From Microcaldota archaeon (GTDB taxonomy: Archaea > Micrarchaeota > Micrarchaeia > Micrarchaeales > CABMGC01), in the NCBI GenBank assembly GCA_021851065.1, contig JAJZJQ010000009.1:1-51912 (forward strand): a stretch of 51,912 bases of DNA. Direction: 5' to 3'. The notes beneath the pieces were generated by a model. The model was not told the DNA's origin and searched no databases. It worked only from the letters and a program-made list of their open reading frames with translations. A program made the position numbers and the translations under genes. Position 1 is the stretch's first letter, and each line of letters opens with the position of its first letter. This document shows positions 1 through 51,912 of this stretch, in pieces.

Positions 1-121
1 TTGCCTTCTCAAGGAGATGGTTGTAGAGTTCCTTGCACAGATACATCTGCAGATTAAGAATAGCCTTTTGTTCTTTTGAAGGATACGCCCTGAATTTGTA
101 TGTTGTTTTCACGATGACCAT
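1..121 (-). CDS. tnpB: IS605-type TnpB/OrfB, N-terminal fragment cut by window edge
   Basis: The reverse strand from an ATG at 119-121 runs open to the left edge and encodes about 40 residues beginning MVIVKTTYKFRAYPSKEQK, followed by an LNLQMYLCKELYNHLLEKA-like stretch. This is the standard start of the IS200/IS605/IS1341 TnpB family (K-x-R-x-Y-P-x-x-x-Q then a helix with LYN), an RNA-guided nuclease carried by insertion sequences. Only the N-terminus is visible, so whether the RuvC residues and zinc finger are intact cannot be judged. No tnpA is seen on the visible side. A hairpin at 162-182 probably belongs to the same element. Confidence 0.75.
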   Translation of the reverse strand, partial: MVIVKTTYKFRAYPSKEQKAILNLQMYLCKELYNHLLEKA

Positions 122-161
122 ATTTACTACTTCATTAAGATTTATACGCATTCGCTTTCAT

Positions 162-182
162 CCCACGATTGGAAATCGTGGG
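162..182. repeat. Perfect 9-bp hairpin, likely IS605-type element end
   Basis: CCCACGATT (162-170), a GGA loop, and AATCGTGGG (174-182) form a perfect stem. It lies 40 bp upstream of the tnpB fragment. Such subterminal hairpins, usually in a context like TCATCCCACG...CGTGGG, are the TnpA recognition structures or guide-RNA ends of IS200/IS605 elements. The role here is inferred from the neighbour. Confidence 0.6.
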
Positions 183-254
183 TTTTCCCGCTATGAACCT
201 ATAATGCGCAGGAGGTGCTTTGGGCCGCATATGGCCACCTATCCAGAATACTAC

Positions 255-707
255 TCACTTTATTGGAACGAACTCGGTCTTTAGCTGTTTTAGGGAGTTG
301 AGAGTGTGGGTTCGGCCTATGCCCTTGATGGAAAGCAGAGTCCTGGCCAGTTCGTAGTACTGCTCTATGCTTTGCGATCTGACCTTGACCAGCATCTCCC
401 ATTCCCCGGTTATTATGTCTACGCTCTCTACGCTAGGATGCTTTGCCAGCTCTCTTGCTATCCTCTCAGGATCTCCATATTCATCGCTAGTCAGATTTAT
501 CAGAACATAGCTGCAGAATCCTTCGCCTATCTTCTTGTAGTCAAATACCGCCTTGTATGCGACCACTGTACCGTCCTTCTCAAGCTGCTTTATGTTGTAG
601 TGAACCGTAGTTGCATGGGAATGGAGCTTGGCAGCAAGCTTCGATATCCTTGGAGTGCAGTTGCCTTCCTTGAGCAGCTCTATGACACTTAGCCTTATAT
701 CCTTCAT
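255..707 (-). CDS. Lrp/AsnC family transcriptional regulator
   Basis: This 150-residue protein has the length and layout of the Lrp/AsnC family. A winged helix-turn-helix fills about residues 10-55 (RISKLAAKLHSHATTVHYN then IKQLEKDGTV), followed by a RAM/ACT-like ligand domain (VESVDIITGEWEMLVKVRS). These proteins bind amino acids and act as global or local regulators. An upstream TTG (725) is possible, but the ATG at 705-707 fits better because the TATA-like CTATATATATTT (726-737) lies about 25 bp upstream, which would give a leaderless message. It is transcribed away from the small gene at 811. The ligand is unknown. Confidence 0.9.
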   Translation of the reverse strand: MKDIRLSVIELLKEGNCTPRISKLAAKLHSHATTVHYNIKQLEKDGTVVAYKAVFDYKKIGEGFCSYVLINLTSDEYGDPERIARELAKHPSVESVDIITGEWEMLVKVRSQSIEQYYELARTLLSIKGIGRTHTLNSLKQLKTEFVPIK

Positions 708-725
708 GATTTGAATAGTTTTCAA

Positions 726-737
726 AAATATATATAG
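726..737 (-). promoter_or_regulatory. TATA box of the Lrp-type gene
   Basis: Read on the minus strand, CTATATATATTT sits 19-30 bp upstream of the ATG at 707, the normal distance from an archaeal TATA box to a transcription start, so the transcript is probably leaderless. Confidence 0.5.
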
Positions 738-810
738 TTTTCGGTTATTTTTTGAATATTATTCATAAAACTTATTATAGACATTGGGCTTTAACCATAA
801 TGCGGATAAC

Positions 811-1041
811 ATGGCAGTGCGAGCGTCGAATAGGGTAGACAGAGCATTATTGCATGATGCTTTAAGAAATTCTGGGCGAAAGGTGGACGGGCCGGAAGTT
901 GAAGATATGATTAGAAGGATGGGCAGTACTAACGAGGCTATCCTTGCAAGGCTCGTCAGAGACCATGCTGAGCAGAAAACGGAAGGATCAGCAAATCAGG
1001 TTGGCGCGTTCTATTCAGGATGGCACATGCTTGCCTACTGA
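811..1041 (+). CDS. Small hypothetical protein, 76 aa
   Basis: The ATG at 811 opens a 76-residue reading frame (MAVRASNRVDRALLHDALRN...). It is rich in Arg, Asp and Glu, has an amphipathic helical look through residue 55, and ends in a more polar tail with aromatic residues. There is no recognised domain. A TATA-like CTTATTATAG at about 771-780 lies roughly 30 bp upstream of the ATG, supporting expression. It is divergent from the Lrp-type gene, with which it may share control. The earlier in-frame TTG at 784 is less likely. Coding status is inferred from composition and promoter position only. Confidence 0.45.
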   Translation: MAVRASNRVDRALLHDALRNSGRKVDGPEVEDMIRRMGSTNEAILARLVRDHAEQKTEGSANQVGAFYSGWHMLAY

Positions 1042-1092
1042 ACGTTTTGGCATACCAACAATTATTATACTGATCCACCAATAATCTTGCTA

Positions 1093-1165
1093 GGGGAGTT
1101 AGGCTAGCTTGGTAGGCTTTGAGCTTTGGGAGTTCAAGACCCGTGTTCAAATCACGGACTCCCCG
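1093..1165 (+). tRNA. tRNA-Pro (anticodon TGG)
   Basis: The 73-nt sequence folds as a cloverleaf. The acceptor stem is GGGGAGT/ACTCCCC. The D arm is GGCT-AGCTTGGTA-GGCT, closed partly by G-U pairs. The anticodon stem is TGAGC/GTTCA with loop TTTGGGA, giving anticodon TGG. The variable loop is AGAC and the T arm is CCGTG-TTCAAAT-CACGG. CCA is not encoded. The discriminator is G at 1165, whereas A is the common base in archaeal tRNA-Pro. No intron is visible. Confidence 0.93.
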
Positions 1166-1272
1166 TTATACTTTCGTTTCTTTTTGAGACGCATTGTAAG
1201 GCATAGATGCAGCCTATTAATTGGGATTTGGCTATGCCGTCTGAATCCTGAATGGGACGGATTTCGCTGAAT

Positions 1273-2874
1273 TTACAGATGTGAAAAGAAGTTTACAATG
1301 GCATCCCATATCTGTTGTAGCGCGTTTGGGGAATTTCCAGTGGGGTTGGATTGAGGCGCGGTTGTAACAGTAGTATTATGCGCCCCTGTTTGTGCGCTTG
1401 TGACTTGAGTCGTAGCTGCAGTAGTTTGCGGCACAGTAGAAGTTATCGATATGGTTGTGGCAGCTGTAGACGATGAACTTGCGGGCATTGTAGTGGTGGA
1501 CAGCGATGTGGTGCTGATTGTAGAGGTAGACTGCAGGGATGTACTACTGAAGACCCCAGACCCTGCGGATCCGCATATGCCGTGGCATCCACTACTTTGA
1601 GGTGCCTGCACAGATATGGACTTTGCAACAGAATTAAATACAAATGGGGTGGTTGTGCCCTGATCTGTTGCAATCGCATTGAATACGAACGTCCCTGCTG
1701 CGCCTGCAGTAAGTGAGACCGTATTGCTGCCGCCTGAAGATTGGATTATCACGTTGCTTCCCTGCTGCATTCCTCCAGTTGCATTGTACAACTCTATTGT
1801 GAACGGACCTACCCCATTTAGCACACTGACAGTGAATGTCTCAGACTGGCCAGCAGTCAGAGATGAGCTGTCCGGTATGAGTGATAGCTCCGGCATTGCA
1901 GCCACAGTTACTACGGTGTTTGAAAGCCCCGGAAAGGTGCTGAAGGAATACGGCTTTGTAGTGCCTAGATCGGTAGCTATTGCATTGAATGAATACGTGT
2001 TTGCTGCAGTTGGCTTGAACGCGTATCTTGCAGTCCAGTCCGAACCTGAGCTTAGCCCAGTAACAGAGTCTGCAACAACGCCGTTATTGGTGTATATGAA
2101 ATTTGCCACTCCAGTACCCTGCATGGGATTTAATAGTGCTGCACTCAGAACCGTGCTTTGCCCTATATCCATGACAGTATTAGAAGCACTGGATGTTGTG
2201 AAAGACGGGTCATCCACTTCTACAGATATTTGCACACTGTTGAAGCTGAAAGGAACAGATGTGCCAGTATCGATTACATTGACCTGGTAGTCTAGATTGC
2301 CGTAACTTGAACCTGACGAGTCCACCATATTAGCGGTGGTTCCTGCAAGTACATTATTTATAGTATTTACTGTAGTTCCGAACAGCTCAAGGTTTGCAGT
2401 AAATGGACCGCTGCCGCCACTTATCAGAATATTGAAGGCTTGCTGCTTCTGTGGAAAGTCGGTGACATTGGTTGCCTGAAATGAAACTACCTGGGGCGTG
2501 GTGTAGGAGTTGTATGTTGTTGAATATAAAGTATTGGATGTGCCAGAAGTTGAGCCCGTGACTACTACATTTACCTCCATTGGACTATTGGAAGGCTCGT
2601 TTGCACCTACGAACCACGTTGCGGTTTGAGCAACACCGGTAACTCCGGAATATACTATGACGTTGGCTATTGTATACGGAGCTATTGAATTCACTATATA
2701 AAAAGTAAATGTGTTGGTTCCTACGGTTCCTGTCAGACCCGATGCAGTAATTGACTGGTACTGTCCGGCATCTACAAACGAATTGGCTGGAGAACCTATC
2801 GAAATTGATGCATTTACCAGTGGCATACTTATTAAGGTAACAAATAGCAGTAGTAAATATATTATTCGTTCCAT
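1273..2874 (-). CDS. Secreted surface protein with Ig-like repeats and Ser/Thr stalk, 533 aa
   Basis: Residues 1-22 form a Sec-type signal peptide (MERIIYLLLLFVTLISMP...). The body contains three or more beta-rich, Ig-like modules. Each ends in a related strand pair such as YSFNAIATDLGTTKPYSF, FVFNAIATDQGTTTPFVF and YQVNVIDTGTSVPFSF, showing internal duplication. Residues about 435-510 are a Ser/Thr-rich, probably O-glycosylated stalk, and the C-terminus (QQIWDAIVNFFSHL) is a short amphipathic helix that could touch the membrane. Together these indicate a cell-surface or S-layer-associated protein. A TATA-like element near 2919-2929 on the minus strand precedes it. No enzyme motif is seen. 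Confidence 0.85.
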   Translation of the reverse strand: MERIIYLLLLFVTLISMPLVNASISIGSPANSFVDAGQYQSITASGLTGTVGTNTFTFYIVNSIAPYTIANVIVYSGVTGVAQTATWFVGANEPSNSPMEVNVVVTGSTSGTSNTLYSTTYNSYTTPQVVSFQATNVTDFPQKQQAFNILISGGSGPFTANLELFGTTVNTINNVLAGTTANMVDSSGSSYGNLDYQVNVIDTGTSVPFSFNSVQISVEVDDPSFTTSSASNTVMDIGQSTVLSAALLNPMQGTGVANFIYTNNGVVADSVTGLSSGSDWTARYAFKPTAANTYSFNAIATDLGTTKPYSFSTFPGLSNTVVTVAAMPELSLIPDSSSLTAGQSETFTVSVLNGVGPFTIELYNATGGMQQGSNVIIQSSGGSNTVSLTAGAAGTFVFNAIATDQGTTTPFVFNSVAKSISVQAPQSSGCHGICGSAGSGVFSSTSLQSTSTISTTSLSTTTMPASSSSTAATTISITSTVPQTTAATTQVTSAQTGAHNTTVTTAPQSNPTGNSPNALQQIWDAIVNFFSHL

Positions 2875-2994
2875 TTATACCCCATACATCATTTCCCACA
2901 TATAAACTTAGAATAAGGTATATATAGCTTCCGGCTGTGGAGTAAGTAGGACTTGACATTTACATAAGACCACCATCGTAAATCTCCATGGCCC

Positions 2995-3660
2995 TCACAT
3001 CAGATAAGTCATGAGGTACGCGATCAGGCACGAATAGATATGGATTGACACCTTTTTCATGCCCATGAACCGGCTGTTTGCAAGACCGAACATACCCTTA
3101 AGTCTGGAGAAAATCCTCTCGATGGACTACCTCTTCCCATATTCATGGTCTTTCGGTGTTTCGGACTTCCTGTGGCCTCTCCCATTTGTTGCAATTACTG
3201 CCTTCATCTCGTTCACTTCGCGTATCCTTTCCCGTATATCTGCAGAGTCAAAGGCTCTGTCACAGAGGAACTTCTCCCCGTACAGTATGGAAAAGTTACC
3301 CGCCACATCAGGAAACAACTCATCGAAAGGCTGCGAGCCGTGGACGTTGGCGGTTTCCACCGCTCCAGTCAGAAACAGTCAGATCCCACAGTCCTCTGTG
3401 GAGTGCATACCGTAACCTAAGGCGTATGTACTCTCTTTTCTATCCCTTCCTGCCATCTCGTTCAACTGTTGTTCGCGTCGTTTCTGCATGAGGTGGGCTG
3501 AGCTGTGCTCCCATGTGCTTCTTTGCGAGGAATGCAGGCACGTCAGAGATTCAGGCCCAGCTCTGCGGCCTTCGCAGTCAAGTCTGAGGAATTGAGGCAG
3601 CAGTGGATATTCTGCTTTTCAAGATTGCCACAATATAGGCAGTTGCAACTGCTCTACTTC
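2995..3660 (-). pseudogene. Decayed DDE transposase (IS5/IS4-like)
   Basis: One minus-strand frame keeps transposase motifs but is broken by in-frame stops: TGA at 3619-3621, TGA at 3379-3381 and TAG at 3127-3129, before the natural-looking TGA at 2995-2997. The readable pieces include ESTYALGYGMHSTEDCG, VETANVHGSQPFDELFPDV, the typical LCDRAFDSADIRERIREV (second Asp region) and, after the TAG, SIERIFSRLKGMFGLANS (Glu region). TAG at 3127 sits where the family usually has Trp (YxKRWxxERxFSRLK), so it may be a TGG to TAG change. The frame upstream of about 3480 is uncertain. It is not closely related to the intact element at 4703-5803. Confidence 0.8.
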
Positions 3661-3701
3661 CTAGCAGTCTTGCTTGTCTTTTACGCCTAGCCTGAAGGGC
3701 G

Positions 3702-4469
3702 CTATGGCGCAAATGCATTTCCACCGTACGAGAAATTGTCTTCGTTGAATGAGAACAGCACAACTGCGCCATTTGATAATGCTGCATAGCCGCTTAGTTC
3801 AAGAGGTATGTTATACTGTGCAGACAAGCATGTGTTGAAATTAACTTTGGCAGGAATGAATCCTGATTCCCCTGCAAGTGTGCCGTTTGCCATCATGGTT
3901 GCGGTGCCGCTCAGGCTATAGCAGGGTTGCCCGCGGTATATTTGCAGGCTGTATGAGCTTAGCGATACATTGCCAAGCGTGCTGAAGTTGGCTATTTCGT
4001 CTGCAAGATGAAGCATGGGGACATAGGGCTTCTCGAACATACAGCTGTCATTCAGGCCGTACTGGTTGCGGTACTGCGTGCATACTGTACCAGGCTTGGT
4101 TATGTTTGTGAGGCTTGCCAGAACTTGGCCGTAATGCCCGTTGTTCTGGGTTATCATAAGTCCCAGGTAGGTATTGCCATTGCTCTTGTTGTAATAAAGT
4201 CCCACAGAAGGATCAGTACTGTTTACGCTGACGCTGCCGTTGTAGCTTAGGTTGAGCGTCTTTGCAGAATTGACCTTTGATAGCATTATCGATTTCAGGG
4301 TGCTTGCATTCAGCTGCTTGGCAGTTATCACCGAATATGGCAACGACCCGTAGGCATAGACAAGATATGCTAGCGCAAGTACTATTATGGCTGATAGGAT
4401 TAGCCCAAGATGCCTGCTCTTGCGTGCTTTTTTTGTAGCAGTGCCGTTATCAATGTTTCTCTGTCCCAC
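3702..4469 (-). CDS. Membrane-anchored extracytoplasmic protein, 255 aa
   Basis: A basic N-terminus (residues 1-20) is followed by one transmembrane helix (about 21-42, LGLILSAIIVLALAYLVYAY). The rest is an outside domain with many N-x-S/T sequons and several Cys (VCTQYRNQYGLNDSC, GQPCYSLSG, FNTCLSAQYNIPL). The Cys and YNIPL pattern recurs in the protein at 16434-17255, so the two are probably paralogs. The start is a GTG at 4469. A TATA-like TTTATAAGCC about 25 bp upstream would make it leaderless. No function is recognised; it may be a surface lipoprotein-like or sensory domain. Confidence 0.75.
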   Translation of the reverse strand: MGQRNIDNGTATKKARKSRHLGLILSAIIVLALAYLVYAYGSLPYSVITAKQLNASTLKSIMLSKVNSAKTLNLSYNGSVSVNSTDPSVGLYYNKSNGNTYLGLMITQNNGHYGQVLASLTNITKPGTVCTQYRNQYGLNDSCMFEKPYVPMLHLADEIANFSTLGNVSLSSYSLQIYRGQPCYSLSGTATMMANGTLAGESGFIPAKVNFNTCLSAQYNIPLELSGYAALSNGAVVLFSFNEDNFSYGGNAFAP

Positions 4470-4694
4470 AGATACGTTTTATTGCATAAGGCTTATAAAT
4501 TGAGGCATAGGCAGCCGAGCTTGCCGCATATGCAAACATGCATATATCTTGTCGAATAGGGTAGGCTGGAACCAGGGTGCTTGTATACTCGCAGGTAGCC
4601 ATATCTTGCACCTGTGCGCGGCATACGCGCACATTGCGCACGCCCATGGCCATGGAACTGCAGATAGCTGTAAATATGTGAACCAGTGTTGGTT
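4470..4694. other. Intergenic region between 255-aa gene and IS element
   Basis: About 225 bp without a convincing gene; short frames on both strands are low-complexity and His/Cys/Trp-rich. The left part holds the promoter of the 255-aa gene. The right part once lay directly upstream of the M48 protease gene before the insertion sequence arrived, so it may contain that gene's original promoter. No clear TATA box for the plus strand was found beyond AT-rich TGTAAATATG near 4670-4679. Confidence 0.5.
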
Positions 4695-4702
4695 TCTGGC
4701 AG
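4695..4702 (+). repeat. Target-site duplication, left copy (TCTGGCAG)
   Basis: TCTGGCAG at 4695-4702 is repeated exactly at 5804-5811, immediately outside the terminal inverted repeats of the insertion sequence. Confidence 0.9.
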
Positions 4703-4761
4703 GGCGTTGTCCAATAAATATCATTAAAAAGACCTACTTTGCAGTAGATGATAACGCACTG

Positions 4762-5721
4762 TTAGGCGATGAAGGCATTGTAAATAACTGCTTTCAGAAG
4801 TAGTTCCTTTTCTATCATTTTAGATGTCTTTGAGAACACTGATTCGTCAAATACCCCCTTGAATACAGAGTTGACAGTCTCGACTAGGGATCTTTGGTGG
4901 AAATTTGTTTCATCCCGCCATTTATCCTGATTCTGTCTGCGTTTCTCTTTGCCGGGGAACCAGTACTTTCTATGCGCATGCGGCCGCCGATCAAAACCAA
5001 ATTGTTCTTCTATGGCGCGTTTCCTAAATATATTGCCAACTCTTCCAACAGCACTTATATGTACAGGTATAATGGGGTTGATGCCATTCACGCCACAAAA
5101 TTCAAAGTTTTCATTTGAATCGTAAGCACCATCTGCTATGGAACTACTAACCCTTTTTCTATCGACAATCGGCTTCATCATTGATACAAACTGGTTTGCG
5201 TCTCCGGAATGCGCTTTTGTTATCTTCATGCATAGTATCTTGTGCGTTTTTCTGCTGATTGCAATATGAAGTTGCTTCCATTCCTTGATTTTTCCATACA
5301 TATCACTTCTGTATTCACCATCTTTCCTGGATTTCATTCCTGTCGAGTCTACTATTACGTCTATATCTTGCTCTTCTCTCTCAATTGATTGGTATACCAT
5401 CAACTTTATGCCTTCCTTCTCCAATTGTTGTATTCTCCACTGCACGGTTCTAAAATTGGGGCAATAGGTTACACCATAAAATAAAAGATAGTCGAATACA
5501 GTCCCCGTAGCCTCTCTATAACCCTTTTTATCTACACACTTTATTGCAAATGCACCGAATATCAACATAAAACTATACCGATATGGGCTTCCAACTTTGC
5601 CCCTGTTAATCTCTATTAAGTCCTTGTCATGCTTCTTCAACGCCTCAGAAAGATACGTGGAAGGCCTTCCACGATTCACTAACTTGGTATTATATGCGTT
5701 CCAATCCCTGCTCTCTACCAT
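4762..5721 (-). CDS. IS5-family DDE transposase, 319 aa
   Basis: Full-length transposase. With the ATG at 5719-5721 the catalytic residues are Asp in IVDSTGMKSR (about residue 125), Asp in IADGAYDSN (about 197) and Glu in RSLVETVNSVFK (about 281). The N-terminal region resembles the IS5 DUF772-type helical domain (YRYSFMLIFGAFAIK, NFRTVQWRIQQLEKEG). It catalyses cut-and-paste movement of the surrounding element. An in-frame TTG at 5733 could add four residues. The start codon lies inside an inverted repeat, and a strong hairpin (5745-5770, TTTT loop) lies just upstream, both likely to keep translation low. Confidence 0.93.
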   Translation of the reverse strand: MVESRDWNAYNTKLVNRGRPSTYLSEALKKHDKDLIEINRGKVGSPYRYSFMLIFGAFAIKCVDKKGYREATGTVFDYLLFYGVTYCPNFRTVQWRIQQLEKEGIKLMVYQSIEREEQDIDVIVDSTGMKSRKDGEYRSDMYGKIKEWKQLHIAISRKTHKILCMKITKAHSGDANQFVSMMKPIVDRKRVSSSIADGAYDSNENFEFCGVNGINPIIPVHISAVGRVGNIFRKRAIEEQFGFDRRPHAHRKYWFPGKEKRRQNQDKWRDETNFHQRSLVETVNSVFKGVFDESVFSKTSKMIEKELLLKAVIYNAFIA

Positions 5722-5744
5722 ATTCGTCGCCAAAAACGAATATG

Positions 5745-5770
5745 CCCAGAGGGGTTTTTACCCCTTTGGG
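5745..5770. repeat. Hairpin upstream of transposase start
   Basis: CCCAGAGGGGT (5745-5755), loop TTTT, ACCCCTTTGGG (5760-5770): ten of eleven pairs are canonical, with one G-T. It lies inside the insertion sequence, just upstream of the transposase gene, overlapping its probable leader. Together with the CATATTCGT inverted repeat over the start codon it could sequester the message, a known way for elements to limit their own transposition. Confidence 0.6.
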
Positions 5771-5803
5771 ATTAGTGGAAGTGAGGAATTATTGGACAAC
5801 GCC

Positions 5804-5811
5804 TCTGGCAG
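5804..5811 (+). repeat. Target-site duplication, right copy (TCTGGCAG)
   Basis: Exact copy of 4695-4702, at the right boundary of the insertion sequence and only 13 bp upstream of the M48 protease start. Confidence 0.9.
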
Positions 5812-5824
5812 GTAATGCATAAAT

Positions 5825-6733
5825 ATGAAAAAAGCATTAAGCGATAAGTGTGGAGATATGAGGACAAGATTGCCAAGTGATATGCGAGTTAAACTGGAAT
5901 CGGTGCTTAGTAGTGAGAGAGAGGCGCTTAGGCTCGAAGATAGATGGCACAAGGAGAAGCTTGCCTCCATGGCAGCAGATGTAGCTAGAAGAATGGATCT
6001 ATCGCCACCTGACCGTATTACTATAGAGGAAGGCCCAAACGCTGGGACCTATTATATTACAGACAGTGGAAAAGGGGAGGCCCATGTTATGACTTTTGGC
6101 AGAACGCTGCTTCGTGCGGGCATAAGGGCAGAATATTTGGAAAGCATAATAGCCCATGAACTTAGCCATAAGAAGCATGGAGATAGCAAGAATAAATACA
6201 GGACCACAAAGGGGTATATGGCAGCAAGGAAGATAGCTACAGGGGCAATATTAGGTTATGGTACTTTAAACGCGCTGCATCTTGGCAAACAGGAGATTGC
6301 ATTGCATGAAGCTGCTGTGCTTGCTTTTGCCATAGCTGCAAGGGTGACAATTGACAAGGCGCATTTGATAGGGTATGCGGTATCTAGCAGGAGAAAAGAG
6401 CTTAGAGCAGATGCAGAGGCGGTGAAAGTAGTAGGCGCTGAAAATGTAATAATGGGATTGATAAGCATTGCGCAGTTCTATCGAAACGTAGTTCCGGCCT
6501 TGGAGAAGGTTCTTAGAACTGACAGGGATTTGAAGGAAAGATTACTTGAGTCGTGCACAAAAACGATGGAAATGGCAAGGCACCCTACAGCCTGGGGTGG
6601 CGCAACGAAGGCAATTTTGGGTAAGGCGCATAGTAAAATACTCCATTTTGTATATGACACGCATCCCAGTATGGAAAAGAGGATAAAGAAAATGGCCCAA
6701 GCAGGGATACACCAAAATAACAGAGGGGGTTGA
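5825..6733 (+). CDS. M48-family zinc metalloprotease (HtpX/Ste24-like), 302 aa
   Basis: The zinc site HELSH is at residues 111-115 (IIAHELSHKKHGD) and the third ligand is Glu in RRKELRADAEA (about 192), the M48 signature. A C-terminal THPSMEKRIKKM matches the family's THP-x-x-x-x-RI motif. Two moderately hydrophobic stretches (about 138-156 and 160-178) lie between the zinc motifs, where HtpX proteins have membrane helices. The family degrades misfolded membrane proteins. An insertion sequence ends 21 bp upstream, so the native promoter has probably been pushed away; ATAAATATG right at the start is AT-rich, but any TATA box would have to be inside the element. Confidence 0.88.
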   Translation: MKKALSDKCGDMRTRLPSDMRVKLESVLSSEREALRLEDRWHKEKLASMAADVARRMDLSPPDRITIEEGPNAGTYYITDSGKGEAHVMTFGRTLLRAGIRAEYLESIIAHELSHKKHGDSKNKYRTTKGYMAARKIATGAILGYGTLNALHLGKQEIALHEAAVLAFAIAARVTIDKAHLIGYAVSSRRKELRADAEAVKVVGAENVIMGLISIAQFYRNVVPALEKVLRTDRDLKERLLESCTKTMEMARHPTAWGGATKAILGKAHSKILHFVYDTHPSMEKRIKKMAQAGIHQNNRGG

Positions 6734-6762
6734 AAGCCTGCTCCGGCCTTTCTCATACTGGA

Positions 6763-7677
6763 TTACGCGTACACCATTGGCCCTACATGCACTGTGCCGT
6801 TGTACGGCCTATTGCCCACGGTGATGAGCATGGGTTTTGAGTAGCCTTCGCATAGCGCTATTACCGCCCAGTATGTACCCTGCGTGGCGCTGCTGCTTAC
6901 ATTGAACTTCAGGCTGAAGTTGTAGCTTGAGGCGCTTGATGGATATGGCACAGTGTAGTTTGCAGGCATTTGTGCTATAGTTATGCCGGGAGTGGTATCG
7001 TTTGGCATCGTGCTGTTGCTCTGGTTGTGATACATGAAGATGCGGTTGTATACGTGCAGAGTCATATTCTTGTTCTCGTTCCCAGTAAGCGGTGCCAGGG
7101 TGACTGTGTAGTTTATGGCGCCTGTGCTTCCCGGAGCTATCACAAGGTCGGTATAATTGGATACGGTGTACTGCTGGAATCCGGCTATTCTGCCCAGAGT
7201 TATGTTGCTCTCAGCTGCGAATATTGCAGGGCATGCGGTAGCAGCCTGCAGCCCTCCGGGAGTTATCAGCGCATTTACGGCTGCTGGCGCAGATGTTTCT
7301 CCTGAGACAGTAGTGGCATTAGTTGAGATATTTGGCAATGCCTTATGCGCAGGCGCATTTGTGCCTACAGCGAATAACGCTATTGCTAGGACTACCAGCG
7401 CAGCTGCGAATGCCGCAACAGCGCCCCTTACCATCGCCCCATTTCCCGTGAATCGTTCGTATGCCAATGCATTCACCTCATAGTATTTCCATCTTTTTGA
7501 ATAGCTTCCATCGGCCTCGTGCACCAGGCCCTTTTGCTCAAGTTCGTGCAGATGCTGCGTGAGAGTTGCCTGTGACAGACCCAGCTCCTGGGCGAGCTGC
7601 CTGCCTGTCTTGGGCTTGCTTGAGAGGGATTTGAGTATCTTGTTCTTTGTCTCGAATATTCCGCTCATGTGGTCCAC
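6763..7677 (-). CDS. Membrane-tethered winged-helix regulator with outside domain, 304 aa
   Basis: Residues 1-75 form an ArsR/MarR-like winged helix (KTGRQLAQELGLSQATLTQH, LHELEQKGLVHEADG, then SKRWKYYEVNALAYERF). One transmembrane helix follows (about 83-104, VRGAVAAFAAALVVLAIALF). The remaining 200 residues are an outside domain rich in N-x-S/T sites and beta-prone strands. The layout is that of a one-component sensor: an extracellular domain coupled directly to DNA binding. GTG at 7677 would be leaderless with a TATA-like element near 7698-7706; ATG at 7668 is the alternative start. Target genes are unknown. It overlaps no neighbour and seems monocistronic. Confidence 0.82.
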   Translation of the reverse strand: MDHMSGIFETKNKILKSLSSKPKTGRQLAQELGLSQATLTQHLHELEQKGLVHEADGSYSKRWKYYEVNALAYERFTGNGAMVRGAVAAFAAALVVLAIALFAVGTNAPAHKALPNISTNATTVSGETSAPAAVNALITPGGLQAATACPAIFAAESNITLGRIAGFQQYTVSNYTDLVIAPGSTGAINYTVTLAPLTGNENKNMTLHVYNRIFMYHNQSNSTMPNDTTPGITIAQMPANYTVPYPSSASSYNFSLKFNVSSSATQGTYWAVIALCEGYSKPMLITVGNRPYNGTVHVGPMVYA

Positions 7678-8004
7678 TATTGATAATGCCTACGCCTACG
7701 TATTTAAGTGCTATGGCGGTGATTAGGTTTTCGTTAGGCTCTTATGGCAATTGGGAGAGACACATTGCAGCATTTGCGCAACTGACAAGAAGCTGCAGGA
7801 GCGGCAGGATTGCCAAGAAAGGCGCAGCGTATCTGCTGTTTTGGGGCAGCTGGAGGCATGCCCTAATCAGTGCAGTTGGACTGGCGCAATGCGCTAGGGC
7901 TTTTTGGCCTTTTGTGCACAGCGCAGGTATGCTGGCAGAGCAGTAGGCTGCCTTGTAGCACGGGTTTCAAACACAGACCTGACTTCTTGGAGCTTGGTAG
8001 GATA
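7678..8004. other. Intergenic region upstream of the suf operon
   Basis: Roughly 330 bp. The left end holds the TATA-like element (7698-7706, minus) of the membrane-tethered regulator. A plus-strand frame from an ATG near 7713 to 7946 (about 77 aa) has Arg- and aromatic-rich composition without a recognisable domain, and I do not call it a gene with confidence. No tRNA or terminator stem was recognised. Confidence 0.35.
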
Positions 8005-8014
8005 CTTATAAATA
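8005..8014 (+). promoter_or_regulatory. TATA box of the suf operon
   Basis: CTTATAAATA at 8005-8014 is a near-consensus archaeal TATA box. A transcription start about 25 bp downstream falls on or beside the palindrome at 8032-8048, and the first ATG is at 8058. Confidence 0.65.
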
Positions 8015-8031
8015 TATTTGGTACGATATGG

Positions 8032-8048
8032 TTATAACTCAGTTATAA
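8032..8048 (+). promoter_or_regulatory. 17-bp perfect palindromic operator before the suf regulator gene
   Basis: TTATAACT-C-AGTTATAA (8032-8048) is a perfect inverted repeat with one central base. It lies between the TATA box (8005-8014) and the ATG (8058), covering the expected transcription start. A protein bound here would block initiation, so it is a likely repressor site, best assigned to the HTH protein encoded immediately downstream. Confidence 0.65.
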
Positions 8049-8057
8049 AGCGATTTG

Positions 8058-8396
8058 ATGACGAACGGATACGAGAGAGCAGCGAACGAAGTTGTCCCTG
8101 CAGCCAGGATCGTTATAGCTAAGCAGCTAAAGAGCAGGTACAACATGACAGAGAGCAGCATAGCAGGCGTGCTTGGAGTGGCCCAGGCTGCAGTAAGCAA
8201 GTATCTCAACGGCAAGTGCTCCCCAGCTGTAGCCGCAGTATGCGAGGAGATAGGCGCGCAGCACGTGGATACCCACATCGATGCCATAGCCAAGGGAGAC
8301 AAAGCCGAGCTTAAGCACTGCATATGCTCTATCTGCGGAACCACCAACAAGTTCGACTGCAAGTTCTCGTACATCAAAGACGCAGGCCAAGCGTGA
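8058..8396 (+). CDS. HTH regulator with C-terminal Cys cluster, COG2522-like, 112 aa; putative suf regulator
   Basis: Residues about 17-55 are a Cro/XRE-type helix-turn-helix (YNMTESSIAGVLGVAQAAVS, KYLNGK), typical of the archaeal COG2522 family. The C-terminal third has four Cys in HCICSICGTTNKFDCKF, able to bind zinc or an Fe-S cluster. It is the first gene of the suf operon, 7 bp before sufB, with a palindromic operator over its own start site. The simplest reading is autorepression of the operon with the Cys cluster reporting iron-sulfur status, in the manner of IscR or SufR but from an unrelated family. Cluster binding is inference. The start is ATG 8058 rather than the adjacent TTG. Confidence 0.85.
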   Translation: MTNGYERAANEVVPAARIVIAKQLKSRYNMTESSIAGVLGVAQAAVSKYLNGKCSPAVAAVCEEIGAQHVDTHIDAIAKGDKAELKHCICSICGTTNKFDCKFSYIKDAGQA

Positions 8397-8403
8397 TTGC
8401 CCT

Positions 8404-10989
8404 ATGGTTAATGAAGGTCTTGAAGAGGTAGTGGAGAGGAGTGAATACGGCGAGAAGTACGGCTTTTACCAGGACGTGATTTACGAAGAATTCCCAAAGG
8501 GCCTCTCCGAGGATGTTGTAAGGAGGATATCTGCCATAAAAGGGGAGCCGCAGTGGATGCTGCAGAAAAGGCTAACTGCGCTAAACGTGTTCCTCAGCAA
8601 GCCTATGCCCACATGGGGAGCAGATCTTGGCAACATACATTTCGAGGACTACTATTATTACAAGAATCCAAAGGCAAAGGAGTCGAACAGGTGGGAGGAC
8701 GTGCCTGCGGACATCAAGCAGACATTCGACAAGCTCGGGGTCCCTGAAGCCGAGCGCAAATTCTTTTCCGGTGCGGAAGCCCAGTTCGACAGCTCCGTGG
8801 TATATTCGCACATAAACGAGGAACTGGAAAAACTTGGCATAATATTTACCGACACCGACACTGCAGTGAAGAAGTACCCCGAGCTCATGCAGAAGTACTG
8901 GGGCAAGGTTATACCACCGACAGACAACAAGTTCGCAGCGCTGAACACGGCAACATGGTCTGGCGGGTCATTCATATATGTGCCCAAGGGAGTGAAGGTT
9001 CCAATGCCCCTTAATGCGTATTTCAGGATAAATGCAAAGAACTCGGGCCAGTTCGAGAGAACCCTGATAATAGCCGATGAGGGCGCGGATGTTACGTACT
9101 TGGAGGGATGTTTTACGGCTGGTGCAAGGATAACTACAGAGAATGGAGAAAAGAAAATAGAGGATATAAACGTAAACGACAAAGTTCTGACGCATTCTGG
9201 CAGACATATGAAAGTATATCATGTTCAGAAACGGCCGTATTCTGGGAAGCTGTATAAAATAAAGTATTACGGAGACACATCCGCGGAGATAAAGGTCACG
9301 GAGGAGCACCCTTTTGTTGTAGCAAAGCGAACAAGATTGGAGTACGCCAGTTCTGACTGGAAGACCCAGTGGGTGCCTGCGAAAGACATAGGACCCCGCG
9401 ATTATCTTGCAATGCCGATAAACAGGGCATCGGATCCAAAAGAAAACAGGAGCTTTGACATATCTATGAAAAGAAGATGGGATAGCCTTACAATAAAACT
9501 GCACATAGATACGGATCCTGGCTTCTTCAGATTGGTAGGCTATTATTTGTCGGAAGGGAGCATATCGGGCGGGCATTATGTCAATTTTACGTTTAACAAG
9601 CATGAGATTGAATACATACAGGACACTGCTAAATTAATAGAGAAATATTTTGGAAAGAAGCCCCTAGTAAACAAGGAGTATAAGAACGGCATGCAGCAGA
9701 TTGTGCTATGTTCGACCACGGTAGCTAAGTTTTTCACAGAGCAGTTTGGAAAGGGCGCATTGAACAAACATATTCCCAAGTGGGTAATGAAAGAAACCAG
9801 GGAGAAGCAAAGAGAACTGATCAAAGGTTTCTGGAGAGGTGACGGGAGTTTTATGTATGCCCAGTATAGCTGGGGCAGTAAGAGAATGTTCAGGATGAAT
9901 ACAATTTCGGAAGTTTTAGCCAGACAGCTTAGGGATATGCTGCTTAGGCTGGATATCTTCGGCTCGATAAATGTGGCCAACAGGATTGGCAAGAGGCATA
10001 GCATGTTTACAGTATATGTAGGGGGCGGGTATCTGCAAACGTTCGCTGAGCTCGTGGAATTTAGGACTGTTATAAAGGTAGGAGGGTCGCACCAGCAGTA
10101 TCTGCAGCTTCTCAACATGCTTGGTGAAAAGCAATTGGCGCCATATCCCAGGATAATCGGCGATTATGCATTTGTGCCAATAAAAGAAATAGAAAGCGAA
10201 GATGTAAGCAACGTCCAGGTATATAATTTCAGTGTAGAGGGAGATGAAAGTTACGTTGCACAAGGAGTTGCAGTACACAATTGCACAGCCCCGGTATATG
10301 CAAGCAATGCGCTTCACTCTGCAGTAGTGGAGCTTGTTGCCCATGAAGGCGCCCACATAAGGTATGTAACCATACAGAACTGGTCAAAGAACGTCTATAA
10401 CCTTGTGACGCAGAGAGCGCATGCTGCGAAGGGCGCGCGAGTTGAGTGGATAGATGCGAATATAGGCAGCTCCGTAAACATGAAATACCCTTCCATATAT
10501 CTGCAGGGGGAGGGGGCAAGCGGCGAGGTGCTTTCAATAGCGATAGCCGGAGACGGGCAGGTACAGGATTCCGGAGGGAAGATATACCATCTTGCAAAGA
10601 ACACCACCTCGAAGATAATATCAAAGAGCGTATCCAAGGGAAGCGGGGTAACGACTTTTAGAGGCACCCTGCATGTCGCAAAGAACGCGGAGAACGTAAA
10701 GGCCCACGTGTCGTGCGATGCCCTTTTGCTCGACGAGGATGCCAAGACCAACACTTATCCATACAACCAGATAAACAGGAATGACGCGATGATAAGCCAT
10801 GAGGCCAAGGTGGGGAAGATAAGCGATGAGGAGATATTCTACCTCATGTCAAGAGGCATATCAGAGGACGATGCGATAGCCATGATAGTCCTTGGTTTTA
10901 TAGATGACCTCACCAAGGTTCTTCCTGTTGAATATTCTCTTGAGCTCAAGAGGCTCATAAAGCTGGACACAAGCAAGGGAGTAGGCTGA
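8404..10989 (+). CDS. sufB: SufB, Fe-S cluster scaffold protein, interrupted by an intein (861 aa precursor)
   Basis: The exteins (residues 1-235 and 627-861) join to a 470-residue protein of normal SufB length. SufB with SufC and SufD forms the scaffold on which Fe-S clusters are built. The N-extein ends ADEGADVTYLEG and the C-extein begins CTAPVYASNALHSAVVELVA, the highly conserved SufB core; SCDALLLDE and the C-terminal LPVEYSLELKRLI are also typical. The 391-residue intein sits exactly at the conserved EG/C site, so the protein is inactive until splicing. The gene follows the regulator by 7 bp and precedes sufD by 8 bp. Confidence 0.95.
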   Translation: MVNEGLEEVVERSEYGEKYGFYQDVIYEEFPKGLSEDVVRRISAIKGEPQWMLQKRLTALNVFLSKPMPTWGADLGNIHFEDYYYYKNPKAKESNRWEDVPADIKQTFDKLGVPEAERKFFSGAEAQFDSSVVYSHINEELEKLGIIFTDTDTAVKKYPELMQKYWGKVIPPTDNKFAALNTATWSGGSFIYVPKGVKVPMPLNAYFRINAKNSGQFERTLIIADEGADVTYLEGCFTAGARITTENGEKKIEDINVNDKVLTHSGRHMKVYHVQKRPYSGKLYKIKYYGDTSAEIKVTEEHPFVVAKRTRLEYASSDWKTQWVPAKDIGPRDYLAMPINRASDPKENRSFDISMKRRWDSLTIKLHIDTDPGFFRLVGYYLSEGSISGGHYVNFTFNKHEIEYIQDTAKLIEKYFGKKPLVNKEYKNGMQQIVLCSTTVAKFFTEQFGKGALNKHIPKWVMKETREKQRELIKGFWRGDGSFMYAQYSWGSKRMFRMNTISEVLARQLRDMLLRLDIFGSINVANRIGKRHSMFTVYVGGGYLQTFAELVEFRTVIKVGGSHQQYLQLLNMLGEKQLAPYPRIIGDYAFVPIKEIESEDVSNVQVYNFSVEGDESYVAQGVAVHNCTAPVYASNALHSAVVELVAHEGAHIRYVTIQNWSKNVYNLVTQRAHAAKGARVEWIDANIGSSVNMKYPSIYLQGEGASGEVLSIAIAGDGQVQDSGGKIYHLAKNTTSKIISKSVSKGSGVTTFRGTLHVAKNAENVKAHVSCDALLLDEDAKTNTYPYNQINRNDAMISHEAKVGKISDEEIFYLMSRGISEDDAIAMIVLGFIDDLTKVLPVEYSLELKRLIKLDTSKGVG
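9109..10281 (+). mobile_element. SufB intein with LAGLIDADG homing endonuclease, 391 aa
   Basis: The intein starts at Cys236 (CFTAGARITTENGEKKIEDI, block A) and ends VAVHN at residue 626, with Cys627 as the +1 nucleophile. Block B is VTEEHPFVV, containing the expected Thr and His. Block F is VQVYNFSVEGDESYVAQG. Two LAGLIDADG-type motifs are present: LVGYYLSEGSISGG with an acidic Glu, and LIKGFWRGDGSF with Asp. Both splicing residues and both endonuclease acids therefore look intact, meaning the intein may still home. The insertion point is the same conserved SufB position used by inteins in other prokaryotes, as I recall for mycobacteria. Confidence 0.93.
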
Positions 10990-10997
10990 CAAAAGCG

Positions 10998-12257
10998 GTG
11001 CCGATAGATATGGTTTCCTACAAACAGTTCGTAGAAGAGGCTATGCGTAGCTATAGCTCGCTTCCTACTGAGCCAAACGACTTATACAAGAAGTATTACA
11101 TAGACATACCGATTACGGTAGATGGAGACCATGCAGATGCTCAAAAGCATGCGGCAGCAGTAGAGGCCATGGCTAGCAGCATGGAGCAGAGGACCATGAT
11201 AAAGTTTGATGCCATAGTGTCTGACTGCTGTGCGAAGAGCATAAACCCCAGCGTGCGCATAGTCAGGCCACAGCAGCTCGATCCCGTTCTGCTGGACAAC
11301 AAGCTCTTCAAGAGCAGCGAAGACAAGCTCGCGGCCTTCTCGAATGCCAACTCCAAGTATTTTGTGATGATAGACGCAGTAGGAGGCAAGCCAGTGAAAT
11401 TCAACCTGCTTCTTATAAATGAAGGGAACTTCTCTGTGCAGGTCGTGGTAAACGCGGCAGAGAACTCGAAAGTTGGAATCGTGGAGATCTGCGCATCTTC
11501 TGGCAAGGGCACAATGGCTGTTCTGAATGAGATATCTGCAAAGCAGGGAGCTGAGGTCGAGCTTGACGTGCTGCACAACGAGAATGAAGGCACTGACGTT
11601 GCCTCCCTGTGCAAGGCAGTTGCTGCGGAGAAGTCCAAGGTGAGGGTCAGCCTGGTATTCACAGGGGGCAGGCTCACCAGGAGCAAGAACATCATTGATG
11701 CATCAGGCATCGGAAGCGAAGTAGACGTAAGCGAGATAGCGTTCGGGTCCGCAGAGCAGAAGTTTGATCTTGGCACATCAATGACAAACACCACTGCGAT
11801 GAGCACGGCAAGGCTTGAGTCCGGCACTGTGCTTGACGGCAAGGCGCAGTGCATGCTAAAGGGATATGCAAAGGTACCCAAAGGCGCAAAGGGCTGCCTG
11901 TCAAGGATAACTGAGCGGGGCATACTGCTTAGCAAAGATGCCCATGTAGATGCTCTGCCGGATATGTCCATAGATTACAGCAATGAGGTGAAGGCCACGC
12001 ATTCGGCTGCAACTGCGCCGATAGACAAAGAGGCCCTGTTCTACCTCATGTCTCGCGGTCTTGAAGAAGAGAAAGCAAGAAGAGTATTCATAACGGCGTT
12101 CATGGCCAGATACCTGTCCAACATGAAGGATGGGCTTGCCAGCGAGGTGGCCATGTCTATTATGCTTGAAAAGCTTGAAAGAGGCACATTTGGAGTTATG
12201 CCTGACGTAACTACAAGAGGCGTATGGATGGCTTCAAGACCAGAGGGATCTAGATGA
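10998..12257 (+). CDS. sufD: SufD-like scaffold subunit (SufB/SufD family), 419 aa
   Basis: A second SufB/SufD-family protein, shorter and more divergent than SufB, with the beta-helix core (SGKGTMAVLNEISAKQGAEV, VDVSEIAFGSAEQKFDLGTS) and the usual C-terminal helix pair (EALFYLMSRGLEEEKARRVF). SufD pairs with SufB and SufC in the scaffold complex and is linked to iron acquisition. The GTG at 10998 is 8 bp after sufB; ATG at 11010 is the alternative. The stop overlaps the sufC start by 4 bp (ATGA), indicating translational coupling. Assignment as SufD rather than a second SufB rests on position and on lack of the conserved SufB core Cys region. Confidence 0.88.
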   Translation: MPIDMVSYKQFVEEAMRSYSSLPTEPNDLYKKYYIDIPITVDGDHADAQKHAAAVEAMASSMEQRTMIKFDAIVSDCCAKSINPSVRIVRPQQLDPVLLDNKLFKSSEDKLAAFSNANSKYFVMIDAVGGKPVKFNLLLINEGNFSVQVVVNAAENSKVGIVEICASSGKGTMAVLNEISAKQGAEVELDVLHNENEGTDVASLCKAVAAEKSKVRVSLVFTGGRLTRSKNIIDASGIGSEVDVSEIAFGSAEQKFDLGTSMTNTTAMSTARLESGTVLDGKAQCMLKGYAKVPKGAKGCLSRITERGILLSKDAHVDALPDMSIDYSNEVKATHSAATAPIDKEALFYLMSRGLEEEKARRVFITAFMARYLSNMKDGLASEVAMSIMLEKLERGTFGVMPDVTTRGVWMASRPEGSR

Positions 12258-12985
12258 TACTGGAGATAAAGGATCTGCATGTCGATGCAGAGCAGAAGAA
12301 CGTGCTAAAGGGACTGAACCTTAGGATAGGCCAGGGAGAGCTGCATGTGCTCATGGGCCCTAACGGCAGCGGGAAGACAACTCTCGCGAAAACCATAATG
12401 GGCCATCCGCAGACAAAGATAACAGGCGGCAGCATCTTGGTGGATGGGGAGAGCATAAACGATATGCCGCCAAATGAGAGGGCAAAGCGCGGCATATTCC
12501 TGGAGTTCCAGAACCCCGTAGAGATAGAAGGACTTGGCATAGTGAACTTCCTGAACACGGCAAGAGGCGCGCTTGGAAAAGAGAAGATAGGATACAGGGA
12601 GTTCATGAACGAGATCAAGCAGAACGCACAGACGCTCAGGATGAGGGAGGACCTCATAGGCAGGTCGCTCAACTACGGTTTCTCAGGCGGTGAGAAGAAG
12701 AAGATGGAGATACTGCAGATGGCAATGTTAAAGCCAAAGCTTGCCGTGCTCGATGAGCCAGACTCGGGGCTGGACATAGATGCTGTGAGAGTGGTTGCGG
12801 AGAACATCAATGACTTCATGAAGAGGACAGGGGCAGGAGTGCTGCTGATAACGCATTACAGTCGCATACTGAGCTATATGAAGCCGCAGTTCGTGCACGT
12901 GATATCGGATGGGAGGATAGTAAGGGAAGGCGGGGTACAGCTCCTTGAGCAGATAGAGAAGGAGGGATACAAGCTTGGTGAATGA
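12254..12985 (+). CDS. sufC: SufC, ABC-type ATPase of the Fe-S assembly complex
   Basis: A 243-residue soluble ABC ATPase with Walker A GPNGSGKT (about 35-42), the signature FSGGEKKK (143-150) and Walker B LAVLDEPDSGLD (163-174). SufC has the distinctive E-K-K-K after the signature and binds both SufB and SufD, driving their conformational change. It overlaps sufD by 4 bp and the sufS start region by up to 11 bp, fixing it in the middle of the operon. Confidence 0.96.
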   Translation: MILEIKDLHVDAEQKNVLKGLNLRIGQGELHVLMGPNGSGKTTLAKTIMGHPQTKITGGSILVDGESINDMPPNERAKRGIFLEFQNPVEIEGLGIVNFLNTARGALGKEKIGYREFMNEIKQNAQTLRMREDLIGRSLNYGFSGGEKKKMEILQMAMLKPKLAVLDEPDSGLDIDAVRVVAENINDFMKRTGAGVLLITHYSRILSYMKPQFVHVISDGRIVREGGVQLLEQIEKEGYKLGE

Positions 12986-14240
12986 CATGGAAGCGGCATA
13001 TGACGTTGACGAGATAAGGAGGGATTTCCCCATACTTTCGACGAAGGTTAACGGCAAGCCGCTTGTTTACCTTGACAGCGCTGCCACGAGCCAAAAGCCG
13101 ATACAGGTAATAGACGCCATATCGAATTATTACAGAACCTACAATTCCAACATACACCGGGGCATGTACGACATATCGATAAAAGCCACAGAAGAGTACG
13201 AAAGGTCAAAGGAGCTGGCAGCAAAGTTCCTGAATGCAGGATCATACCGCAGCATAGTGTACACCAAGAACGTTACGGATTCCATAAATCTCGTCGCATT
13301 GTCGTGGGGGGAGGCTAACATAAAGGAAGGGGATACAATACTTGTAACAGCAATGGAGCACCACAGCAACATAGTTCCATGGCAGCTTCTTGCCAAGAGA
13401 AAGAAGGCCAGGCTTGAGTACGTGGGCCTAAAAGACGGCATGTTCGTTGACATGGAGGATCTGAAGGAGAAGCTTGGGCGCGGGCCCAAGCTATTTGCAT
13501 TCACCCATGTATCGAACGTTCTGGGTACGATAAATCCGGCAAAGGAGATGACAGAAATGGCACATAAAGCCGGCGCAACGGTTCTGGTGGATGGGGCGCA
13601 GGCCGCCCCGCACATGAAAGTTGATGTCAGGGACATTGGATGCGAATTCTACGGGCTGTCCAGCCACAAGATGCTTGGGCCTGCAGGCATAGGTGTGCTA
13701 TATGGCAAGGAGGAGCTTCTTGAAGCAATGGAACCGGTGACAGGAGGCGGGGACATGATAAGGAGTGTCAGTTTTGACGAGTCGACGTGGAATGAGCTTC
13801 CGTGGAAGTTCGAGGCAGGAACGCCAAACGTCGAGGGAGGCATAGGGTTTGGGGCTGCCATAGAGTACCTGAACCGCGTAGGAATGAGCAGGATAACTGA
13901 GAATGACTTAAGGCTGATAAAATATGCGCTCAAGAGGCTTGGCGAGGATAGCAGCATTCAGGTTTACGGCCCGGGTCTTGAGCATGCCGACAGGAAGATA
14001 GGTGCCATACCATTCAACATAAACCATGTGCATCCGCATGATGTTGCCACCATATTCAACAGCGAGGGAGTCGCCATAAGAGCTGGGCATCATTGCGCCA
14101 TGCCTCTTGTGACCAAGCTGATCGGAGAACCGGCAGTATCTCGCATGAGTTTCTATTTATATAACAAAGAGGAGGAAGTGGACAGGGCAGTGGATGCCAT
14201 AGAGAAGGTAAAGAAAGTGCTCAGAGTCATGAGCCAATGA
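12975..14240 (+). CDS. sufS: SufS, cysteine desulfurase (group II)
   Basis: A PLP enzyme that removes sulfur from cysteine for Fe-S assembly. With numbering from 12975, the PLP lysine is K232 (GLSSHKMLGP), the ring-stacking His is H129 (AMEHHSN), the PLP-binding Asp is D206 (LVDGAQAAPH) and the catalytic Cys is C374 (RAGHHCAMPL), all as in SufS/CsdA. The start could be TTG 12975, GTG 12978 or ATG 12987; GGAGGG at about 12961-12966 favours the earlier two. It overlaps sufC and ends the operon. No SufE or SufU partner is in the window. Confidence 0.95.
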   Translation: MVNDMEAAYDVDEIRRDFPILSTKVNGKPLVYLDSAATSQKPIQVIDAISNYYRTYNSNIHRGMYDISIKATEEYERSKELAAKFLNAGSYRSIVYTKNVTDSINLVALSWGEANIKEGDTILVTAMEHHSNIVPWQLLAKRKKARLEYVGLKDGMFVDMEDLKEKLGRGPKLFAFTHVSNVLGTINPAKEMTEMAHKAGATVLVDGAQAAPHMKVDVRDIGCEFYGLSSHKMLGPAGIGVLYGKEELLEAMEPVTGGGDMIRSVSFDESTWNELPWKFEAGTPNVEGGIGFGAAIEYLNRVGMSRITENDLRLIKYALKRLGEDSSIQVYGPGLEHADRKIGAIPFNINHVHPHDVATIFNSEGVAIRAGHHCAMPLVTKLIGEPAVSRMSFYLYNKEEEVDRAVDAIEKVKKVLRVMSQ

Positions 14241-14847
14241 CAAGCTGCTTCTTCAGCACTAGGGCAATTATGTCCTCGAAATTGATGTGCACCTTGGCGT
14301 CCCTTACCACCATCAAGTCACAGTCATTTATAGCGCAGTAGAGGCCGTCGATGTTCGATAGAGAGCTAGCTATGAGCACAATGGATCCATTATCGCCAAG
14401 GTGCTTGTAGGATTGTTCCAGGAACTTGGATGACACGCCTATGCCGTCGTCTCCCCCGTACCAAGCATCCCCAAGGTCGTCGTCCTTGCCATCTGGCAGG
14501 TATGGTGCGTTGAATACAATGAGGTCGAACATCCCGTTTACTTCGGAAAACAGGTCGCTTTTAACAACGCTGCATTTTGCATCTATGAGGTTGGAGTTTA
14601 TCAGAAGATTGCGTTTGCATAATGATATTGCGGCCGGATTCTTATCGGCAAACAGCACTTTGGCCACATTTTTGTTCAGGGCAGCAGACAGCCCGATTAT
14701 TCCGCTGCCGCAGCCCATGTCCAGCATTGAGAGATTTACGCCCAGATTCTTTATCTCTTGATCGGCAACTTCGGCTGCAAGAAGTGAATCTTCTGCAGGT
14801 TCGTATACGCTGCCGTCTGTTTCTATGTCGAGGCCATGATACTCCAA
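14227..14847 (-). CDS. HemK2/Mtq2-like protein methyltransferase, 206 aa
   Basis: A class I SAM-dependent methyltransferase. It opens DGSVYEPAEDSLLAAE, a hallmark of the archaeal/eukaryal HemK2 (Mtq2) group that methylates the Gln of the GGQ motif in release factor. The SAM motif is LDMGCGSGIIGLS, an acidic LFADKNPAAI follows, and the catalytic loop reads FNAPYLPDG, with Ala in place of the first Pro of NPPY. I chose the TTG at 14847 (MEYHGLDIETDG): longer in-frame extension upstream is not methyltransferase-like and runs antisense through the next gene. Its 3' end overlaps the sufS end by 14 bp, tail to tail. Confidence 0.85.
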   Translation of the reverse strand: MEYHGLDIETDGSVYEPAEDSLLAAEVADQEIKNLGVNLSMLDMGCGSGIIGLSAALNKNVAKVLFADKNPAAISLCKRNLLINSNLIDAKCSVVKSDLFSEVNGMFDLIVFNAPYLPDGKDDDLGDAWYGGDDGIGVSSKFLEQSYKHLGDNGSIVLIASSLSNIDGLYCAINDCDLMVVRDAKVHINFEDIIALVLKKQLVIGS

Positions 14848-14877
14848 TGCATCAACTAGCGATATTATGAATGAGGT

Positions 14878-14888
14878 GGATTTATAAG
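14878..14888. promoter_or_regulatory. TATA box possibly shared by two divergent genes
   Basis: GATTTATAAGC reads as a good TATA box on both strands (GCTTATAAATC on the minus strand). It lies about 35 bp upstream of the TTG of the methyltransferase gene and about 20-25 bp upstream of the ATG at 14903, so one element could serve both directions. Confidence 0.45.
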
Positions 14889-14902
14889 CAATCGTTGCAG
14901 AT

Positions 14903-15985
14903 ATGATGGCAGTAAGTGTAGGTAGAATGGCTAAGGCCCGTGGGCAGTTAGGAAACGTGAAGCGTATAAAGTCCAACCTGAGACTCCAATCGTCCATGGA
15001 GTACCTCTCTACATTCTCAATGGCTCTTATCGTAGCCGTTGTGGCCATAACAATTGTGGGAGTTGCATGGTATGCGCTGCTTTCGCCAAGGGGAGGTACG
15101 CTTCTGCCGTCCTCATGCATAATCTCCGCTCAGCTAAACTGCTTCCAGTTAGTCGTTGGCAATGAAGGCTCACAGGCCGCTGCGGCAGTGGTGTTTACGA
15201 ATAACCTGGGGCAGCCGATACGCTTTCCCCAGAACTCGTTCGAGGTGATGCCCACTACCTCAGGCACTGCCTTCTATGGGGCATGTCTTCCGGCCAACGC
15301 GCCCCAAGGCGCTACGGTTGTGTGCAATGCAACTCTTCCGGATTATAATCCCATCGTCGGCGCGCAGCTCGCCCCAAGATTCCAGATTTCGTATGGCGAG
15401 TGCACAGCAGCGCAGTGCACAGATCTTAGTGATTTTGGGTCCGGCACCACCTACGTTTCTGCCCAGTTTCCATTCAAGATAGTTAGAGTGCTGACCTTCC
15501 CTTCCGGAGGCACCGTAGAGGTGAACGGTGCAAGGTATTCGGATGGGTCGAGATTGGATTGGATAGAGAACGTGCAGTACCAGATAGCGGCTTCGCCGGC
15601 GCAGTCTTCCTCAGACCTTGCCTTCGCAGGGTGGATAACCTCAGGAGGCATGAGAGCTTCAAACGCTACAGCTTCGCAAACCACTGCAGAAGCAAATGCA
15701 TCAGGTACTCTTGAAGCTGATTTTGTATGCTACTCGCTCGGACTCTCGTCAACTACGGGAGGAGGCACAGAGTCGGCTGCCCCTATATCCACAGGCAACT
15801 GCCCATCGTCAGACTACCTTCCTGGCACATCAGTAGCCATATCTGCAGTTCCAGAACCAACCTGGTCCTTCCAGTCATGGACAGGAACAGGCACAGTAAG
15901 CTACAGCGGCACAAACCCTACTGCAAAAGTAACAATGAACAGCAATATAATAGAAACTGCAGGCTACGCCACCGCTACAACATGA
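14903..15985 (+). CDS. Pilin-signal (class III) surface protein with InlB-like repeat domains, 360 aa
   Basis: After a basic segment, RLQSSMEYLSTFSMALIVAV is a class III, prepilin-type signal: Q-x-S-x-E at the cleavage region followed by a hydrophobic helix (about residues 29-60). Such proteins are trimmed by an archaeal prepilin peptidase and assembled or anchored through the helix. The large C-terminal part is unlike a minor pilin: it carries two copies of a domain with GGTVEVNG...FAGWITSGG and SVAISAVPEPTWSFQSWTG patterns, like divergent InlB B-repeats of surface proteins. It may be a pilus tip or adhesin. ATG 14903, 14906 and 14930 are possible starts. Confidence 0.8.
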   Translation: MMAVSVGRMAKARGQLGNVKRIKSNLRLQSSMEYLSTFSMALIVAVVAITIVGVAWYALLSPRGGTLLPSSCIISAQLNCFQLVVGNEGSQAAAAVVFTNNLGQPIRFPQNSFEVMPTTSGTAFYGACLPANAPQGATVVCNATLPDYNPIVGAQLAPRFQISYGECTAAQCTDLSDFGSGTTYVSAQFPFKIVRVLTFPSGGTVEVNGARYSDGSRLDWIENVQYQIAASPAQSSSDLAFAGWITSGGMRASNATASQTTAEANASGTLEADFVCYSLGLSSTTGGGTESAAPISTGNCPSSDYLPGTSVAISAVPEPTWSFQSWTGTGTVSYSGTNPTAKVTMNSNIIETAGYATATT

Positions 15986-16023
15986 TGGTGAGCGCAGCTA
16001 GACTGCATTCCGCGCAGGTACAA

Positions 16024-16308
16024 TCATCGCACTGAGCCGCTGTAACTGCAGTGACATACTGCGCGGCGCAGTTTTCCGCCAACCACGCTGCGTATACTAT
16101 CGTAAACAGTATTGCTGCCCTCATCGTCCGATATATCAGTCTTGACTATAAAACCGTACTCCCCTTCAGTGAGCGATACCTCCCTCACACCGCGTATCTG
16201 AGCCAGCTTCCTTGCAGATGCATGCGCATCCCCGCCCAGCAATGGCTTCACAAAAAAGTAATCGAAGCTTCTTCCGGTACCCGCGTGGTTATTTGTTTTC
16301 TTCCCCAT
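16024..16308 (-). CDS. Small Lrp ligand-domain-like protein, 94 aa
   Basis: The core YFFVKPLLGGDAHASARKLA then GVREVSLTEGEYGFIVKTDI has the alternating strand-helix-strand pattern of the RAM (ACT-like) domain of Lrp/AsnC regulators, without a DNA-binding domain. Stand-alone RAM proteins sense amino acids or modulate full-length Lrp proteins. The C-terminal RRAVCHCSYSGS contains a CxC pair that could bind metal. ATG start at 16308. It is flanked by a surface-protein gene (convergent) and a membrane-anchored protein gene. The domain assignment is from pattern only. Confidence 0.6.
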   Translation of the reverse strand: MGKKTNNHAGTGRSFDYFFVKPLLGGDAHASARKLAQIRGVREVSLTEGEYGFIVKTDISDDEGSNTVYDSIRSVVGGKLRRAVCHCSYSGSVR

Positions 16309-16433
16309 CTTATCACACCATTAATCATACGCCCAATGCCTGCTGATGGCAATCTCTTGGAGTCTTGGCATTAGCTGTGCGCATAGATCTAAAGATCTTG
16401 GATTTGCAACTTACCCATAGAGATTCGTATCAG

Positions 16434-17255
16434 CTAAGGCTGCACATCTAATTCAGAGTTGTTTATTGGCTCAGGCAGGTCTAATTGATTTTGTGTAGCA
16501 TTGCCATCTATATGTATCACTGTGTAATTTAGAAACAGTGACTTTGTATGATTTGATGTTGCAGTATAAGAGAAATATATTGGAACGTGATATTTGATGG
16601 ACAAGCAGATTGATGCGTTCTCAGTCTGATAGCGCTGGCTCGAATTTGTACGGGTTATAGAGAAATAGGTGCAAGGATAACCATTGTAGTTCGACTGGTG
16701 CACATTATCAAGATTTACAACATACCCCCTGCCAAATCCGTCTAACGCAGAGAAGTTCAATACGGAGAGATAACCATAGATATCCGCCACAGATGTAGAT
16801 GTTGCATTGAAGCAGAATGTGTTACCGCAGCCATAGAACGTTTTGTTCTCCTTAAATACAGAAGTATAATTGACATACACGTAGTTATTTGGCATGTAAC
16901 TCCCGTTGCTCGATCTTGCTAATTGAATTAGCGACTCAGTGTACGGTAATTTTATTTCAGAATCATAGTGATAGGATTTATAGTTTAATATGTGGGCAGA
17001 TTCAGGATTAACGAATAAGTTAAAAGTGACATTTATACTGTTAATTGAATTAAATTCCTGCTGCTGCAGAGTTACCAGAGTATTTACACTGAAGTTTGCT
17101 GGACTAAGAGCTTTCTGATACGAATTCACTTGTCCATGCAGTTTGACCATAGTAGAGGTGGTGGTAATTGATTGATGTGATAAGTTTAGCCAAACTGCAA
17201 CTACTGCCATAATTATAATTGCTGCAATTACCAATAAATTAGTTAATAGACCCAC
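16434..17255 (-). CDS. Membrane-anchored extracytoplasmic protein, 273 aa
   Basis: One N-terminal transmembrane helix (about residues 4-24, LLVIAAIIIMAVVAVWLNL) is followed by an outside domain with more than ten N-x-S/T sites and Cys pairs (FYGCGNTFCFN, GYPCTYFSI, ASICLSIKYHVPIYFSY). The Y-x-G-x-P-C then C-L-S-x-x-Y-x-[VI]-P pattern matches the protein at 3702-4469, indicating a paralogous family. Function unknown. The coding region is more AT-rich than the suf and topoisomerase genes. Confidence 0.75.
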   Translation of the reverse strand: MGLLTNLLVIAAIIIMAVVAVWLNLSHQSITTTSTMVKLHGQVNSYQKALSPANFSVNTLVTLQQQEFNSINSINVTFNLFVNPESAHILNYKSYHYDSEIKLPYTESLIQLARSSNGSYMPNNYVYVNYTSVFKENKTFYGCGNTFCFNATSTSVADIYGYLSVLNFSALDGFGRGYVVNLDNVHQSNYNGYPCTYFSITRTNSSQRYQTENASICLSIKYHVPIYFSYTATSNHTKSLFLNYTVIHIDGNATQNQLDLPEPINNSELDVQP

Positions 17256-17438
17256 ATTATCACTTGCGCATATTGAAATACGATCATATAATATTAATTT
17301 GTCTACTCAACAATACTATACAATAGTTTCTGCGTGAGGTCATTTAGAGGTATGCAATCAGATGTCAAATGCATTATAAAACGCACATCCGGTTAGATAA
17401 ACTATGCGGTTGATCTGTAGCATTGCCATCATATTTTT

Positions 17439-17684
17439 CTATAACGCTATATTCGAAGTACTTGCAGAGGCAGTAGGAATGTCCGTAGGCATAATTAATT
17501 GCCCACCAACTGCCAACGTAGCTGTAGCCAGTATAACTGGTGCAGATTTCCTTTGAATAGCGTATAAAATCCTGTTAGTAGTTGATACTTGTTTCGGATA
17601 TCTTGATCCATACTCTGCATCTCTATGTGCACTCATTGATGCAGCATTAATTCTTTCGATCATGGTTGCACTCATTGTTCTCAT
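17439..17684 (-). CDS. Small hypothetical protein, 81 aa
   Basis: From the ATG at 17684 (MRTMSATMIERINAAS...) the frame gives a polar N-terminus and one moderately hydrophobic segment near residues 49-68 (APVILATATLAVGGQLIM), perhaps a membrane or pilin-like helix. TTG 17702 or GTG 17699 would add six or five residues. No domain is recognised. A 40-residue frame on the same strand just upstream might be co-transcribed. Confidence 0.4.
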   Translation of the reverse strand: MRTMSATMIERINAASMSAHRDAEYGSRYPKQVSTTNRILYAIQRKSAPVILATATLAVGGQLIMPTDIPTASASTSNIAL

Positions 17685-17724
17685 TCCAATACCCCACACC
17701 AATTATCCAGTATTTACTCCAATC

Positions 17725-17847
17725 TCAATCGGCCCAGACTACTCTCCATGAATTAATTCCATCGGGCACCAGCTTGACTGGCCTATTCTCATCGATGCGC
17801 ACTTGTTTCATCTTCCTTATGCCAAACAATTTCCACAGTATACCCAT
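17725..17847 (-). CDS. Possible 40-aa small protein
   Basis: An ATG at 17845-17847 opens a 40-codon frame, MGILWKLFGIRKMKQVRIDE, ending PDGINSWRVVWAD. A GGTGA sequence lies 3-7 nt upstream and could act as a ribosome site. Composition (Lys/Arg-rich front, two late Trp) is protein-like and free of low-complexity bias. It lies upstream of the 81-aa gene on the same strand. Evidence is weak because of its size. Confidence 0.3.
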   Translation of the reverse strand: MGILWKLFGIRKMKQVRIDENRPVKLVPDGINSWRVVWAD

Positions 17848-18151
17848 TGATTCACCAATAATCGGGATGGAGGAGTGGGAATACTGTAGCAGACACCGGC
17901 TGATTGGGATGACGTAATGCCAGCATAGGACAAGACAAGCACGAAGCTTGTTTGTTGTTTACCACCATATCCCCAAACCCCAGATAGTATTATGGCCTAA
18001 GTTGTATTTAAACATATCACGAATAAGTTGACAGAAGCAGGGATATTGGAAGTATTGTTGCTATTTAATACAATTATAATAACATTGTATATGGGTTATT
18101 AAGTTTAATTACAACCTTAGCATTTATATAAGTTAACAATGTAATAACCTT
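17848..18151. promoter_or_regulatory. AT-rich upstream region of the large Lrp-like gene with inverted half-sites
   Basis: The right part is very AT-rich. CATTTATATAAG (18121-18132) is a TATA box about 25 bp before the ATG at 18152, predicting a leaderless message. ACATTGT (18082-18088) and GGTTATT (18094-18100) recur inverted as ACAATGT (18136-18142) and AATAACC (18143-18149), the second pair covering the transcription start. These look like operator half-sites for autoregulation by the downstream protein. No gene is seen between 17848 and 18151. Confidence 0.5.
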
Positions 18152-19549
18152 ATGGAGAACATACCTGCAGCAGTTTCCAAGACATATTCCAGGCTAAGAA
18201 AGGAATATCGTTTTTACATTTCAATGAAACGTATAAAAGGGAGGTATTACATATATCATGCAACGTCAAAATGGAACAAACAATTCAAAAAAGTGGAGGT
18301 AAAATCAGAATATCTTGGAAGAATTGGCGAGGATGGAAGTTATATAAAGAAAAAACTGCAATCAGGCAATAAAATTCTTGAGAATGCAATTGATATCATT
18401 GAGAATAGAGGAGGTAAGATAGTATGGGGGAATGGGGAAGTAGATTATCAGCAGCCTCAAATCGAAGAGCAGAGTACAGACCCATCTGAACTCAAGTTAC
18501 TCACAATCTTAAGTATGAATGGAAGAGCAAAGGCCACATCGATTGCAAAACTGCTTAACATAACACCGCAAGCAGCATACAGAAAAGTAAAACAGCTTGA
18601 GAAGAAGTACCAGATAAGATACTTGGCTGAGATAAATACGGATAAATTAGGTTTCCTTTGGTTTGTGGCATTCATTAAATTCCATGACAGTACACCACCC
18701 ATGAATAAAATAAAGGAAACGCTAGAGAATCACCCACTTATACAGTTTGGAGCTATGGTAAGTGGTGCATACGATCTCATACTATACTTATTGTTAGATA
18801 CTAGTTCATTTGTACAATGGGAAAGATTAGAAAACTTGAGAGCAACCGTGTTTCCAGATTTTAGTGCCACATGGTATATAAAATCCATTGTGCCCGTATA
18901 CAGTTTTATACCAATTAGGGATATTTTCTTTAAAGTTCTTGGGGAGAAAGTGTGGAAGAGGACACTTGAGAATCCTAGACCCAGATTGGGCGAACTTTTG
19001 CAAAGAGAATATCGTGTCCTGAAAAGCCTGAACTCTAACGGTAATAGAACCTTTCAGGACATAGATAAAGAAAATAATTTTGCAGCAGGTACATCCAGGC
19101 ATATATATTATAACCTGCTCGAAGAAGAAAAATTGAATAGGGTTACTATAAGTCTAAATAACGTACCTTTAGCTTATAATTCAATTATTACAATGGAATT
19201 AGATAACAGTCGAATTTTTGATAAGAATAGGAATATACTGCGCTTTGATATAATACGTGAAACAGATAAACCAACTAATGAGTATACGATGGTTTCAGAT
19301 ATTAGTGACCCAGACGGTGTGCTTTTCATTAAACCGATATACAAAGATAAAAGTGCTGAGGAGTACATAGAATGGATCAGTTCCAGTATAGAAGGCGCAA
19401 GATTTACAAAGGTAGGTATAATAACAAAGGTTTTAATAGGGAATTTTTGCTACAGAAGATTTGACAATACATATACAATACAGTATGGCAATTTGGTTAA
19501 GACCAAGGCATTGCAGGGTAAGGAAAAGATACGATATGCCTACCTTTGA
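18152..19549 (+). CDS. Large Lrp/AsnC-like regulator with two winged-helix/RAM units, 465 aa
   Basis: Residues 18-70 (RFYISMKRIKGRYYIYHATS...YLGRIGEDG) resemble the short N-terminal module found before the catalytic domain of some archaeal transposases and related DNA-binding proteins. Next comes a winged helix (KATSIAKLLNITPQAAYRKV) with a RAM-like ligand part (IQFGAMVSGAYDLILYLLLD), and then a second, weaker repeat from about residue 285 (LGELLQREYRVLKSLNSNGN... ending near residue 440). A normal Lrp is about 150 residues, so this is a tandem fusion. It is AT-rich compared with its neighbours, suggesting transfer. It stands alone, with probable operator half-sites at its start. The target is unknown. 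Confidence 0.75.
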   Translation: MENIPAAVSKTYSRLRKEYRFYISMKRIKGRYYIYHATSKWNKQFKKVEVKSEYLGRIGEDGSYIKKKLQSGNKILENAIDIIENRGGKIVWGNGEVDYQQPQIEEQSTDPSELKLLTILSMNGRAKATSIAKLLNITPQAAYRKVKQLEKKYQIRYLAEINTDKLGFLWFVAFIKFHDSTPPMNKIKETLENHPLIQFGAMVSGAYDLILYLLLDTSSFVQWERLENLRATVFPDFSATWYIKSIVPVYSFIPIRDIFFKVLGEKVWKRTLENPRPRLGELLQREYRVLKSLNSNGNRTFQDIDKENNFAAGTSRHIYYNLLEEEKLNRVTISLNNVPLAYNSIITMELDNSRIFDKNRNILRFDIIRETDKPTNEYTMVSDISDPDGVLFIKPIYKDKSAEEYIEWISSSIEGARFTKVGIITKVLIGNFCYRRFDNTYTIQYGNLVKTKALQGKEKIRYAYL

Positions 19550-19659
19550 TAAGGACATAGATCTACTCACTATGTATATACTAAAAAGTTACTTTTGCTT
19601 AGATTATCCACCTCCAACCATTTTTTCACCCCGGTTTCTATAATGAAAATTGGGCAGTA

Positions 19660-19884
19660 ATCTTTAAATAACTTTCCTGCCGGACCTAGGAGTGTTCTGT
19701 TGCGTTTCGACGTGTGTGTTTAGTATGGGCACTGCAATGCATTGACCCCAGGTATGCCTAAATGGTTATTCTAGGCAACTGCTGCCTGTTTCCAGGCATC
19801 TGGCCGTTGCCCATAGCGCCAATCTCGAGAAATAGAAAGGGAGGGCCCGCATGGGGAAGAATAGTCACGGGCCCGCCTTTCTCA
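19660..19884 (+). ncRNA. Candidate structured RNA or terminator-type stems
   Basis: There is no protein frame in this roughly 225-bp GC-richer stretch, but nested stems are plain. TGCCTA (19755-19760) pairs TAGGCA (19772-19777). Alternatively GGCAAC (19774-19779) pairs GTTGCC (19806-19811), enclosing the perfect hairpin GCCTG-TTTC-CAGGC (19784-19797). AGAAAGG...GGGCCCG (19834-19849) pairs CGGGCCC-GCCTTTCT (19868-19882). A TATA-like CTTTAAATAA (about 19661) lies upstream on the plus strand. The last stem also abuts the stop of the minus-strand gene at 19882 and could end its transcript. I could not match it to SRP, RNase P or 5S RNA. Strand is uncertain. Confidence 0.4.
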
Positions 19885-20409
19885 CTGTGGAGGTGATATG
19901 ATTAGCGCTTTAGTCGCTTTGCCAGCATCAATACGGTAATAGACCCTGTGGCCCAGTTGTGACTTTATGAGGAATCCTGAGGCGCACAGCTTGCTTAGCC
20001 TGTTGCACGCCGCATTCCTGCCCCTGTATTTCATGAATCCCTTTATGTCATCGGCGCACGCCATGCCTTTGGTGCGCACAAAGTCAAGTATCATGCCGTC
20101 AAGGTTCGATACCGGGACCTCCACGAGATTCTGCTGCTGGGGCATCTGTACCTCAGCTGCTGCAGGCATCTCGAAGGCCTCGTGGAACTGCTGCTCAAGG
20201 GTAATTATCTTGTCCATTAGCCCTGACAGCGCCTTGTTGGTCCTCTCCCTCTCCTCTAAAAGCCTTATAAGCATGGAGTTTACTGTCTCCTCGGGAAGTT
20301 TCTCCACCGGCTGTACCTTCTGTGCCTTTTCAGCAAGCACCTTGACCTCCTGTTTGAGTCTGATAATTTCCTCTTCCACAAGGTCTTTGCTTGCCGAATC
20401 CATACCCAT
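19882..20409 (-). CDS. Coiled-coil protein with C-terminal winged helix, 175 aa
   Basis: Residues 8-80 are strongly helical with heptads (VEEEIIRLKQEVKVLAEKAQ, LLEERERTNKALSGLMDKII). A Gln/Pro/Ala linker follows. The C-terminal 65 residues form a winged-helix DNA-binding domain (LDGMILDFVRTKGMACADDI, NRLSKLCASGFLIKSQLGHR, VYYRIDAG). It is likely a dimeric transcription factor. The start is ATG 20409; GTG one codon earlier is possible. Upstream on its strand are TTTAAATA (about 20497-20504) as a TATA box, tandem ATGATTC copies and a GAACC...GGTTC inverted repeat, which could be operators. Targets are unknown. Confidence 0.7.
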   Translation of the reverse strand: MGMDSASKDLVEEEIIRLKQEVKVLAEKAQKVQPVEKLPEETVNSMLIRLLEERERTNKALSGLMDKIITLEQQFHEAFEMPAAAEVQMPQQQNLVEVPVSNLDGMILDFVRTKGMACADDIKGFMKYRGRNAACNRLSKLCASGFLIKSQLGHRVYYRIDAGKATKALIISPPQ

Positions 20410-20523
20410 CACGATTTGTGCATGATACTTGCATGAACCATTCCTGAAAGGTTCATAGAAGAATCATGACTGAATCATAACTATAAAGGAATGGATATTT
20501 AAACCTTTCTGGAAAGTAGGATT

Positions 20524-20568
20524 TGTGGAATAAAAGGAAATCTGTGGAAATAATGGAGTTTTTGTGGA
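20524..20568 (+). repeat. Phased TGTGGA motifs, left cluster (three copies)
   Basis: TGTGGA occurs at 20524, 20543 and 20563, spaced 19 and 20 bp, each followed by an AT-rich run (for example TGTGGAAATAATGG). The spacing of about two helical turns places the motifs on one face of the DNA. A matching cluster lies beyond the ATPase gene at 22121-22167. Confidence 0.55.
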
Positions 20569-20649
20569 TTTAATCGAATATTTGGCTAACTGGAATAATG
20601 TCGCTTTTATAATGTGACTCCTCTTTGTGCTAAATAGATACTTCAATGA

Positions 20650-20669
20650 ACAAAATGTATACATTTTGT
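20650..20669 (+). promoter_or_regulatory. 20-bp perfect palindrome upstream of the ATPase gene
   Basis: ACAAAATGTATACATTTTGT is a perfect 20-bp palindrome. It lies about 20 bp upstream of a TATA-like TTAATATATC (20690-20699), and a half-site-like ACGAAATGTT is at about 20681-20690. The position suggests an activator or repressor site for the gene at 20720. Confidence 0.5.
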
Positions 20670-20719
20670 ATAGGTTACTAAACGAAATGTTAATATATCT
20701 TCCATATTAGATATTATTC

Positions 20720-21898
20720 ATGGATAATGAGGTATTTTCTAAGGTTGTACTTGCAAGTGAGAAGGCCGTTGCTAGTGTGGGTCCTTTTTCAGTTAAGAGA
20801 TATCTTTTTAATGCAGTTGACAAGAGTTCTGACAAATTTTATAGAGGTATTTATGGGCTAAGGGGTGTTGGCAAAACTATAATGCTGCTTCAGTTGGCAA
20901 AAAATAGGCAGAACGCACTTTACATACCTGCGGACGCTAAATATCTTCTTCAGGATAGCATATATGATATAGCAAATTATGCGATTGATAAGGGCTATAA
21001 GAGCTTATTTATCGACGAGATCCATTCTCGCACAGGATGGACTTACGATCTGAAGACATTGTACGATGAAGGGCAGGCAAAGGTATTCTTTACAGGGTCC
21101 TCCTCGATAGAACTTAGGAAAGGTGCAGACCTGAGCAGGCGCGTGATAATGCATGAACTTAAACCTGCATCTTTTCGTGAATATCTGAATATAAGGTATG
21201 GGGGAGGCATTAGTACCGTAAGTCTAGATGAATTATACGATAATGGAAGGAGACAGAAACTTGTAGTGCAGCATGGAAAATGGAATACATTTCTTGAAGA
21301 ATATTACAAATATGGAGGTGTCTTATATGAAGACATCAAAGAAGAATATCCAAAATCAATAACGAATACTTTAGAGAAGATAATAAATGTAGACCTGACG
21401 TATCTTAGGGAACTAGACATAAAAGTTGAGAATGATGTGTATAAACTTCTTTATAAGATAGTAGAGTCTGGTTTGTACGAAGCCAGCTATTCTAAACTAG
21501 CAGGGTATCTTGGAATAAGCAAGGTCACAACCATAAAACTCGTTACGGATCTTGAACATCTGGGTCTATTTAAGTTGATATATCCCTATGGTACAGGATT
21601 CCGAAAGGAACCGAAAATATATCTTAGTATACCATTTAGATCTGCACTTGCCGAGATGTCATCGAAAAAGGTAGATACTGGTACTTTAAGAGAAGAATTC
21701 TTTGCCAATAATGTGGATGTAGAAGGATACTTCAAGACAAAGCGTGGCGAGAAGACTCCGGATTTTAAGGTTAAAGACAATTCAATAGAAATTGGCGGAG
21801 ACAGAAAGAGAACTGTTGATGCAGATTACATAGCAGTTCACAGCCTAAATTTTGCAGAGAATAGAATTCCTTTATTCCTTTTTGGATTTTTATATTGA
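20720..21898 (+). CDS. AAA-family ATPase with DUF4143-type C-terminus, 392 aa
   Basis: Walker A is GLRGVGKT (46-53), Walker B is SLFIDEIHS (95-103), and VFFTGSSSIEL (about 122-132) is the sensor-1 strand, all matching the COG1373/DUF4143 ATPases common in archaea and bacteria. A winged helix follows (YSKLAGYLGISKVTTIKLVT), and the C-terminus TPDFKVKDNSIEIGG looks like the decayed nuclease-like core of the family. The cellular role of the family is not established; many members are in mobile or defence settings. It is AT-rich, monocistronic, probably leaderless, and flanked on both sides by phased TGTGGA motifs, so it may be a transferred cassette. Confidence 0.88.
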   Translation: MDNEVFSKVVLASEKAVASVGPFSVKRYLFNAVDKSSDKFYRGIYGLRGVGKTIMLLQLAKNRQNALYIPADAKYLLQDSIYDIANYAIDKGYKSLFIDEIHSRTGWTYDLKTLYDEGQAKVFFTGSSSIELRKGADLSRRVIMHELKPASFREYLNIRYGGGISTVSLDELYDNGRRQKLVVQHGKWNTFLEEYYKYGGVLYEDIKEEYPKSITNTLEKIINVDLTYLRELDIKVENDVYKLLYKIVESGLYEASYSKLAGYLGISKVTTIKLVTDLEHLGLFKLIYPYGTGFRKEPKIYLSIPFRSALAEMSSKKVDTGTLREEFFANNVDVEGYFKTKRGEKTPDFKVKDNSIEIGGDRKRTVDADYIAVHSLNFAENRIPLFLFGFLY

Positions 21899-22457
21899 AG
21901 GAGTTGCTGAAAGGTCCATGACAATATCCTTAAATCTTACCCCTGATAAAGGTAGTTTTTAAGTAAAGTTACCCGGGTATAAGCAAGGAACTTATATGCT
22001 CCTACGTCAAACTAAGTATTAATACATTTTTAGTATTATAATACGGATTGCATATTACTATTCAACTTGATTCCGGATAGCTGCTTTATCTTTTATCTGA
22101 TAGATAATTCGAAGCATAATTGTGGAAATAATGTTCATTTTGTGGAAGAAATAGTAATATTTCCACAAAGCCTGGAAATTAAGGGAATTCCGCAAACATG
22201 AATAGCAGATGAAATAAAGAGGAGATGTGCTGCAGTGGCTTCGGGTGCCAGGAAGCTGAGGCTGGCTGAAATAGATGCTTGGCAGCGCTGTCATGGATGC
22301 AATGGCATTCAGTAACAGCGCTTGGGCATGGCGCCAGTCTTCCCATATACCGGGATATAGGACACACTTTTACGGGTAGGTTACGGGTTGCATATGCTTA
22401 ATAAGTTTATTGCACCCTCATTAAAAGCACCAAAGCGTTTGCGATCAGGCAGTAATC
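21899..22457. other. Intergenic region, AT-rich then GC-normal
   Basis: About 560 bp without a convincing gene. The left half is AT-rich and ends in the phased TGTGGA motifs (22121-22167). The right half returns to normal composition; short minus-strand frames there are Cys/His/Ser-rich and look spurious. CTTAATAAG (about 22397) may be the TATA element for the KH/topoisomerase pair starting at 22458. AGATGAA followed by CTGA sequences (22206-22265) weakly recalls a box C/D RNA but is not convincing. Confidence 0.45.
22121..22167 (+). repeat. Phased TGTGGA motifs, right cluster
   Basis: TGTGGA at 22121 and 22141 (20 bp apart) and the inverted TCCACA at 22162-22167. The first copy shares TGTGGAAATAATG exactly with the left-cluster copy at 20543, about 1.6 kb away across the ATPase gene. 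Confidence 0.55.
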
Positions 22458-22976
22458 ATGGAACACATACTAATACCCCACAAAAGAGCGGCCATGCTGG
22501 ACAGTAAGACGCTGGAGAAACTTGAGGATAGGCTTGGCTGCAGCATAAATGTGAACGACAATGAGGTTACCATAAACGGCAAGCCCTATGATGAATACAA
22601 CGCCAAGAATGTGGTGCAGGCATTTGGCAGGGGCTTTGCGCTGGACAAGGCCTTCAGGCTGCTAAGCGAGGATTACTTCTTCCAGCAGGTGAACCTCAAG
22701 GAGATGTTCAGGAATCCGGATCAGCTTGCCAGAGTCAAGGCAAGGCTCATAGGCACCGAGGGCAGGGCCAAGGAGTATATAGAGTCGGTGAGCGGAGTGG
22801 ACATGATGGTTTATGGAAACACAGTAAGCACTATCGGCAGGATAGAGGAGGTTAGAATCGCGGATGCAGGCATAAAGATACTTATAGGAGGCGGCAAGCA
22901 CAAGACCGCATATGCAGTGATGGAGAAGGAGAGGAGGAAGATAAAGGAGGAGGAACAACATGGCAAACGTAGTTGA
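22458..22976 (+). CDS. Pno1/Dim2-like KH-domain RNA-binding protein, 172 aa
   Basis: Two KH-type units fit the archaeal Dim2/Pno1 (Krr1-like) family, which helps assemble the small ribosomal subunit near the 3' end of 16S rRNA. The first (ILIPHKRAAMLDSKTLEKLE) lacks GxxG, as in the eukaryotic protein. The second keeps it (VKARLIGTEGRAKEYIESVS, GTEG). A middle YNAKNVVQAFGRGFALDKAF is typical. The C-terminus is a basic/acidic helix. The stop overlaps the topoisomerase VI-B start by 17 bp, so the two are co-translated; the pairing is common in archaea. Confidence 0.85.
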   Translation: MEHILIPHKRAAMLDSKTLEKLEDRLGCSINVNDNEVTINGKPYDEYNAKNVVQAFGRGFALDKAFRLLSEDYFFQQVNLKEMFRNPDQLARVKARLIGTEGRAKEYIESVSGVDMMVYGNTVSTIGRIEEVRIADAGIKILIGGGKHKTAYAVMEKERRKIKEEEQHGKRS

Positions 22977-24630
22977 AGCAGACACGATATTCAAGGAGCT
23001 TAGGTCGCACTCGATCTCGGAGTTCTTCAGGAAGAACAGCCAGATGCTTGGCTATTCTGGAAAGGTTAGGTCGCTCACCACAGTGGTGCACGAATATTCT
23101 TCTAACAGCCTCGATGCATGCGAAGAGGCAGGCATACTGCCTGAGATAACCGTAGAGGTTAAGGAGATATCCGAGGGGAAGTATTCGGTGCGCAACAAAG
23201 ACAACGGACCAGGCATACCAAAGAACATAATAGGCAAGGTGCTTGCTACGGTGCTATCTGGAACGAAATTCCACAGGTACATACAGCAAAGGGGCCAGCA
23301 GGGCATAGGGGGGTCAGGATGCACAATGTTCTCTCTGATTACCACAGGCAAGCCGATACACATAAAGTCAGGCACGGGAAAGTCGGCATACGAATGCGAT
23401 CTCACGATAGACATAAAGTCCAACAGGCCTGTTGTCACAAACATGATAGACATCGACAAGGACTTTATGGGCCTTGAGATATACGGGGAATTCGGAGACG
23501 TTAAATACGAGATGAGCGACCATGGCGTGTATGAGTACCTGCGCAGGACTGCGCTTTCCAACCCGCATGCATCGATCAGGCTTGTGGATCCTGAAGGCAA
23601 GGAGTACAATTTCATAAGGTCTGTGTCGCAGATGCCAGCAAGGCCAAAGCCTTCGAGCCCGCACCCCCTTGGGGTCACTACCAATGACCTGCTGGAGTAT
23701 GCCCACAACAGCGTGGACAGCAAGAAGCTCTCGTCGTTTTTGGCCGACACTTTCTCAAGGATGAGCCAGAACAAGGTTGCAGAGCTAAGGGAGATGGTAA
23801 GGGATGTGGACTTCGACAAGGATCCGCACCAGCTGCAGTGGGCCGAGGCTGAGAAGCTTGTAAAGGCATTCAAGGAGACGAAATGGATAGCCCCCGACCT
23901 GGACACCCTCTCTGCGATAGGAGAGGAGCAGGTAAAGGCGACCATAAAGAATATACTAAACCCTCAGTTCATGAATGTTGTTGAGAGGAGGCCCAGAGTG
24001 TTTAGAGGGGGCATTCCCTTCGTTGTAGAAGCAGGCATAGCCTATGGAGGGGCAGCCGGAAAGCAGGTTGCGCAGGGGTACAGCGGGGTGGTGATAAGAT
24101 TCGCAAACAAGGTACCATTGCTGTTCGATGGATCCTCGTGCGCCATAACATCAGCTGTCAGCGGAGTCGACTGGAAAAGATACGGGATAAAGGAGTTTGA
24201 GAAGGAGCCGATAAGCGTTCTTGTAAACGTCTCCAGCGTATACGTCCCCTATTCCGGAGTGGGAAAGCAGGCAATAGCCCAGGAGCCGGAGATGATAGAC
24301 GAGATAAAACTTGCAGTGCAGGACTGCGCAAGAGGCCTGCAGAGGTACATGAGCGGCGAGCGCAACAAGAATATACAGGCTAGCAAGTACAACACGATAA
24401 TGAGGTATGTCAACCAGCTCTCGATAAACCTGAGCGAGATAACAGGAAAGAAGCAGCAGGACATAGAGACCGAGCTGAAGGCGCTTATAGACAGGAGGTA
24501 CAAGAAGCTTCTTGAGGCAGAGCAGCAGGCCAACAGCAGCGAGCAGGAGCAGGATGCTGAAGAAAAGGAGATAGAGACCCAGGAAGATGACGAATCTGGT
24601 GATGACGGCAGCGAGGAAAGCGGGGAATGA
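22960..24630 (+). CDS. top6B: DNA topoisomerase VI subunit B
   Basis: A GHKL ATPase: N-box EYSSNSLDAC (45-54), DNGPGIP (81-87), and the lid GQQGIGGSGCTMFSL (about 107-121), followed by the transducer region with the switch lysine region (AGKQVAQGYSGVVIRFANKV). Subunit B hydrolyses ATP to gate the second DNA segment while subunit A, a Spo11-type protein, cuts. At 556 residues it is full-length, with an acidic Glu/Asp/Ser tail of about 35 residues. Subunit A is not adjacent and is not in the window, unlike the usual archaeal B-A pair. Confidence 0.95.
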   Translation: MANVVEADTIFKELRSHSISEFFRKNSQMLGYSGKVRSLTTVVHEYSSNSLDACEEAGILPEITVEVKEISEGKYSVRNKDNGPGIPKNIIGKVLATVLSGTKFHRYIQQRGQQGIGGSGCTMFSLITTGKPIHIKSGTGKSAYECDLTIDIKSNRPVVTNMIDIDKDFMGLEIYGEFGDVKYEMSDHGVYEYLRRTALSNPHASIRLVDPEGKEYNFIRSVSQMPARPKPSSPHPLGVTTNDLLEYAHNSVDSKKLSSFLADTFSRMSQNKVAELREMVRDVDFDKDPHQLQWAEAEKLVKAFKETKWIAPDLDTLSAIGEEQVKATIKNILNPQFMNVVERRPRVFRGGIPFVVEAGIAYGGAAGKQVAQGYSGVVIRFANKVPLLFDGSSCAITSAVSGVDWKRYGIKEFEKEPISVLVNVSSVYVPYSGVGKQAIAQEPEMIDEIKLAVQDCARGLQRYMSGERNKNIQASKYNTIMRYVNQLSINLSEITGKKQQDIETELKALIDRRYKKLLEAEQQANSSEQEQDAEEKEIETQEDDESGDDGSEESGE

Positions 24631-24704
24631 GCAGCAGATCCTGCACCAGGGGCAGTGATTATGGCGGCAGGCAGTGGAGAACACAGTCTCATGCAGGATG
24701 GCAT

Positions 24705-27113
24705 CTAGAGCTTGAGTTCGTCCAGATCAGATGTGTCTATGAGCTTTAGGTTGCCGTACCCTATGGCAAGCTTTAGCAGCTCGGCATTGCGCCCGTACGA
24801 CCCATACAGCCTGTCCAGAAAGTCCATCCTGCTCTCCTCGTCCAAAAAGACCAGGAAGGTGCGCGACTTTGAGCCCACCTCCACATCCTTCACCTTGGAC
24901 TGTGACGAGTATATCTTTATGAAGCTCTGAGAGCCCTTGCTCGTTATTACCAAGTCGTACTTCTCAGATGACCCCATCTCAGCGAACATCATGGCATTGG
25001 CTATGCAATAGTCCCTGAGCCTCCTGTAGACTGCAAGGTAGTCGATGCCATGGCCTGACTGCTCGGTCCAGGACTTTGGCGCGTAGTAGTCGCCGGCATA
25101 GACCACAAGGCCCTTCTTCATGAGGATGTTAAGCACTGCATAGGTATTGCGCAGGGTTATGGATATGCGCGTATTGCCGTATTTTATGTTGTTGCTTATG
25201 CCTGCCCTCACCTCCTCTGCGGTGAGGGGCATGTACTGCCACCGGTACAGGGTGTTGACGCGGTCAAATACCCCAAGTATTGTGGCAGTGGTCTCCTTGG
25301 CAGTCTCGTGCTGTGCAGGCTTTATGTCCGGCACGTCTACGAAATACTGCTCCACATTGGTTGGGACCAGTATCCTGTTTAGTATTATTACGAAGACTGC
25401 AGCTATGGCGAACTCTATGTATATTGGAGGTATGGTGGGCCCGCTGCTCTTGTTGTTGTAGGGTATGGCATACCTGTCGCCCAGTACATTTATGTAGAAT
25501 GTTCCAGAACTATGCCCAAGCGCTGCTCCTTTGGGCAGCGAATATGTCAGCTCTCCGGCTTCTATTACGCCGCTCCTGTTGTATGCCCCGTTAACGCTTG
25601 CCGTGTACGGGGTGCCTGATATAGGAGCCCCGTTGCTGGAGGCAGTAAATACGAATGTGCTGTTTGCGAAGTTCATCTGCAACGGAGTTATGGCGGCATT
25701 TGCCACCTGAAAGAGGGCAGAGGAGTAGGTGTTGCCCTGCTGGCCGTCCAGCCGGGCTATGTAGTATCCGCTCCTAAGCTGGAATGATGCATAGGAATAC
25801 AGCGCAGACGTGCCTGCCTGGCCCACCCTTACAGGAGGCTGCGGGGCCGCGCTAAGGTTGCTGTAATATACCGGCACGTAGACTATGGCAGCATTGTTGT
25901 GTGTGGAGTTGAACACCTGCGCGCTTATCTGCACCTGCTGTGACTGCCCTACGACAGAAGGCATGCTTATGTCGCCGTTCTGATGCATCACGTACCTGAA
26001 CCCTGATTCGAACTCCTGCGATGTGTTCTGGTTGTACAGCATGAGGGTCAGCAGCCCGTAAGACGAGTTGATTGCTGAGGATGCTTTCGGAGAGTAGGGC
26101 AGCGTGGAGTTGAGCGTGAACAGGGTGTATTCGCCACCTCCTGAAGTGGAGTTGAAATAAAGAGTCTTTGATCCGCTCATAAGCTTTGGTATCCAGTATC
26201 TTGACTCTATGATGGTGGCTAGATCATAGGCCAGCTGCGTGGCGTTGCCGTTCCATCCCACCTGGGGATAATTGCTTAGGGATATGAACGTGCCGTTGAG
26301 TATGTATCCCGAAGTTGCAGTGCCAAAGCTCTGGCCTGGGGAGACGAAGAATGTGGGCGACTTGAAGTAAAGCGGATTAGGAGCGGATGAATTGTAGTAG
26401 GTTGAATTGATTATCGGTATGCCAAGGGCAGACACCGTGGCGTTGCTGTTTTGCACTATCTGCTGGGTGCACGAGACGGACCTTGAGAGGTTCCTGCCGA
26501 CATATATCACTGTGTCGCCTTCCGACAGAAGGCTCAGCACTGTGGTATTGGAGTATCTCTGGCACCCTTCAGTGTAGGTAACGTTTGGCAGAAGTATGTT
26601 CGGCATTAGCCCAGAAGGTATGATAACTATGGCCCCTCTTGGCACAGCGGATATCTTGTTTATGTCTATGTAATTTAGAGTTGTGGAATTGAACAGTACG
26701 CCTTCCTGCGCCATGGTCCTGTTGAGATCGTTTAGCAGTGTTGTTGGAAGGAAGCACTGGACGCAGTAGCCCTGCACGTTAACAAGGTAAACCGGGAGTA
26801 TTGGATTGGACTTGTACAGTGCAAGCTTGGTGTAGCCTGTTGAAGCGCCTGAGCGCGAGTAGTATGCGTTGACATATGCCACCAGCTGCGTTGAGCTGTT
26901 GTAAGTGAGCACCCCGTACGATGAAGTTGAGAGGCTGCCGGATATTGGGCCTGAAGGCATGCTCGAAGGCTTTGGAATCGCAGACAGCTGCGTGTCAACA
27001 TAGTATACCATATACGCCATAACCAGGGCTATTACTGCTACAACGATAAGTATTATCTTTACGCTATGCACGGGGCTGGGCTTATCCTGCTGCGCGATGT
27101 CGATGCCGTTCAT
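24705..27113 (-). CDS. Bitopic surface protein with cytoplasmic C-terminal domain, 802 aa; last gene of secretion-like operon
   Basis: One N-terminal helix (about 19-40, VKIILIVVAVIALVMAYMVY), a roughly 540-residue outside domain rich in Ser, Thr, Asn and sequons, then a second helix (about 588-608, EFAIAAVFVIILNRIL) and a 190-residue cytoplasmic domain (TAEEVRAGISNNIKYGNTRI, YAVLNILMKKGLVVYAGDYY) with winged-helix-like pattern. Two helices put both tails inside. It starts with ATGA overlap to the 56-aa gene and ends the long minus-strand operon. It could be the extracellular contact or sensing component of the apparatus. No known domain was recognised outside. Confidence 0.78.
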   Translation of the reverse strand: MNGIDIAQQDKPSPVHSVKIILIVVAVIALVMAYMVYYVDTQLSAIPKPSSMPSGPISGSLSTSSYGVLTYNSSTQLVAYVNAYYSRSGASTGYTKLALYKSNPILPVYLVNVQGYCVQCFLPTTLLNDLNRTMAQEGVLFNSTTLNYIDINKISAVPRGAIVIIPSGLMPNILLPNVTYTEGCQRYSNTTVLSLLSEGDTVIYVGRNLSRSVSCTQQIVQNSNATVSALGIPIINSTYYNSSAPNPLYFKSPTFFVSPGQSFGTATSGYILNGTFISLSNYPQVGWNGNATQLAYDLATIIESRYWIPKLMSGSKTLYFNSTSGGGEYTLFTLNSTLPYSPKASSAINSSYGLLTLMLYNQNTSQEFESGFRYVMHQNGDISMPSVVGQSQQVQISAQVFNSTHNNAAIVYVPVYYSNLSAAPQPPVRVGQAGTSALYSYASFQLRSGYYIARLDGQQGNTYSSALFQVANAAITPLQMNFANSTFVFTASSNGAPISGTPYTASVNGAYNRSGVIEAGELTYSLPKGAALGHSSGTFYINVLGDRYAIPYNNKSSGPTIPPIYIEFAIAAVFVIILNRILVPTNVEQYFVDVPDIKPAQHETAKETTATILGVFDRVNTLYRWQYMPLTAEEVRAGISNNIKYGNTRISITLRNTYAVLNILMKKGLVVYAGDYYAPKSWTEQSGHGIDYLAVYRRLRDYCIANAMMFAEMGSSEKYDLVITSKGSQSFIKIYSSQSKVKDVEVGSKSRTFLVFLDEESRMDFLDRLYGSYGRNAELLKLAIGYGNLKLIDTSDLDELKL

Positions 27114-27280
27114 CGCCTGGCACCCCTAGACCCGCTGGGCTTCTTGCCCTTGAGCACGTATTTCTGGAGCAGGGACTCGACGTACTTTGAGACGGCGTTG
27201 GTGTTGCCCTTGAGGCTCTTCTTCACAGCATATATCCTCACATAACCGTATTTCTTGTTTATGATGGCAGAGTACGCCAT
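27110..27280 (-). CDS. Small basic protein, 56 aa, in the secretion-like operon
   Basis: MAYSAIINKKYGYVRIYAVK opens a 56-residue, strongly basic protein ending KGKKPSGSRGARR. Its stop shares ATGA with the 802-aa gene, and its start lies 9 bp after the stop of the upstream gene, so it is held tightly in the operon. The N-terminal half looks like two beta strands with a helix (NTNAVSKYVESLLQKYVLKG); the tail is disordered and basic and might bind nucleic acid or acidic phospholipid. No family was recognised. Confidence 0.75.
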   Translation of the reverse strand: MAYSAIINKKYGYVRIYAVKKSLKGNTNAVSKYVESLLQKYVLKGKKPSGSRGARR

Positions 27281-27288
27281 TCCCACAC

Positions 27289-28029
27289 CTATTCCTTCAG
27301 CTCCAGGTAGCCAAGCGACACCATCTTGTCTAACACCTGCTCTACCCGAGTAGGCACCACATCGTGTGCCTTCGAGAACTCCACTATGTCTATCGACCCG
27401 TTGTGGGTGGTTATCCAGTCCTCAACAAGAGCCATGAGAGCCTCGTCGCTGTACTTCTTTAGGGCATTAAGCTGGGCACTTATCGCCTTGTTCTCCTCTG
27501 CCAGCTGCGCAGACTGTATTGCCATGTTCCTGTTTGCAGCAGACACCTCTATCTCCAGCCTCTTTATCTCCCTGTACTCTGTCAGCAGCGAATCGTACCT
27601 GTTGTAAAGCGTGGTATAGCTCTGGGACAGGCCAGAGAGCAGCGAGTCAAGCACGGAGTCGACGTACTGTACGAACTTGAGCTGGTCCACCGAGTATTTG
27701 CCGTCAAGCATGGATATTATTGCGGCAATGCTCTTTAGCACATAGGCCCTCCTTAGACCCACGCTGGAATCCGGGACCAGGGAGTATGTGATATCTATGC
27801 GGTCTGCTTTTATGCTTATTATGTGGAACAGGTAGGGTCGCCTGTTTATGCTCCTGCTCTCCACCTTGATCAGGTCAAGGCTGTCCTGCGACTTCTTGAT
27901 AAGATAGAAGGGCACGTTGCCTATGGCCTGCTTCGCATCATCCAGGGTTCCGCTCAGCCTTCCGTCTAGGGAAAACTCTTCCACTTTTGGCTGCGATACG
28001 TTCTGTGCTTTGGCTGGGGCATCTGCCAC
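27289..28029 (-). CDS. Coiled-coil protein with C-terminal winged helix, 246 aa
   Basis: Residues 1-120 form a globular domain (VPFYLIKKSQDSLDLIKVES, FHIISIKADRIDITYSLVPD). A long coiled coil covers about 130-195 (YREIKRLEIEVSAANRNMAI...). The C-terminus is a winged-helix-like fold (HNGSIDIVEFSKAHDVVPTR, VEQVLDKMVSLGYLEL). No signal or membrane segment is seen, so it is cytoplasmic. The start is GTG at 28029. Placed between the zinc-ribbon and surface-protein genes, it could be a cytoplasmic adaptor of the machine; the winged helix may mediate protein contact rather than DNA binding. Confidence 0.75.
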   Translation of the reverse strand: MADAPAKAQNVSQPKVEEFSLDGRLSGTLDDAKQAIGNVPFYLIKKSQDSLDLIKVESRSINRRPYLFHIISIKADRIDITYSLVPDSSVGLRRAYVLKSIAAIISMLDGKYSVDQLKFVQYVDSVLDSLLSGLSQSYTTLYNRYDSLLTEYREIKRLEIEVSAANRNMAIQSAQLAEENKAISAQLNALKKYSDEALMALVEDWITTHNGSIDIVEFSKAHDVVPTRVEQVLDKMVSLGYLELKE

Positions 28030-28055
28030 TGGAACACCAACAATTAGCTATGGTG

Positions 28056-28448
28056 CTAAGTCTTTTTATAGGCTTTCTTGGCGTTTGGCTTATTCTCCTG
28101 CACATCGGCGACCTCCAGCGCAGGAGTATAGTTAAGCAGAGACAGGGCGTAGAGCACAGCGATAACGATGATGGTTAGGGCAAGCGACACCAATGTGAAG
28201 GATATGAGCAGGCTGAAGATGCCAAAGAGCACACCAAGGGCAACATACATCACCTGCCTTGAGCTGAACCTGTCCCTCCTTTTCTTGTACTGCGCGTAGC
28301 ATCCCCTGCATACTACCAGCCTGTTGCCCTTCTCGTTCTTTGTCACATTCCTCTTAAAGGCCCTTATTGCTTCTATCACGAAGTCGTTCTTCACCACGAG
28401 GCCTTCCTTTCTGTTCCCGCATATTATGCAGTAGCTTTGTTTCATCAT
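28056..28448 (-). CDS. Zinc-ribbon protein with two membrane helices, 130 aa
   Basis: CIICGNRKE (Cys7, Cys10) and VVCRGCYAQYKKRR (CxxC) form a four-Cys zinc ribbon at the N-terminus. Basic residues follow, then two adjacent transmembrane helices (about 68-85 and 88-108: VMYVALGVLFGIFSLLISF, TLVSLALTIIVIAVLYAL) and a short Lys-rich cytoplasmic tail. Both ends are inside. The start overlaps the previous stop by ATGA. It may anchor cytoplasmic components of the apparatus to the membrane. Confidence 0.78.
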   Translation of the reverse strand: MMKQSYCIICGNRKEGLVVKNDFVIEAIRAFKRNVTKNEKGNRLVVCRGCYAQYKKRRDRFSSRQVMYVALGVLFGIFSLLISFTLVSLALTIIVIAVLYALSLLNYTPALEVADVQENKPNAKKAYKKT

Positions 28449-28747
28449 TCATCAACCAATCGTAGCTCTATTATGCGCCCGAAGGCGCCTTTTATCCTCT
28501 CCTCCTCCACTGCGTCCATTATGTTGGATATTGCTATGTCATCTATGCCTGTGCGCCTTAGGACGTTTGCCACATCCTCAGAATGCAGCCCTGCCTTCTG
28601 CAGCATCTCAGCGAAGGCAATTGCGTTTATGTGCCTGTGCATCTTGTCAAGCTGGGCCAGTATGAACTCGGTGTTCTTGTCGCTGACCTTGAAGCTTGCC
28701 AGTACCCTTTTGAAGTCGATCTTGTTTATAGCGAACGTCTCGGCCAC
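28445..28747 (-). CDS. Small helical protein sharing a motif with the ATPase C-terminus, 100 aa
   Basis: A wholly helical, charged protein. Residues 40-78 (INAIAFAEMLQKAGLHSEDV...LRRTGIDDIAISNIM) line up with the last 45 residues of the VirB4-like ATPase encoded just upstream (LKEFVRILLAEMLGKDSIIS...LRSIGISDSIISRAF): F-x-x-x-L, then L-R-x-x-G-I-x-D-x-x-I-S. It starts with GTG 23 bp after the ATPase stop and overlaps the zinc-ribbon gene by ATGA. It may compete with, or dock beside, the ATPase tail. Confidence 0.75.
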   Translation of the reverse strand: MAETFAINKIDFKRVLASFKVSDKNTEFILAQLDKMHRHINAIAFAEMLQKAGLHSEDVANVLRRTGIDDIAISNIMDAVEEERIKGAFGRIIELRLVDE

Positions 28748-28769
28748 TATTCACACCATGAATGCGCAG

Positions 28770-30275
28770 TCACTCGGTATATACGAACGCCCTGCTTATT
28801 ATGCTGTCCGATATGCCTATGCTCCTTAGAAGCGATATTATTGAATCCTTGCCAAGCATCTCGGCAAGCAGTATCCTCACGAACTCCTTGAGGTCGACAA
28901 GCCTGTTCTTGGCTTCCAGCCTCTTGAATATGTCGTCCATGGCGTCGGTGTTTATGCTGTTCTCAACGAACTTTGAGCTCAGAAAGATCTTCTCGAAGGA
29001 GTACTCCTTCTGCAGGTTCTGGTCGCGGTTCTCGGCCTCTGTAAGCATATCCGCAAGTGTCACGGTATATACGTCAAGAGGCACCTCTCCGACAACCCTG
29101 TTGAGCATGAACGTCGATGGGAACTGCGCTGAGGTCTGGAAAGACATGTCTATTGCGGCTTCGCCAACGCCCAGCCTGCTTATCTCCCCGCGTATGAACG
29201 ACGAGAAATTCAGTGAGCCCTGCAGGTAGTCCATAAACTTCTGGAACTTTATGCGCAGTATTATGTTTGTGCCTACGTTTGAGAATATGGCTTCGTTTAT
29301 GTCGGTTGGATTCTGAGACGCCACTATGATGCCGAACTGGTATTTTCTTCCCTCCCTTATTATTGTTATGGCGTCGCTCCTGTTGTCGCTTGCTACCTTC
29401 CACGCCTCGTCAAGAACGATTATGGCCTTTAACCCCTTGTTTGCGCTCCATCCCTCGGCCCTCATCTTCTCTTTGAGGGTCTGGAGTATGAACAGCGCTG
29501 CAAGTGCCCTGAACCTCTCGTCCGGAAGCCCTGAGAGGTCAAGGTCCACAAGCCCAGATGTAACCAGCTGGTCCAGGTCTATGGTGCTCTTCTTGGCGAA
29601 ATAATCCTCGCCCTCCCTTGAGAATTGCCTTAGCCGGTATATGGCGTTCTCAAGCTCTGCGGGATATTCGTATGTGCCCTCCTGCAGCTTCTCAGTCAGC
29701 AGCTGCGCCACGTCCTTTAGTGTAGGCACGTTCTTTGTACGCGAGGGCGCGCTTGCAAGTATGAAGCCTGCGTTCAGATACGCCTGCTCTATTGCTTCTG
29801 CAGTCAGCCTCCTCTGCTCAGGGAAATTTGCTATGTCAGTAAGTATGTCGAGGGAGTTCATTATCTGCTTGGCGCGGTCTATGGGTTTCATCCCCGCAAG
29901 ATCCATTATGTTTATGTAATCGCCCTTGGCAAGCGAGACCACAGTGCCTGCGCTCTGCCTCACCCATCCCTTATATTCCCCTGCCCAGTCTATTATTATG
30001 GCATTTGTGTTCCACACATAGCTTGCGCGTATGAGGAAGGTCTTTATGAAAAAGCTCTTTCCTGACCCGGTTATGCCCACCACGGATATGTGCGGATTGG
30101 TAAGGTTGCCGAAGGTCCATGTGAACGGCACGCCGAACCTGCGCGTTATGCCTACGAAAACCGAGTCCGTTGGGTCGTTTAGGAGATATTCTGAGGGAGG
30201 CTCTGGTGGCCTTGTTATGAATGTTCTCTTCGCCAGCTCATTGCTCATGACTTTCTGTATCTTTATTAGTCCCAT
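28770..30275 (-). CDS. VirB4/HerA-type secretion ATPase, 501 aa
   Basis: Walker A GITGSGKS at 67-74, IIIDWAGEYKGW (93-104) as in HerA/VirB4 (normally D-x-x-G-E-Y), Walker B IIVLDEAWK (284-292) and IIVASQNPTDI (316-326) with the conserved Gln. LDEAW is characteristic of VirB4/TraC rather than FtsK or VirD4. Walker A lies at residue 67, not near 430 as in full VirB4, so the usual N-terminal domain is missing and may be supplied by the two proteins encoded just upstream. It would power assembly or transport at the inner face of the membrane. Residues 455-498 match the next small protein. Confidence 0.9.
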   Translation of the reverse strand: MGLIKIQKVMSNELAKRTFITRPPEPPSEYLLNDPTDSVFVGITRRFGVPFTWTFGNLTNPHISVVGITGSGKSFFIKTFLIRASYVWNTNAIIIDWAGEYKGWVRQSAGTVVSLAKGDYINIMDLAGMKPIDRAKQIMNSLDILTDIANFPEQRRLTAEAIEQAYLNAGFILASAPSRTKNVPTLKDVAQLLTEKLQEGTYEYPAELENAIYRLRQFSREGEDYFAKKSTIDLDQLVTSGLVDLDLSGLPDERFRALAALFILQTLKEKMRAEGWSANKGLKAIIVLDEAWKVASDNRSDAITIIREGRKYQFGIIVASQNPTDINEAIFSNVGTNIILRIKFQKFMDYLQGSLNFSSFIRGEISRLGVGEAAIDMSFQTSAQFPSTFMLNRVVGEVPLDVYTVTLADMLTEAENRDQNLQKEYSFEKIFLSSKFVENSINTDAMDDIFKRLEAKNRLVDLKEFVRILLAEMLGKDSIISLLRSIGISDSIISRAFVYTE

Positions 30276-30285
30276 TCAACCACCA

Positions 30286-31113
30286 TCATTTTTGTACGCC
30301 GAACTCTGATTCTAGCTCCGACAGGGTAGGAACCCTGTAGTTTATGTTGTGCAGCCTGTACAGCTCCCTGCCAATCACGCGGTTTATGCTCAGATCAAAT
30401 ATGTTAAACACTGTTGAGAGGTCGTTAAGCTGGCTTGTGAGCTTATCCAGCGCCTCCTTCTCGCTAATCCCCACTGCAGTGCTCTCTATGTACATCATGC
30501 TGTTGACAGGCTTCTCTCCCTCGCCTATGCGGTCTATCCTCGCCTGTATGACGTTCATCTGCCTTTGCATGGTCTCAAGACCCATGGTATTCGGATTGCT
30601 GCCTTGCGTCTCTCTTGAATACTGGAATTCAAGCAGTCCGCGCTTCGCCTCGAGCTCCTCCCTGTATCGTTGTATCTCCTCGGCTGCGGCTATGACGCTG
30701 TACCTGAACGGAAAGTGTATGTTCATCATCGCCTTCTCCCATTTGCCTGGAGCCTGCGCCAGGGCGGCGCTCTCTTCCTGCACCTGCTCCTGTGCGAATA
30801 CATAGTTGTATATGTTGGCAGTGAGATACCCTGTGGCATAATATATGCCATTTGAGTATTTTATCACTGCGTCCTGGCTTTTTGGTATCATGTAGTCCTT
30901 CGATGGTATTATTGTTATGTTGAGGGCCTTAGTAAAGAGCGGGAAGATTATGAAGTCGGCGAATGCCAAAAGCAGCATTATGCCAATAGCCACTGCGCTG
31001 ATTATGGCTATCGCTATGCCTATTATGCCGAACTTGGCAGCGCTGATCATTGTGATCACTGCTATTAGTACGGACAGCGCAAGATATAGGATAGTTCTCT
31101 CGTCCATCTTCAC
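30286..31113 (-). CDS. Two-TM protein with helical cytoplasmic domain (paralog of next), 275 aa
   Basis: Two closely spaced transmembrane helices at about 7-28 and 30-55 (LYLALSVLIAVITMISAAKF, IGIAIAIISAVAIGIMLLLA) are followed by a cytoplasmic domain: a beta part (IIPSKDYMIPKSQDAVIKYS, GIYYATGYLTANIYNYV) and a long helical part (AAEEIQRYREELEAKRGLLE). The order '2 TM, I-x-P-x-D, IYYATGYL, long helices' repeats in the 279-aa protein upstream. The layout recalls VirB3 (two TM) joined to the N-terminal domain of VirB4. The start is GTG 31113 overlapping the previous stop (GTGA) or ATG 31107. Confidence 0.78.
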   Translation of the reverse strand: MKMDERTILYLALSVLIAVITMISAAKFGIIGIAIAIISAVAIGIMLLLAFADFIIFPLFTKALNITIIPSKDYMIPKSQDAVIKYSNGIYYATGYLTANIYNYVFAQEQVQEESAALAQAPGKWEKAMMNIHFPFRYSVIAAAEEIQRYREELEAKRGLLEFQYSRETQGSNPNTMGLETMQRQMNVIQARIDRIGEGEKPVNSMMYIESTAVGISEKEALDKLTSQLNDLSTVFNIFDLSINRVIGRELYRLHNINYRVPTLSELESEFGVQK

Positions 31114-31949
31114 ATCCCCTTTTCGGCCTGCGCGTATCTCATGAGCTCCGTGGTGGTAGTAGGCGGTATCATGTACTCGGGCTCAAGCAGCACCAGGGCT
31201 TCTGTGCCAGACACTACCGATGCGCTTACGCCAAGGGCCGCGCTTATGCCCGATGAGATCTCGTCGGTCTTCAGTGCTATTAGGTTAAGGGCCTCGTCCT
31301 CCGTGCCGCCTGAGACCGTGACCTGAGCATATACCTCAAGGGCCTGGGAATTTGCCTTGGATACGCTGTCCAGCATGTTGTGCCACATGGTCACCTCGCC
31401 CTTTATTCTGTCCAGGTCCGGTTTCTTTGCCCCCTTCTGCGCCTGCAGGATGCTGTATTTGTTCTCTGCCTCGGCCAGTCGTGTATTTATGCGTGCCAGG
31501 TAGTCGTCCTTGTTTATAGAGTACAGCTGCGATGTTATTCGTATTGGAGTCTTGCTTAGGCTGACTATGCGTGAAAAAAGATTTGCAAAGTTGTAGCTCT
31601 GCTCATCGCTCATCTCTGTTGCGGAGCTGTACACAGGAACTTTTATGAAGGAGGTCGCATACACAGCGTCATCGCCGCGCACGATAACGGCGTTGCCGTT
31701 CTGCGATAAGTAGAATGCATCGCTGGCATCCAGCACTACGCTGCCCCCCTTCATGCGCAGCATGGGGCCGAATAGGTATGAGTAGTAGCGCATTGACATT
31801 GCCAGGATTGCGGCCGCAAGGGCTATAACCGAAAATACGAATGCCACTATGCCAAGGCCTTGGGGCATTGTGCCTGATAGGAAGGCGAATATGAGCCCTA
31901 CTGCAATCATTATTACGAAGGAAGCCTTCTGGCTGTTGCGACTGGCCAA
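31110..31949 (-). CDS. Two-TM protein with helical cytoplasmic domain, 279 aa
   Basis: Two membrane helices lie at about 10-25 and 30-52 (VIMIAVGLIFAFLSGTM, LGIVAFVFSVIALAAAILAM). A cytoplasmic domain follows with GDDAVYATSFIKVPVY, then FANLFSRIVSLSKTPIRITS and the helical INTRLAEAENKYSILQAQKG. It is a paralog of the 275-aa protein encoded just downstream. The 'yatsflkv...F.r.l..l..pirI.s' pattern is like the N-terminal CagE/TrbE/VirB domain of VirB4 proteins, suggesting that these two genes supply parts that are fused to the ATPase elsewhere. TTG at 31949 is the apparent start; no ATG lies nearby before the first helix. Confidence 0.75.
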   Translation of the reverse strand: MASRNSQKASFVIMIAVGLIFAFLSGTMPQGLGIVAFVFSVIALAAAILAMSMRYYSYLFGPMLRMKGGSVVLDASDAFYLSQNGNAVIVRGDDAVYATSFIKVPVYSSATEMSDEQSYNFANLFSRIVSLSKTPIRITSQLYSINKDDYLARINTRLAEAENKYSILQAQKGAKKPDLDRIKGEVTMWHNMLDSVSKANSQALEVYAQVTVSGGTEDEALNLIALKTDEISSGISAALGVSASVVSGTEALVLLEPEYMIPPTTTTELMRYAQAEKGM

Positions 31950-32059
31950 GCAACCACGTTAAGAGTATCGCGATACAATTATTAAATGCTTAGTGTGCCG
32001 CGGGGCTGCATGAATTGGAAAGCAGGCGTGCAGTAGGGCCATGCCGGAAGTTGAAGGGC

Positions 32060-33979
32060 TCATGCATTGCCATGCTCTGCCTTGGACTTGCGCGTATTTA
32101 TCGTGTTAGTGGCAGTAGTAGATACCCTTGCATCCGGGTCCTTCTGCAGGTTAAGCAGCAGTTCTTCAGAGAGGCTCGAATTTCCTGCCATCGCTATTTT
32201 CTGCTGTGTCAGGTTGTCCTTGACCGCTTGGGCTGTGTTTGCGTTGACGCGCACTTGATCCATCAGGGTATTTAGTTCGCCGAGCTGGACCTCTGCACGC
32301 TGGCGTGCTGCGCTGCCCCCCTCGGTTCCCTGTATCGTATTCATAGTGTTCTTTGTATCCGCTATGAGCGCAGTTGAATACTGCCTGAGGCGCTCCGGAT
32401 TATTTGACTTGGCCACATACGCCTCTCTGGCCTTGAGAAGGAGCTGCTGCGCATTTGCCCCGGTCAGAGTGTCAGGGCTGCCCATGCTGCTAAGTTCAGT
32501 CTGGATAGACGCCTTTCCTATCCTGCCTATAACCAATGCGGTCCTCCCAATTCCAGCTATATTGCTGTTAGTCAGTTGGCCCATTATAAGTGCGCTTGTA
32601 GCTGCCCTAGCCTGTTCTGCAGGAGTCATGCCCTCAGTGTAGCGTGCGCCAAGCATTCCGGGATGCCTGCCGCTTTGCGCAGCGTCTGCCCTTGCAATCT
32701 CCGAGCGTGTAAGCCTCCTAAGCTCTCTGAGCTGCGCTGCGGATAGTCTTTCAACGCTGCCGCCGTGCCTAAGTATGTAATCCGTCGCCTGGCTTATTAC
32801 GTGTGGATAGCGGTCAGCGACACTGTTGCGGTATTCTTCCCTTGTCTTGCTCATGTCCCTGCTTCCCTGGATTGCCCTAAAGCCTATCCATCCTAGCGGG
32901 AATACCATAAGAAGTATATCCCTGCCGGAGCGCCTTAGTGAACTTGGCTTATCTTTTGTGCCTCTAATTGAAGATAACAGGTCCTTGGAGAAGCTATGCT
33001 TTCCTTTTGAGTTGCGGTACTTGTATAGATAGCTTGCCAGGCCCATTCCCCCTGCAAATGCAAGTACTGGATTCGCTACGAACAGACCGCCAAGGACACC
33101 TGCCCGCATAGACCACCTAAGCAATGCTCTGGCGCGGGGATGGCTGGCTGCGGATGGCTGCGCATTGTCTGCGGGACCTATCTGCAGCGGCTGGATAGGA
33201 GGCTGTGGAGAGGATGGCGCAGCTGCAGGCCATGGAGGCGCAGGCTGGCCAAGGCCGTTTGTCGGCCCAGACGCATTTGGCCACTGGTTTCGCGGAGGCG
33301 CAGGCTGGCCAAGACGTGGATTGGGCCTTGTCTTTGGCCAGTTGGAAAACCTTGGCGGCAATGGCTGGCCAAGCTTCCTGGACCACCCCTGCCCGGATCC
33401 CGAAGGCCATGGCGCAATAGGTTGGCCAAGGCCGTTTGTAGGTTTTGGACCAGATGAAGGCCATGGAGGCGCAGGCTGTCCAAGGCCGTTTGTCGGCCCA
33501 GACGCATTTGGCCACTGGTTTCGCGGAGGCGCAGGCTGGCCAAGGCCCGGATGTGGACCTGCTGCTGGCCAGTTTGGCCTTTGTGCAGGGGGTCTGGCTA
33601 AGCCCGCTCCCTGATTTGCAAGGTTGATAGCGGCATTGGTTCTTATCCTATTGGCCCTGCGCAGCGCCAATAGCTGAACTGAAGTGTGTCCAATGGCCAG
33701 CCTACTTCCGCTTTCCCCGGGATGCAGCACTGCGTAGACGAACGGGTTCTTTCCCGCTATTGAACCCTTGCCCCCGGGATTGACCTGCGTGAATGTAGTT
33801 ATTCCAAAGAAGTTGAATAGGCTGTAGCCCCTGTTCAGTCCAGCTGCAGCAACAAGAAGTATGAGTATTACTATTATTGGCACAAGCGCGTTTATCGAGC
33901 CAAGCGAAAACAGAACTGCAATGAGCAATACCAGCATCTTATCCTCTATTCTATTATCCCTTTTTTCATATATATGCAT
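32060..33979 (-). CDS. Proline-rich repeat membrane protein, 639 aa
   Basis: One or two N-terminal membrane helices at about 15-47 (MLVLLIAVLFSLGSINALVP...) lead to a short domain and then a Pro/Gly/Asn/Trp-rich region (about 130-275) built of six LGQPxxP units (for example GLGQPAPPRNQWPNASGPTN). Further helical hydrophobic stretches lie near 290-315 and 350-370 (AGVLGGLFVANPVLAFAGG; ILLMVFPLGWIGFRAIQG), then a 260-residue, Ala/Gln/Arg-rich helical domain. Extended Pro-rich segments are typical of proteins that span an envelope gap, such as TonB or VirB10. It lies between the six polytopic proteins and the two-TM pair. Confidence 0.8.
   Translation of the reverse strand: MHIYEKRDNRIEDKMLVLLIAVLFSLGSINALVPIIVILILLVAAAGLNRGYSLFNFFGITTFTQVNPGGKGSIAGKNPFVYAVLHPGESGSRLAIGHTSVQLLALRRANRIRTNAAINLANQGAGLARPPAQRPNWPAAGPHPGLGQPAPPRNQWPNASGPTNGLGQPAPPWPSSGPKPTNGLGQPIAPWPSGSGQGWSRKLGQPLPPRFSNWPKTRPNPRLGQPAPPRNQWPNASGPTNGLGQPAPPWPAAAPSSPQPPIQPLQIGPADNAQPSAASHPRARALLRWSMRAGVLGGLFVANPVLAFAGGMGLASYLYKYRNSKGKHSFSKDLLSSIRGTKDKPSSLRRSGRDILLMVFPLGWIGFRAIQGSRDMSKTREEYRNSVADRYPHVISQATDYILRHGGSVERLSAAQLRELRRLTRSEIARADAAQSGRHPGMLGARYTEGMTPAEQARAATSALIMGQLTNSNIAGIGRTALVIGRIGKASIQTELSSMGSPDTLTGANAQQLLLKAREAYVAKSNNPERLRQYSTALIADTKNTMNTIQGTEGGSAARQRAEVQLGELNTLMDQVRVNANTAQAVKDNLTQQKIAMAGNSSLSEELLLNLQKDPDARVSTTATNTINTRKSKAEHGNA
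33228..33544. repeat. 86-bp direct repeat within the Pro-rich region (copies 33228-33313 and 33459-33544)
   Basis: The two 86-bp segments differ at a single base (CTGGCC versus CTGTCC near the start). They encode the same PPRNQWPNASGPTNGLGQPA stretch. The near identity at DNA level marks a recent duplication inside the gene and a likely site of length change by recombination. Confidence 0.85.
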
Positions 33980-33982
33980 ATC

Positions 33983-35077
33983 CTAGACAAGCGCCCTGAG
34001 CCTTCCCGAGGTCTTGGCCATTCCGCCCAGTATCTCTGCTATCTGAGTTATTATTGCATAGGTAAGGGCTATTATCAGTGCCGGGAAGAACAGGATGGAC
34101 AGCCAGAATGCGCCAAATGCGCTGTGAAGCTGATCCACAGTGCTTGCAAGCGGGGATTGGGGGGATAGTGCATTGGTTATCACTCCGCTTCCAGAACCGT
34201 ACCTGTACAATGCCACCTGCTGCTGGGCAAGCTGACTGCTTATGTTGGTCGATGTATATGCATAGGCTATGCCATATAGCGTAGGCATTATGAAATAGAA
34301 GCCTATTGCCATCGCCATCATCATGCCGCCAAGGTTGCGGGTAGGTATAAGGGACCTGAATATTATCCCAGGTATAAGGAATACAGGTATGGCAGCGTAC
34401 ATGAAGAATATGATTAAGTAGTACTGGACGTACAGCGCTATCATTGCCTCGAACATGAACGCGGTTACCACCCATGCAGGCCAGAAGAAGTAGTATTGGA
34501 AGGCCAGGGACCATAGTGGTGGGATAGAGATGTTTTGCTGCCCTATGCCTACTGAAATAGAGACGCCGGCATAACTGTATCCAAGTGCGCCGACGTAGAA
34601 TAGGTGCGACGCCACAGCATAAGTAGAGTTTATGGTAGTAGCCAGGTATGTGAGAGTGGCATCATACGGGTCTATGGCCCCCACGCCCAGATATCCTGGA
34701 AGCAGGCCGAACATTACAGAGCTTATGAATGCAAACAGCAGCACGATCAGTGCAGTTGCAGTTGCTTCGTAAAGCTCCCCCATGCCAAAAGTCCTCAGCT
34801 TGTCATTTCGCAGCGCTATGCCGAACATGAACAGCACTGCGGCTATAGTATATGAAAACGTGACAGCAAGTAGCATGATGGGCAGGTATTTCTGCCACTG
34901 CTGCACCACATACTTGTCCACGTGGCTGCAGTACCATGGCGCAACCTGGTTCACTATACCCCCATTGGTTGGGCTGGCGCAGTAATTTGTCACTATGTTC
35001 TGGGAATGCGCAATCCCGGCAAGAGTGACTGCGAGCACCGCAAACAGGGCTATGTAGATACGGTATGAGGTTCGCAT
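33983..35077 (-). CDS. Polytopic membrane protein, VirB6-like paralog 1, 364 aa
   Basis: Signal peptide-like first helix (IYIALFAVLAVTLAGIAHS), a Cys-containing outside loop, then about six or seven helices. Family marks: YLPIMLLAVTFSYTIAAVLF followed by MGELYEATATALIVLL, and the core PGIIFRSLIPTRNLGGMMMA then MAIGFYFIMPTLYGIAY. The C-terminus ends EILGGMAKTSGRLRALV inside. The same pattern occurs in the five genes upstream. Polytopic proteins with a central R-[ST]-x-P turn and loops outside recall VirB6/TrbL of type IV secretion systems, though similarity to those is only structural. ATG at 35077. Confidence 0.82.
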   Translation of the reverse strand: MRTSYRIYIALFAVLAVTLAGIAHSQNIVTNYCASPTNGGIVNQVAPWYCSHVDKYVVQQWQKYLPIMLLAVTFSYTIAAVLFMFGIALRNDKLRTFGMGELYEATATALIVLLFAFISSVMFGLLPGYLGVGAIDPYDATLTYLATTINSTYAVASHLFYVGALGYSYAGVSISVGIGQQNISIPPLWSLAFQYYFFWPAWVVTAFMFEAMIALYVQYYLIIFFMYAAIPVFLIPGIIFRSLIPTRNLGGMMMAMAIGFYFIMPTLYGIAYAYTSTNISSQLAQQQVALYRYGSGSGVITNALSPQSPLASTVDQLHSAFGAFWLSILFFPALIIALTYAIITQIAEILGGMAKTSGRLRALV

Positions 35078-35084
35078 ATGAGTA

Positions 35085-36245
35085 TCACAATATCCTAGTT
35101 AATAAGGAAAGCAGGTCCATCCTCTCTCCCACTGCCCTTGAGAAGTCGATGATGAAAGCGTCGACTACCACCAGATTTAGAAGCGGTATGAACACAAGGC
35201 CAAGAGAGATGAAGCCGCCGTATACCACAAGAGGCGTGAAAACCAATGTCCACACCGAGCCGGCAATATTGCTTGGTGCGCTAGCACTGAGGATATGCGC
35301 ATTGGACCAGCTTGACGGGCTTACAAGCCCTGCGACTGCACTTACAAGGAAATTGCCAAGTTCGTCTAGCGGTATGCCTACTCCCCCAGTAGTTGCAGTG
35401 GAATGTATCCCTGCAAAGGTTATTGCAGAGTTGGATATCACCACGTCAAGGAATCCGTATGTCATGCTTACCATGAGCGGATAGACTACGCCAAGGCCCA
35501 GGGCAAATGCTATCATGGCCCCGCCGAAGCTCTTTGTTATGCCAAACGACCTTGCGATGAGGCCTATTATCATGAAAACCGAGAAAAGCAGCATTGAGGA
35601 GCTTAGCAGTATCTGCTGTAGGAACGACGCTATGGAAAGGAAGAAGTATACCTGCATGTAAGGCACTATGTACTGGTAGACGATGACTACAGGAAGCACC
35701 TGCACAGCGAACGTGAAATACACCCCGTCCGCGCCTATTTCAGGCATCTGGAACTGCGGTGCAGCGCCGAAGACCACCGAGACCCAGAACATGGCGGTGC
35801 TGAACTGGGACATGTCCTGGTTGTACTGGTACAGGTCGCACAGCGACACCCCGAATATGTCAGCGACATTGGAGTTGTCAGGGCTGGCCTGCACGCCAGA
35901 GGCAGGATTGCATGAAGTTGGCACAAGGCCCACGGATGCCAGCGAAGGGACAGGATTTACGCATACCACCATGGTGGCGAAGCTGATGAATATAAGCGCG
36001 AAGACTATCGTGATCATGGCGTCGTAGACCTTGGCCATGGCCCATACCTTTATGTCGTTTCGGCCAAGAAGCGGGCCAAGCGCATAGAATAGGGCAGCTA
36101 TGCCAATTATCGCCAAAGATGCGAGGATGATTATAGGAAACCATAGGGTGTACCCTGAGGAGAAGAAGGAGGATATGCTGCCGAATCCGCTTGCAATGCT
36201 GCAGGCATTTACCAGAAATATCGGCATCCATGGAAGATACATCAT
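35085..36245 (-). CDS. Polytopic membrane protein, VirB6-like paralog 2, 386 aa
   Basis: Helical throughout, with family marks WFPIIILASLAIIGIAALFY, MAKVYDAMITIVFALIFI and the core IGLIARSFGITKSFGGAMIA then FALGLGVVYPLMVSM. An outside loop carries Cys residues (VCVNPVPSLASVGLVPTSCN). The C-terminal tail (DFSRAVGERMDLLSLLTRIL) is amphipathic and cytoplasmic. This copy has Gly-Ile in place of the Pro of R-[ST]-x-P. It overlaps the upstream gene by 4 bp (ATGA) and is 8 bp from the downstream one. Confidence 0.82.
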   Translation of the reverse strand: MMYLPWMPIFLVNACSIASGFGSISSFFSSGYTLWFPIIILASLAIIGIAALFYALGPLLGRNDIKVWAMAKVYDAMITIVFALIFISFATMVVCVNPVPSLASVGLVPTSCNPASGVQASPDNSNVADIFGVSLCDLYQYNQDMSQFSTAMFWVSVVFGAAPQFQMPEIGADGVYFTFAVQVLPVVIVYQYIVPYMQVYFFLSIASFLQQILLSSSMLLFSVFMIIGLIARSFGITKSFGGAMIAFALGLGVVYPLMVSMTYGFLDVVISNSAITFAGIHSTATTGGVGIPLDELGNFLVSAVAGLVSPSSWSNAHILSASAPSNIAGSVWTLVFTPLVVYGGFISLGLVFIPLLNLVVVDAFIIDFSRAVGERMDLLSLLTRIL

Positions 36246-37471
36246 ACCACCCTGCCCAGCATCCTGGCTCCCTGAAGCGAGGGAGCTCCGAGTATTGTTC
36301 CTATCTTCTCTATCATCTCATATGCTATTATGAGGGCTATTATTAAGCCTATGAGATCAAGGCCTATGAATTCTATGCCATCGGCAAATGCCGCCACGTT
36401 CTCGTAGTAGAGCTTGCCGAAATCAGAATACAGCGAGCCTTTGAGAACCAGGTAGCTGAAGGTAGTCGCAGTGAGGAAGCTGTTTGCATGGCACAGGTCC
36501 CCATAGTTACTGGCAAATGAAGGCTGGCCGCAGAACCCTATCCCGCTAACCCCGCTGATGCCTGGGGCGAATATGAACGGATACATGAGAGCCGGGAAGA
36601 TTATGTAGAATGATATGAATAGGGCTATTAGAGATCCTCCGGCAGGCCTGGTCCAGGGGAATGAGCGCAGGACTATCCCTACATACAGGAACAGGGGGAA
36701 TAGGAAGTATATGAAAAACAGTATGGCCACCATGAACATACCCATGAATATGCTGCTGAAGTAGATTACCTGCTCGTCCCATAGCAGCTGTATCAGAAGC
36801 GCGTCTCCCTGGAATGGGTTGAAGCTTATGCCGCTGCGCAGCTGGTTAGGCATTATCACTACTTTGAAGCCGCCGCCGGGGGGTAAGCTTACAGCGAAGA
36901 TATTGGCCACGAACAGATTCGTGAAGACGCCGAACCAGTTCTCAAGGCCTGCGTCTATTATGCGTGAATTTATGCCGTTGCAAAGGCCTACGTAGATATC
37001 GTGCGCTGCACCAGGGCCTGATGGTATGCTGCCTGAACTGCCGCTTGCGCTTGCACCCTGGTTTATCGTTGCAAAGTTGGAGAAGAAGCTGACTGCAGGA
37101 GAAGCGAACAAGAAGCTGACCCCTATGAACGCTATTATCACAAGGTTTCCAAAACTCTCGAGGAACTCGGCCCTTGCAAAATTCATAGGAGTCTGCAGGT
37201 GGAACGCGAACCCTATGGCGTACGCTATTCCGGCTATGGAGAATATTGCAAGAACTATGAGCAGGGCTATGGACAATAGGCCCCCGAAGCCCGGAATGCC
37301 GAAAGTGCTGCTGTAACCGGTGTACTTGGCAAGAACGCCTGCGTACGGGTTGTAGGTTGGAGGCCCTGTATTCTGGAAGAGAGTGGTGCAGTCGACTACT
37401 GACAGCGCATTGGATATGCTTGAAGCTGCCAGCATTGCGATGACGGCAAGAGCAAGCAGGGTGTATCTCAT
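36242..37471 (-). CDS. Polytopic membrane protein, VirB6-like paralog 3, 409 aa
   Basis: Signal-like first helix (LLALAVIAMLAASSISNALS), family marks LLSIALLIVLAIFSIAGIAY, RAEFLESFGNLVIIAFIG and the core VGIVLRSFPWTRPAGGSLIA then LFISFYIIFPALMYP. The larger outside loops (residues about 125-215 and 300-345) contain Gly/Ser-rich stretches and Cys residues (FCGQPSFASNYGDLCH). It ends IGTILGAPSLQGARMLGRVV. ATG at 37471; ATGA overlap with paralog 2. The loops differ from those of the other copies while the membrane core is kept, suggesting distinct outside contacts. Confidence 0.82.
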   Translation of the reverse strand: MRYTLLALAVIAMLAASSISNALSVVDCTTLFQNTGPPTYNPYAGVLAKYTGYSSTFGIPGFGGLLSIALLIVLAIFSIAGIAYAIGFAFHLQTPMNFARAEFLESFGNLVIIAFIGVSFLFASPAVSFFSNFATINQGASASGSSGSIPSGPGAAHDIYVGLCNGINSRIIDAGLENWFGVFTNLFVANIFAVSLPPGGGFKVVIMPNQLRSGISFNPFQGDALLIQLLWDEQVIYFSSIFMGMFMVAILFFIYFLFPLFLYVGIVLRSFPWTRPAGGSLIALFISFYIIFPALMYPFIFAPGISGVSGIGFCGQPSFASNYGDLCHANSFLTATTFSYLVLKGSLYSDFGKLYYENVAAFADGIEFIGLDLIGLIIALIIAYEMIEKIGTILGAPSLQGARMLGRVV

Positions 37472-37481
37472 AGCATCACGA

Positions 37482-39191
37482 TCATACGAACCTGCTCAGC
37501 CCTATTATGGTGGTCTCGCCGCCCATGAGGGAGGATATCCCGGTTATTGCAGATATCATCATGAGCGCGTTTATTATAGGCAATATGAACGCCGACACAG
37601 AGATTATGCCGTACATATTCACTATTCCGGATATTGCAGCAGTTATGTAATAGGGGCCTACAGTCGTTATGCAATGCCCGGCAAGAGGATTTGAGCCGGT
37701 GATTGCTTGCGCTACGGCTCCGGGTATTAGCAGCGACGGGGCTGCGCCCAGCAGGTTAACGCTGTTGGTGAAGAAGGATAGCAGCACGTCCACAGGCAGA
37801 TTTCCGATCTGGAGGAACTGGTTTGTAAGCTCGATGGATTCGAATGGGAATACAGTGCTGCTGTCGCCGATGTAGCAGGAGTACATGCGCACTATGTCGC
37901 TGGCTTTTGGATAGACGTAGAAGTTGAGTGGCCGCTTTACGTAGCATTCTGGGGCAGACTGCAGCGGATTGCTGCCAGGCGGGTATTCGGCTCCTGGCCC
38001 GTAGCTGCCAAGGTCATTGTATGAGCTGCTGCACGCCGCAAGATTGCCATTGGCGAGATGTGCGTTTATTCCGGAAGGCTCTGGCAGGTCCTTGTAGATG
38101 TAGTTGGCCGGCAAGCTTGTGCTGTCGGTATAGCAATACAGCACGTTTCCCGGAGGGCTGCTGCCGGCATTGGCTAGGCCTGGTACCTGGCCGAATCCGC
38201 ATAGCGCCACGCCTGGAAGCTGCGCGGCCCCTATGAATGGCGTAGAGCTGCTTATGTTGCTTAGCGATGAGTACTCGAATAGGAATATCGCAGGGAAGAT
38301 TACTACTGCAACTATTGTGGCTGCGATTATTAGCCCGCCCACGCGCCGTGTGTATGGTATGGTGCGCAGTATTATTCCCCCGGCTAGCAGGTAAGGCCAG
38401 CCCATAAGAACTATGAGTATTAGGACGAGCTCTATGGTGAACAGGTACATGCTTATGGTGCCCTGAACCAGTATTGACGGCATTACCGTCCTGTGCAGCA
38501 CATAGCCGGCATATGGCTTATAGCCGAGCGTCACTTGCCCAGAACCAAGAAGCGAGACAGTTATGGATGGATTTAGGTTTCTTAGGAAGAAGATCATGCT
38601 TTCGAAGTTGTATATGTAATTGAGCTCGGCAGCTGACTGGTTGGACATGTTGGCTATTATCACATAGGTGGCTGCCAGCCCGTAGTCTATAGTCCTTGTT
38701 ACAGGAGCTATGCCTGCATTGTTGTTTATCAGCCCCTGGCACACGGCAGTAGTTGGGCTGGGAAGGTTGCCACCGTTGCTGTCGTAGTATACGCTGTTGA
38801 ATGTAGTCACAGGCGAGTTGGCAAGGTATACATTGCACATGGATGATACCTGCGACTGTTTGGCCCCGAGTATGTTGGAGAAGCCCAGCCCCTGGCCTGA
38901 GCCTATGAACCAGAACAGCCATATTAGAAGAACCACAAGCAGTATGCTGCCTCCGGCATGCTGCAGCTCGGATACGGCATTGCTCTTCATCCTGGTGTTG
39001 TTTAGCATCCATCCAAGCATATAGTAGACGGATGCCAGGAGCACTGCCAGGGTGGAGGCTATGATAACTATCGGAAGCCAGTTATTGAATACGGAGTATC
39101 CCGTAGCTATTGGGGTAGATTGAGCGAAGGCCATGGCTGGGGCGAATATCACTGCAGCTGCAATAATCGCGATGTAAGTCCTGATTCTCAT
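37482..39191 (-). CDS. Polytopic membrane protein, VirB6-like paralog 4, largest, 569 aa
   Basis: The largest of the six. Signal peptide (YIAIIAAAVIFAPAMAFAQS), family marks WLPIVIIASTLAVLLASVYY, VSELQHAGGSILLVVLLI and the core AGGIILRTIPYTRRVGGLII then TIVAVVIFPAIFLFEY. A long insert (about 325-450) forms an outside domain rich in Gly/Pro/Tyr with Cys residues. The C-terminus is ISSLMGGETTIIGLSRFV. The ATG at 39191 shares ATGA with paralog 5 and has GGGGG just upstream as a possible ribosome site; an upstream TTG at 39203 is less likely. Confidence 0.82.
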   Translation of the reverse strand: MRIRTYIAIIAAAVIFAPAMAFAQSTPIATGYSVFNNWLPIVIIASTLAVLLASVYYMLGWMLNNTRMKSNAVSELQHAGGSILLVVLLIWLFWFIGSGQGLGFSNILGAKQSQVSSMCNVYLANSPVTTFNSVYYDSNGGNLPSPTTAVCQGLINNNAGIAPVTRTIDYGLAATYVIIANMSNQSAAELNYIYNFESMIFFLRNLNPSITVSLLGSGQVTLGYKPYAGYVLHRTVMPSILVQGTISMYLFTIELVLILIVLMGWPYLLAGGIILRTIPYTRRVGGLIIAATIVAVVIFPAIFLFEYSSLSNISSSTPFIGAAQLPGVALCGFGQVPGLANAGSSPPGNVLYCYTDSTSLPANYIYKDLPEPSGINAHLANGNLAACSSSYNDLGSYGPGAEYPPGSNPLQSAPECYVKRPLNFYVYPKASDIVRMYSCYIGDSSTVFPFESIELTNQFLQIGNLPVDVLLSFFTNSVNLLGAAPSLLIPGAVAQAITGSNPLAGHCITTVGPYYITAAISGIVNMYGIISVSAFILPIINALMMISAITGISSLMGGETTIIGLSRFV

Positions 39192-40408
39192 ATATTCCCC
39201 CAAAATGGCCCTACTGCCATAAACCTGCCTACGGAATTAAGCCCCTTGGTGAGACCCATGGCAAAACCCACAGTTATTGCAAGATCAAGGCCTATCAGCA
39301 CTATGCCTTCAAAGATATACTCAGCAGTGTCTATGCCGTACCCGACTATCACCTGCGGCAGATTGATTAGGGTCTGGAACATTAGTGAGACGCCTGTGGT
39401 TAGCCCTCCAACCCCTGAGAAGGAGCCGGTGAAAAATGAATCCGAAGTAGTTACGCCGCTAAACAGCCCGCTGCCTGATGCAAGAGCCTGCGGCTGTGAA
39501 TTGAACAGGTAGTTTAGTGGCGATGACCCGAGGTTGTACGGGTTGGTGTACTGGTTGTATGGGTTGCAGACCATGCCTGCGGCTGTGCACGGAGTGTATA
39601 TCCATGCGACTATGTAAGTGTTCATGAGTATGGCCAGTGGAAGTATGAAGTAAAAGCCTATCGCTATGGCAAGGAAGCTGTCTGCGGACTCCCTGAGCCT
39701 TGGGCCTGCGAATGGTATGGATCGCATTATTATAGCCACAGGCACTATCACAGTAAGCGCCGTGGACTCTATAAGCGCAAGCAGTATGTAAAGCACGAAT
39801 AATACTCCAAATACCACAACCAGCAGCGGTATGAAGGCCAGTGCGAGAGCGCTGCTAAATCCATAGTACACGCCGAACACCCCGCCGCCCAGCTGGGCGT
39901 GTAGCAGGGCCGAGATTGCCGAGTTGATTATCTCCTCTACAGTGCTCCCTATATCTGCGGATATCGTTATGAACACGGCCTCAGAATAGATCTGGGAGAA
40001 CAGCGACAGCCCTCTTGTGAACATTAGGTTGCCTATGTAAAGCTCGGAATACTGGATGGGGTCCTGATAGACTGCGTGCAGCACGCTTGCTGATGAAGCA
40101 GTGAGTGATATGCCTACCTGGCAGGTAGATGCGGCTATCCCTATAAGCACCAATATTATGATCACGGATATTATTCCCTGGAATGCCTCATACCTGGCCG
40201 CGCCCCTGAGCCTCTCGCGCATTGAAACCGGGAAGAAGTTGGCAATGGTGTACACCAGTGCAGATATCATGAACGATGCAAGTATTACAAGAAGATTTAT
40301 CTGGATCCAGCCGTTGGTGTTTAGGGTGCCGTGGGAGGTCACGCTGCCGCCGAATACGCAAGAGTTCGTATAAGCGTTCTGTGTAAGTGCGAGTAGTATC
40401 GGGTACAT
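39188..40408 (-). CDS. Polytopic membrane protein, VirB6-like paralog 5, 406 aa
   Basis: Family marks QINLLVILASFMISALVYTI, AARYEAFQGIISVIIILV and the core VAIIMRSIPFAGPRLRESAD then FLAIAIGFYFILPLAIL. In this copy the GG after the turn is replaced by an RLRESAD insertion. No classic signal peptide is present; the first residues (MYPILLALTQNAYTNSC) are short and Cys-containing. The outside loop near residues 275-320 is Asn/Tyr/Cys-rich. It ends LNSVGRFMAVGPFWGNI. It overlaps paralog 4 by ATGA and follows paralog 6 by 4 bp. Confidence 0.82.
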   Translation of the reverse strand: MYPILLALTQNAYTNSCVFGGSVTSHGTLNTNGWIQINLLVILASFMISALVYTIANFFPVSMRERLRGAARYEAFQGIISVIIILVLIGIAASTCQVGISLTASSASVLHAVYQDPIQYSELYIGNLMFTRGLSLFSQIYSEAVFITISADIGSTVEEIINSAISALLHAQLGGGVFGVYYGFSSALALAFIPLLVVVFGVLFVLYILLALIESTALTVIVPVAIIMRSIPFAGPRLRESADSFLAIAIGFYFILPLAILMNTYIVAWIYTPCTAAGMVCNPYNQYTNPYNLGSSPLNYLFNSQPQALASGSGLFSGVTTSDSFFTGSFSGVGGLTTGVSLMFQTLINLPQVIVGYGIDTAEYIFEGIVLIGLDLAITVGFAMGLTKGLNSVGRFMAVGPFWGNI

Positions 40409-40412
40409 ATTA

Positions 40413-41729
40413 TCAGTGTGCTAGCCTCATCTTGTTTCCCAGGGACAGCTTTATGCTTCCGCCAAACATCCTGGCCAGGTTGTCTACGATAGGGTATACT
40501 ATTATTAGATCCATTGCAAGCAGGACAAACTGTACTATTATGAACAGCCCATATTTAAGCAGCTGGCTCAGGAAGAAGTACATGGCATTGGTGTCGAATA
40601 CCCTTGTACTGTAGGTTATCGCGCTGAGCAGGTTGGCGCCATTGTTAGCTCCGGGGATTGAGCTTGAGCTGAACAAGATGGGCCATACTACGTTGAAGGC
40701 GCACAGGAGAGGGGAGAGTGCAAAGCCGGTAGCCGCGCAGACCGGGCCCCCGGTGAGGGTCGGCGGCGCAGGTTGCTGCAGGTCTATTGCGTTATTTAGC
40801 GCCTGTGTTATTGGATAGTTGAACAGGACAAGTACTGCGGGCATAACTACAGACATGGCAACCCCGATGGCAAGAAGCGTGCCCCCTATGCCCCTTACAA
40901 ATGGCAGAGCGCGCAGCGCGAGGCCAAGAGGTATGAAGAATGACAGCCCGACGTAGACAAGGGCTGGCAGTATATTGATCATGCTCAGCTCCATTGTAGT
41001 GTAGGGGAAAAGTATGAAGTTTACAATGTCGTTGATTACGGAGAAGAATGGGGCTATGTGGTAGTTTCCTGTCTGCAGCGCCCAGTTTGCGAAGGGCAGG
41101 AAGTTCATGCCAAGATACACCGATACAAAGCCCAGTGGGATAGGTATTGAAAGTTTGACCTGGAATGTTGACCAGAAGCCCACGCCTTCGGACATGATCC
41201 CGACAAGTTCCCATGCGTTTATGACATTGTCGTTGACCTGGCATAGGTAGGTCTCGGCATTGCCCACCAAGGAACCAAGACCTATCACCCCTGGCGTGGC
41301 GCCCGAATTTGCCATGTTCGTTATGCCCGTAGCGCTAGGTGTTATCAGGTTGGTTATGTTCCCGACAAGTATCAGTATGGCATATATGCTTACAATTATA
41401 AGCACTGTCTTGGTTATTTCCCAGTATTCGCCCTGCAGCCAATTGCGTAGGCCTGCCTGTGGAAGTATTTTGCTTATGGCATAGGTTATTGCCACTGCGT
41501 CGAAGGAGAGTGTGAGTGCCAGCAGTGCAAGCGCAAGCGAGCCTGAGTAAGAGAAATTATCATTGATGGCCAGGGAGTTGGATGTCATAACCCCGCTTTG
41601 TATAATGCATAGGTTGGGTATTTCTGCGCTGCTGGATGGAAGATATGGCACTGATGCAGATGCTGCATGGGATATGCTAATTAACATAAGCAGGAGTAGC
41701 ACTGCAATAGCAACTGAACCTGTGCGCAT
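40413..41729 (-). CDS. Polytopic membrane protein, VirB6-like paralog 6, first gene of the operon, 438 aa
   Basis: Signal peptide (VAIAVLLLLMLISISHAASA), family marks SGSLALALLALTLSFDAVAI, LQGEYWEITKTVLIIVSI and the core LGLALRALPFVRGIGGTLLA then IGVAMSVVMPAVLVLF. Outside loops carry Cys (VCAATGFALSPLLC). It is the first gene of the 17-kb operon: the TATA-like ATTTTAAAT at 41751-41759 is about 25 bp upstream of the ATG at 41729, predicting a leaderless transcript. It is divergent from the UbiA gene. It ends GGSIKLSLGNKMRLAH. Confidence 0.82.
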   Translation of the reverse strand: MRTGSVAIAVLLLLMLISISHAASASVPYLPSSSAEIPNLCIIQSGVMTSNSLAINDNFSYSGSLALALLALTLSFDAVAITYAISKILPQAGLRNWLQGEYWEITKTVLIIVSIYAILILVGNITNLITPSATGITNMANSGATPGVIGLGSLVGNAETYLCQVNDNVINAWELVGIMSEGVGFWSTFQVKLSIPIPLGFVSVYLGMNFLPFANWALQTGNYHIAPFFSVINDIVNFILFPYTTMELSMINILPALVYVGLSFFIPLGLALRALPFVRGIGGTLLAIGVAMSVVMPAVLVLFNYPITQALNNAIDLQQPAPPTLTGGPVCAATGFALSPLLCAFNVVWPILFSSSSIPGANNGANLLSAITYSTRVFDTNAMYFFLSQLLKYGLFIIVQFVLLAMDLIIVYPIVDNLARMFGGSIKLSLGNKMRLAH

Positions 41730-41750
41730 GCTTATATTTTACATACAGTG

Positions 41751-41759
41751 ATTTAAAAT
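41751..41759 (-). promoter_or_regulatory. Promoter of the secretion-like operon
   Basis: On the minus strand ATTTTAAAT lies 22-30 bp upstream of the ATG at 41729, the archaeal spacing for a leaderless start. No equally good TATA box was seen before the internal genes, which are separated by overlaps or short gaps, so this may drive the whole 17-kb unit. Confidence 0.5.
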
Positions 41760-41932
41760 GTGCGCCAGCGCACTGTGCGGCAGACGGATTGCCATGCTCC
41801 AGCGCAATATGCATGCCGCAGGGATAGGATCCTGCAAACAATGATTTTCAGCTGCATGGTGCGGTGCCAGGCGGGCAGGCCCGTATGTGCGATTTATAAG
41901 CCCTGATAGCCACTTATTTTACGTTGCTTAGC

Positions 41933-42835
41933 ATGGCACAACTGCTCGAAGCGGCACTAAAATGGCTTGCGATAGCCAGATGGTGGTCGTTCTTCACTGA
42001 CTTCATAGCAGTTACTGCAGGCAGCCTGATGGCCCTGCCAAGCTTCAGTGTCTTGCTATACATGGCAATGCTGGCAGGCACAATCTCAATCAATGCCTTT
42101 GCCAACTTCATGAATGACATATATGATTTCAGGAACGGGGAGGGCGGAAGGAACAGGCCCATGGAAGCCCAGCCAAACCCAATAGCCAGGCATACTGCAA
42201 GCATGCGGGAGCTGTGGAGAGCGAGTGCGATGTCGATTGCGATAGCCGCAGTTTCAGGCGCATACATCATGGCGCATAGAGGCATTGCCATACTCGTGCT
42301 AGGGCTGATTGGAATGTCTGCCGCATATTTCTACAGCGCTGGCAGAAGGAGCATAAAATCCCTTGCGCTGGGAGAGCCGCTTGTATTTGTGATCTTCGGC
42401 CCGATAATGACAAGCTCGGCGTATTTTGTTGAGTCTGGAAGCATAAGCATTGGAGCCATTGCGATATCTGTAATAATAGGAACGCTTGTCATGCTTGTGC
42501 TGCTAGCAAACAATGTGCGGGACATATCGTCAGACAAGGCTGCAGGTGCACGGACCCTGGCTACCATGGTCGGGCAGCGCTTTGGCGCGAGACTGTTCGT
42601 ATGCATCGTTGCCCTGTCGTATGTGCTTCTCGCGGCGTTTGCAGCCATTGGTGCGCTTCCCCTCATCTCGCTTCTGGCCCTGATAAGCCTGCCGTATGCG
42701 ATATACGTATGCAGGCTTATGCTGCATAGATCGGTGCCAAGGAACTGCGCGGAGCTCACTGCAAGGCTTGCGCTTCTCTTCTCCATGCTTCTTTTCATAG
42801 GCATTATTGCGCAAAGACTACTGCTGCCCGTGTGA
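41933..42835 (+). CDS. UbiA-family prenyltransferase, 300 aa
   Basis: The two Asp-rich motifs are NDIYDFRNGEGG (61-72) and NNVRDISSDKAAG (193-205), separated by membrane helices, as in UbiA/MenA enzymes; about eight or nine helices are visible. These enzymes attach isoprenoid chains to an aromatic or glycerol acceptor. The second motif and following RTLATMVGQRFGARL resemble MenA (dihydroxynaphthoate prenyltransferase) more than the archaeal lipid enzyme, but the substrate cannot be set from sequence. ATG 41933 is chosen over a TTG at 41924; ATTTATAAG (41890-41898) is the likely TATA box. It precedes the hydrogenase accessory genes. Confidence 0.88.
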   Translation: MAQLLEAALKWLAIARWWSFFTDFIAVTAGSLMALPSFSVLLYMAMLAGTISINAFANFMNDIYDFRNGEGGRNRPMEAQPNPIARHTASMRELWRASAMSIAIAAVSGAYIMAHRGIAILVLGLIGMSAAYFYSAGRRSIKSLALGEPLVFVIFGPIMTSSAYFVESGSISIGAIAISVIIGTLVMLVLLANNVRDISSDKAAGARTLATMVGQRFGARLFVCIVALSYVLLAAFAAIGALPLISLLALISLPYAIYVCRLMLHRSVPRNCAELTARLALLFSMLLFIGIIAQRLLLPV

Positions 42836-42920
42836 CCTGAAGTGGGCTGGTCTACATCGCAGCAGCATAAGTAACAAAAATGTTCCCGCTCAAATAACAG
42901 AGTGCAGAAAAGGTGATCTC

Positions 42921-43118
42921 ATGTGCCAAGCTGCTGTAGGGAAGGTTCTAAGTGTAGACGGGGATCGTCTGACAGTTTCCTACAACGGCAAGACAAGGGT
43001 GCTAAGATCCAAGCTTGCAGGAGTGGCTGCCGGGGAGTACGTTCAGTTCTCGCTTGACATAGCCATAGACAGGATAGATAAGGAGGAGGCTGAGGCAATA
43101 CTTGGTGACATGCAGTGA
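42921..43118 (+). CDS. hypC: HypC, [NiFe]-hydrogenase maturation chaperone, 65 aa
   Basis: The protein starts MCQAAVGKVLSVDGDRLTVS, with the invariant N-terminal Met-Cys that carries the Fe(CN)2CO intermediate during [NiFe] cofactor assembly, followed by the small beta barrel (LAGVAAGEYVQFSLDIAIDR). Length 65 is normal. GGTGA lies 5 nt upstream of the ATG. The next gene overlaps its stop, and a divergent hydrogenase pair is close by. HypA, B, D, E and F are not in the window. Confidence 0.9.
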   Translation: MCQAAVGKVLSVDGDRLTVSYNGKTRVLRSKLAGVAAGEYVQFSLDIAIDRIDKEEAEAILGDMQ

Positions 43119-43621
43119 AGATCGATGAGAACGACAGGCTGCTATTCCTTAAGTATGCGCTTCCGTGCGCAGGAACCCTGGTAAGGAGGGGCAATGTTTC
43201 ACAGCAGTACGTGGACAGCCTGATATCCGTAGTATCAGCCGGGGAGACGCCAGTGGAAGATGCGCAGAGCATGTTCAAGGTAGCTAATGCAATGTGCTCG
43301 GGAATAGCGGAGAGGATGGGCAAGGAAAAGGTGGATTGCGAGGTTATAAGGCAGTACTTCCTGCTTGAGCACAGCGAGGTGGTCCTTGACAGGTACAGGC
43401 TGATGAAGGATTTCGATCCCATCGACTGCAACACGTATAAAGGAAGAGTAATGAGCGTTGATGGTGGGTTTGCAGTAGTAAATACAAAGCTGGGAGAGAG
43501 GAAGTACAGGACTGATTTTGTGCCAGGCATATGCGCTGGGGACCGGGTTGTAGTCCACTGGGATTTTGTGGTGGAGAGAGTGCCGCAGGATTTTGCAGCA
43601 AGGATGGGCGAGCTGGAATGA
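43115..43621 (+). CDS. Hydrogenase-linked protein: DUF6390-like helical domain fused to a HypC-like barrel, 168 aa
   Basis: Residues 10-95 are helical (FLKYALPCAGTLVRRGNVSQ, FKVANAMCSGIAERMGKEKV), resembling a family I recall as DUF6390 from hydrogenase loci. Residues 108-158 (YKGRVMSVDGGFAVVNTKLG...AGDRVVVHWDFVVERV) align with HypC encoded just upstream: G-[KR]-V-x-S-V-D-G, A-G-[ED]-x-V, and a final [DE]-R. It lacks the N-terminal MC, so it cannot bind the iron ligand in the HypC manner. The start is GTG overlapping the hypC stop. A chaperone or specificity role in hydrogenase maturation is inferred. Confidence 0.75.
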   Translation: MKIDENDRLLFLKYALPCAGTLVRRGNVSQQYVDSLISVVSAGETPVEDAQSMFKVANAMCSGIAERMGKEKVDCEVIRQYFLLEHSEVVLDRYRLMKDFDPIDCNTYKGRVMSVDGGFAVVNTKLGERKYRTDFVPGICAGDRVVVHWDFVVERVPQDFAARMGELE

Positions 43622-44532
43622 AAAATGAAGCCAAGGGGATACTGCTTGCCCTTGCAGCTGCAGTAGTAAGCGGCATATCCATACCTGCAAACAAATTCTT
43701 CATTGTCAGTCTGGATCCATCAGTATTCACTGCAGTGCGCTCGGTGATAATCGGGTTCGGGTTCCTGATAATAGCAGAGTACCAGGCAAGATCGCAGCAC
43801 AGAAGGTTTCGTAAGGCGCCTTGGAGCTATCTGCTTGGCATAGCAGCCATAGGCGGCTCGGCTGCTTTCCTGCTCTACTTCACAGGATTGCAGCTTACCA
43901 CTGCAGGCAGGGCGGCGCTGCTCTACCATTCCATACTCACAGCATCAACAGTTATCCTTGCCTTCGTATTCCTTGGAGAGAGGCTAGGCAAAAGGATGTC
44001 CATTGCACTGGTAGTGATGCTTGCAGGCACCGTGTTGCTTTACATGTCCCAGATCCCTGCATCGCAATTGTGGCCAGACCCCTCGCTTGGGGACCTGCTT
44101 ATAATGGCAGCCTCGGTCTTCTGGGGCATCGAGTATGTAATATCAAAGAAAGCCATGTCTATGGGAGAGACCAATTTCGTAGTTACATTCGCCAGGATGT
44201 TTTTCGGCGGCATAATGCTGTTTGGGGTTGTTATAGTGATGGGGGATACCGGTGCACTGCTCTCCCTCTCAGCGCAGCAGTGGACAAACATACTGGCTTC
44301 CACAGCGCTGCTCTTTGCAGACGTCCTGTTCTGGTACTGGAGCATAAGGTACATAAACGTCTCCAAGGCAGCCATTCTGTTGCTTGTGGCTCCCATAGTA
44401 TCCCTGCTTGGCAGCATTTTTATGCTGGGCGAGCCTGCTCCGCCAATCCAGATAGCGGGCTCTGCAATAATACTGTTGGGGTCGTACTTCGTTATAGGCG
44501 TTAGGAATGGTCCGTCAGAAAAAAACAGGTAA
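43618..44532 (+). CDS. EamA-family (DMT) transporter, 304 aa
   Basis: Two EamA repeats give ten membrane helices: the first repeat spans residues about 5-145 (GILLALAAAVVSGISIPANK, LTTAGRAALLYHSILTASTV, LGERLGKRM) and the second about 160-295 (DLLIMAASVFWGIEYVISKK, VSKAAILLLVAPIVSLLGSI, LGEPAPPIQIAGSAIILLG). DMT transporters export or import small metabolites. ATG 43618 overlaps the previous stop by 4 bp. The protein lies inside the hydrogenase accessory operon; a link to nickel or a cofactor is possible but not shown. The end overlaps the protease gene by 26 bp. Confidence 0.88.
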   Translation: MKNEAKGILLALAAAVVSGISIPANKFFIVSLDPSVFTAVRSVIIGFGFLIIAEYQARSQHRRFRKAPWSYLLGIAAIGGSAAFLLYFTGLQLTTAGRAALLYHSILTASTVILAFVFLGERLGKRMSIALVVMLAGTVLLYMSQIPASQLWPDPSLGDLLIMAASVFWGIEYVISKKAMSMGETNFVVTFARMFFGGIMLFGVVIVMGDTGALLSLSAQQWTNILASTALLFADVLFWYWSIRYINVSKAAILLLVAPIVSLLGSIFMLGEPAPPIQIAGSAIILLGSYFVIGVRNGPSEKNR

Positions 44533-44908
44533 GTTCCTGGTATTCGGGAACATCATGCTTAGGCAGGACAGCCTGCCCCTAAGACTGCTGCCAAGGCTTA
44601 GGCGCAGATTCCAAGACATAGAATTCAGGGAGTTCGACCCGACCGAGAATCTGGAGGAGGAGGGCAGGGATCTTAACATAATAGACACTGTCGAAGGCAT
44701 AGATAAAGTGGCCGTCATAACAGACATAAACAGCATAAGGACGCAGCGGCTTTATTCTATGCACGACTTTGACCTGTCCCACAGCCTAAAGCTGCTAAAG
44801 AAACTTGGATACATTGACAGCGTCATGATACTTGGAGTGCCTGCAGATATCGGCGATGAAGAGGCATTTGCCCAGCTATCTGAGGCAATCATTTCCAGTT
44901 TATCCTGA
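44507..44908 (+). CDS. [NiFe]-hydrogenase maturation endopeptidase, 133 aa
   Basis: The pattern FGNIMLRQDSLPLRLLPRLR matches the GNxLxxDD-like opening of HycI/HyaD/FrcD-type peptidases, with the metal-sensing Asp in RQDSL. EFDPTENLEE and SMHDFDLSHSLKLLKKLGYI follow, with His in the expected third position, and VMILGVPADIGDE closes the fold. These enzymes check nickel insertion and cut the C-terminal tail of the large subunit. That subunit is the convergent gene whose 3' end overlaps this one by 20 bp. The archaeal group 3 branch is suggested by the length and the HDxDLSHSL motif. Confidence 0.85.
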   Translation: MVRQKKTGKFLVFGNIMLRQDSLPLRLLPRLRRRFQDIEFREFDPTENLEEEGRDLNIIDTVEGIDKVAVITDINSIRTQRLYSMHDFDLSHSLKLLKKLGYIDSVMILGVPADIGDEEAFAQLSEAIISSLS

Positions 44909-46262
44909 GAAAGTGGCTTGCGCAGCTCATGCACGGATCGTATGCGCGTATCAGCTTCTCGATCTCGTATTCCAGGAACTTCCTGTCCTTGCCGATGTTT
45001 GAGCCTACCAGTTCGGCTATGCTGCGTTCCATGCTTATCTGATTCTGCTGCGTAGGAACTATTATGCTCCCGTATGTCGTCTTCCCCTCCTTATTTATTG
45101 AAAGCCTGTAGTAAAGAGTGCCTCTTGGCGCCTCAAGTACGCCAACCCCCTCTCCCTCGACTATATTTACAGGCGCTGCGCTCTCCTCCCTGAACGCATG
45201 CGATTCCAGCAGCTCGAGAGAGCTGTCTATGCAGTGCAGTATCTCTATGGCCTGGGCAAGGTTATTGGAGTAGACATTCTTCGATGGGAACGCGCCCATG
45301 AACCTTGATGCATCGGCCCTGGTCTGCCTGTGAAGGCTGCCCTTGTTCAGGTTCATCCTAGATAGTGCGCCTACCATGTACTCCCTGCCCTTGAATTCAT
45401 AGGCAGTGGCTTGCGAATAGGGTATGACCACCTTGTCAAGGTAATCGAAATATCTGCCCTTTTTAATCCGCGTGCCTGAGGAATCGCCAAGTTCCCCATA
45501 GTGGAATGAATAGTCTTTGTTGACCAGGGCCACGAAATCGGTGTCGTGTTCCTGCTTAAATCCGCTGCCATAGAACATCTCTATGAATTCTATAGCGTAG
45601 TCGCGCACGGATCTGAGTTCGGCAACTGCCTTCTTCACGTCCTCTGCGCCAGGTATGTGGGAGAACTTGCCGACTTCTGCGAACGTGGCATGTACGGCCC
45701 TGCCTGCTATGGCCTTTGACAGATTGTTGCCGGCTCCTTTCACTGCGAATGCCTTGCGTATTATCTCCTCCTGCGGCCCCTCGAAGTCAAGCACCGAGTC
45801 CTTGCCAAACAGGTCAGGGAGGCAGAATAAGTAGAGATGCAGGGCGTGGTCGCGAATCATCATGCCGTTTAAGGAAAGCTGGCGCAGCAGCAGCGTCTGC
45901 TCGGATGGAACATATCCCACAGCATCCTCCACTGCGGCTGAGCAGCAGGTGAGGTGGGCTATGCTGCACGTGCCGCATATCCTTGAGGTCATGAGCGGCA
46001 GGGATATGGCGGCCTTGTTCCTTATGGCCTGCGTGTAGAATCTCTTGCTCTCGGTAATCTTGAGCTTTACATACTTCACCTTTCCGTCGCTTATCTTTAT
46101 GTCGACGCTGCCGTGCCCTTCTATCTTGGATATGGATTCGAGGCGTATCCTGCGCTCTGTGCTCTGCCGGTCCTGCGGGGCAGGCTGCGATGCGCTCTGG
46201 CCGGCTGCGCACGCCTCGCCTTCAAGCCCGTCGAAATCGTCTGCCCTATGCACCTGAAACAC
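44889..46262 (-). CDS. [NiFe]-hydrogenase large subunit (group 3-like)
   Basis: The active-site Cys pairs are RICGTCSIAH (L1) and DPCMSCASH (L2), the ligands of the Ni-Fe(CN)2CO centre. ISKIEGHGSVDIKISDGKV is the family start. After the last His only FLRINWK remains, a short tail that the maturation protease would remove. The overall pattern (SRMNLNKGSLHRQTRADASR) fits cytoplasmic group 3 enzymes such as the sulfhydrogenase alpha subunit. The start is uncertain: GTG 46262 overlaps the small-subunit stop, GTG 46253 and TTG 46286 are alternatives; the first 30 residues are low-complexity. It is co-transcribed with the small subunit. Confidence 0.92.
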   Translation of the reverse strand: MFQVHRADDFDGLEGEACAAGQSASQPAPQDRQSTERRIRLESISKIEGHGSVDIKISDGKVKYVKLKITESKRFYTQAIRNKAAISLPLMTSRICGTCSIAHLTCCSAAVEDAVGYVPSEQTLLLRQLSLNGMMIRDHALHLYLFCLPDLFGKDSVLDFEGPQEEIIRKAFAVKGAGNNLSKAIAGRAVHATFAEVGKFSHIPGAEDVKKAVAELRSVRDYAIEFIEMFYGSGFKQEHDTDFVALVNKDYSFHYGELGDSSGTRIKKGRYFDYLDKVVIPYSQATAYEFKGREYMVGALSRMNLNKGSLHRQTRADASRFMGAFPSKNVYSNNLAQAIEILHCIDSSLELLESHAFREESAAPVNIVEGEGVGVLEAPRGTLYYRLSINKEGKTTYGSIIVPTQQNQISMERSIAELVGSNIGKDRKFLEYEIEKLIRAYDPCMSCASHFLRINWK

Positions 46263-46731
46263 CGAACTCCTTGAGGTACTTGTCAAGCACCCTTAGGAAT
46301 GCATCCTCTGCCATCGGGCACCCAACCACCAGCTCGTCCACTGGGACTATATCTTTGACCATCCTTACACTATCGGCCTGGTTGAACTTCTTGAGCAGGA
46401 ACTCTATCTCCTTCTTTGTCGCGTCGTCGAATACATTCCTCTGTGCTGCAGGCATTCCGGTAACAGCGCACGAGCCTATGGCAACTAGCCTCTTTGAGTG
46501 CTTGCGTATCGAGCGCAGCTTCTTGGCATCGCTCTCGTTGGTTATGGCGCCCTCAACGAATGCAACATCTATGCCGTAGAGCCTGTTGTTCTTCTTAAGG
46601 ACGCGGGCGTGCCTTATGTCAAGCAGCTTCTTCCACTTGAATAGGTTGTCGTTCATCATCTCAACCCATATCATAGTGCTGTCCTCGCAACAGGTGAATG
46701 AGAACCAGCCTACCCTAAGCTTCCTTTGCAT
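46246..46731 (-). CDS. [NiFe]-hydrogenase small subunit, short type, 161 aa
   Basis: A 20-kDa-type small subunit carrying the proximal Fe-S cluster. The first motif is WFSFTCCEDSTM, where the usual C-x-x-C is replaced by C-C-E-D-S; the later ligands are IGSCAVTGMPA and VVGCPMAED. VAFVEGAITNE is the conserved loop before the second strand. From ATG 46731 (MQRKLRVGWFSFTC) the length suits group 3 delta subunits. It lacks medial and distal cluster domains, so electrons must pass to another protein not encoded here, such as an FAD/NAD subunit. The stop overlaps the large-subunit start. Confidence 0.88.
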   Translation of the reverse strand: MQRKLRVGWFSFTCCEDSTMIWVEMMNDNLFKWKKLLDIRHARVLKKNNRLYGIDVAFVEGAITNESDAKKLRSIRKHSKRLVAIGSCAVTGMPAAQRNVFDDATKKEIEFLLKKFNQADSVRMVKDIVPVDELVVGCPMAEDAFLRVLDKYLKEFGVSGA

Positions 46732-46800
46732 GAATGCCCTATGATTCCTAGAATTAAAAGCTTTTGCACAAGAAAGATGCACAGAGCTGCTGTCTCGAAG

Positions 46801-47106
46801 TCATATGGAAAGATGCACTTTATTCCCAGGTCTTTCTCTACGAAGAGCATCAGCAAGCTCTATGCGCACGGCAAGGCGTTCTAACGAGGCAGTCGGGGCT
46901 CCGGCCCTATCCGTGAGATTATAGGCGCGGTGGTAATCCGAGCGCACGAGCACAACAGCCAATCTTGAGGAGATGGAATGCACGAGCCTTATGCCGCCGG
47001 GCATATCGGATGCCCCGTGGTGCATGGCGCCGGTCAGCACAGTTAATCCAGCATCGCCTTTTGCTTCAAGCTTGATGGCTCTTGCCAGCAGCCTGCTGCT
47101 ATTCAT
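46801..47106 (-). CDS. Hypothetical protein upstream of the hydrogenase genes, 101 aa
   Basis: The frame reads MNSSRLLARAIKLEAKGDAG then GLTVLTGAMHHGASDMPGGI and IRLVHSISSRLAVVLVRSDY, mixing strand- and helix-like parts with several His and Asp. No membrane segment, signal or known motif is seen. It lies 70 bp upstream of the small subunit on the same strand and may be co-transcribed with it, so a small accessory role in hydrogenase synthesis is possible. Composition is protein-like, but its status is not proven. Confidence 0.5.
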   Translation of the reverse strand: MNSSRLLARAIKLEAKGDAGLTVLTGAMHHGASDMPGGIRLVHSISSRLAVVLVRSDYHRAYNLTDRAGAPTASLERLAVRIELADALRRERPGNKVHLSI

Positions 47107-47145
47107 AGCGATATGTTTATGGGCATCATGTTAAAAGCCTATTGT

Positions 47146-48138
47146 TCAGACAGTGCCAAAGCTTGCGAACAGGCTTCCCATAACGGCAGACACAACGAAG
47201 AATATCACAAGGCCTATTATTATGAACACAGGCAGAAATCTTATTCCCTTGAACGCGTTGCCGCTGGATATCGCAGAGATTATGAATGCGCCGAACCCGG
47301 TTATGGCTATTATTGCAACAAGCGAGAATTCGTAGTAGTTCTGCGGGGTTATCAGGGGCTTGCTGAGTTTTATGAAAGACACCCCTACAGATGGCGCATT
47401 CTGCAGCGCTCCCAGGGAGATCTTGGACCATATATTGGATGTGACGCCTATCATCTGATTTGTTAGGCCGTATAGCGTGGGGGCCCCGATAAGGGCTGCA
47501 AATGCTATGAATATGGTATACATGAACAGTTGGCCTGACACCTCCTTTTGCACCATGCGGCTGTTCCTCATGTCCTTTGATATCTGGCCTAGCAGATCCG
47601 CCATGCCTCCGCCATACTGGTCTGCCTCGAGTATGAGCCTGACAGTCCTTTTGAGCGTAACCGACCTGTACTTGTTGCTCAGCTGCATGAAGGCGTTGTG
47701 CATCGTATCTCCTGAGTACAGCTGCTTGCCCATTATGTTTATGTCGTTTCCAAAGTACTTGAATTCCGGCCTGACTGCCATTATCATTGCCCTTGAAAGT
47801 GGCACTCCGCTGCGTATGTTTGCAGAGGTAAGCTGCATGTAGTCCGGCATTATGCCTTCAACAAACTCCTTCCTCTGCTCTATCCTGAATTCCAGCACGG
47901 AGTAGAGTATGACCTGGAACACAGCAGCAGCGCCTATCCCGGATAGCATGGCAAGCCCAGGCTCTAGCTTGAGATACAGGAACGTGCCGAAAGCAGCAAG
48001 CACCATTAGCGCAAGGCCGCCGACTATGGCCACGCCTATGAACGAGTTTACGCTCGTCTTTACTCCGGCAAGGTCCAGTTCAGAAGATATGAACCTTGCT
48101 ACGTTCCTGCCCACAAGCCTCTCGAAAGCTATTGCCAT
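47146..48138 (-). CDS. GspF/TadC-family pilus assembly membrane protein, 330 aa
   Basis: The cytoplasmic GspF domain lies in the middle (LTSANIRSGVPLSRAMIMAV, LYSGDTMHNAFMQLSNKYRS, QYGGGMADLLGQISKDMRNS), bounded by two N-terminal helices (about 34-76) and several C-terminal helices (about 210-325). It is an inner-membrane platform of archaeal type IV pili, working with the ATPase at 49895-51403. It is the last of the pilus operon, and the tail-end neighbour on its right is a second GspF protein 4 bp away. Confidence 0.9.
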   Translation of the reverse strand: MAIAFERLVGRNVARFISSELDLAGVKTSVNSFIGVAIVGGLALMVLAAFGTFLYLKLEPGLAMLSGIGAAAVFQVILYSVLEFRIEQRKEFVEGIMPDYMQLTSANIRSGVPLSRAMIMAVRPEFKYFGNDINIMGKQLYSGDTMHNAFMQLSNKYRSVTLKRTVRLILEADQYGGGMADLLGQISKDMRNSRMVQKEVSGQLFMYTIFIAFAALIGAPTLYGLTNQMIGVTSNIWSKISLGALQNAPSVGVSFIKLSKPLITPQNYYEFSLVAIIAITGFGAFIISAISSGNAFKGIRFLPVFIIIGLVIFFVVSAVMGSLFASFGTV

Positions 48139-48142
48139 TTGA

Positions 48143-49174
48143 TCACGTTGAGAACGATGGCCTGGATGATGTAACCATCTTGAGGAACACGAACTGAAGG
48201 CCCACTATGCCCACTGCTGCCATTATAAGCGTAGTGCCGTCTATCGGGAAGAAGCTTATGAAGGTGGACATGATAGATGCAACGGCAAGGCCCATGCTTG
48301 GGAATATGACTCCGAAAAGCATGTAGAACATTGCTATGGCATTTAGCTTCTGCCCATACCTGCGAAGCTCTATAACCCTCTCCTGACTCACGTCGTTCAC
48401 TACCTCCTGTATTGCGTTGATGACATCGGCGCCTACCTTTATGCTGGTGCTTGACTGCAGCATCAGCCTTCGGAATGTAGGCGACTTGCTTTTTGCTGTG
48501 ACCTCGTCCATCGCCTGCTCCATCGGCATGCCAAGCTGCACCCTGTCTATGACACTCTTGAACTCCTTGCTCGCCGACCCGTAGCCCGAGCTTACTGTGG
48601 CCATTGCATTGAACAGGGGAAGGCCTGAACGCATGCTGACTATCATGTCCCTTGCTGCAAACAGTATGTCTTTCTCAATCTCCTGCCCGCTGTTTCTCAT
48701 CTTGCTTACAGGAGACATGACGAGCATGTTGAAGGGCATCATATAGCCCATCAGGCCCATTACTGGCACGAGTATGAACAGCTGCTCGGCAAGGCCGAAC
48801 ATGGTCACTAGCTCGTAAAGCCCTATTGCAGCTGCAACGGTAACCACAACAGCTATTGCCATTGCCTCCTTCTTGCATTTGGCTGTCCACTGCTCAGGAG
48901 TCAGCTTTATGCCAAGCTCCGCAAGGGCCGGAGCAAGCATGGAGTTGCGCTTTGACGCTATTGCGCCGTGCTTGCGGCTGCCAGGCTGAATGGGCTTGCT
49001 GCTCTTTACCTGCACAACCTCTTCCCCCTGGGCCGTAGTCTCCATCGTAGCAGGCCCCACTGTAGGCTCCACCTCCTTGTAGATAGGCTTTGGCTTTATC
49101 CTGAAGAAAAGTATTTTTCGGGGTTTGGTGAATCCGACTATCTGCTTGTTAACCATGCCCTTCTTTTTGAGCAT
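48143..49174 (-). CDS. GspF/TadB-family pilus assembly membrane protein, 343 aa
   Basis: A long basic N-terminal cytoplasmic part (1-85) is followed by two helices (about 100-145) and the GspF domain (ARDMIVSMRSGLPLFNAMAT, RVQLGMPMEQAMDEVTAKSK, IKVGADVINAIQEVVNDVSQ), then two or three C-terminal helices (about 265-330). It pairs with the next gene as the two platform proteins of a Tad-like archaeal pilus. ATG 49174 (MLKKKGMVNKQ) is preferred because it abuts the previous stop; TTG or other upstream starts would overlap the 236-aa gene. Confidence 0.9.
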   Translation of the reverse strand: MLKKKGMVNKQIVGFTKPRKILFFRIKPKPIYKEVEPTVGPATMETTAQGEEVVQVKSSKPIQPGSRKHGAIASKRNSMLAPALAELGIKLTPEQWTAKCKKEAMAIAVVVTVAAAIGLYELVTMFGLAEQLFILVPVMGLMGYMMPFNMLVMSPVSKMRNSGQEIEKDILFAARDMIVSMRSGLPLFNAMATVSSGYGSASKEFKSVIDRVQLGMPMEQAMDEVTAKSKSPTFRRLMLQSSTSIKVGADVINAIQEVVNDVSQERVIELRRYGQKLNAIAMFYMLFGVIFPSMGLAVASIMSTFISFFPIDGTTLIMAAVGIVGLQFVFLKMVTSSRPSFST

Positions 49175-49175
49175 A

Positions 49176-49886
49176 CTAGAACCCCAGCTTTGCAGCCACT
49201 TCCCCAAGCCGCTCGTTTCTCATGTTGTACAGCTCCTTCTGGAAATCGTTGCCTGATGGCTTACCCTTGTTCTTCATCAGTTCCCTTACCTCGATCCTTA
49301 TTATCGCCATCTGCTCCGTGTCGAATGCCCCGCCGTCAAGCCCCATGCTTATCTTCTCAAGCTCGCCAACCTGGTCCTGCATGGACAGATGAACAAGCAC
49401 GAGTTTCTCCGATTTGGGGGCAGGTTTTAGCGCACTGCTGATCTCTTCCCCTGCCTTGCCCATCATGCCTGCCAGCTCTTTTGCCGCCTTTGCAGATAGA
49501 TTTCTTGATTTGGATACCTTGGGAAGCTGCACTGCAGGAAGTTTGGGCTGCTTTGGCACCTTGACTGCAGGAGCTGGCTGCACTGGCTCGGGCTGAGGTT
49601 CAGCCTGCCTTGGCTGCTGCATTGGCTCTGGCTGCGTGGATGCTCGCTGTTTCTTACTTGCCTTGCCAGGCACTGCAACTGCACTCTGAGGCTCTGGCCT
49701 TTGCTTTGTAGGCATTACTCCCTCGGCAGAATCCATGAACACAATCAGCTTCTCTGTATCCTTGTCATCGTACTCCTTGATTTCCAGAGCAGGTCCGAGC
49801 TCGTAGACGTCTACCAGCGCGGCTGCATCCTGGCTGCCATACGCTTCAACAGAAGTTATGTATTCCACGCATTCGTTGTAATCCAT
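49176..49886 (-). CDS. Pro-rich linker protein of the pilus operon, 236 aa
   Basis: An N-terminal 50-residue acidic domain (MDYNECVEYITSVEAYGSQD, VYELGPALEIKEYDDKDTEK) is joined by a Pro/Gln/Glu/Lys-rich linker (about 60-130) to a C-terminal helical domain of about 90 residues (VHLSMQDQVGELEKISMGLD, MAIIRIEVRELMKNKGKPSG). No membrane segment. It sits between the ATPase and the platform proteins, so it may be a cytoplasmic adaptor between them. I do not recognise a family. Confidence 0.75.
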   Translation of the reverse strand: MDYNECVEYITSVEAYGSQDAAALVDVYELGPALEIKEYDDKDTEKLIVFMDSAEGVMPTKQRPEPQSAVAVPGKASKKQRASTQPEPMQQPRQAEPQPEPVQPAPAVKVPKQPKLPAVQLPKVSKSRNLSAKAAKELAGMMGKAGEEISSALKPAPKSEKLVLVHLSMQDQVGELEKISMGLDGGAFDTEQMAIIRIEVRELMKNKGKPSGNDFQKELYNMRNERLGEVAAKLGF

Positions 49887-49894
49887 CGCGCCGC

Positions 49895-51403
49895 CTATTT
49901 CAAGAGGTCCGGAGTGTACTTCACGTTATCCTCAACAATCTTAATTACTTTATCCTTGTTCTTGTAGTACTGGGCTATCAAGTTGCCTGCGTTGTTCACT
50001 CCTACGACGTTATTGGCAACCATCCACTTAAGTATCTTGCTCTTCTGCTGTATGTCGTCCATCAGCTCATTGTAGGTGTAACCGCCGTATAAGGATATTA
50101 CCTCTGCAAGGCGGGTCATGTTGGAGACCTGCGCGAATGAGTCGTTTCTAAGACTCCACCTGTAGAGAACGTTTGCATCCCCGGAGCTAGTCATCTCCCC
50201 GAACTCAAGCGCCCTCCTTATCCCAAGCCTCCTGTGCCTGAACAGCGATACCACCCCTCCGAGGGAGTTAAGCATTATCTTTGGCAGCTCTATTGGAGGG
50301 TTGGTCATCCTGACCACAGTATCCTGCACATTGTCTGCGTGGATGGTGCCGTACACAGCGTGACCAGTGTGTATTGCCTCGAACAGCGTCTGGGCATCAT
50401 ACTTGGTCCTGATCTCCCCTACCAGCACTATGTCAGGCCTCTGCCTCAGGGCGTTTATCATGAGGTTGTACATCGTTATCTCCCCCTTTCCTTCCGCATT
50501 GGCCTCCCTCGTAAGCATAGGAAGCCACTGCAAAAAGTCGGGCAGTGTAAGCTCCCTGGTCTCTTCTATGGATATGATGCGATGATTTGTGGGCATGAAT
50601 ATGCTCATTGCATTTAGGAAGCTGGTCTTACCGCTAGCTGTTCCACCGGATATAACCACGCTTATCTCGTTCTGTATGCACACCCAGATTATAGAGGCTA
50701 CCTCTGGGGAAACGGAATTGGACCCTACAAGCGCAGGCATCGTCCACGGATTCTTAGAGAACTTTCTGATGGTGATGGTGTTGCCGCTCTGCGATACTGG
50801 ATAGAGAGTGGCATTTACCCTGGAGCCATCTGCGAGCTCTGCGTCCATGAGAGGAGTAAGTATTGTTATCTGCCTGCCCACCCTCCTGCCTATCTGCTCT
50901 GAGTGGTCGTAGATGGTCTCCTCGCTGTACATCTTTATGTTGCTCTTGCACCAGCCCTCCTTCTTGTGGAATACCCATACCCCATCCTTTGCAGAATTGA
51001 CGGCTATTTCTTCCAGATTGTCATCTGCAAGCAGCACCTCTAGGTCGCCCAGGCCGAGCATTATGTTAATTATGTACGCTATCAGTATCTTCTTGACTTC
51101 CTTGTCAGTGCCTGGCAGATACTTGTCTATTACCACTGAAGCCGCGTTGGTGTACTTCCGGTTCAGCTCCTTGTTGTACTCGGCATCTGCTATCTTGCTC
51201 GTATCTATTGGCACAAGGTTTAGCAGCTCGGTCCTTAGCGACGTTAGCAGTATGCGGGTGGCCTCCCCAAGCCCGGGCACGTTTACCTCGTACTCAGGCA
51301 CATATCCCCCAGTGTCAAGTATCCTTATCTTTGCCTCTATACCATTGGCATTTAGTGTGTATGATGCCCGCACAGTGCCTGTGCCTGCAGCTGCGTCATC
51401 CAT
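49895..51403 (-). CDS. Type II/IV secretion ATPase of archaeal pili (TadA/PilT-N-like), 502 aa
   Basis: Walker A GGTASGKTSFLN is at about 254-265, an Asp box DIVLVGEIRTKYDAQTLFEA lies near 330, and AIHTGHAVYGTIHADNVQDT holds the His box. The N-terminal domain (residues 1-200) has the VNVPGLGEATRILL and LADDNLEEIAVNSAKDGVWV parts common in archaeal TadA/FlaI ATPases. It powers pilus assembly at the GspF platform. ATG 51403 overlaps the preceding stop; GTG one codon upstream is possible. Downstream gene begins 9 bp on. Confidence 0.95.
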   Translation of the reverse strand: MDDAAAGTGTVRASYTLNANGIEAKIRILDTGGYVPEYEVNVPGLGEATRILLTSLRTELLNLVPIDTSKIADAEYNKELNRKYTNAASVVIDKYLPGTDKEVKKILIAYIINIMLGLGDLEVLLADDNLEEIAVNSAKDGVWVFHKKEGWCKSNIKMYSEETIYDHSEQIGRRVGRQITILTPLMDAELADGSRVNATLYPVSQSGNTITIRKFSKNPWTMPALVGSNSVSPEVASIIWVCIQNEISVVISGGTASGKTSFLNAMSIFMPTNHRIISIEETRELTLPDFLQWLPMLTREANAEGKGEITMYNLMINALRQRPDIVLVGEIRTKYDAQTLFEAIHTGHAVYGTIHADNVQDTVVRMTNPPIELPKIMLNSLGGVVSLFRHRRLGIRRALEFGEMTSSGDANVLYRWSLRNDSFAQVSNMTRLAEVISLYGGYTYNELMDDIQQKSKILKWMVANNVVGVNNAGNLIAQYYKNKDKVIKIVEDNVKYTPDLLK

Positions 51404-51912
51404 CACTTATCATCCTCCTTCCCGCTCCCCTTCTCCTTCTTGTCTCCAAGTACTTTGATGTCCCTGCCCATCTTGTCCACTTTGCCAGTGAGTGATGATA
51501 CAGAGCCCATGGCGTTTGTGGCCCTGCTCTGCGCGTCCTGGCTTAGCATGATCTTGGATGCAGCTGCCGTGCGCATGCTCTGGTCCGCCTTCTTGAGTTC
51601 CGAGAGCAATGAATCCCTCATGCTTGACACTTCAGCCAAATCCTTCCTCAGCTTGTTGATTCCGTCGTTGAGGTCTGCTATGCCGCCGAGGTCCTTTTTT
51701 ATGTCTGTCACCATTGTGCGCACTCCTGCCATCTCGGATGTGGCAAGCCCTGAAAGCTTGTCTATCTGGGCGTTGCCAGCATAGATCTCGTCAAGTACGC
51801 TCTTCTCCGCTGCACCGGTTCTCCTTATCAGCGCGTCCGCGCTGCGCTTGTAGTCGGTTGCCAGCTGCTTGTACTGCCTTATCTGCTTGTCCTCGTAATC
51901 CAGCACCTGCTC
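51403..51912 (-). CDS. Coiled-coil protein of the pilus operon (5' end beyond window)
   Basis: The frame is open to the right edge, so the true start may lie outside; the visible 169 residues are helical almost throughout, with heptads (LTGKVDKMGRDIKVLGDKKE, LNDGINKLRKDLAEVSSMRD) and a Lys/Glu/Asp tail. No signal or membrane helix is visible. It resembles the cytoplasmic coiled-coil helpers seen in archaellum and pilus operons (FlaC/D/E-type) only in general character. The stop overlaps the ATPase start by TGATG, indicating co-translation. Confidence 0.75.
   Translation of the reverse strand, partial: EQVLDYEDKQIRQYKQLATDYKRSADALIRRTGAAEKSVLDEIYAGNAQIDKLSGLATSEMAGVRTMVTDIKKDLGGIADLNDGINKLRKDLAEVSSMRDSLLSELKKADQSMRTAAASKIMLSQDAQSRATNAMGSVSSLTGKVDKMGRDIKVLGDKKEKGSGKEDDK

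What the first reader, a model, noticed from the sequence alone, without database searches (positions are those of the whole stretch)
24705..41729. A 17-kb, fifteen-gene membrane machine that looks like an undescribed type IV secretion-like apparatus
The genes run the same way with overlaps or short gaps, starting from one clear TATA box. Seen: a VirB4/HerA ATPase, six related polytopic proteins, two related two-TM proteins with helical cytoplasmic parts, a Pro-rich membrane protein, a zinc-ribbon two-TM protein and a large bitopic surface protein. Known: VirB4 powers and VirB6/VirB3 anchor type IV secretion. Inference: this is a compact, contact-type or secretion apparatus. No relaxase, VirD4 coupling protein, integrase or plasmid replication gene is present, so conjugation is not the obvious role; attachment to or exchange with a host cell is possible if the organism is a DPANN symbiont.
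Basis: partly seen in the sequence, partly recalled or inferred. Interest (0 to 1): 0.88.

Follow-up and report, generated by a model that had tools for sequence, protein, structure and literature searches.

The report
Micrarchaeal type IV secretion-like machine
Nearly all genomes searched from one group of tiny, probably host-dependent archaea (Micrarchaeota) carry genes for an apparently undescribed relative of bacterial type IV secretion systems, whose membrane channel seems to be built from a fixed set of six different but related proteins, so it may be the device by which these cells exchange large molecules with their partners.

Summary
In detail: fifteen collinear minus-strand genes (24705-41729), including a 56-aa conserved gene, in a Candidatus Micrarchaeota genome. 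The order A1-A6, B1, B2, ATPase, S, Z, C, L is kept across two families and about 27 genera; B homologues occur in 258 of 295 genomes of the phylum. It is a type IV secretion relative. B1/B2 are the VirB4 N-terminal domain made as separate membrane proteins (Foldseek: only VirB4 in the top 14; profile match 94%, E 1e-7). The ATPase matches VirB4 ATPases (99.7%). Z weakly matches VirB3/PrgI. In relatives the operon starts with VirB2-type pilins; in this genome that 5' part lies on another contig. No VirD4, relaxase or ComEC in 31 genomes. New result: the VirB6-like A genes come in arrays of exactly six (47 of 47 complete arrays). Six position-specific clades show that the array and its order predate the class. 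This suggests a hetero-hexameric channel, unlike the VirB6 pentamers solved so far. Best function: contact-dependent macromolecule exchange with a host or neighbour, import likelier than export; the cargo is unproven. The A-to-VirB6 link is the weakest step. Related systems (Ced/Ted, Patescibacteria, nanohaloarchaea) are published; none was found for Micrarchaeota.

The parts
40413..41729 (-). A1, polytopic membrane protein, position 1 of the six-gene VirB6-like array (438 aa)
39188..40408 (-). A2, position 2 (406 aa); residues 36-83 resemble VirB2-type pilin
37482..39203 (-). A3, position 3 (573 aa), largest of the six
36242..37471 (-). A4, position 4 (409 aa)
35085..36245 (-). A5, position 5 (386 aa)
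33983..35077 (-). A6, position 6 (364 aa); AlphaFold model, VirB6 among the best but weak fold matches
32060..33979 (-). P, Pro-rich membrane protein (639 aa), at this place only in the genus and nearest relatives
31110..31949 (-). B1, two TM helices plus VirB4 N-terminal-domain fold (279 aa), TrsD-like
30286..31113 (-). B2, paralog of B1 (275 aa); part of the conserved core in the class
28770..30275 (-). AT, VirB4-type AAA ATPase without its N-terminal domain (501 aa); Walker A/B and other motifs invariant in 33 sequences
28445..28747 (-). S, paralog of the ATPase C-terminal helical domain (100 aa)
28056..28448 (-). Z, zinc-ribbon protein with two hydrophobic helices (130 aa); weak VirB3/PrgI match
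27289..28029 (-). C, cytoplasmic coiled-coil protein with a winged-helix-like C-terminus (246 aa)
27110..27280 (-). small basic conserved protein (56 aa), the fifteenth gene
24705..27113 (-). L, bitopic surface protein (802 aa) with a conserved cytoplasmic tail
41751..41758 (-). TATA-like TTTTAAAT, 22-29 nt upstream of the A1 start codon
   Evidence: sequence shown; function not tested

Best explanation
This is a chromosomal, vertically inherited, domesticated machine of the type IV secretion superfamily, found across Micrarchaeota. Shown by homology: a VirB4-type ATPase motor (AT), the VirB4 N-terminal domain as separate membrane-anchored proteins (B1, B2; TrsD-like), and VirB2-type pilins at the operon start in relatives and elsewhere in this genome. 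Suggested: Z as the VirB3 equivalent, and A1-A6 as the VirB6-like channel. Inferred mechanism: B1, B2 and Z dock an AT hexamer under a channel ring made of one copy each of A1-A6, on which a short pilin tube is built; L and the large outside loops of the A proteins make contact with a partner cell. ATP hydrolysis then moves a macromolecule across the joined envelopes. With no coupling protein and no relaxase it is not a conjugation exporter. Import from the host or a neighbour, nucleic acid being the likeliest cargo, fits best (about 0.4), with effector export about 0.3 and attachment pilus only about 0.2. The confidence given is for a T4SS-family contact machine, not for the cargo.
For: Whole-block synteny in 27 or more loci and a class-wide core B2-AT-(S)-Z-C-L. 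B profile in 258/295 genomes, 88/96 of the good ones. B1 model against PDB: the top 14 hits are all VirB4/TrwK or R388 inner-membrane-complex chains, best E 7.6e-4, next unrelated hit 0.12; this was predicted in the notebook before the search. Profile comparisons with eight Gram-positive T4SS loci pick only the expected partners: B to separate VirB4-NTD protein 94.3% (E 9.9e-8), AT to VirB4 99.7% (E 1.4e-26), pilin to pilin 78.7%, Z to PrgI 59.9%, every other pairing under 9%. Pfam TrbC/VirB2 above cut-off (34.2 against 27.9 bits) in a gene just before the core of a relative. Pilins in 29/31 relatives including this genome. Pilin-like segment in A2, as published for CedA1/CedA (PMC9905601). 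No VirD4, relaxase or ComEC in 31 genomes. Catalytic motifs invariant. No match in viral contigs.
Against: The A proteins show no sequence similarity to Gram-positive VirB6 profiles, and the fold match to VirB6 is weak (E 0.07 and 0.12, TM about 0.3, a designed protein ranks first). The B1 fold match has a low TM-score and large rmsd. The ATPase tree does not resolve VirB4 against HerA-like relatives. The Z-PrgI match is only 60%. No VirB8 candidate was found. The pilin genes are not in this window. Five good genomes of the class lack B. No functional data exist.
Confidence: 0.8

Rival explanations
1. Protein-effector secretion or host-killing system: the machine exports proteins into the host, without a VirD4 coupling protein.
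For: Some T4SSs without VirD4 homologues export proteins (the Ptl exception is noted in PMC12102498). A T4SS in nanohaloarchaea was proposed to secrete unknown effectors (PMC10266531). Large outside parts fit cell contact.
Against: No effector-like gene was found in or next to the block, and most T4SS exporters use a coupling protein, absent here in 31 genomes.
Confidence: 0.3
2. Attachment or nanotube organelle only: the ATPase assembles a pilin or tube that holds the host, and no cargo is moved by this machine.
For: VirB2-type pilins in the operon. A type IV pilus operon stands divergently beside it in the genus. In Patescibacteria host adhesion needs type IV pili (PMC12102498).
Against: Six conserved polytopic proteins are more than a pilus platform needs, and in the studied micrarchaeon-like co-culture the bridging tubes came from the host (PMC11329633).
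Confidence: 0.2
3. HerA-type DNA repair or DNA translocation complex anchored at the membrane.
For: The ATPase domain alone is about as close to HerA/CedD models as to VirB4 models. The block ends next to topoisomerase VI B.
Against: HerA cut-offs are missed by a factor of ten or more; no room for a HAS barrel; the neighbours are pilins, VirB4-NTD proteins and membrane proteins.
Confidence: 0.05
4. Remnant or active conjugative element.
For: T4SS components are mostly encoded by mobile elements in bacteria, and gene exchange by conjugative elements was suggested for the ARMAN archaeon Mia14 (PMC5498576).
Against: No relaxase or VirD4 in 31 genomes, fixed chromosomal place beside topoisomerase VI B, vertical pattern of the ATPase tree within the class, no viral-contig match.
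Confidence: 0.03

Closest known systems
Patescibacterial and Gram-positive (MPF_FATA, CD1110-type) T4SS (PMC12102498; plasmid loci L158-L165)
   Same: VirB4 ATPase with part of its N-terminal domain on a separate membrane protein (TrsD in PMC12102498), VirB3/PrgI and pilin genes alongside, mostly no relaxase, small host-dependent cells; T4SS essential for epibiotic growth in one strain
   Different: Archaeal; two TM helices and often two copies of the NTD protein; ATPase keeps no NTD; zinc ribbon on the VirB3-like protein; six VirB6-like paralogs without sequence match to VirB6; extra conserved C, S, L and small genes
Ced and Ted DNA-import systems of Thermoproteota (PMC9905601, PMC11868833)
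   Same: Chromosomal, VirB2/VirB4/VirB6-like parts, no relaxase; VirB4 NTD divided between proteins (CedB, CedD); pilin-like segment in the channel protein
   Different: CedB and CedD keep NTD and ATPase in one chain; one or two CedA proteins, not six; AT fails the CedB (59 of 700 bits) and CedD (73.8 of 600) cut-offs
Nanohaloarchaeal SPEARE plus VirB4 locus (PMC10266531)
   Same: DPANN T4SS-like system proposed for host interaction, with a giant surface protein
   Different: There an ATPase domain is fused to the giant protein and VirB4 carries its PF03135 domain; here neither is so
Rickettsiales vir homolog T4SS (PMC2653234) and R388 (PMC9259494)
   Same: Several VirB6 paralogs in Rickettsia (five); VirB4 hexamer of dimers in R388
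   Different: Five not six; R388 VirB6 is a homopentamer; outer-membrane parts, VirB8-VirB11 and VirD4 are lacking here or not found

Membership tests
Type IV secretion superfamily | VirB4-type ATPase with intact catalytic motifs | tested here: met
   tree placement unresolved
Type IV secretion superfamily | VirB4 N-terminal domain, joined or separate (TrsD-like) | tested here: met
   Foldseek; profile match 94.3%
Type IV secretion superfamily | VirB2-type pilin | tested here: met
   Pfam TrbC above cut-off in a relative's operon; own genome on contigs C32 and C30, not in the window
Type IV secretion superfamily | VirB6-type channel protein | tested here: inconclusive
   fold rank 2-3 with weak E; no profile match to VirB6, pilin-like segment in A2
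Type IV secretion superfamily | VirB3/PrgI | tested here: inconclusive
   Z to PrgI 59.9%, all other families 1.4% or less; Pfam PrgI E 0.023
Type IV secretion superfamily | VirB8 | tested here: inconclusive
   single R388 VirB8 sequence matched nothing; no fold search of the other proteins possible
Conjugative T4SS | relaxase and VirD4 coupling protein | tested here: not met
   0 of 31 genomes for PF02534 and PF03432; other relaxase families not tested
Ced system | CedB or CedD equivalog | tested here: not met
   59 of 700 and 73.8 of 600 bits
Ced system | DNA import under DNA damage | not testable with these tools
   needs a co-culture experiment
HerA repair helicase | HerA equivalog score and N-terminal HAS barrel | tested here: not met
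   51.9 of 800 and 49 of 970 bits; P-loop at residues 67-74
MPF_FATA class | VirB4 phylogenetic place inside the class | tested here: inconclusive
   AT is its own clade (98/98) with weak deep support
Nanohaloarchaeal SPEARE system | ATPase domain in the giant surface protein | tested here: not met
   no ATPase domain in L

The most novel reading that the evidence does not exclude
A hetero-hexameric secretion or import channel: one copy each of six ancient, order-fixed VirB6-like paralogs forms a ring that matches the six-fold VirB4 motor, replacing the pentamer known from bacterial systems; most Micrarchaeota outside the window's order have two such sets, one of them followed by a giant surface lipoprotein, perhaps giving two partner-specific channels driven by shared motors.
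Probability: 0.45. Interest if true: 0.92.

Novelty: new variant of a known kind. Interest (0 to 1): 0.8.

Why it matters
How DPANN archaea take what they lack from their hosts is an open question. This gives Micrarchaeota a near-universal, conserved candidate machine with named parts, making the question testable in co-cultures. It parallels the Patescibacterial T4SS that is essential for epibiotic growth (PMC12102498), so two unrelated lineages of tiny host-dependent cells would have recruited the same machine family. The exact-six rule, if it reflects a hetero-hexamer, would be a new channel architecture for T4SSs, whose solved VirB6 rings are pentamers (PMC9259494, PMC12857230).

Tried and rejected
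Pfam, NCBIfam and PHROGs on the single proteins: only the ATPase gave solid hits. HMM search of B and A alignments against PDB sequences: nothing specific. hhalign of A families against single R388, F and Bacteroidota T4SS proteins and against Gram-positive VirB6 sets: no signal. B against single VirB4 sequences: no signal until a set of eight NTD proteins was built. ATPase tree to decide VirB4 against HerA: unresolved because of long branches. Type IV pilus operon as a fixed neighbour: true in the genus and one nearby genus only, so not used as a defining feature. OMP decarboxylase family as a sign of nucleotide need: present in 10 of 31 genomes including this one, so weak support for nucleotide import. 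Window-wide Rfam: one tRNA only. Conjugative element and viral origin rejected.
Full report
What is there. The block at 24705-41729 is a run of fifteen minus-strand genes. I name them in order of transcription A1-A6 (polytopic), P (Pro-rich), B1, B2 (two TM plus soluble domain), AT (ATPase), S, Z, C, a 56-aa gene, and L (surface protein). Close relatives are named Candidatus Micrarchaeota, nearly all metagenome-assembled genomes. The genome is 1.13 Mb in 36 contigs, 87.5% complete.

Conservation. L was found in 38 of 40 relatives. With ortholog profiles, A1-A2-A3-A4-A5-A6-(P)-B1-B2-AT-S-Z-C-L appears in the same order in nearly all relatives of two families. In the wider class a core B2-AT-(S)-Z-C-L is kept. 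The B profile matches 258 of 295 genomes of the phylum and 88 of 96 of the more complete ones.

Paralogy inside the block. The six A proteins are all homologous pairwise (97-99% hhalign probability), B1 with B2 (98%), and S with residues 427-507 of AT (97.5%).

Identification. The ATPase has the VirB4/HerA core from residue 57 on and no N-terminal domain. I proposed in the notebook that the missing VirB4 N-terminal domain sits in B1/B2. The AlphaFold model of B1 (pLDDT 86) then hit only VirB4 or R388 inner-membrane chains in its top 14 PDB matches, best E 7.6e-4, the next at 0.12. TM-scores are low (about 0.3) and rmsd large, so I sought independent support. Eight Gram-positive plasmid T4SS loci encode pilin, PrgI, a separate VirB4-NTD protein and a VirB4 ATPase in a row. 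Profile comparison against these gave B to NTD protein 94.3% (E 9.9e-8), AT to VirB4 ATPase 99.7% (E 1.4e-26), Z to PrgI 59.9%, micrarchaeal pilin to pilin 78.7%, with no other pairing above 9%. hhalign E-values are for single comparisons; the clean diagonal is the control. A separate NTD protein is known as TrsD (PMC12102498).

Pilins. Small proteins of 104-145 aa with a signal-peptide-like start and two further hydrophobic helices stand at the operon start in many relatives. One passes the Pfam TrbC/VirB2 cut-off, and several others have TrbC or T4SS_pilin as best hit. They occur in 29 of 31 relatives. In the genus the order is pilin - 12-TM protein - M245 - A1. In this genome two pilins, the 12-TM protein and M245 sit on contig C32 while the window has a UbiA gene before A1: the operon is broken here.

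The A proteins. The A6 model is good (pLDDT 89). VirB6 of R388 ranks second and third in PDB, but weakly (E 0.07, 0.12). There is no profile match to VirB6. A2 carries a pilin-like segment (90.7%, E 1.2e-6), the same relation reported for CedA1 with CedA and VirB2 with VirB6 (PMC9905601). I call them VirB6-like, with that reservation.

The rule of six. A genes occur in arrays. In 44 complete arrays (23 in the order, 21 elsewhere in the class) the number is exactly six. Three more complete arrays fetched afterwards also have six, and the incomplete ones run to contig ends. Single A genes were seen only in a minor locus with B, AT and C. A tree of 180 A proteins from 30 arrays puts them into six position clades: 10 label changes, 5 the minimum, shuffled mean 117. 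Position-specific profiles agree (0 of 20,000 permutations as good). So six paralogs in this order existed before the class diversified. Most families outside the window's order have two arrays, one of them followed by a large lipoprotein-like protein of about 1,280-1,500 aa. The arrays were picked from clusters seen in a search, so the 47 of 47 is not a random sample, but no array of another number was seen away from contig ends.

Function. No VirD4, relaxase (PF03432) or ComEC in 31 genomes. AT motifs are invariant. Archaeal systems with VirB4-type motors but no relaxase (Ced, Ted) import DNA (PMC9905601, PMC11868833). In a Patescibacterium the T4SS is essential for growth on the host (PMC12102498). 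Micrarchaeota were reported to lack nucleotide synthesis (PMC5864196), though a protein of one pyrimidine gene family is present in this genome. I therefore commit to contact-dependent macromolecule exchange, import more likely than export. This is inference.

Novelty. Searches of the held library found no description of a T4SS in Micrarchaeota. A T4SS-like system was proposed in nanohaloarchaea (PMC10266531), and the archaeal Ced/Ted kind is known. So it is a new variant of a known kind, with one feature, the fixed six-paralog channel set, that I have not seen described. The library lacks most subscription papers and preprints.

Noticed in passing
G000 contig C30 (L067:550-7502): A second, smaller copy of the machine in the same genome: pilin, one A, one B, a shortened AT, a C-like gene and a 740-aa second ATPase; similar minor loci in L099-L101.
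   Followed up: partly
L167, L169, L179, L181, L182, L184: Giant proteins (about 1,280-1,500 aa) with a lipobox-like start follow the second A array in class-level genomes.
   Followed up: partly
L193, L197, L110, L109: A type IV pilus operon (T2SSE, two T2SSF) stands divergently beside the pilin end of the operon in the genus and one neighbour genus.
   Followed up: partly
window 22960-24630: Topoisomerase VI B subunit converges with L; a gene of similar size and orientation stays the neighbour in many relatives.
   Followed up: no
window 44889-46286: Protein with a nickel-dependent hydrogenase domain (Pfam E 1.4e-22), not obviously expected in a reduced genome.
   Followed up: no
L066:637-1980: IS605-type TnpB with Cas12f1-like domain beside a TIM-barrel AP endonuclease family gene and a HerA-like ATPase.
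   Followed up: no
L053 (G036): AT-S-Z-C-L kept but without A and B genes upstream; the operon is split in this genome too.
   Followed up: no
L036 (G020): Rearranged copy: L and C lie upstream of B1-B2-AT-S-Z.
   Followed up: no
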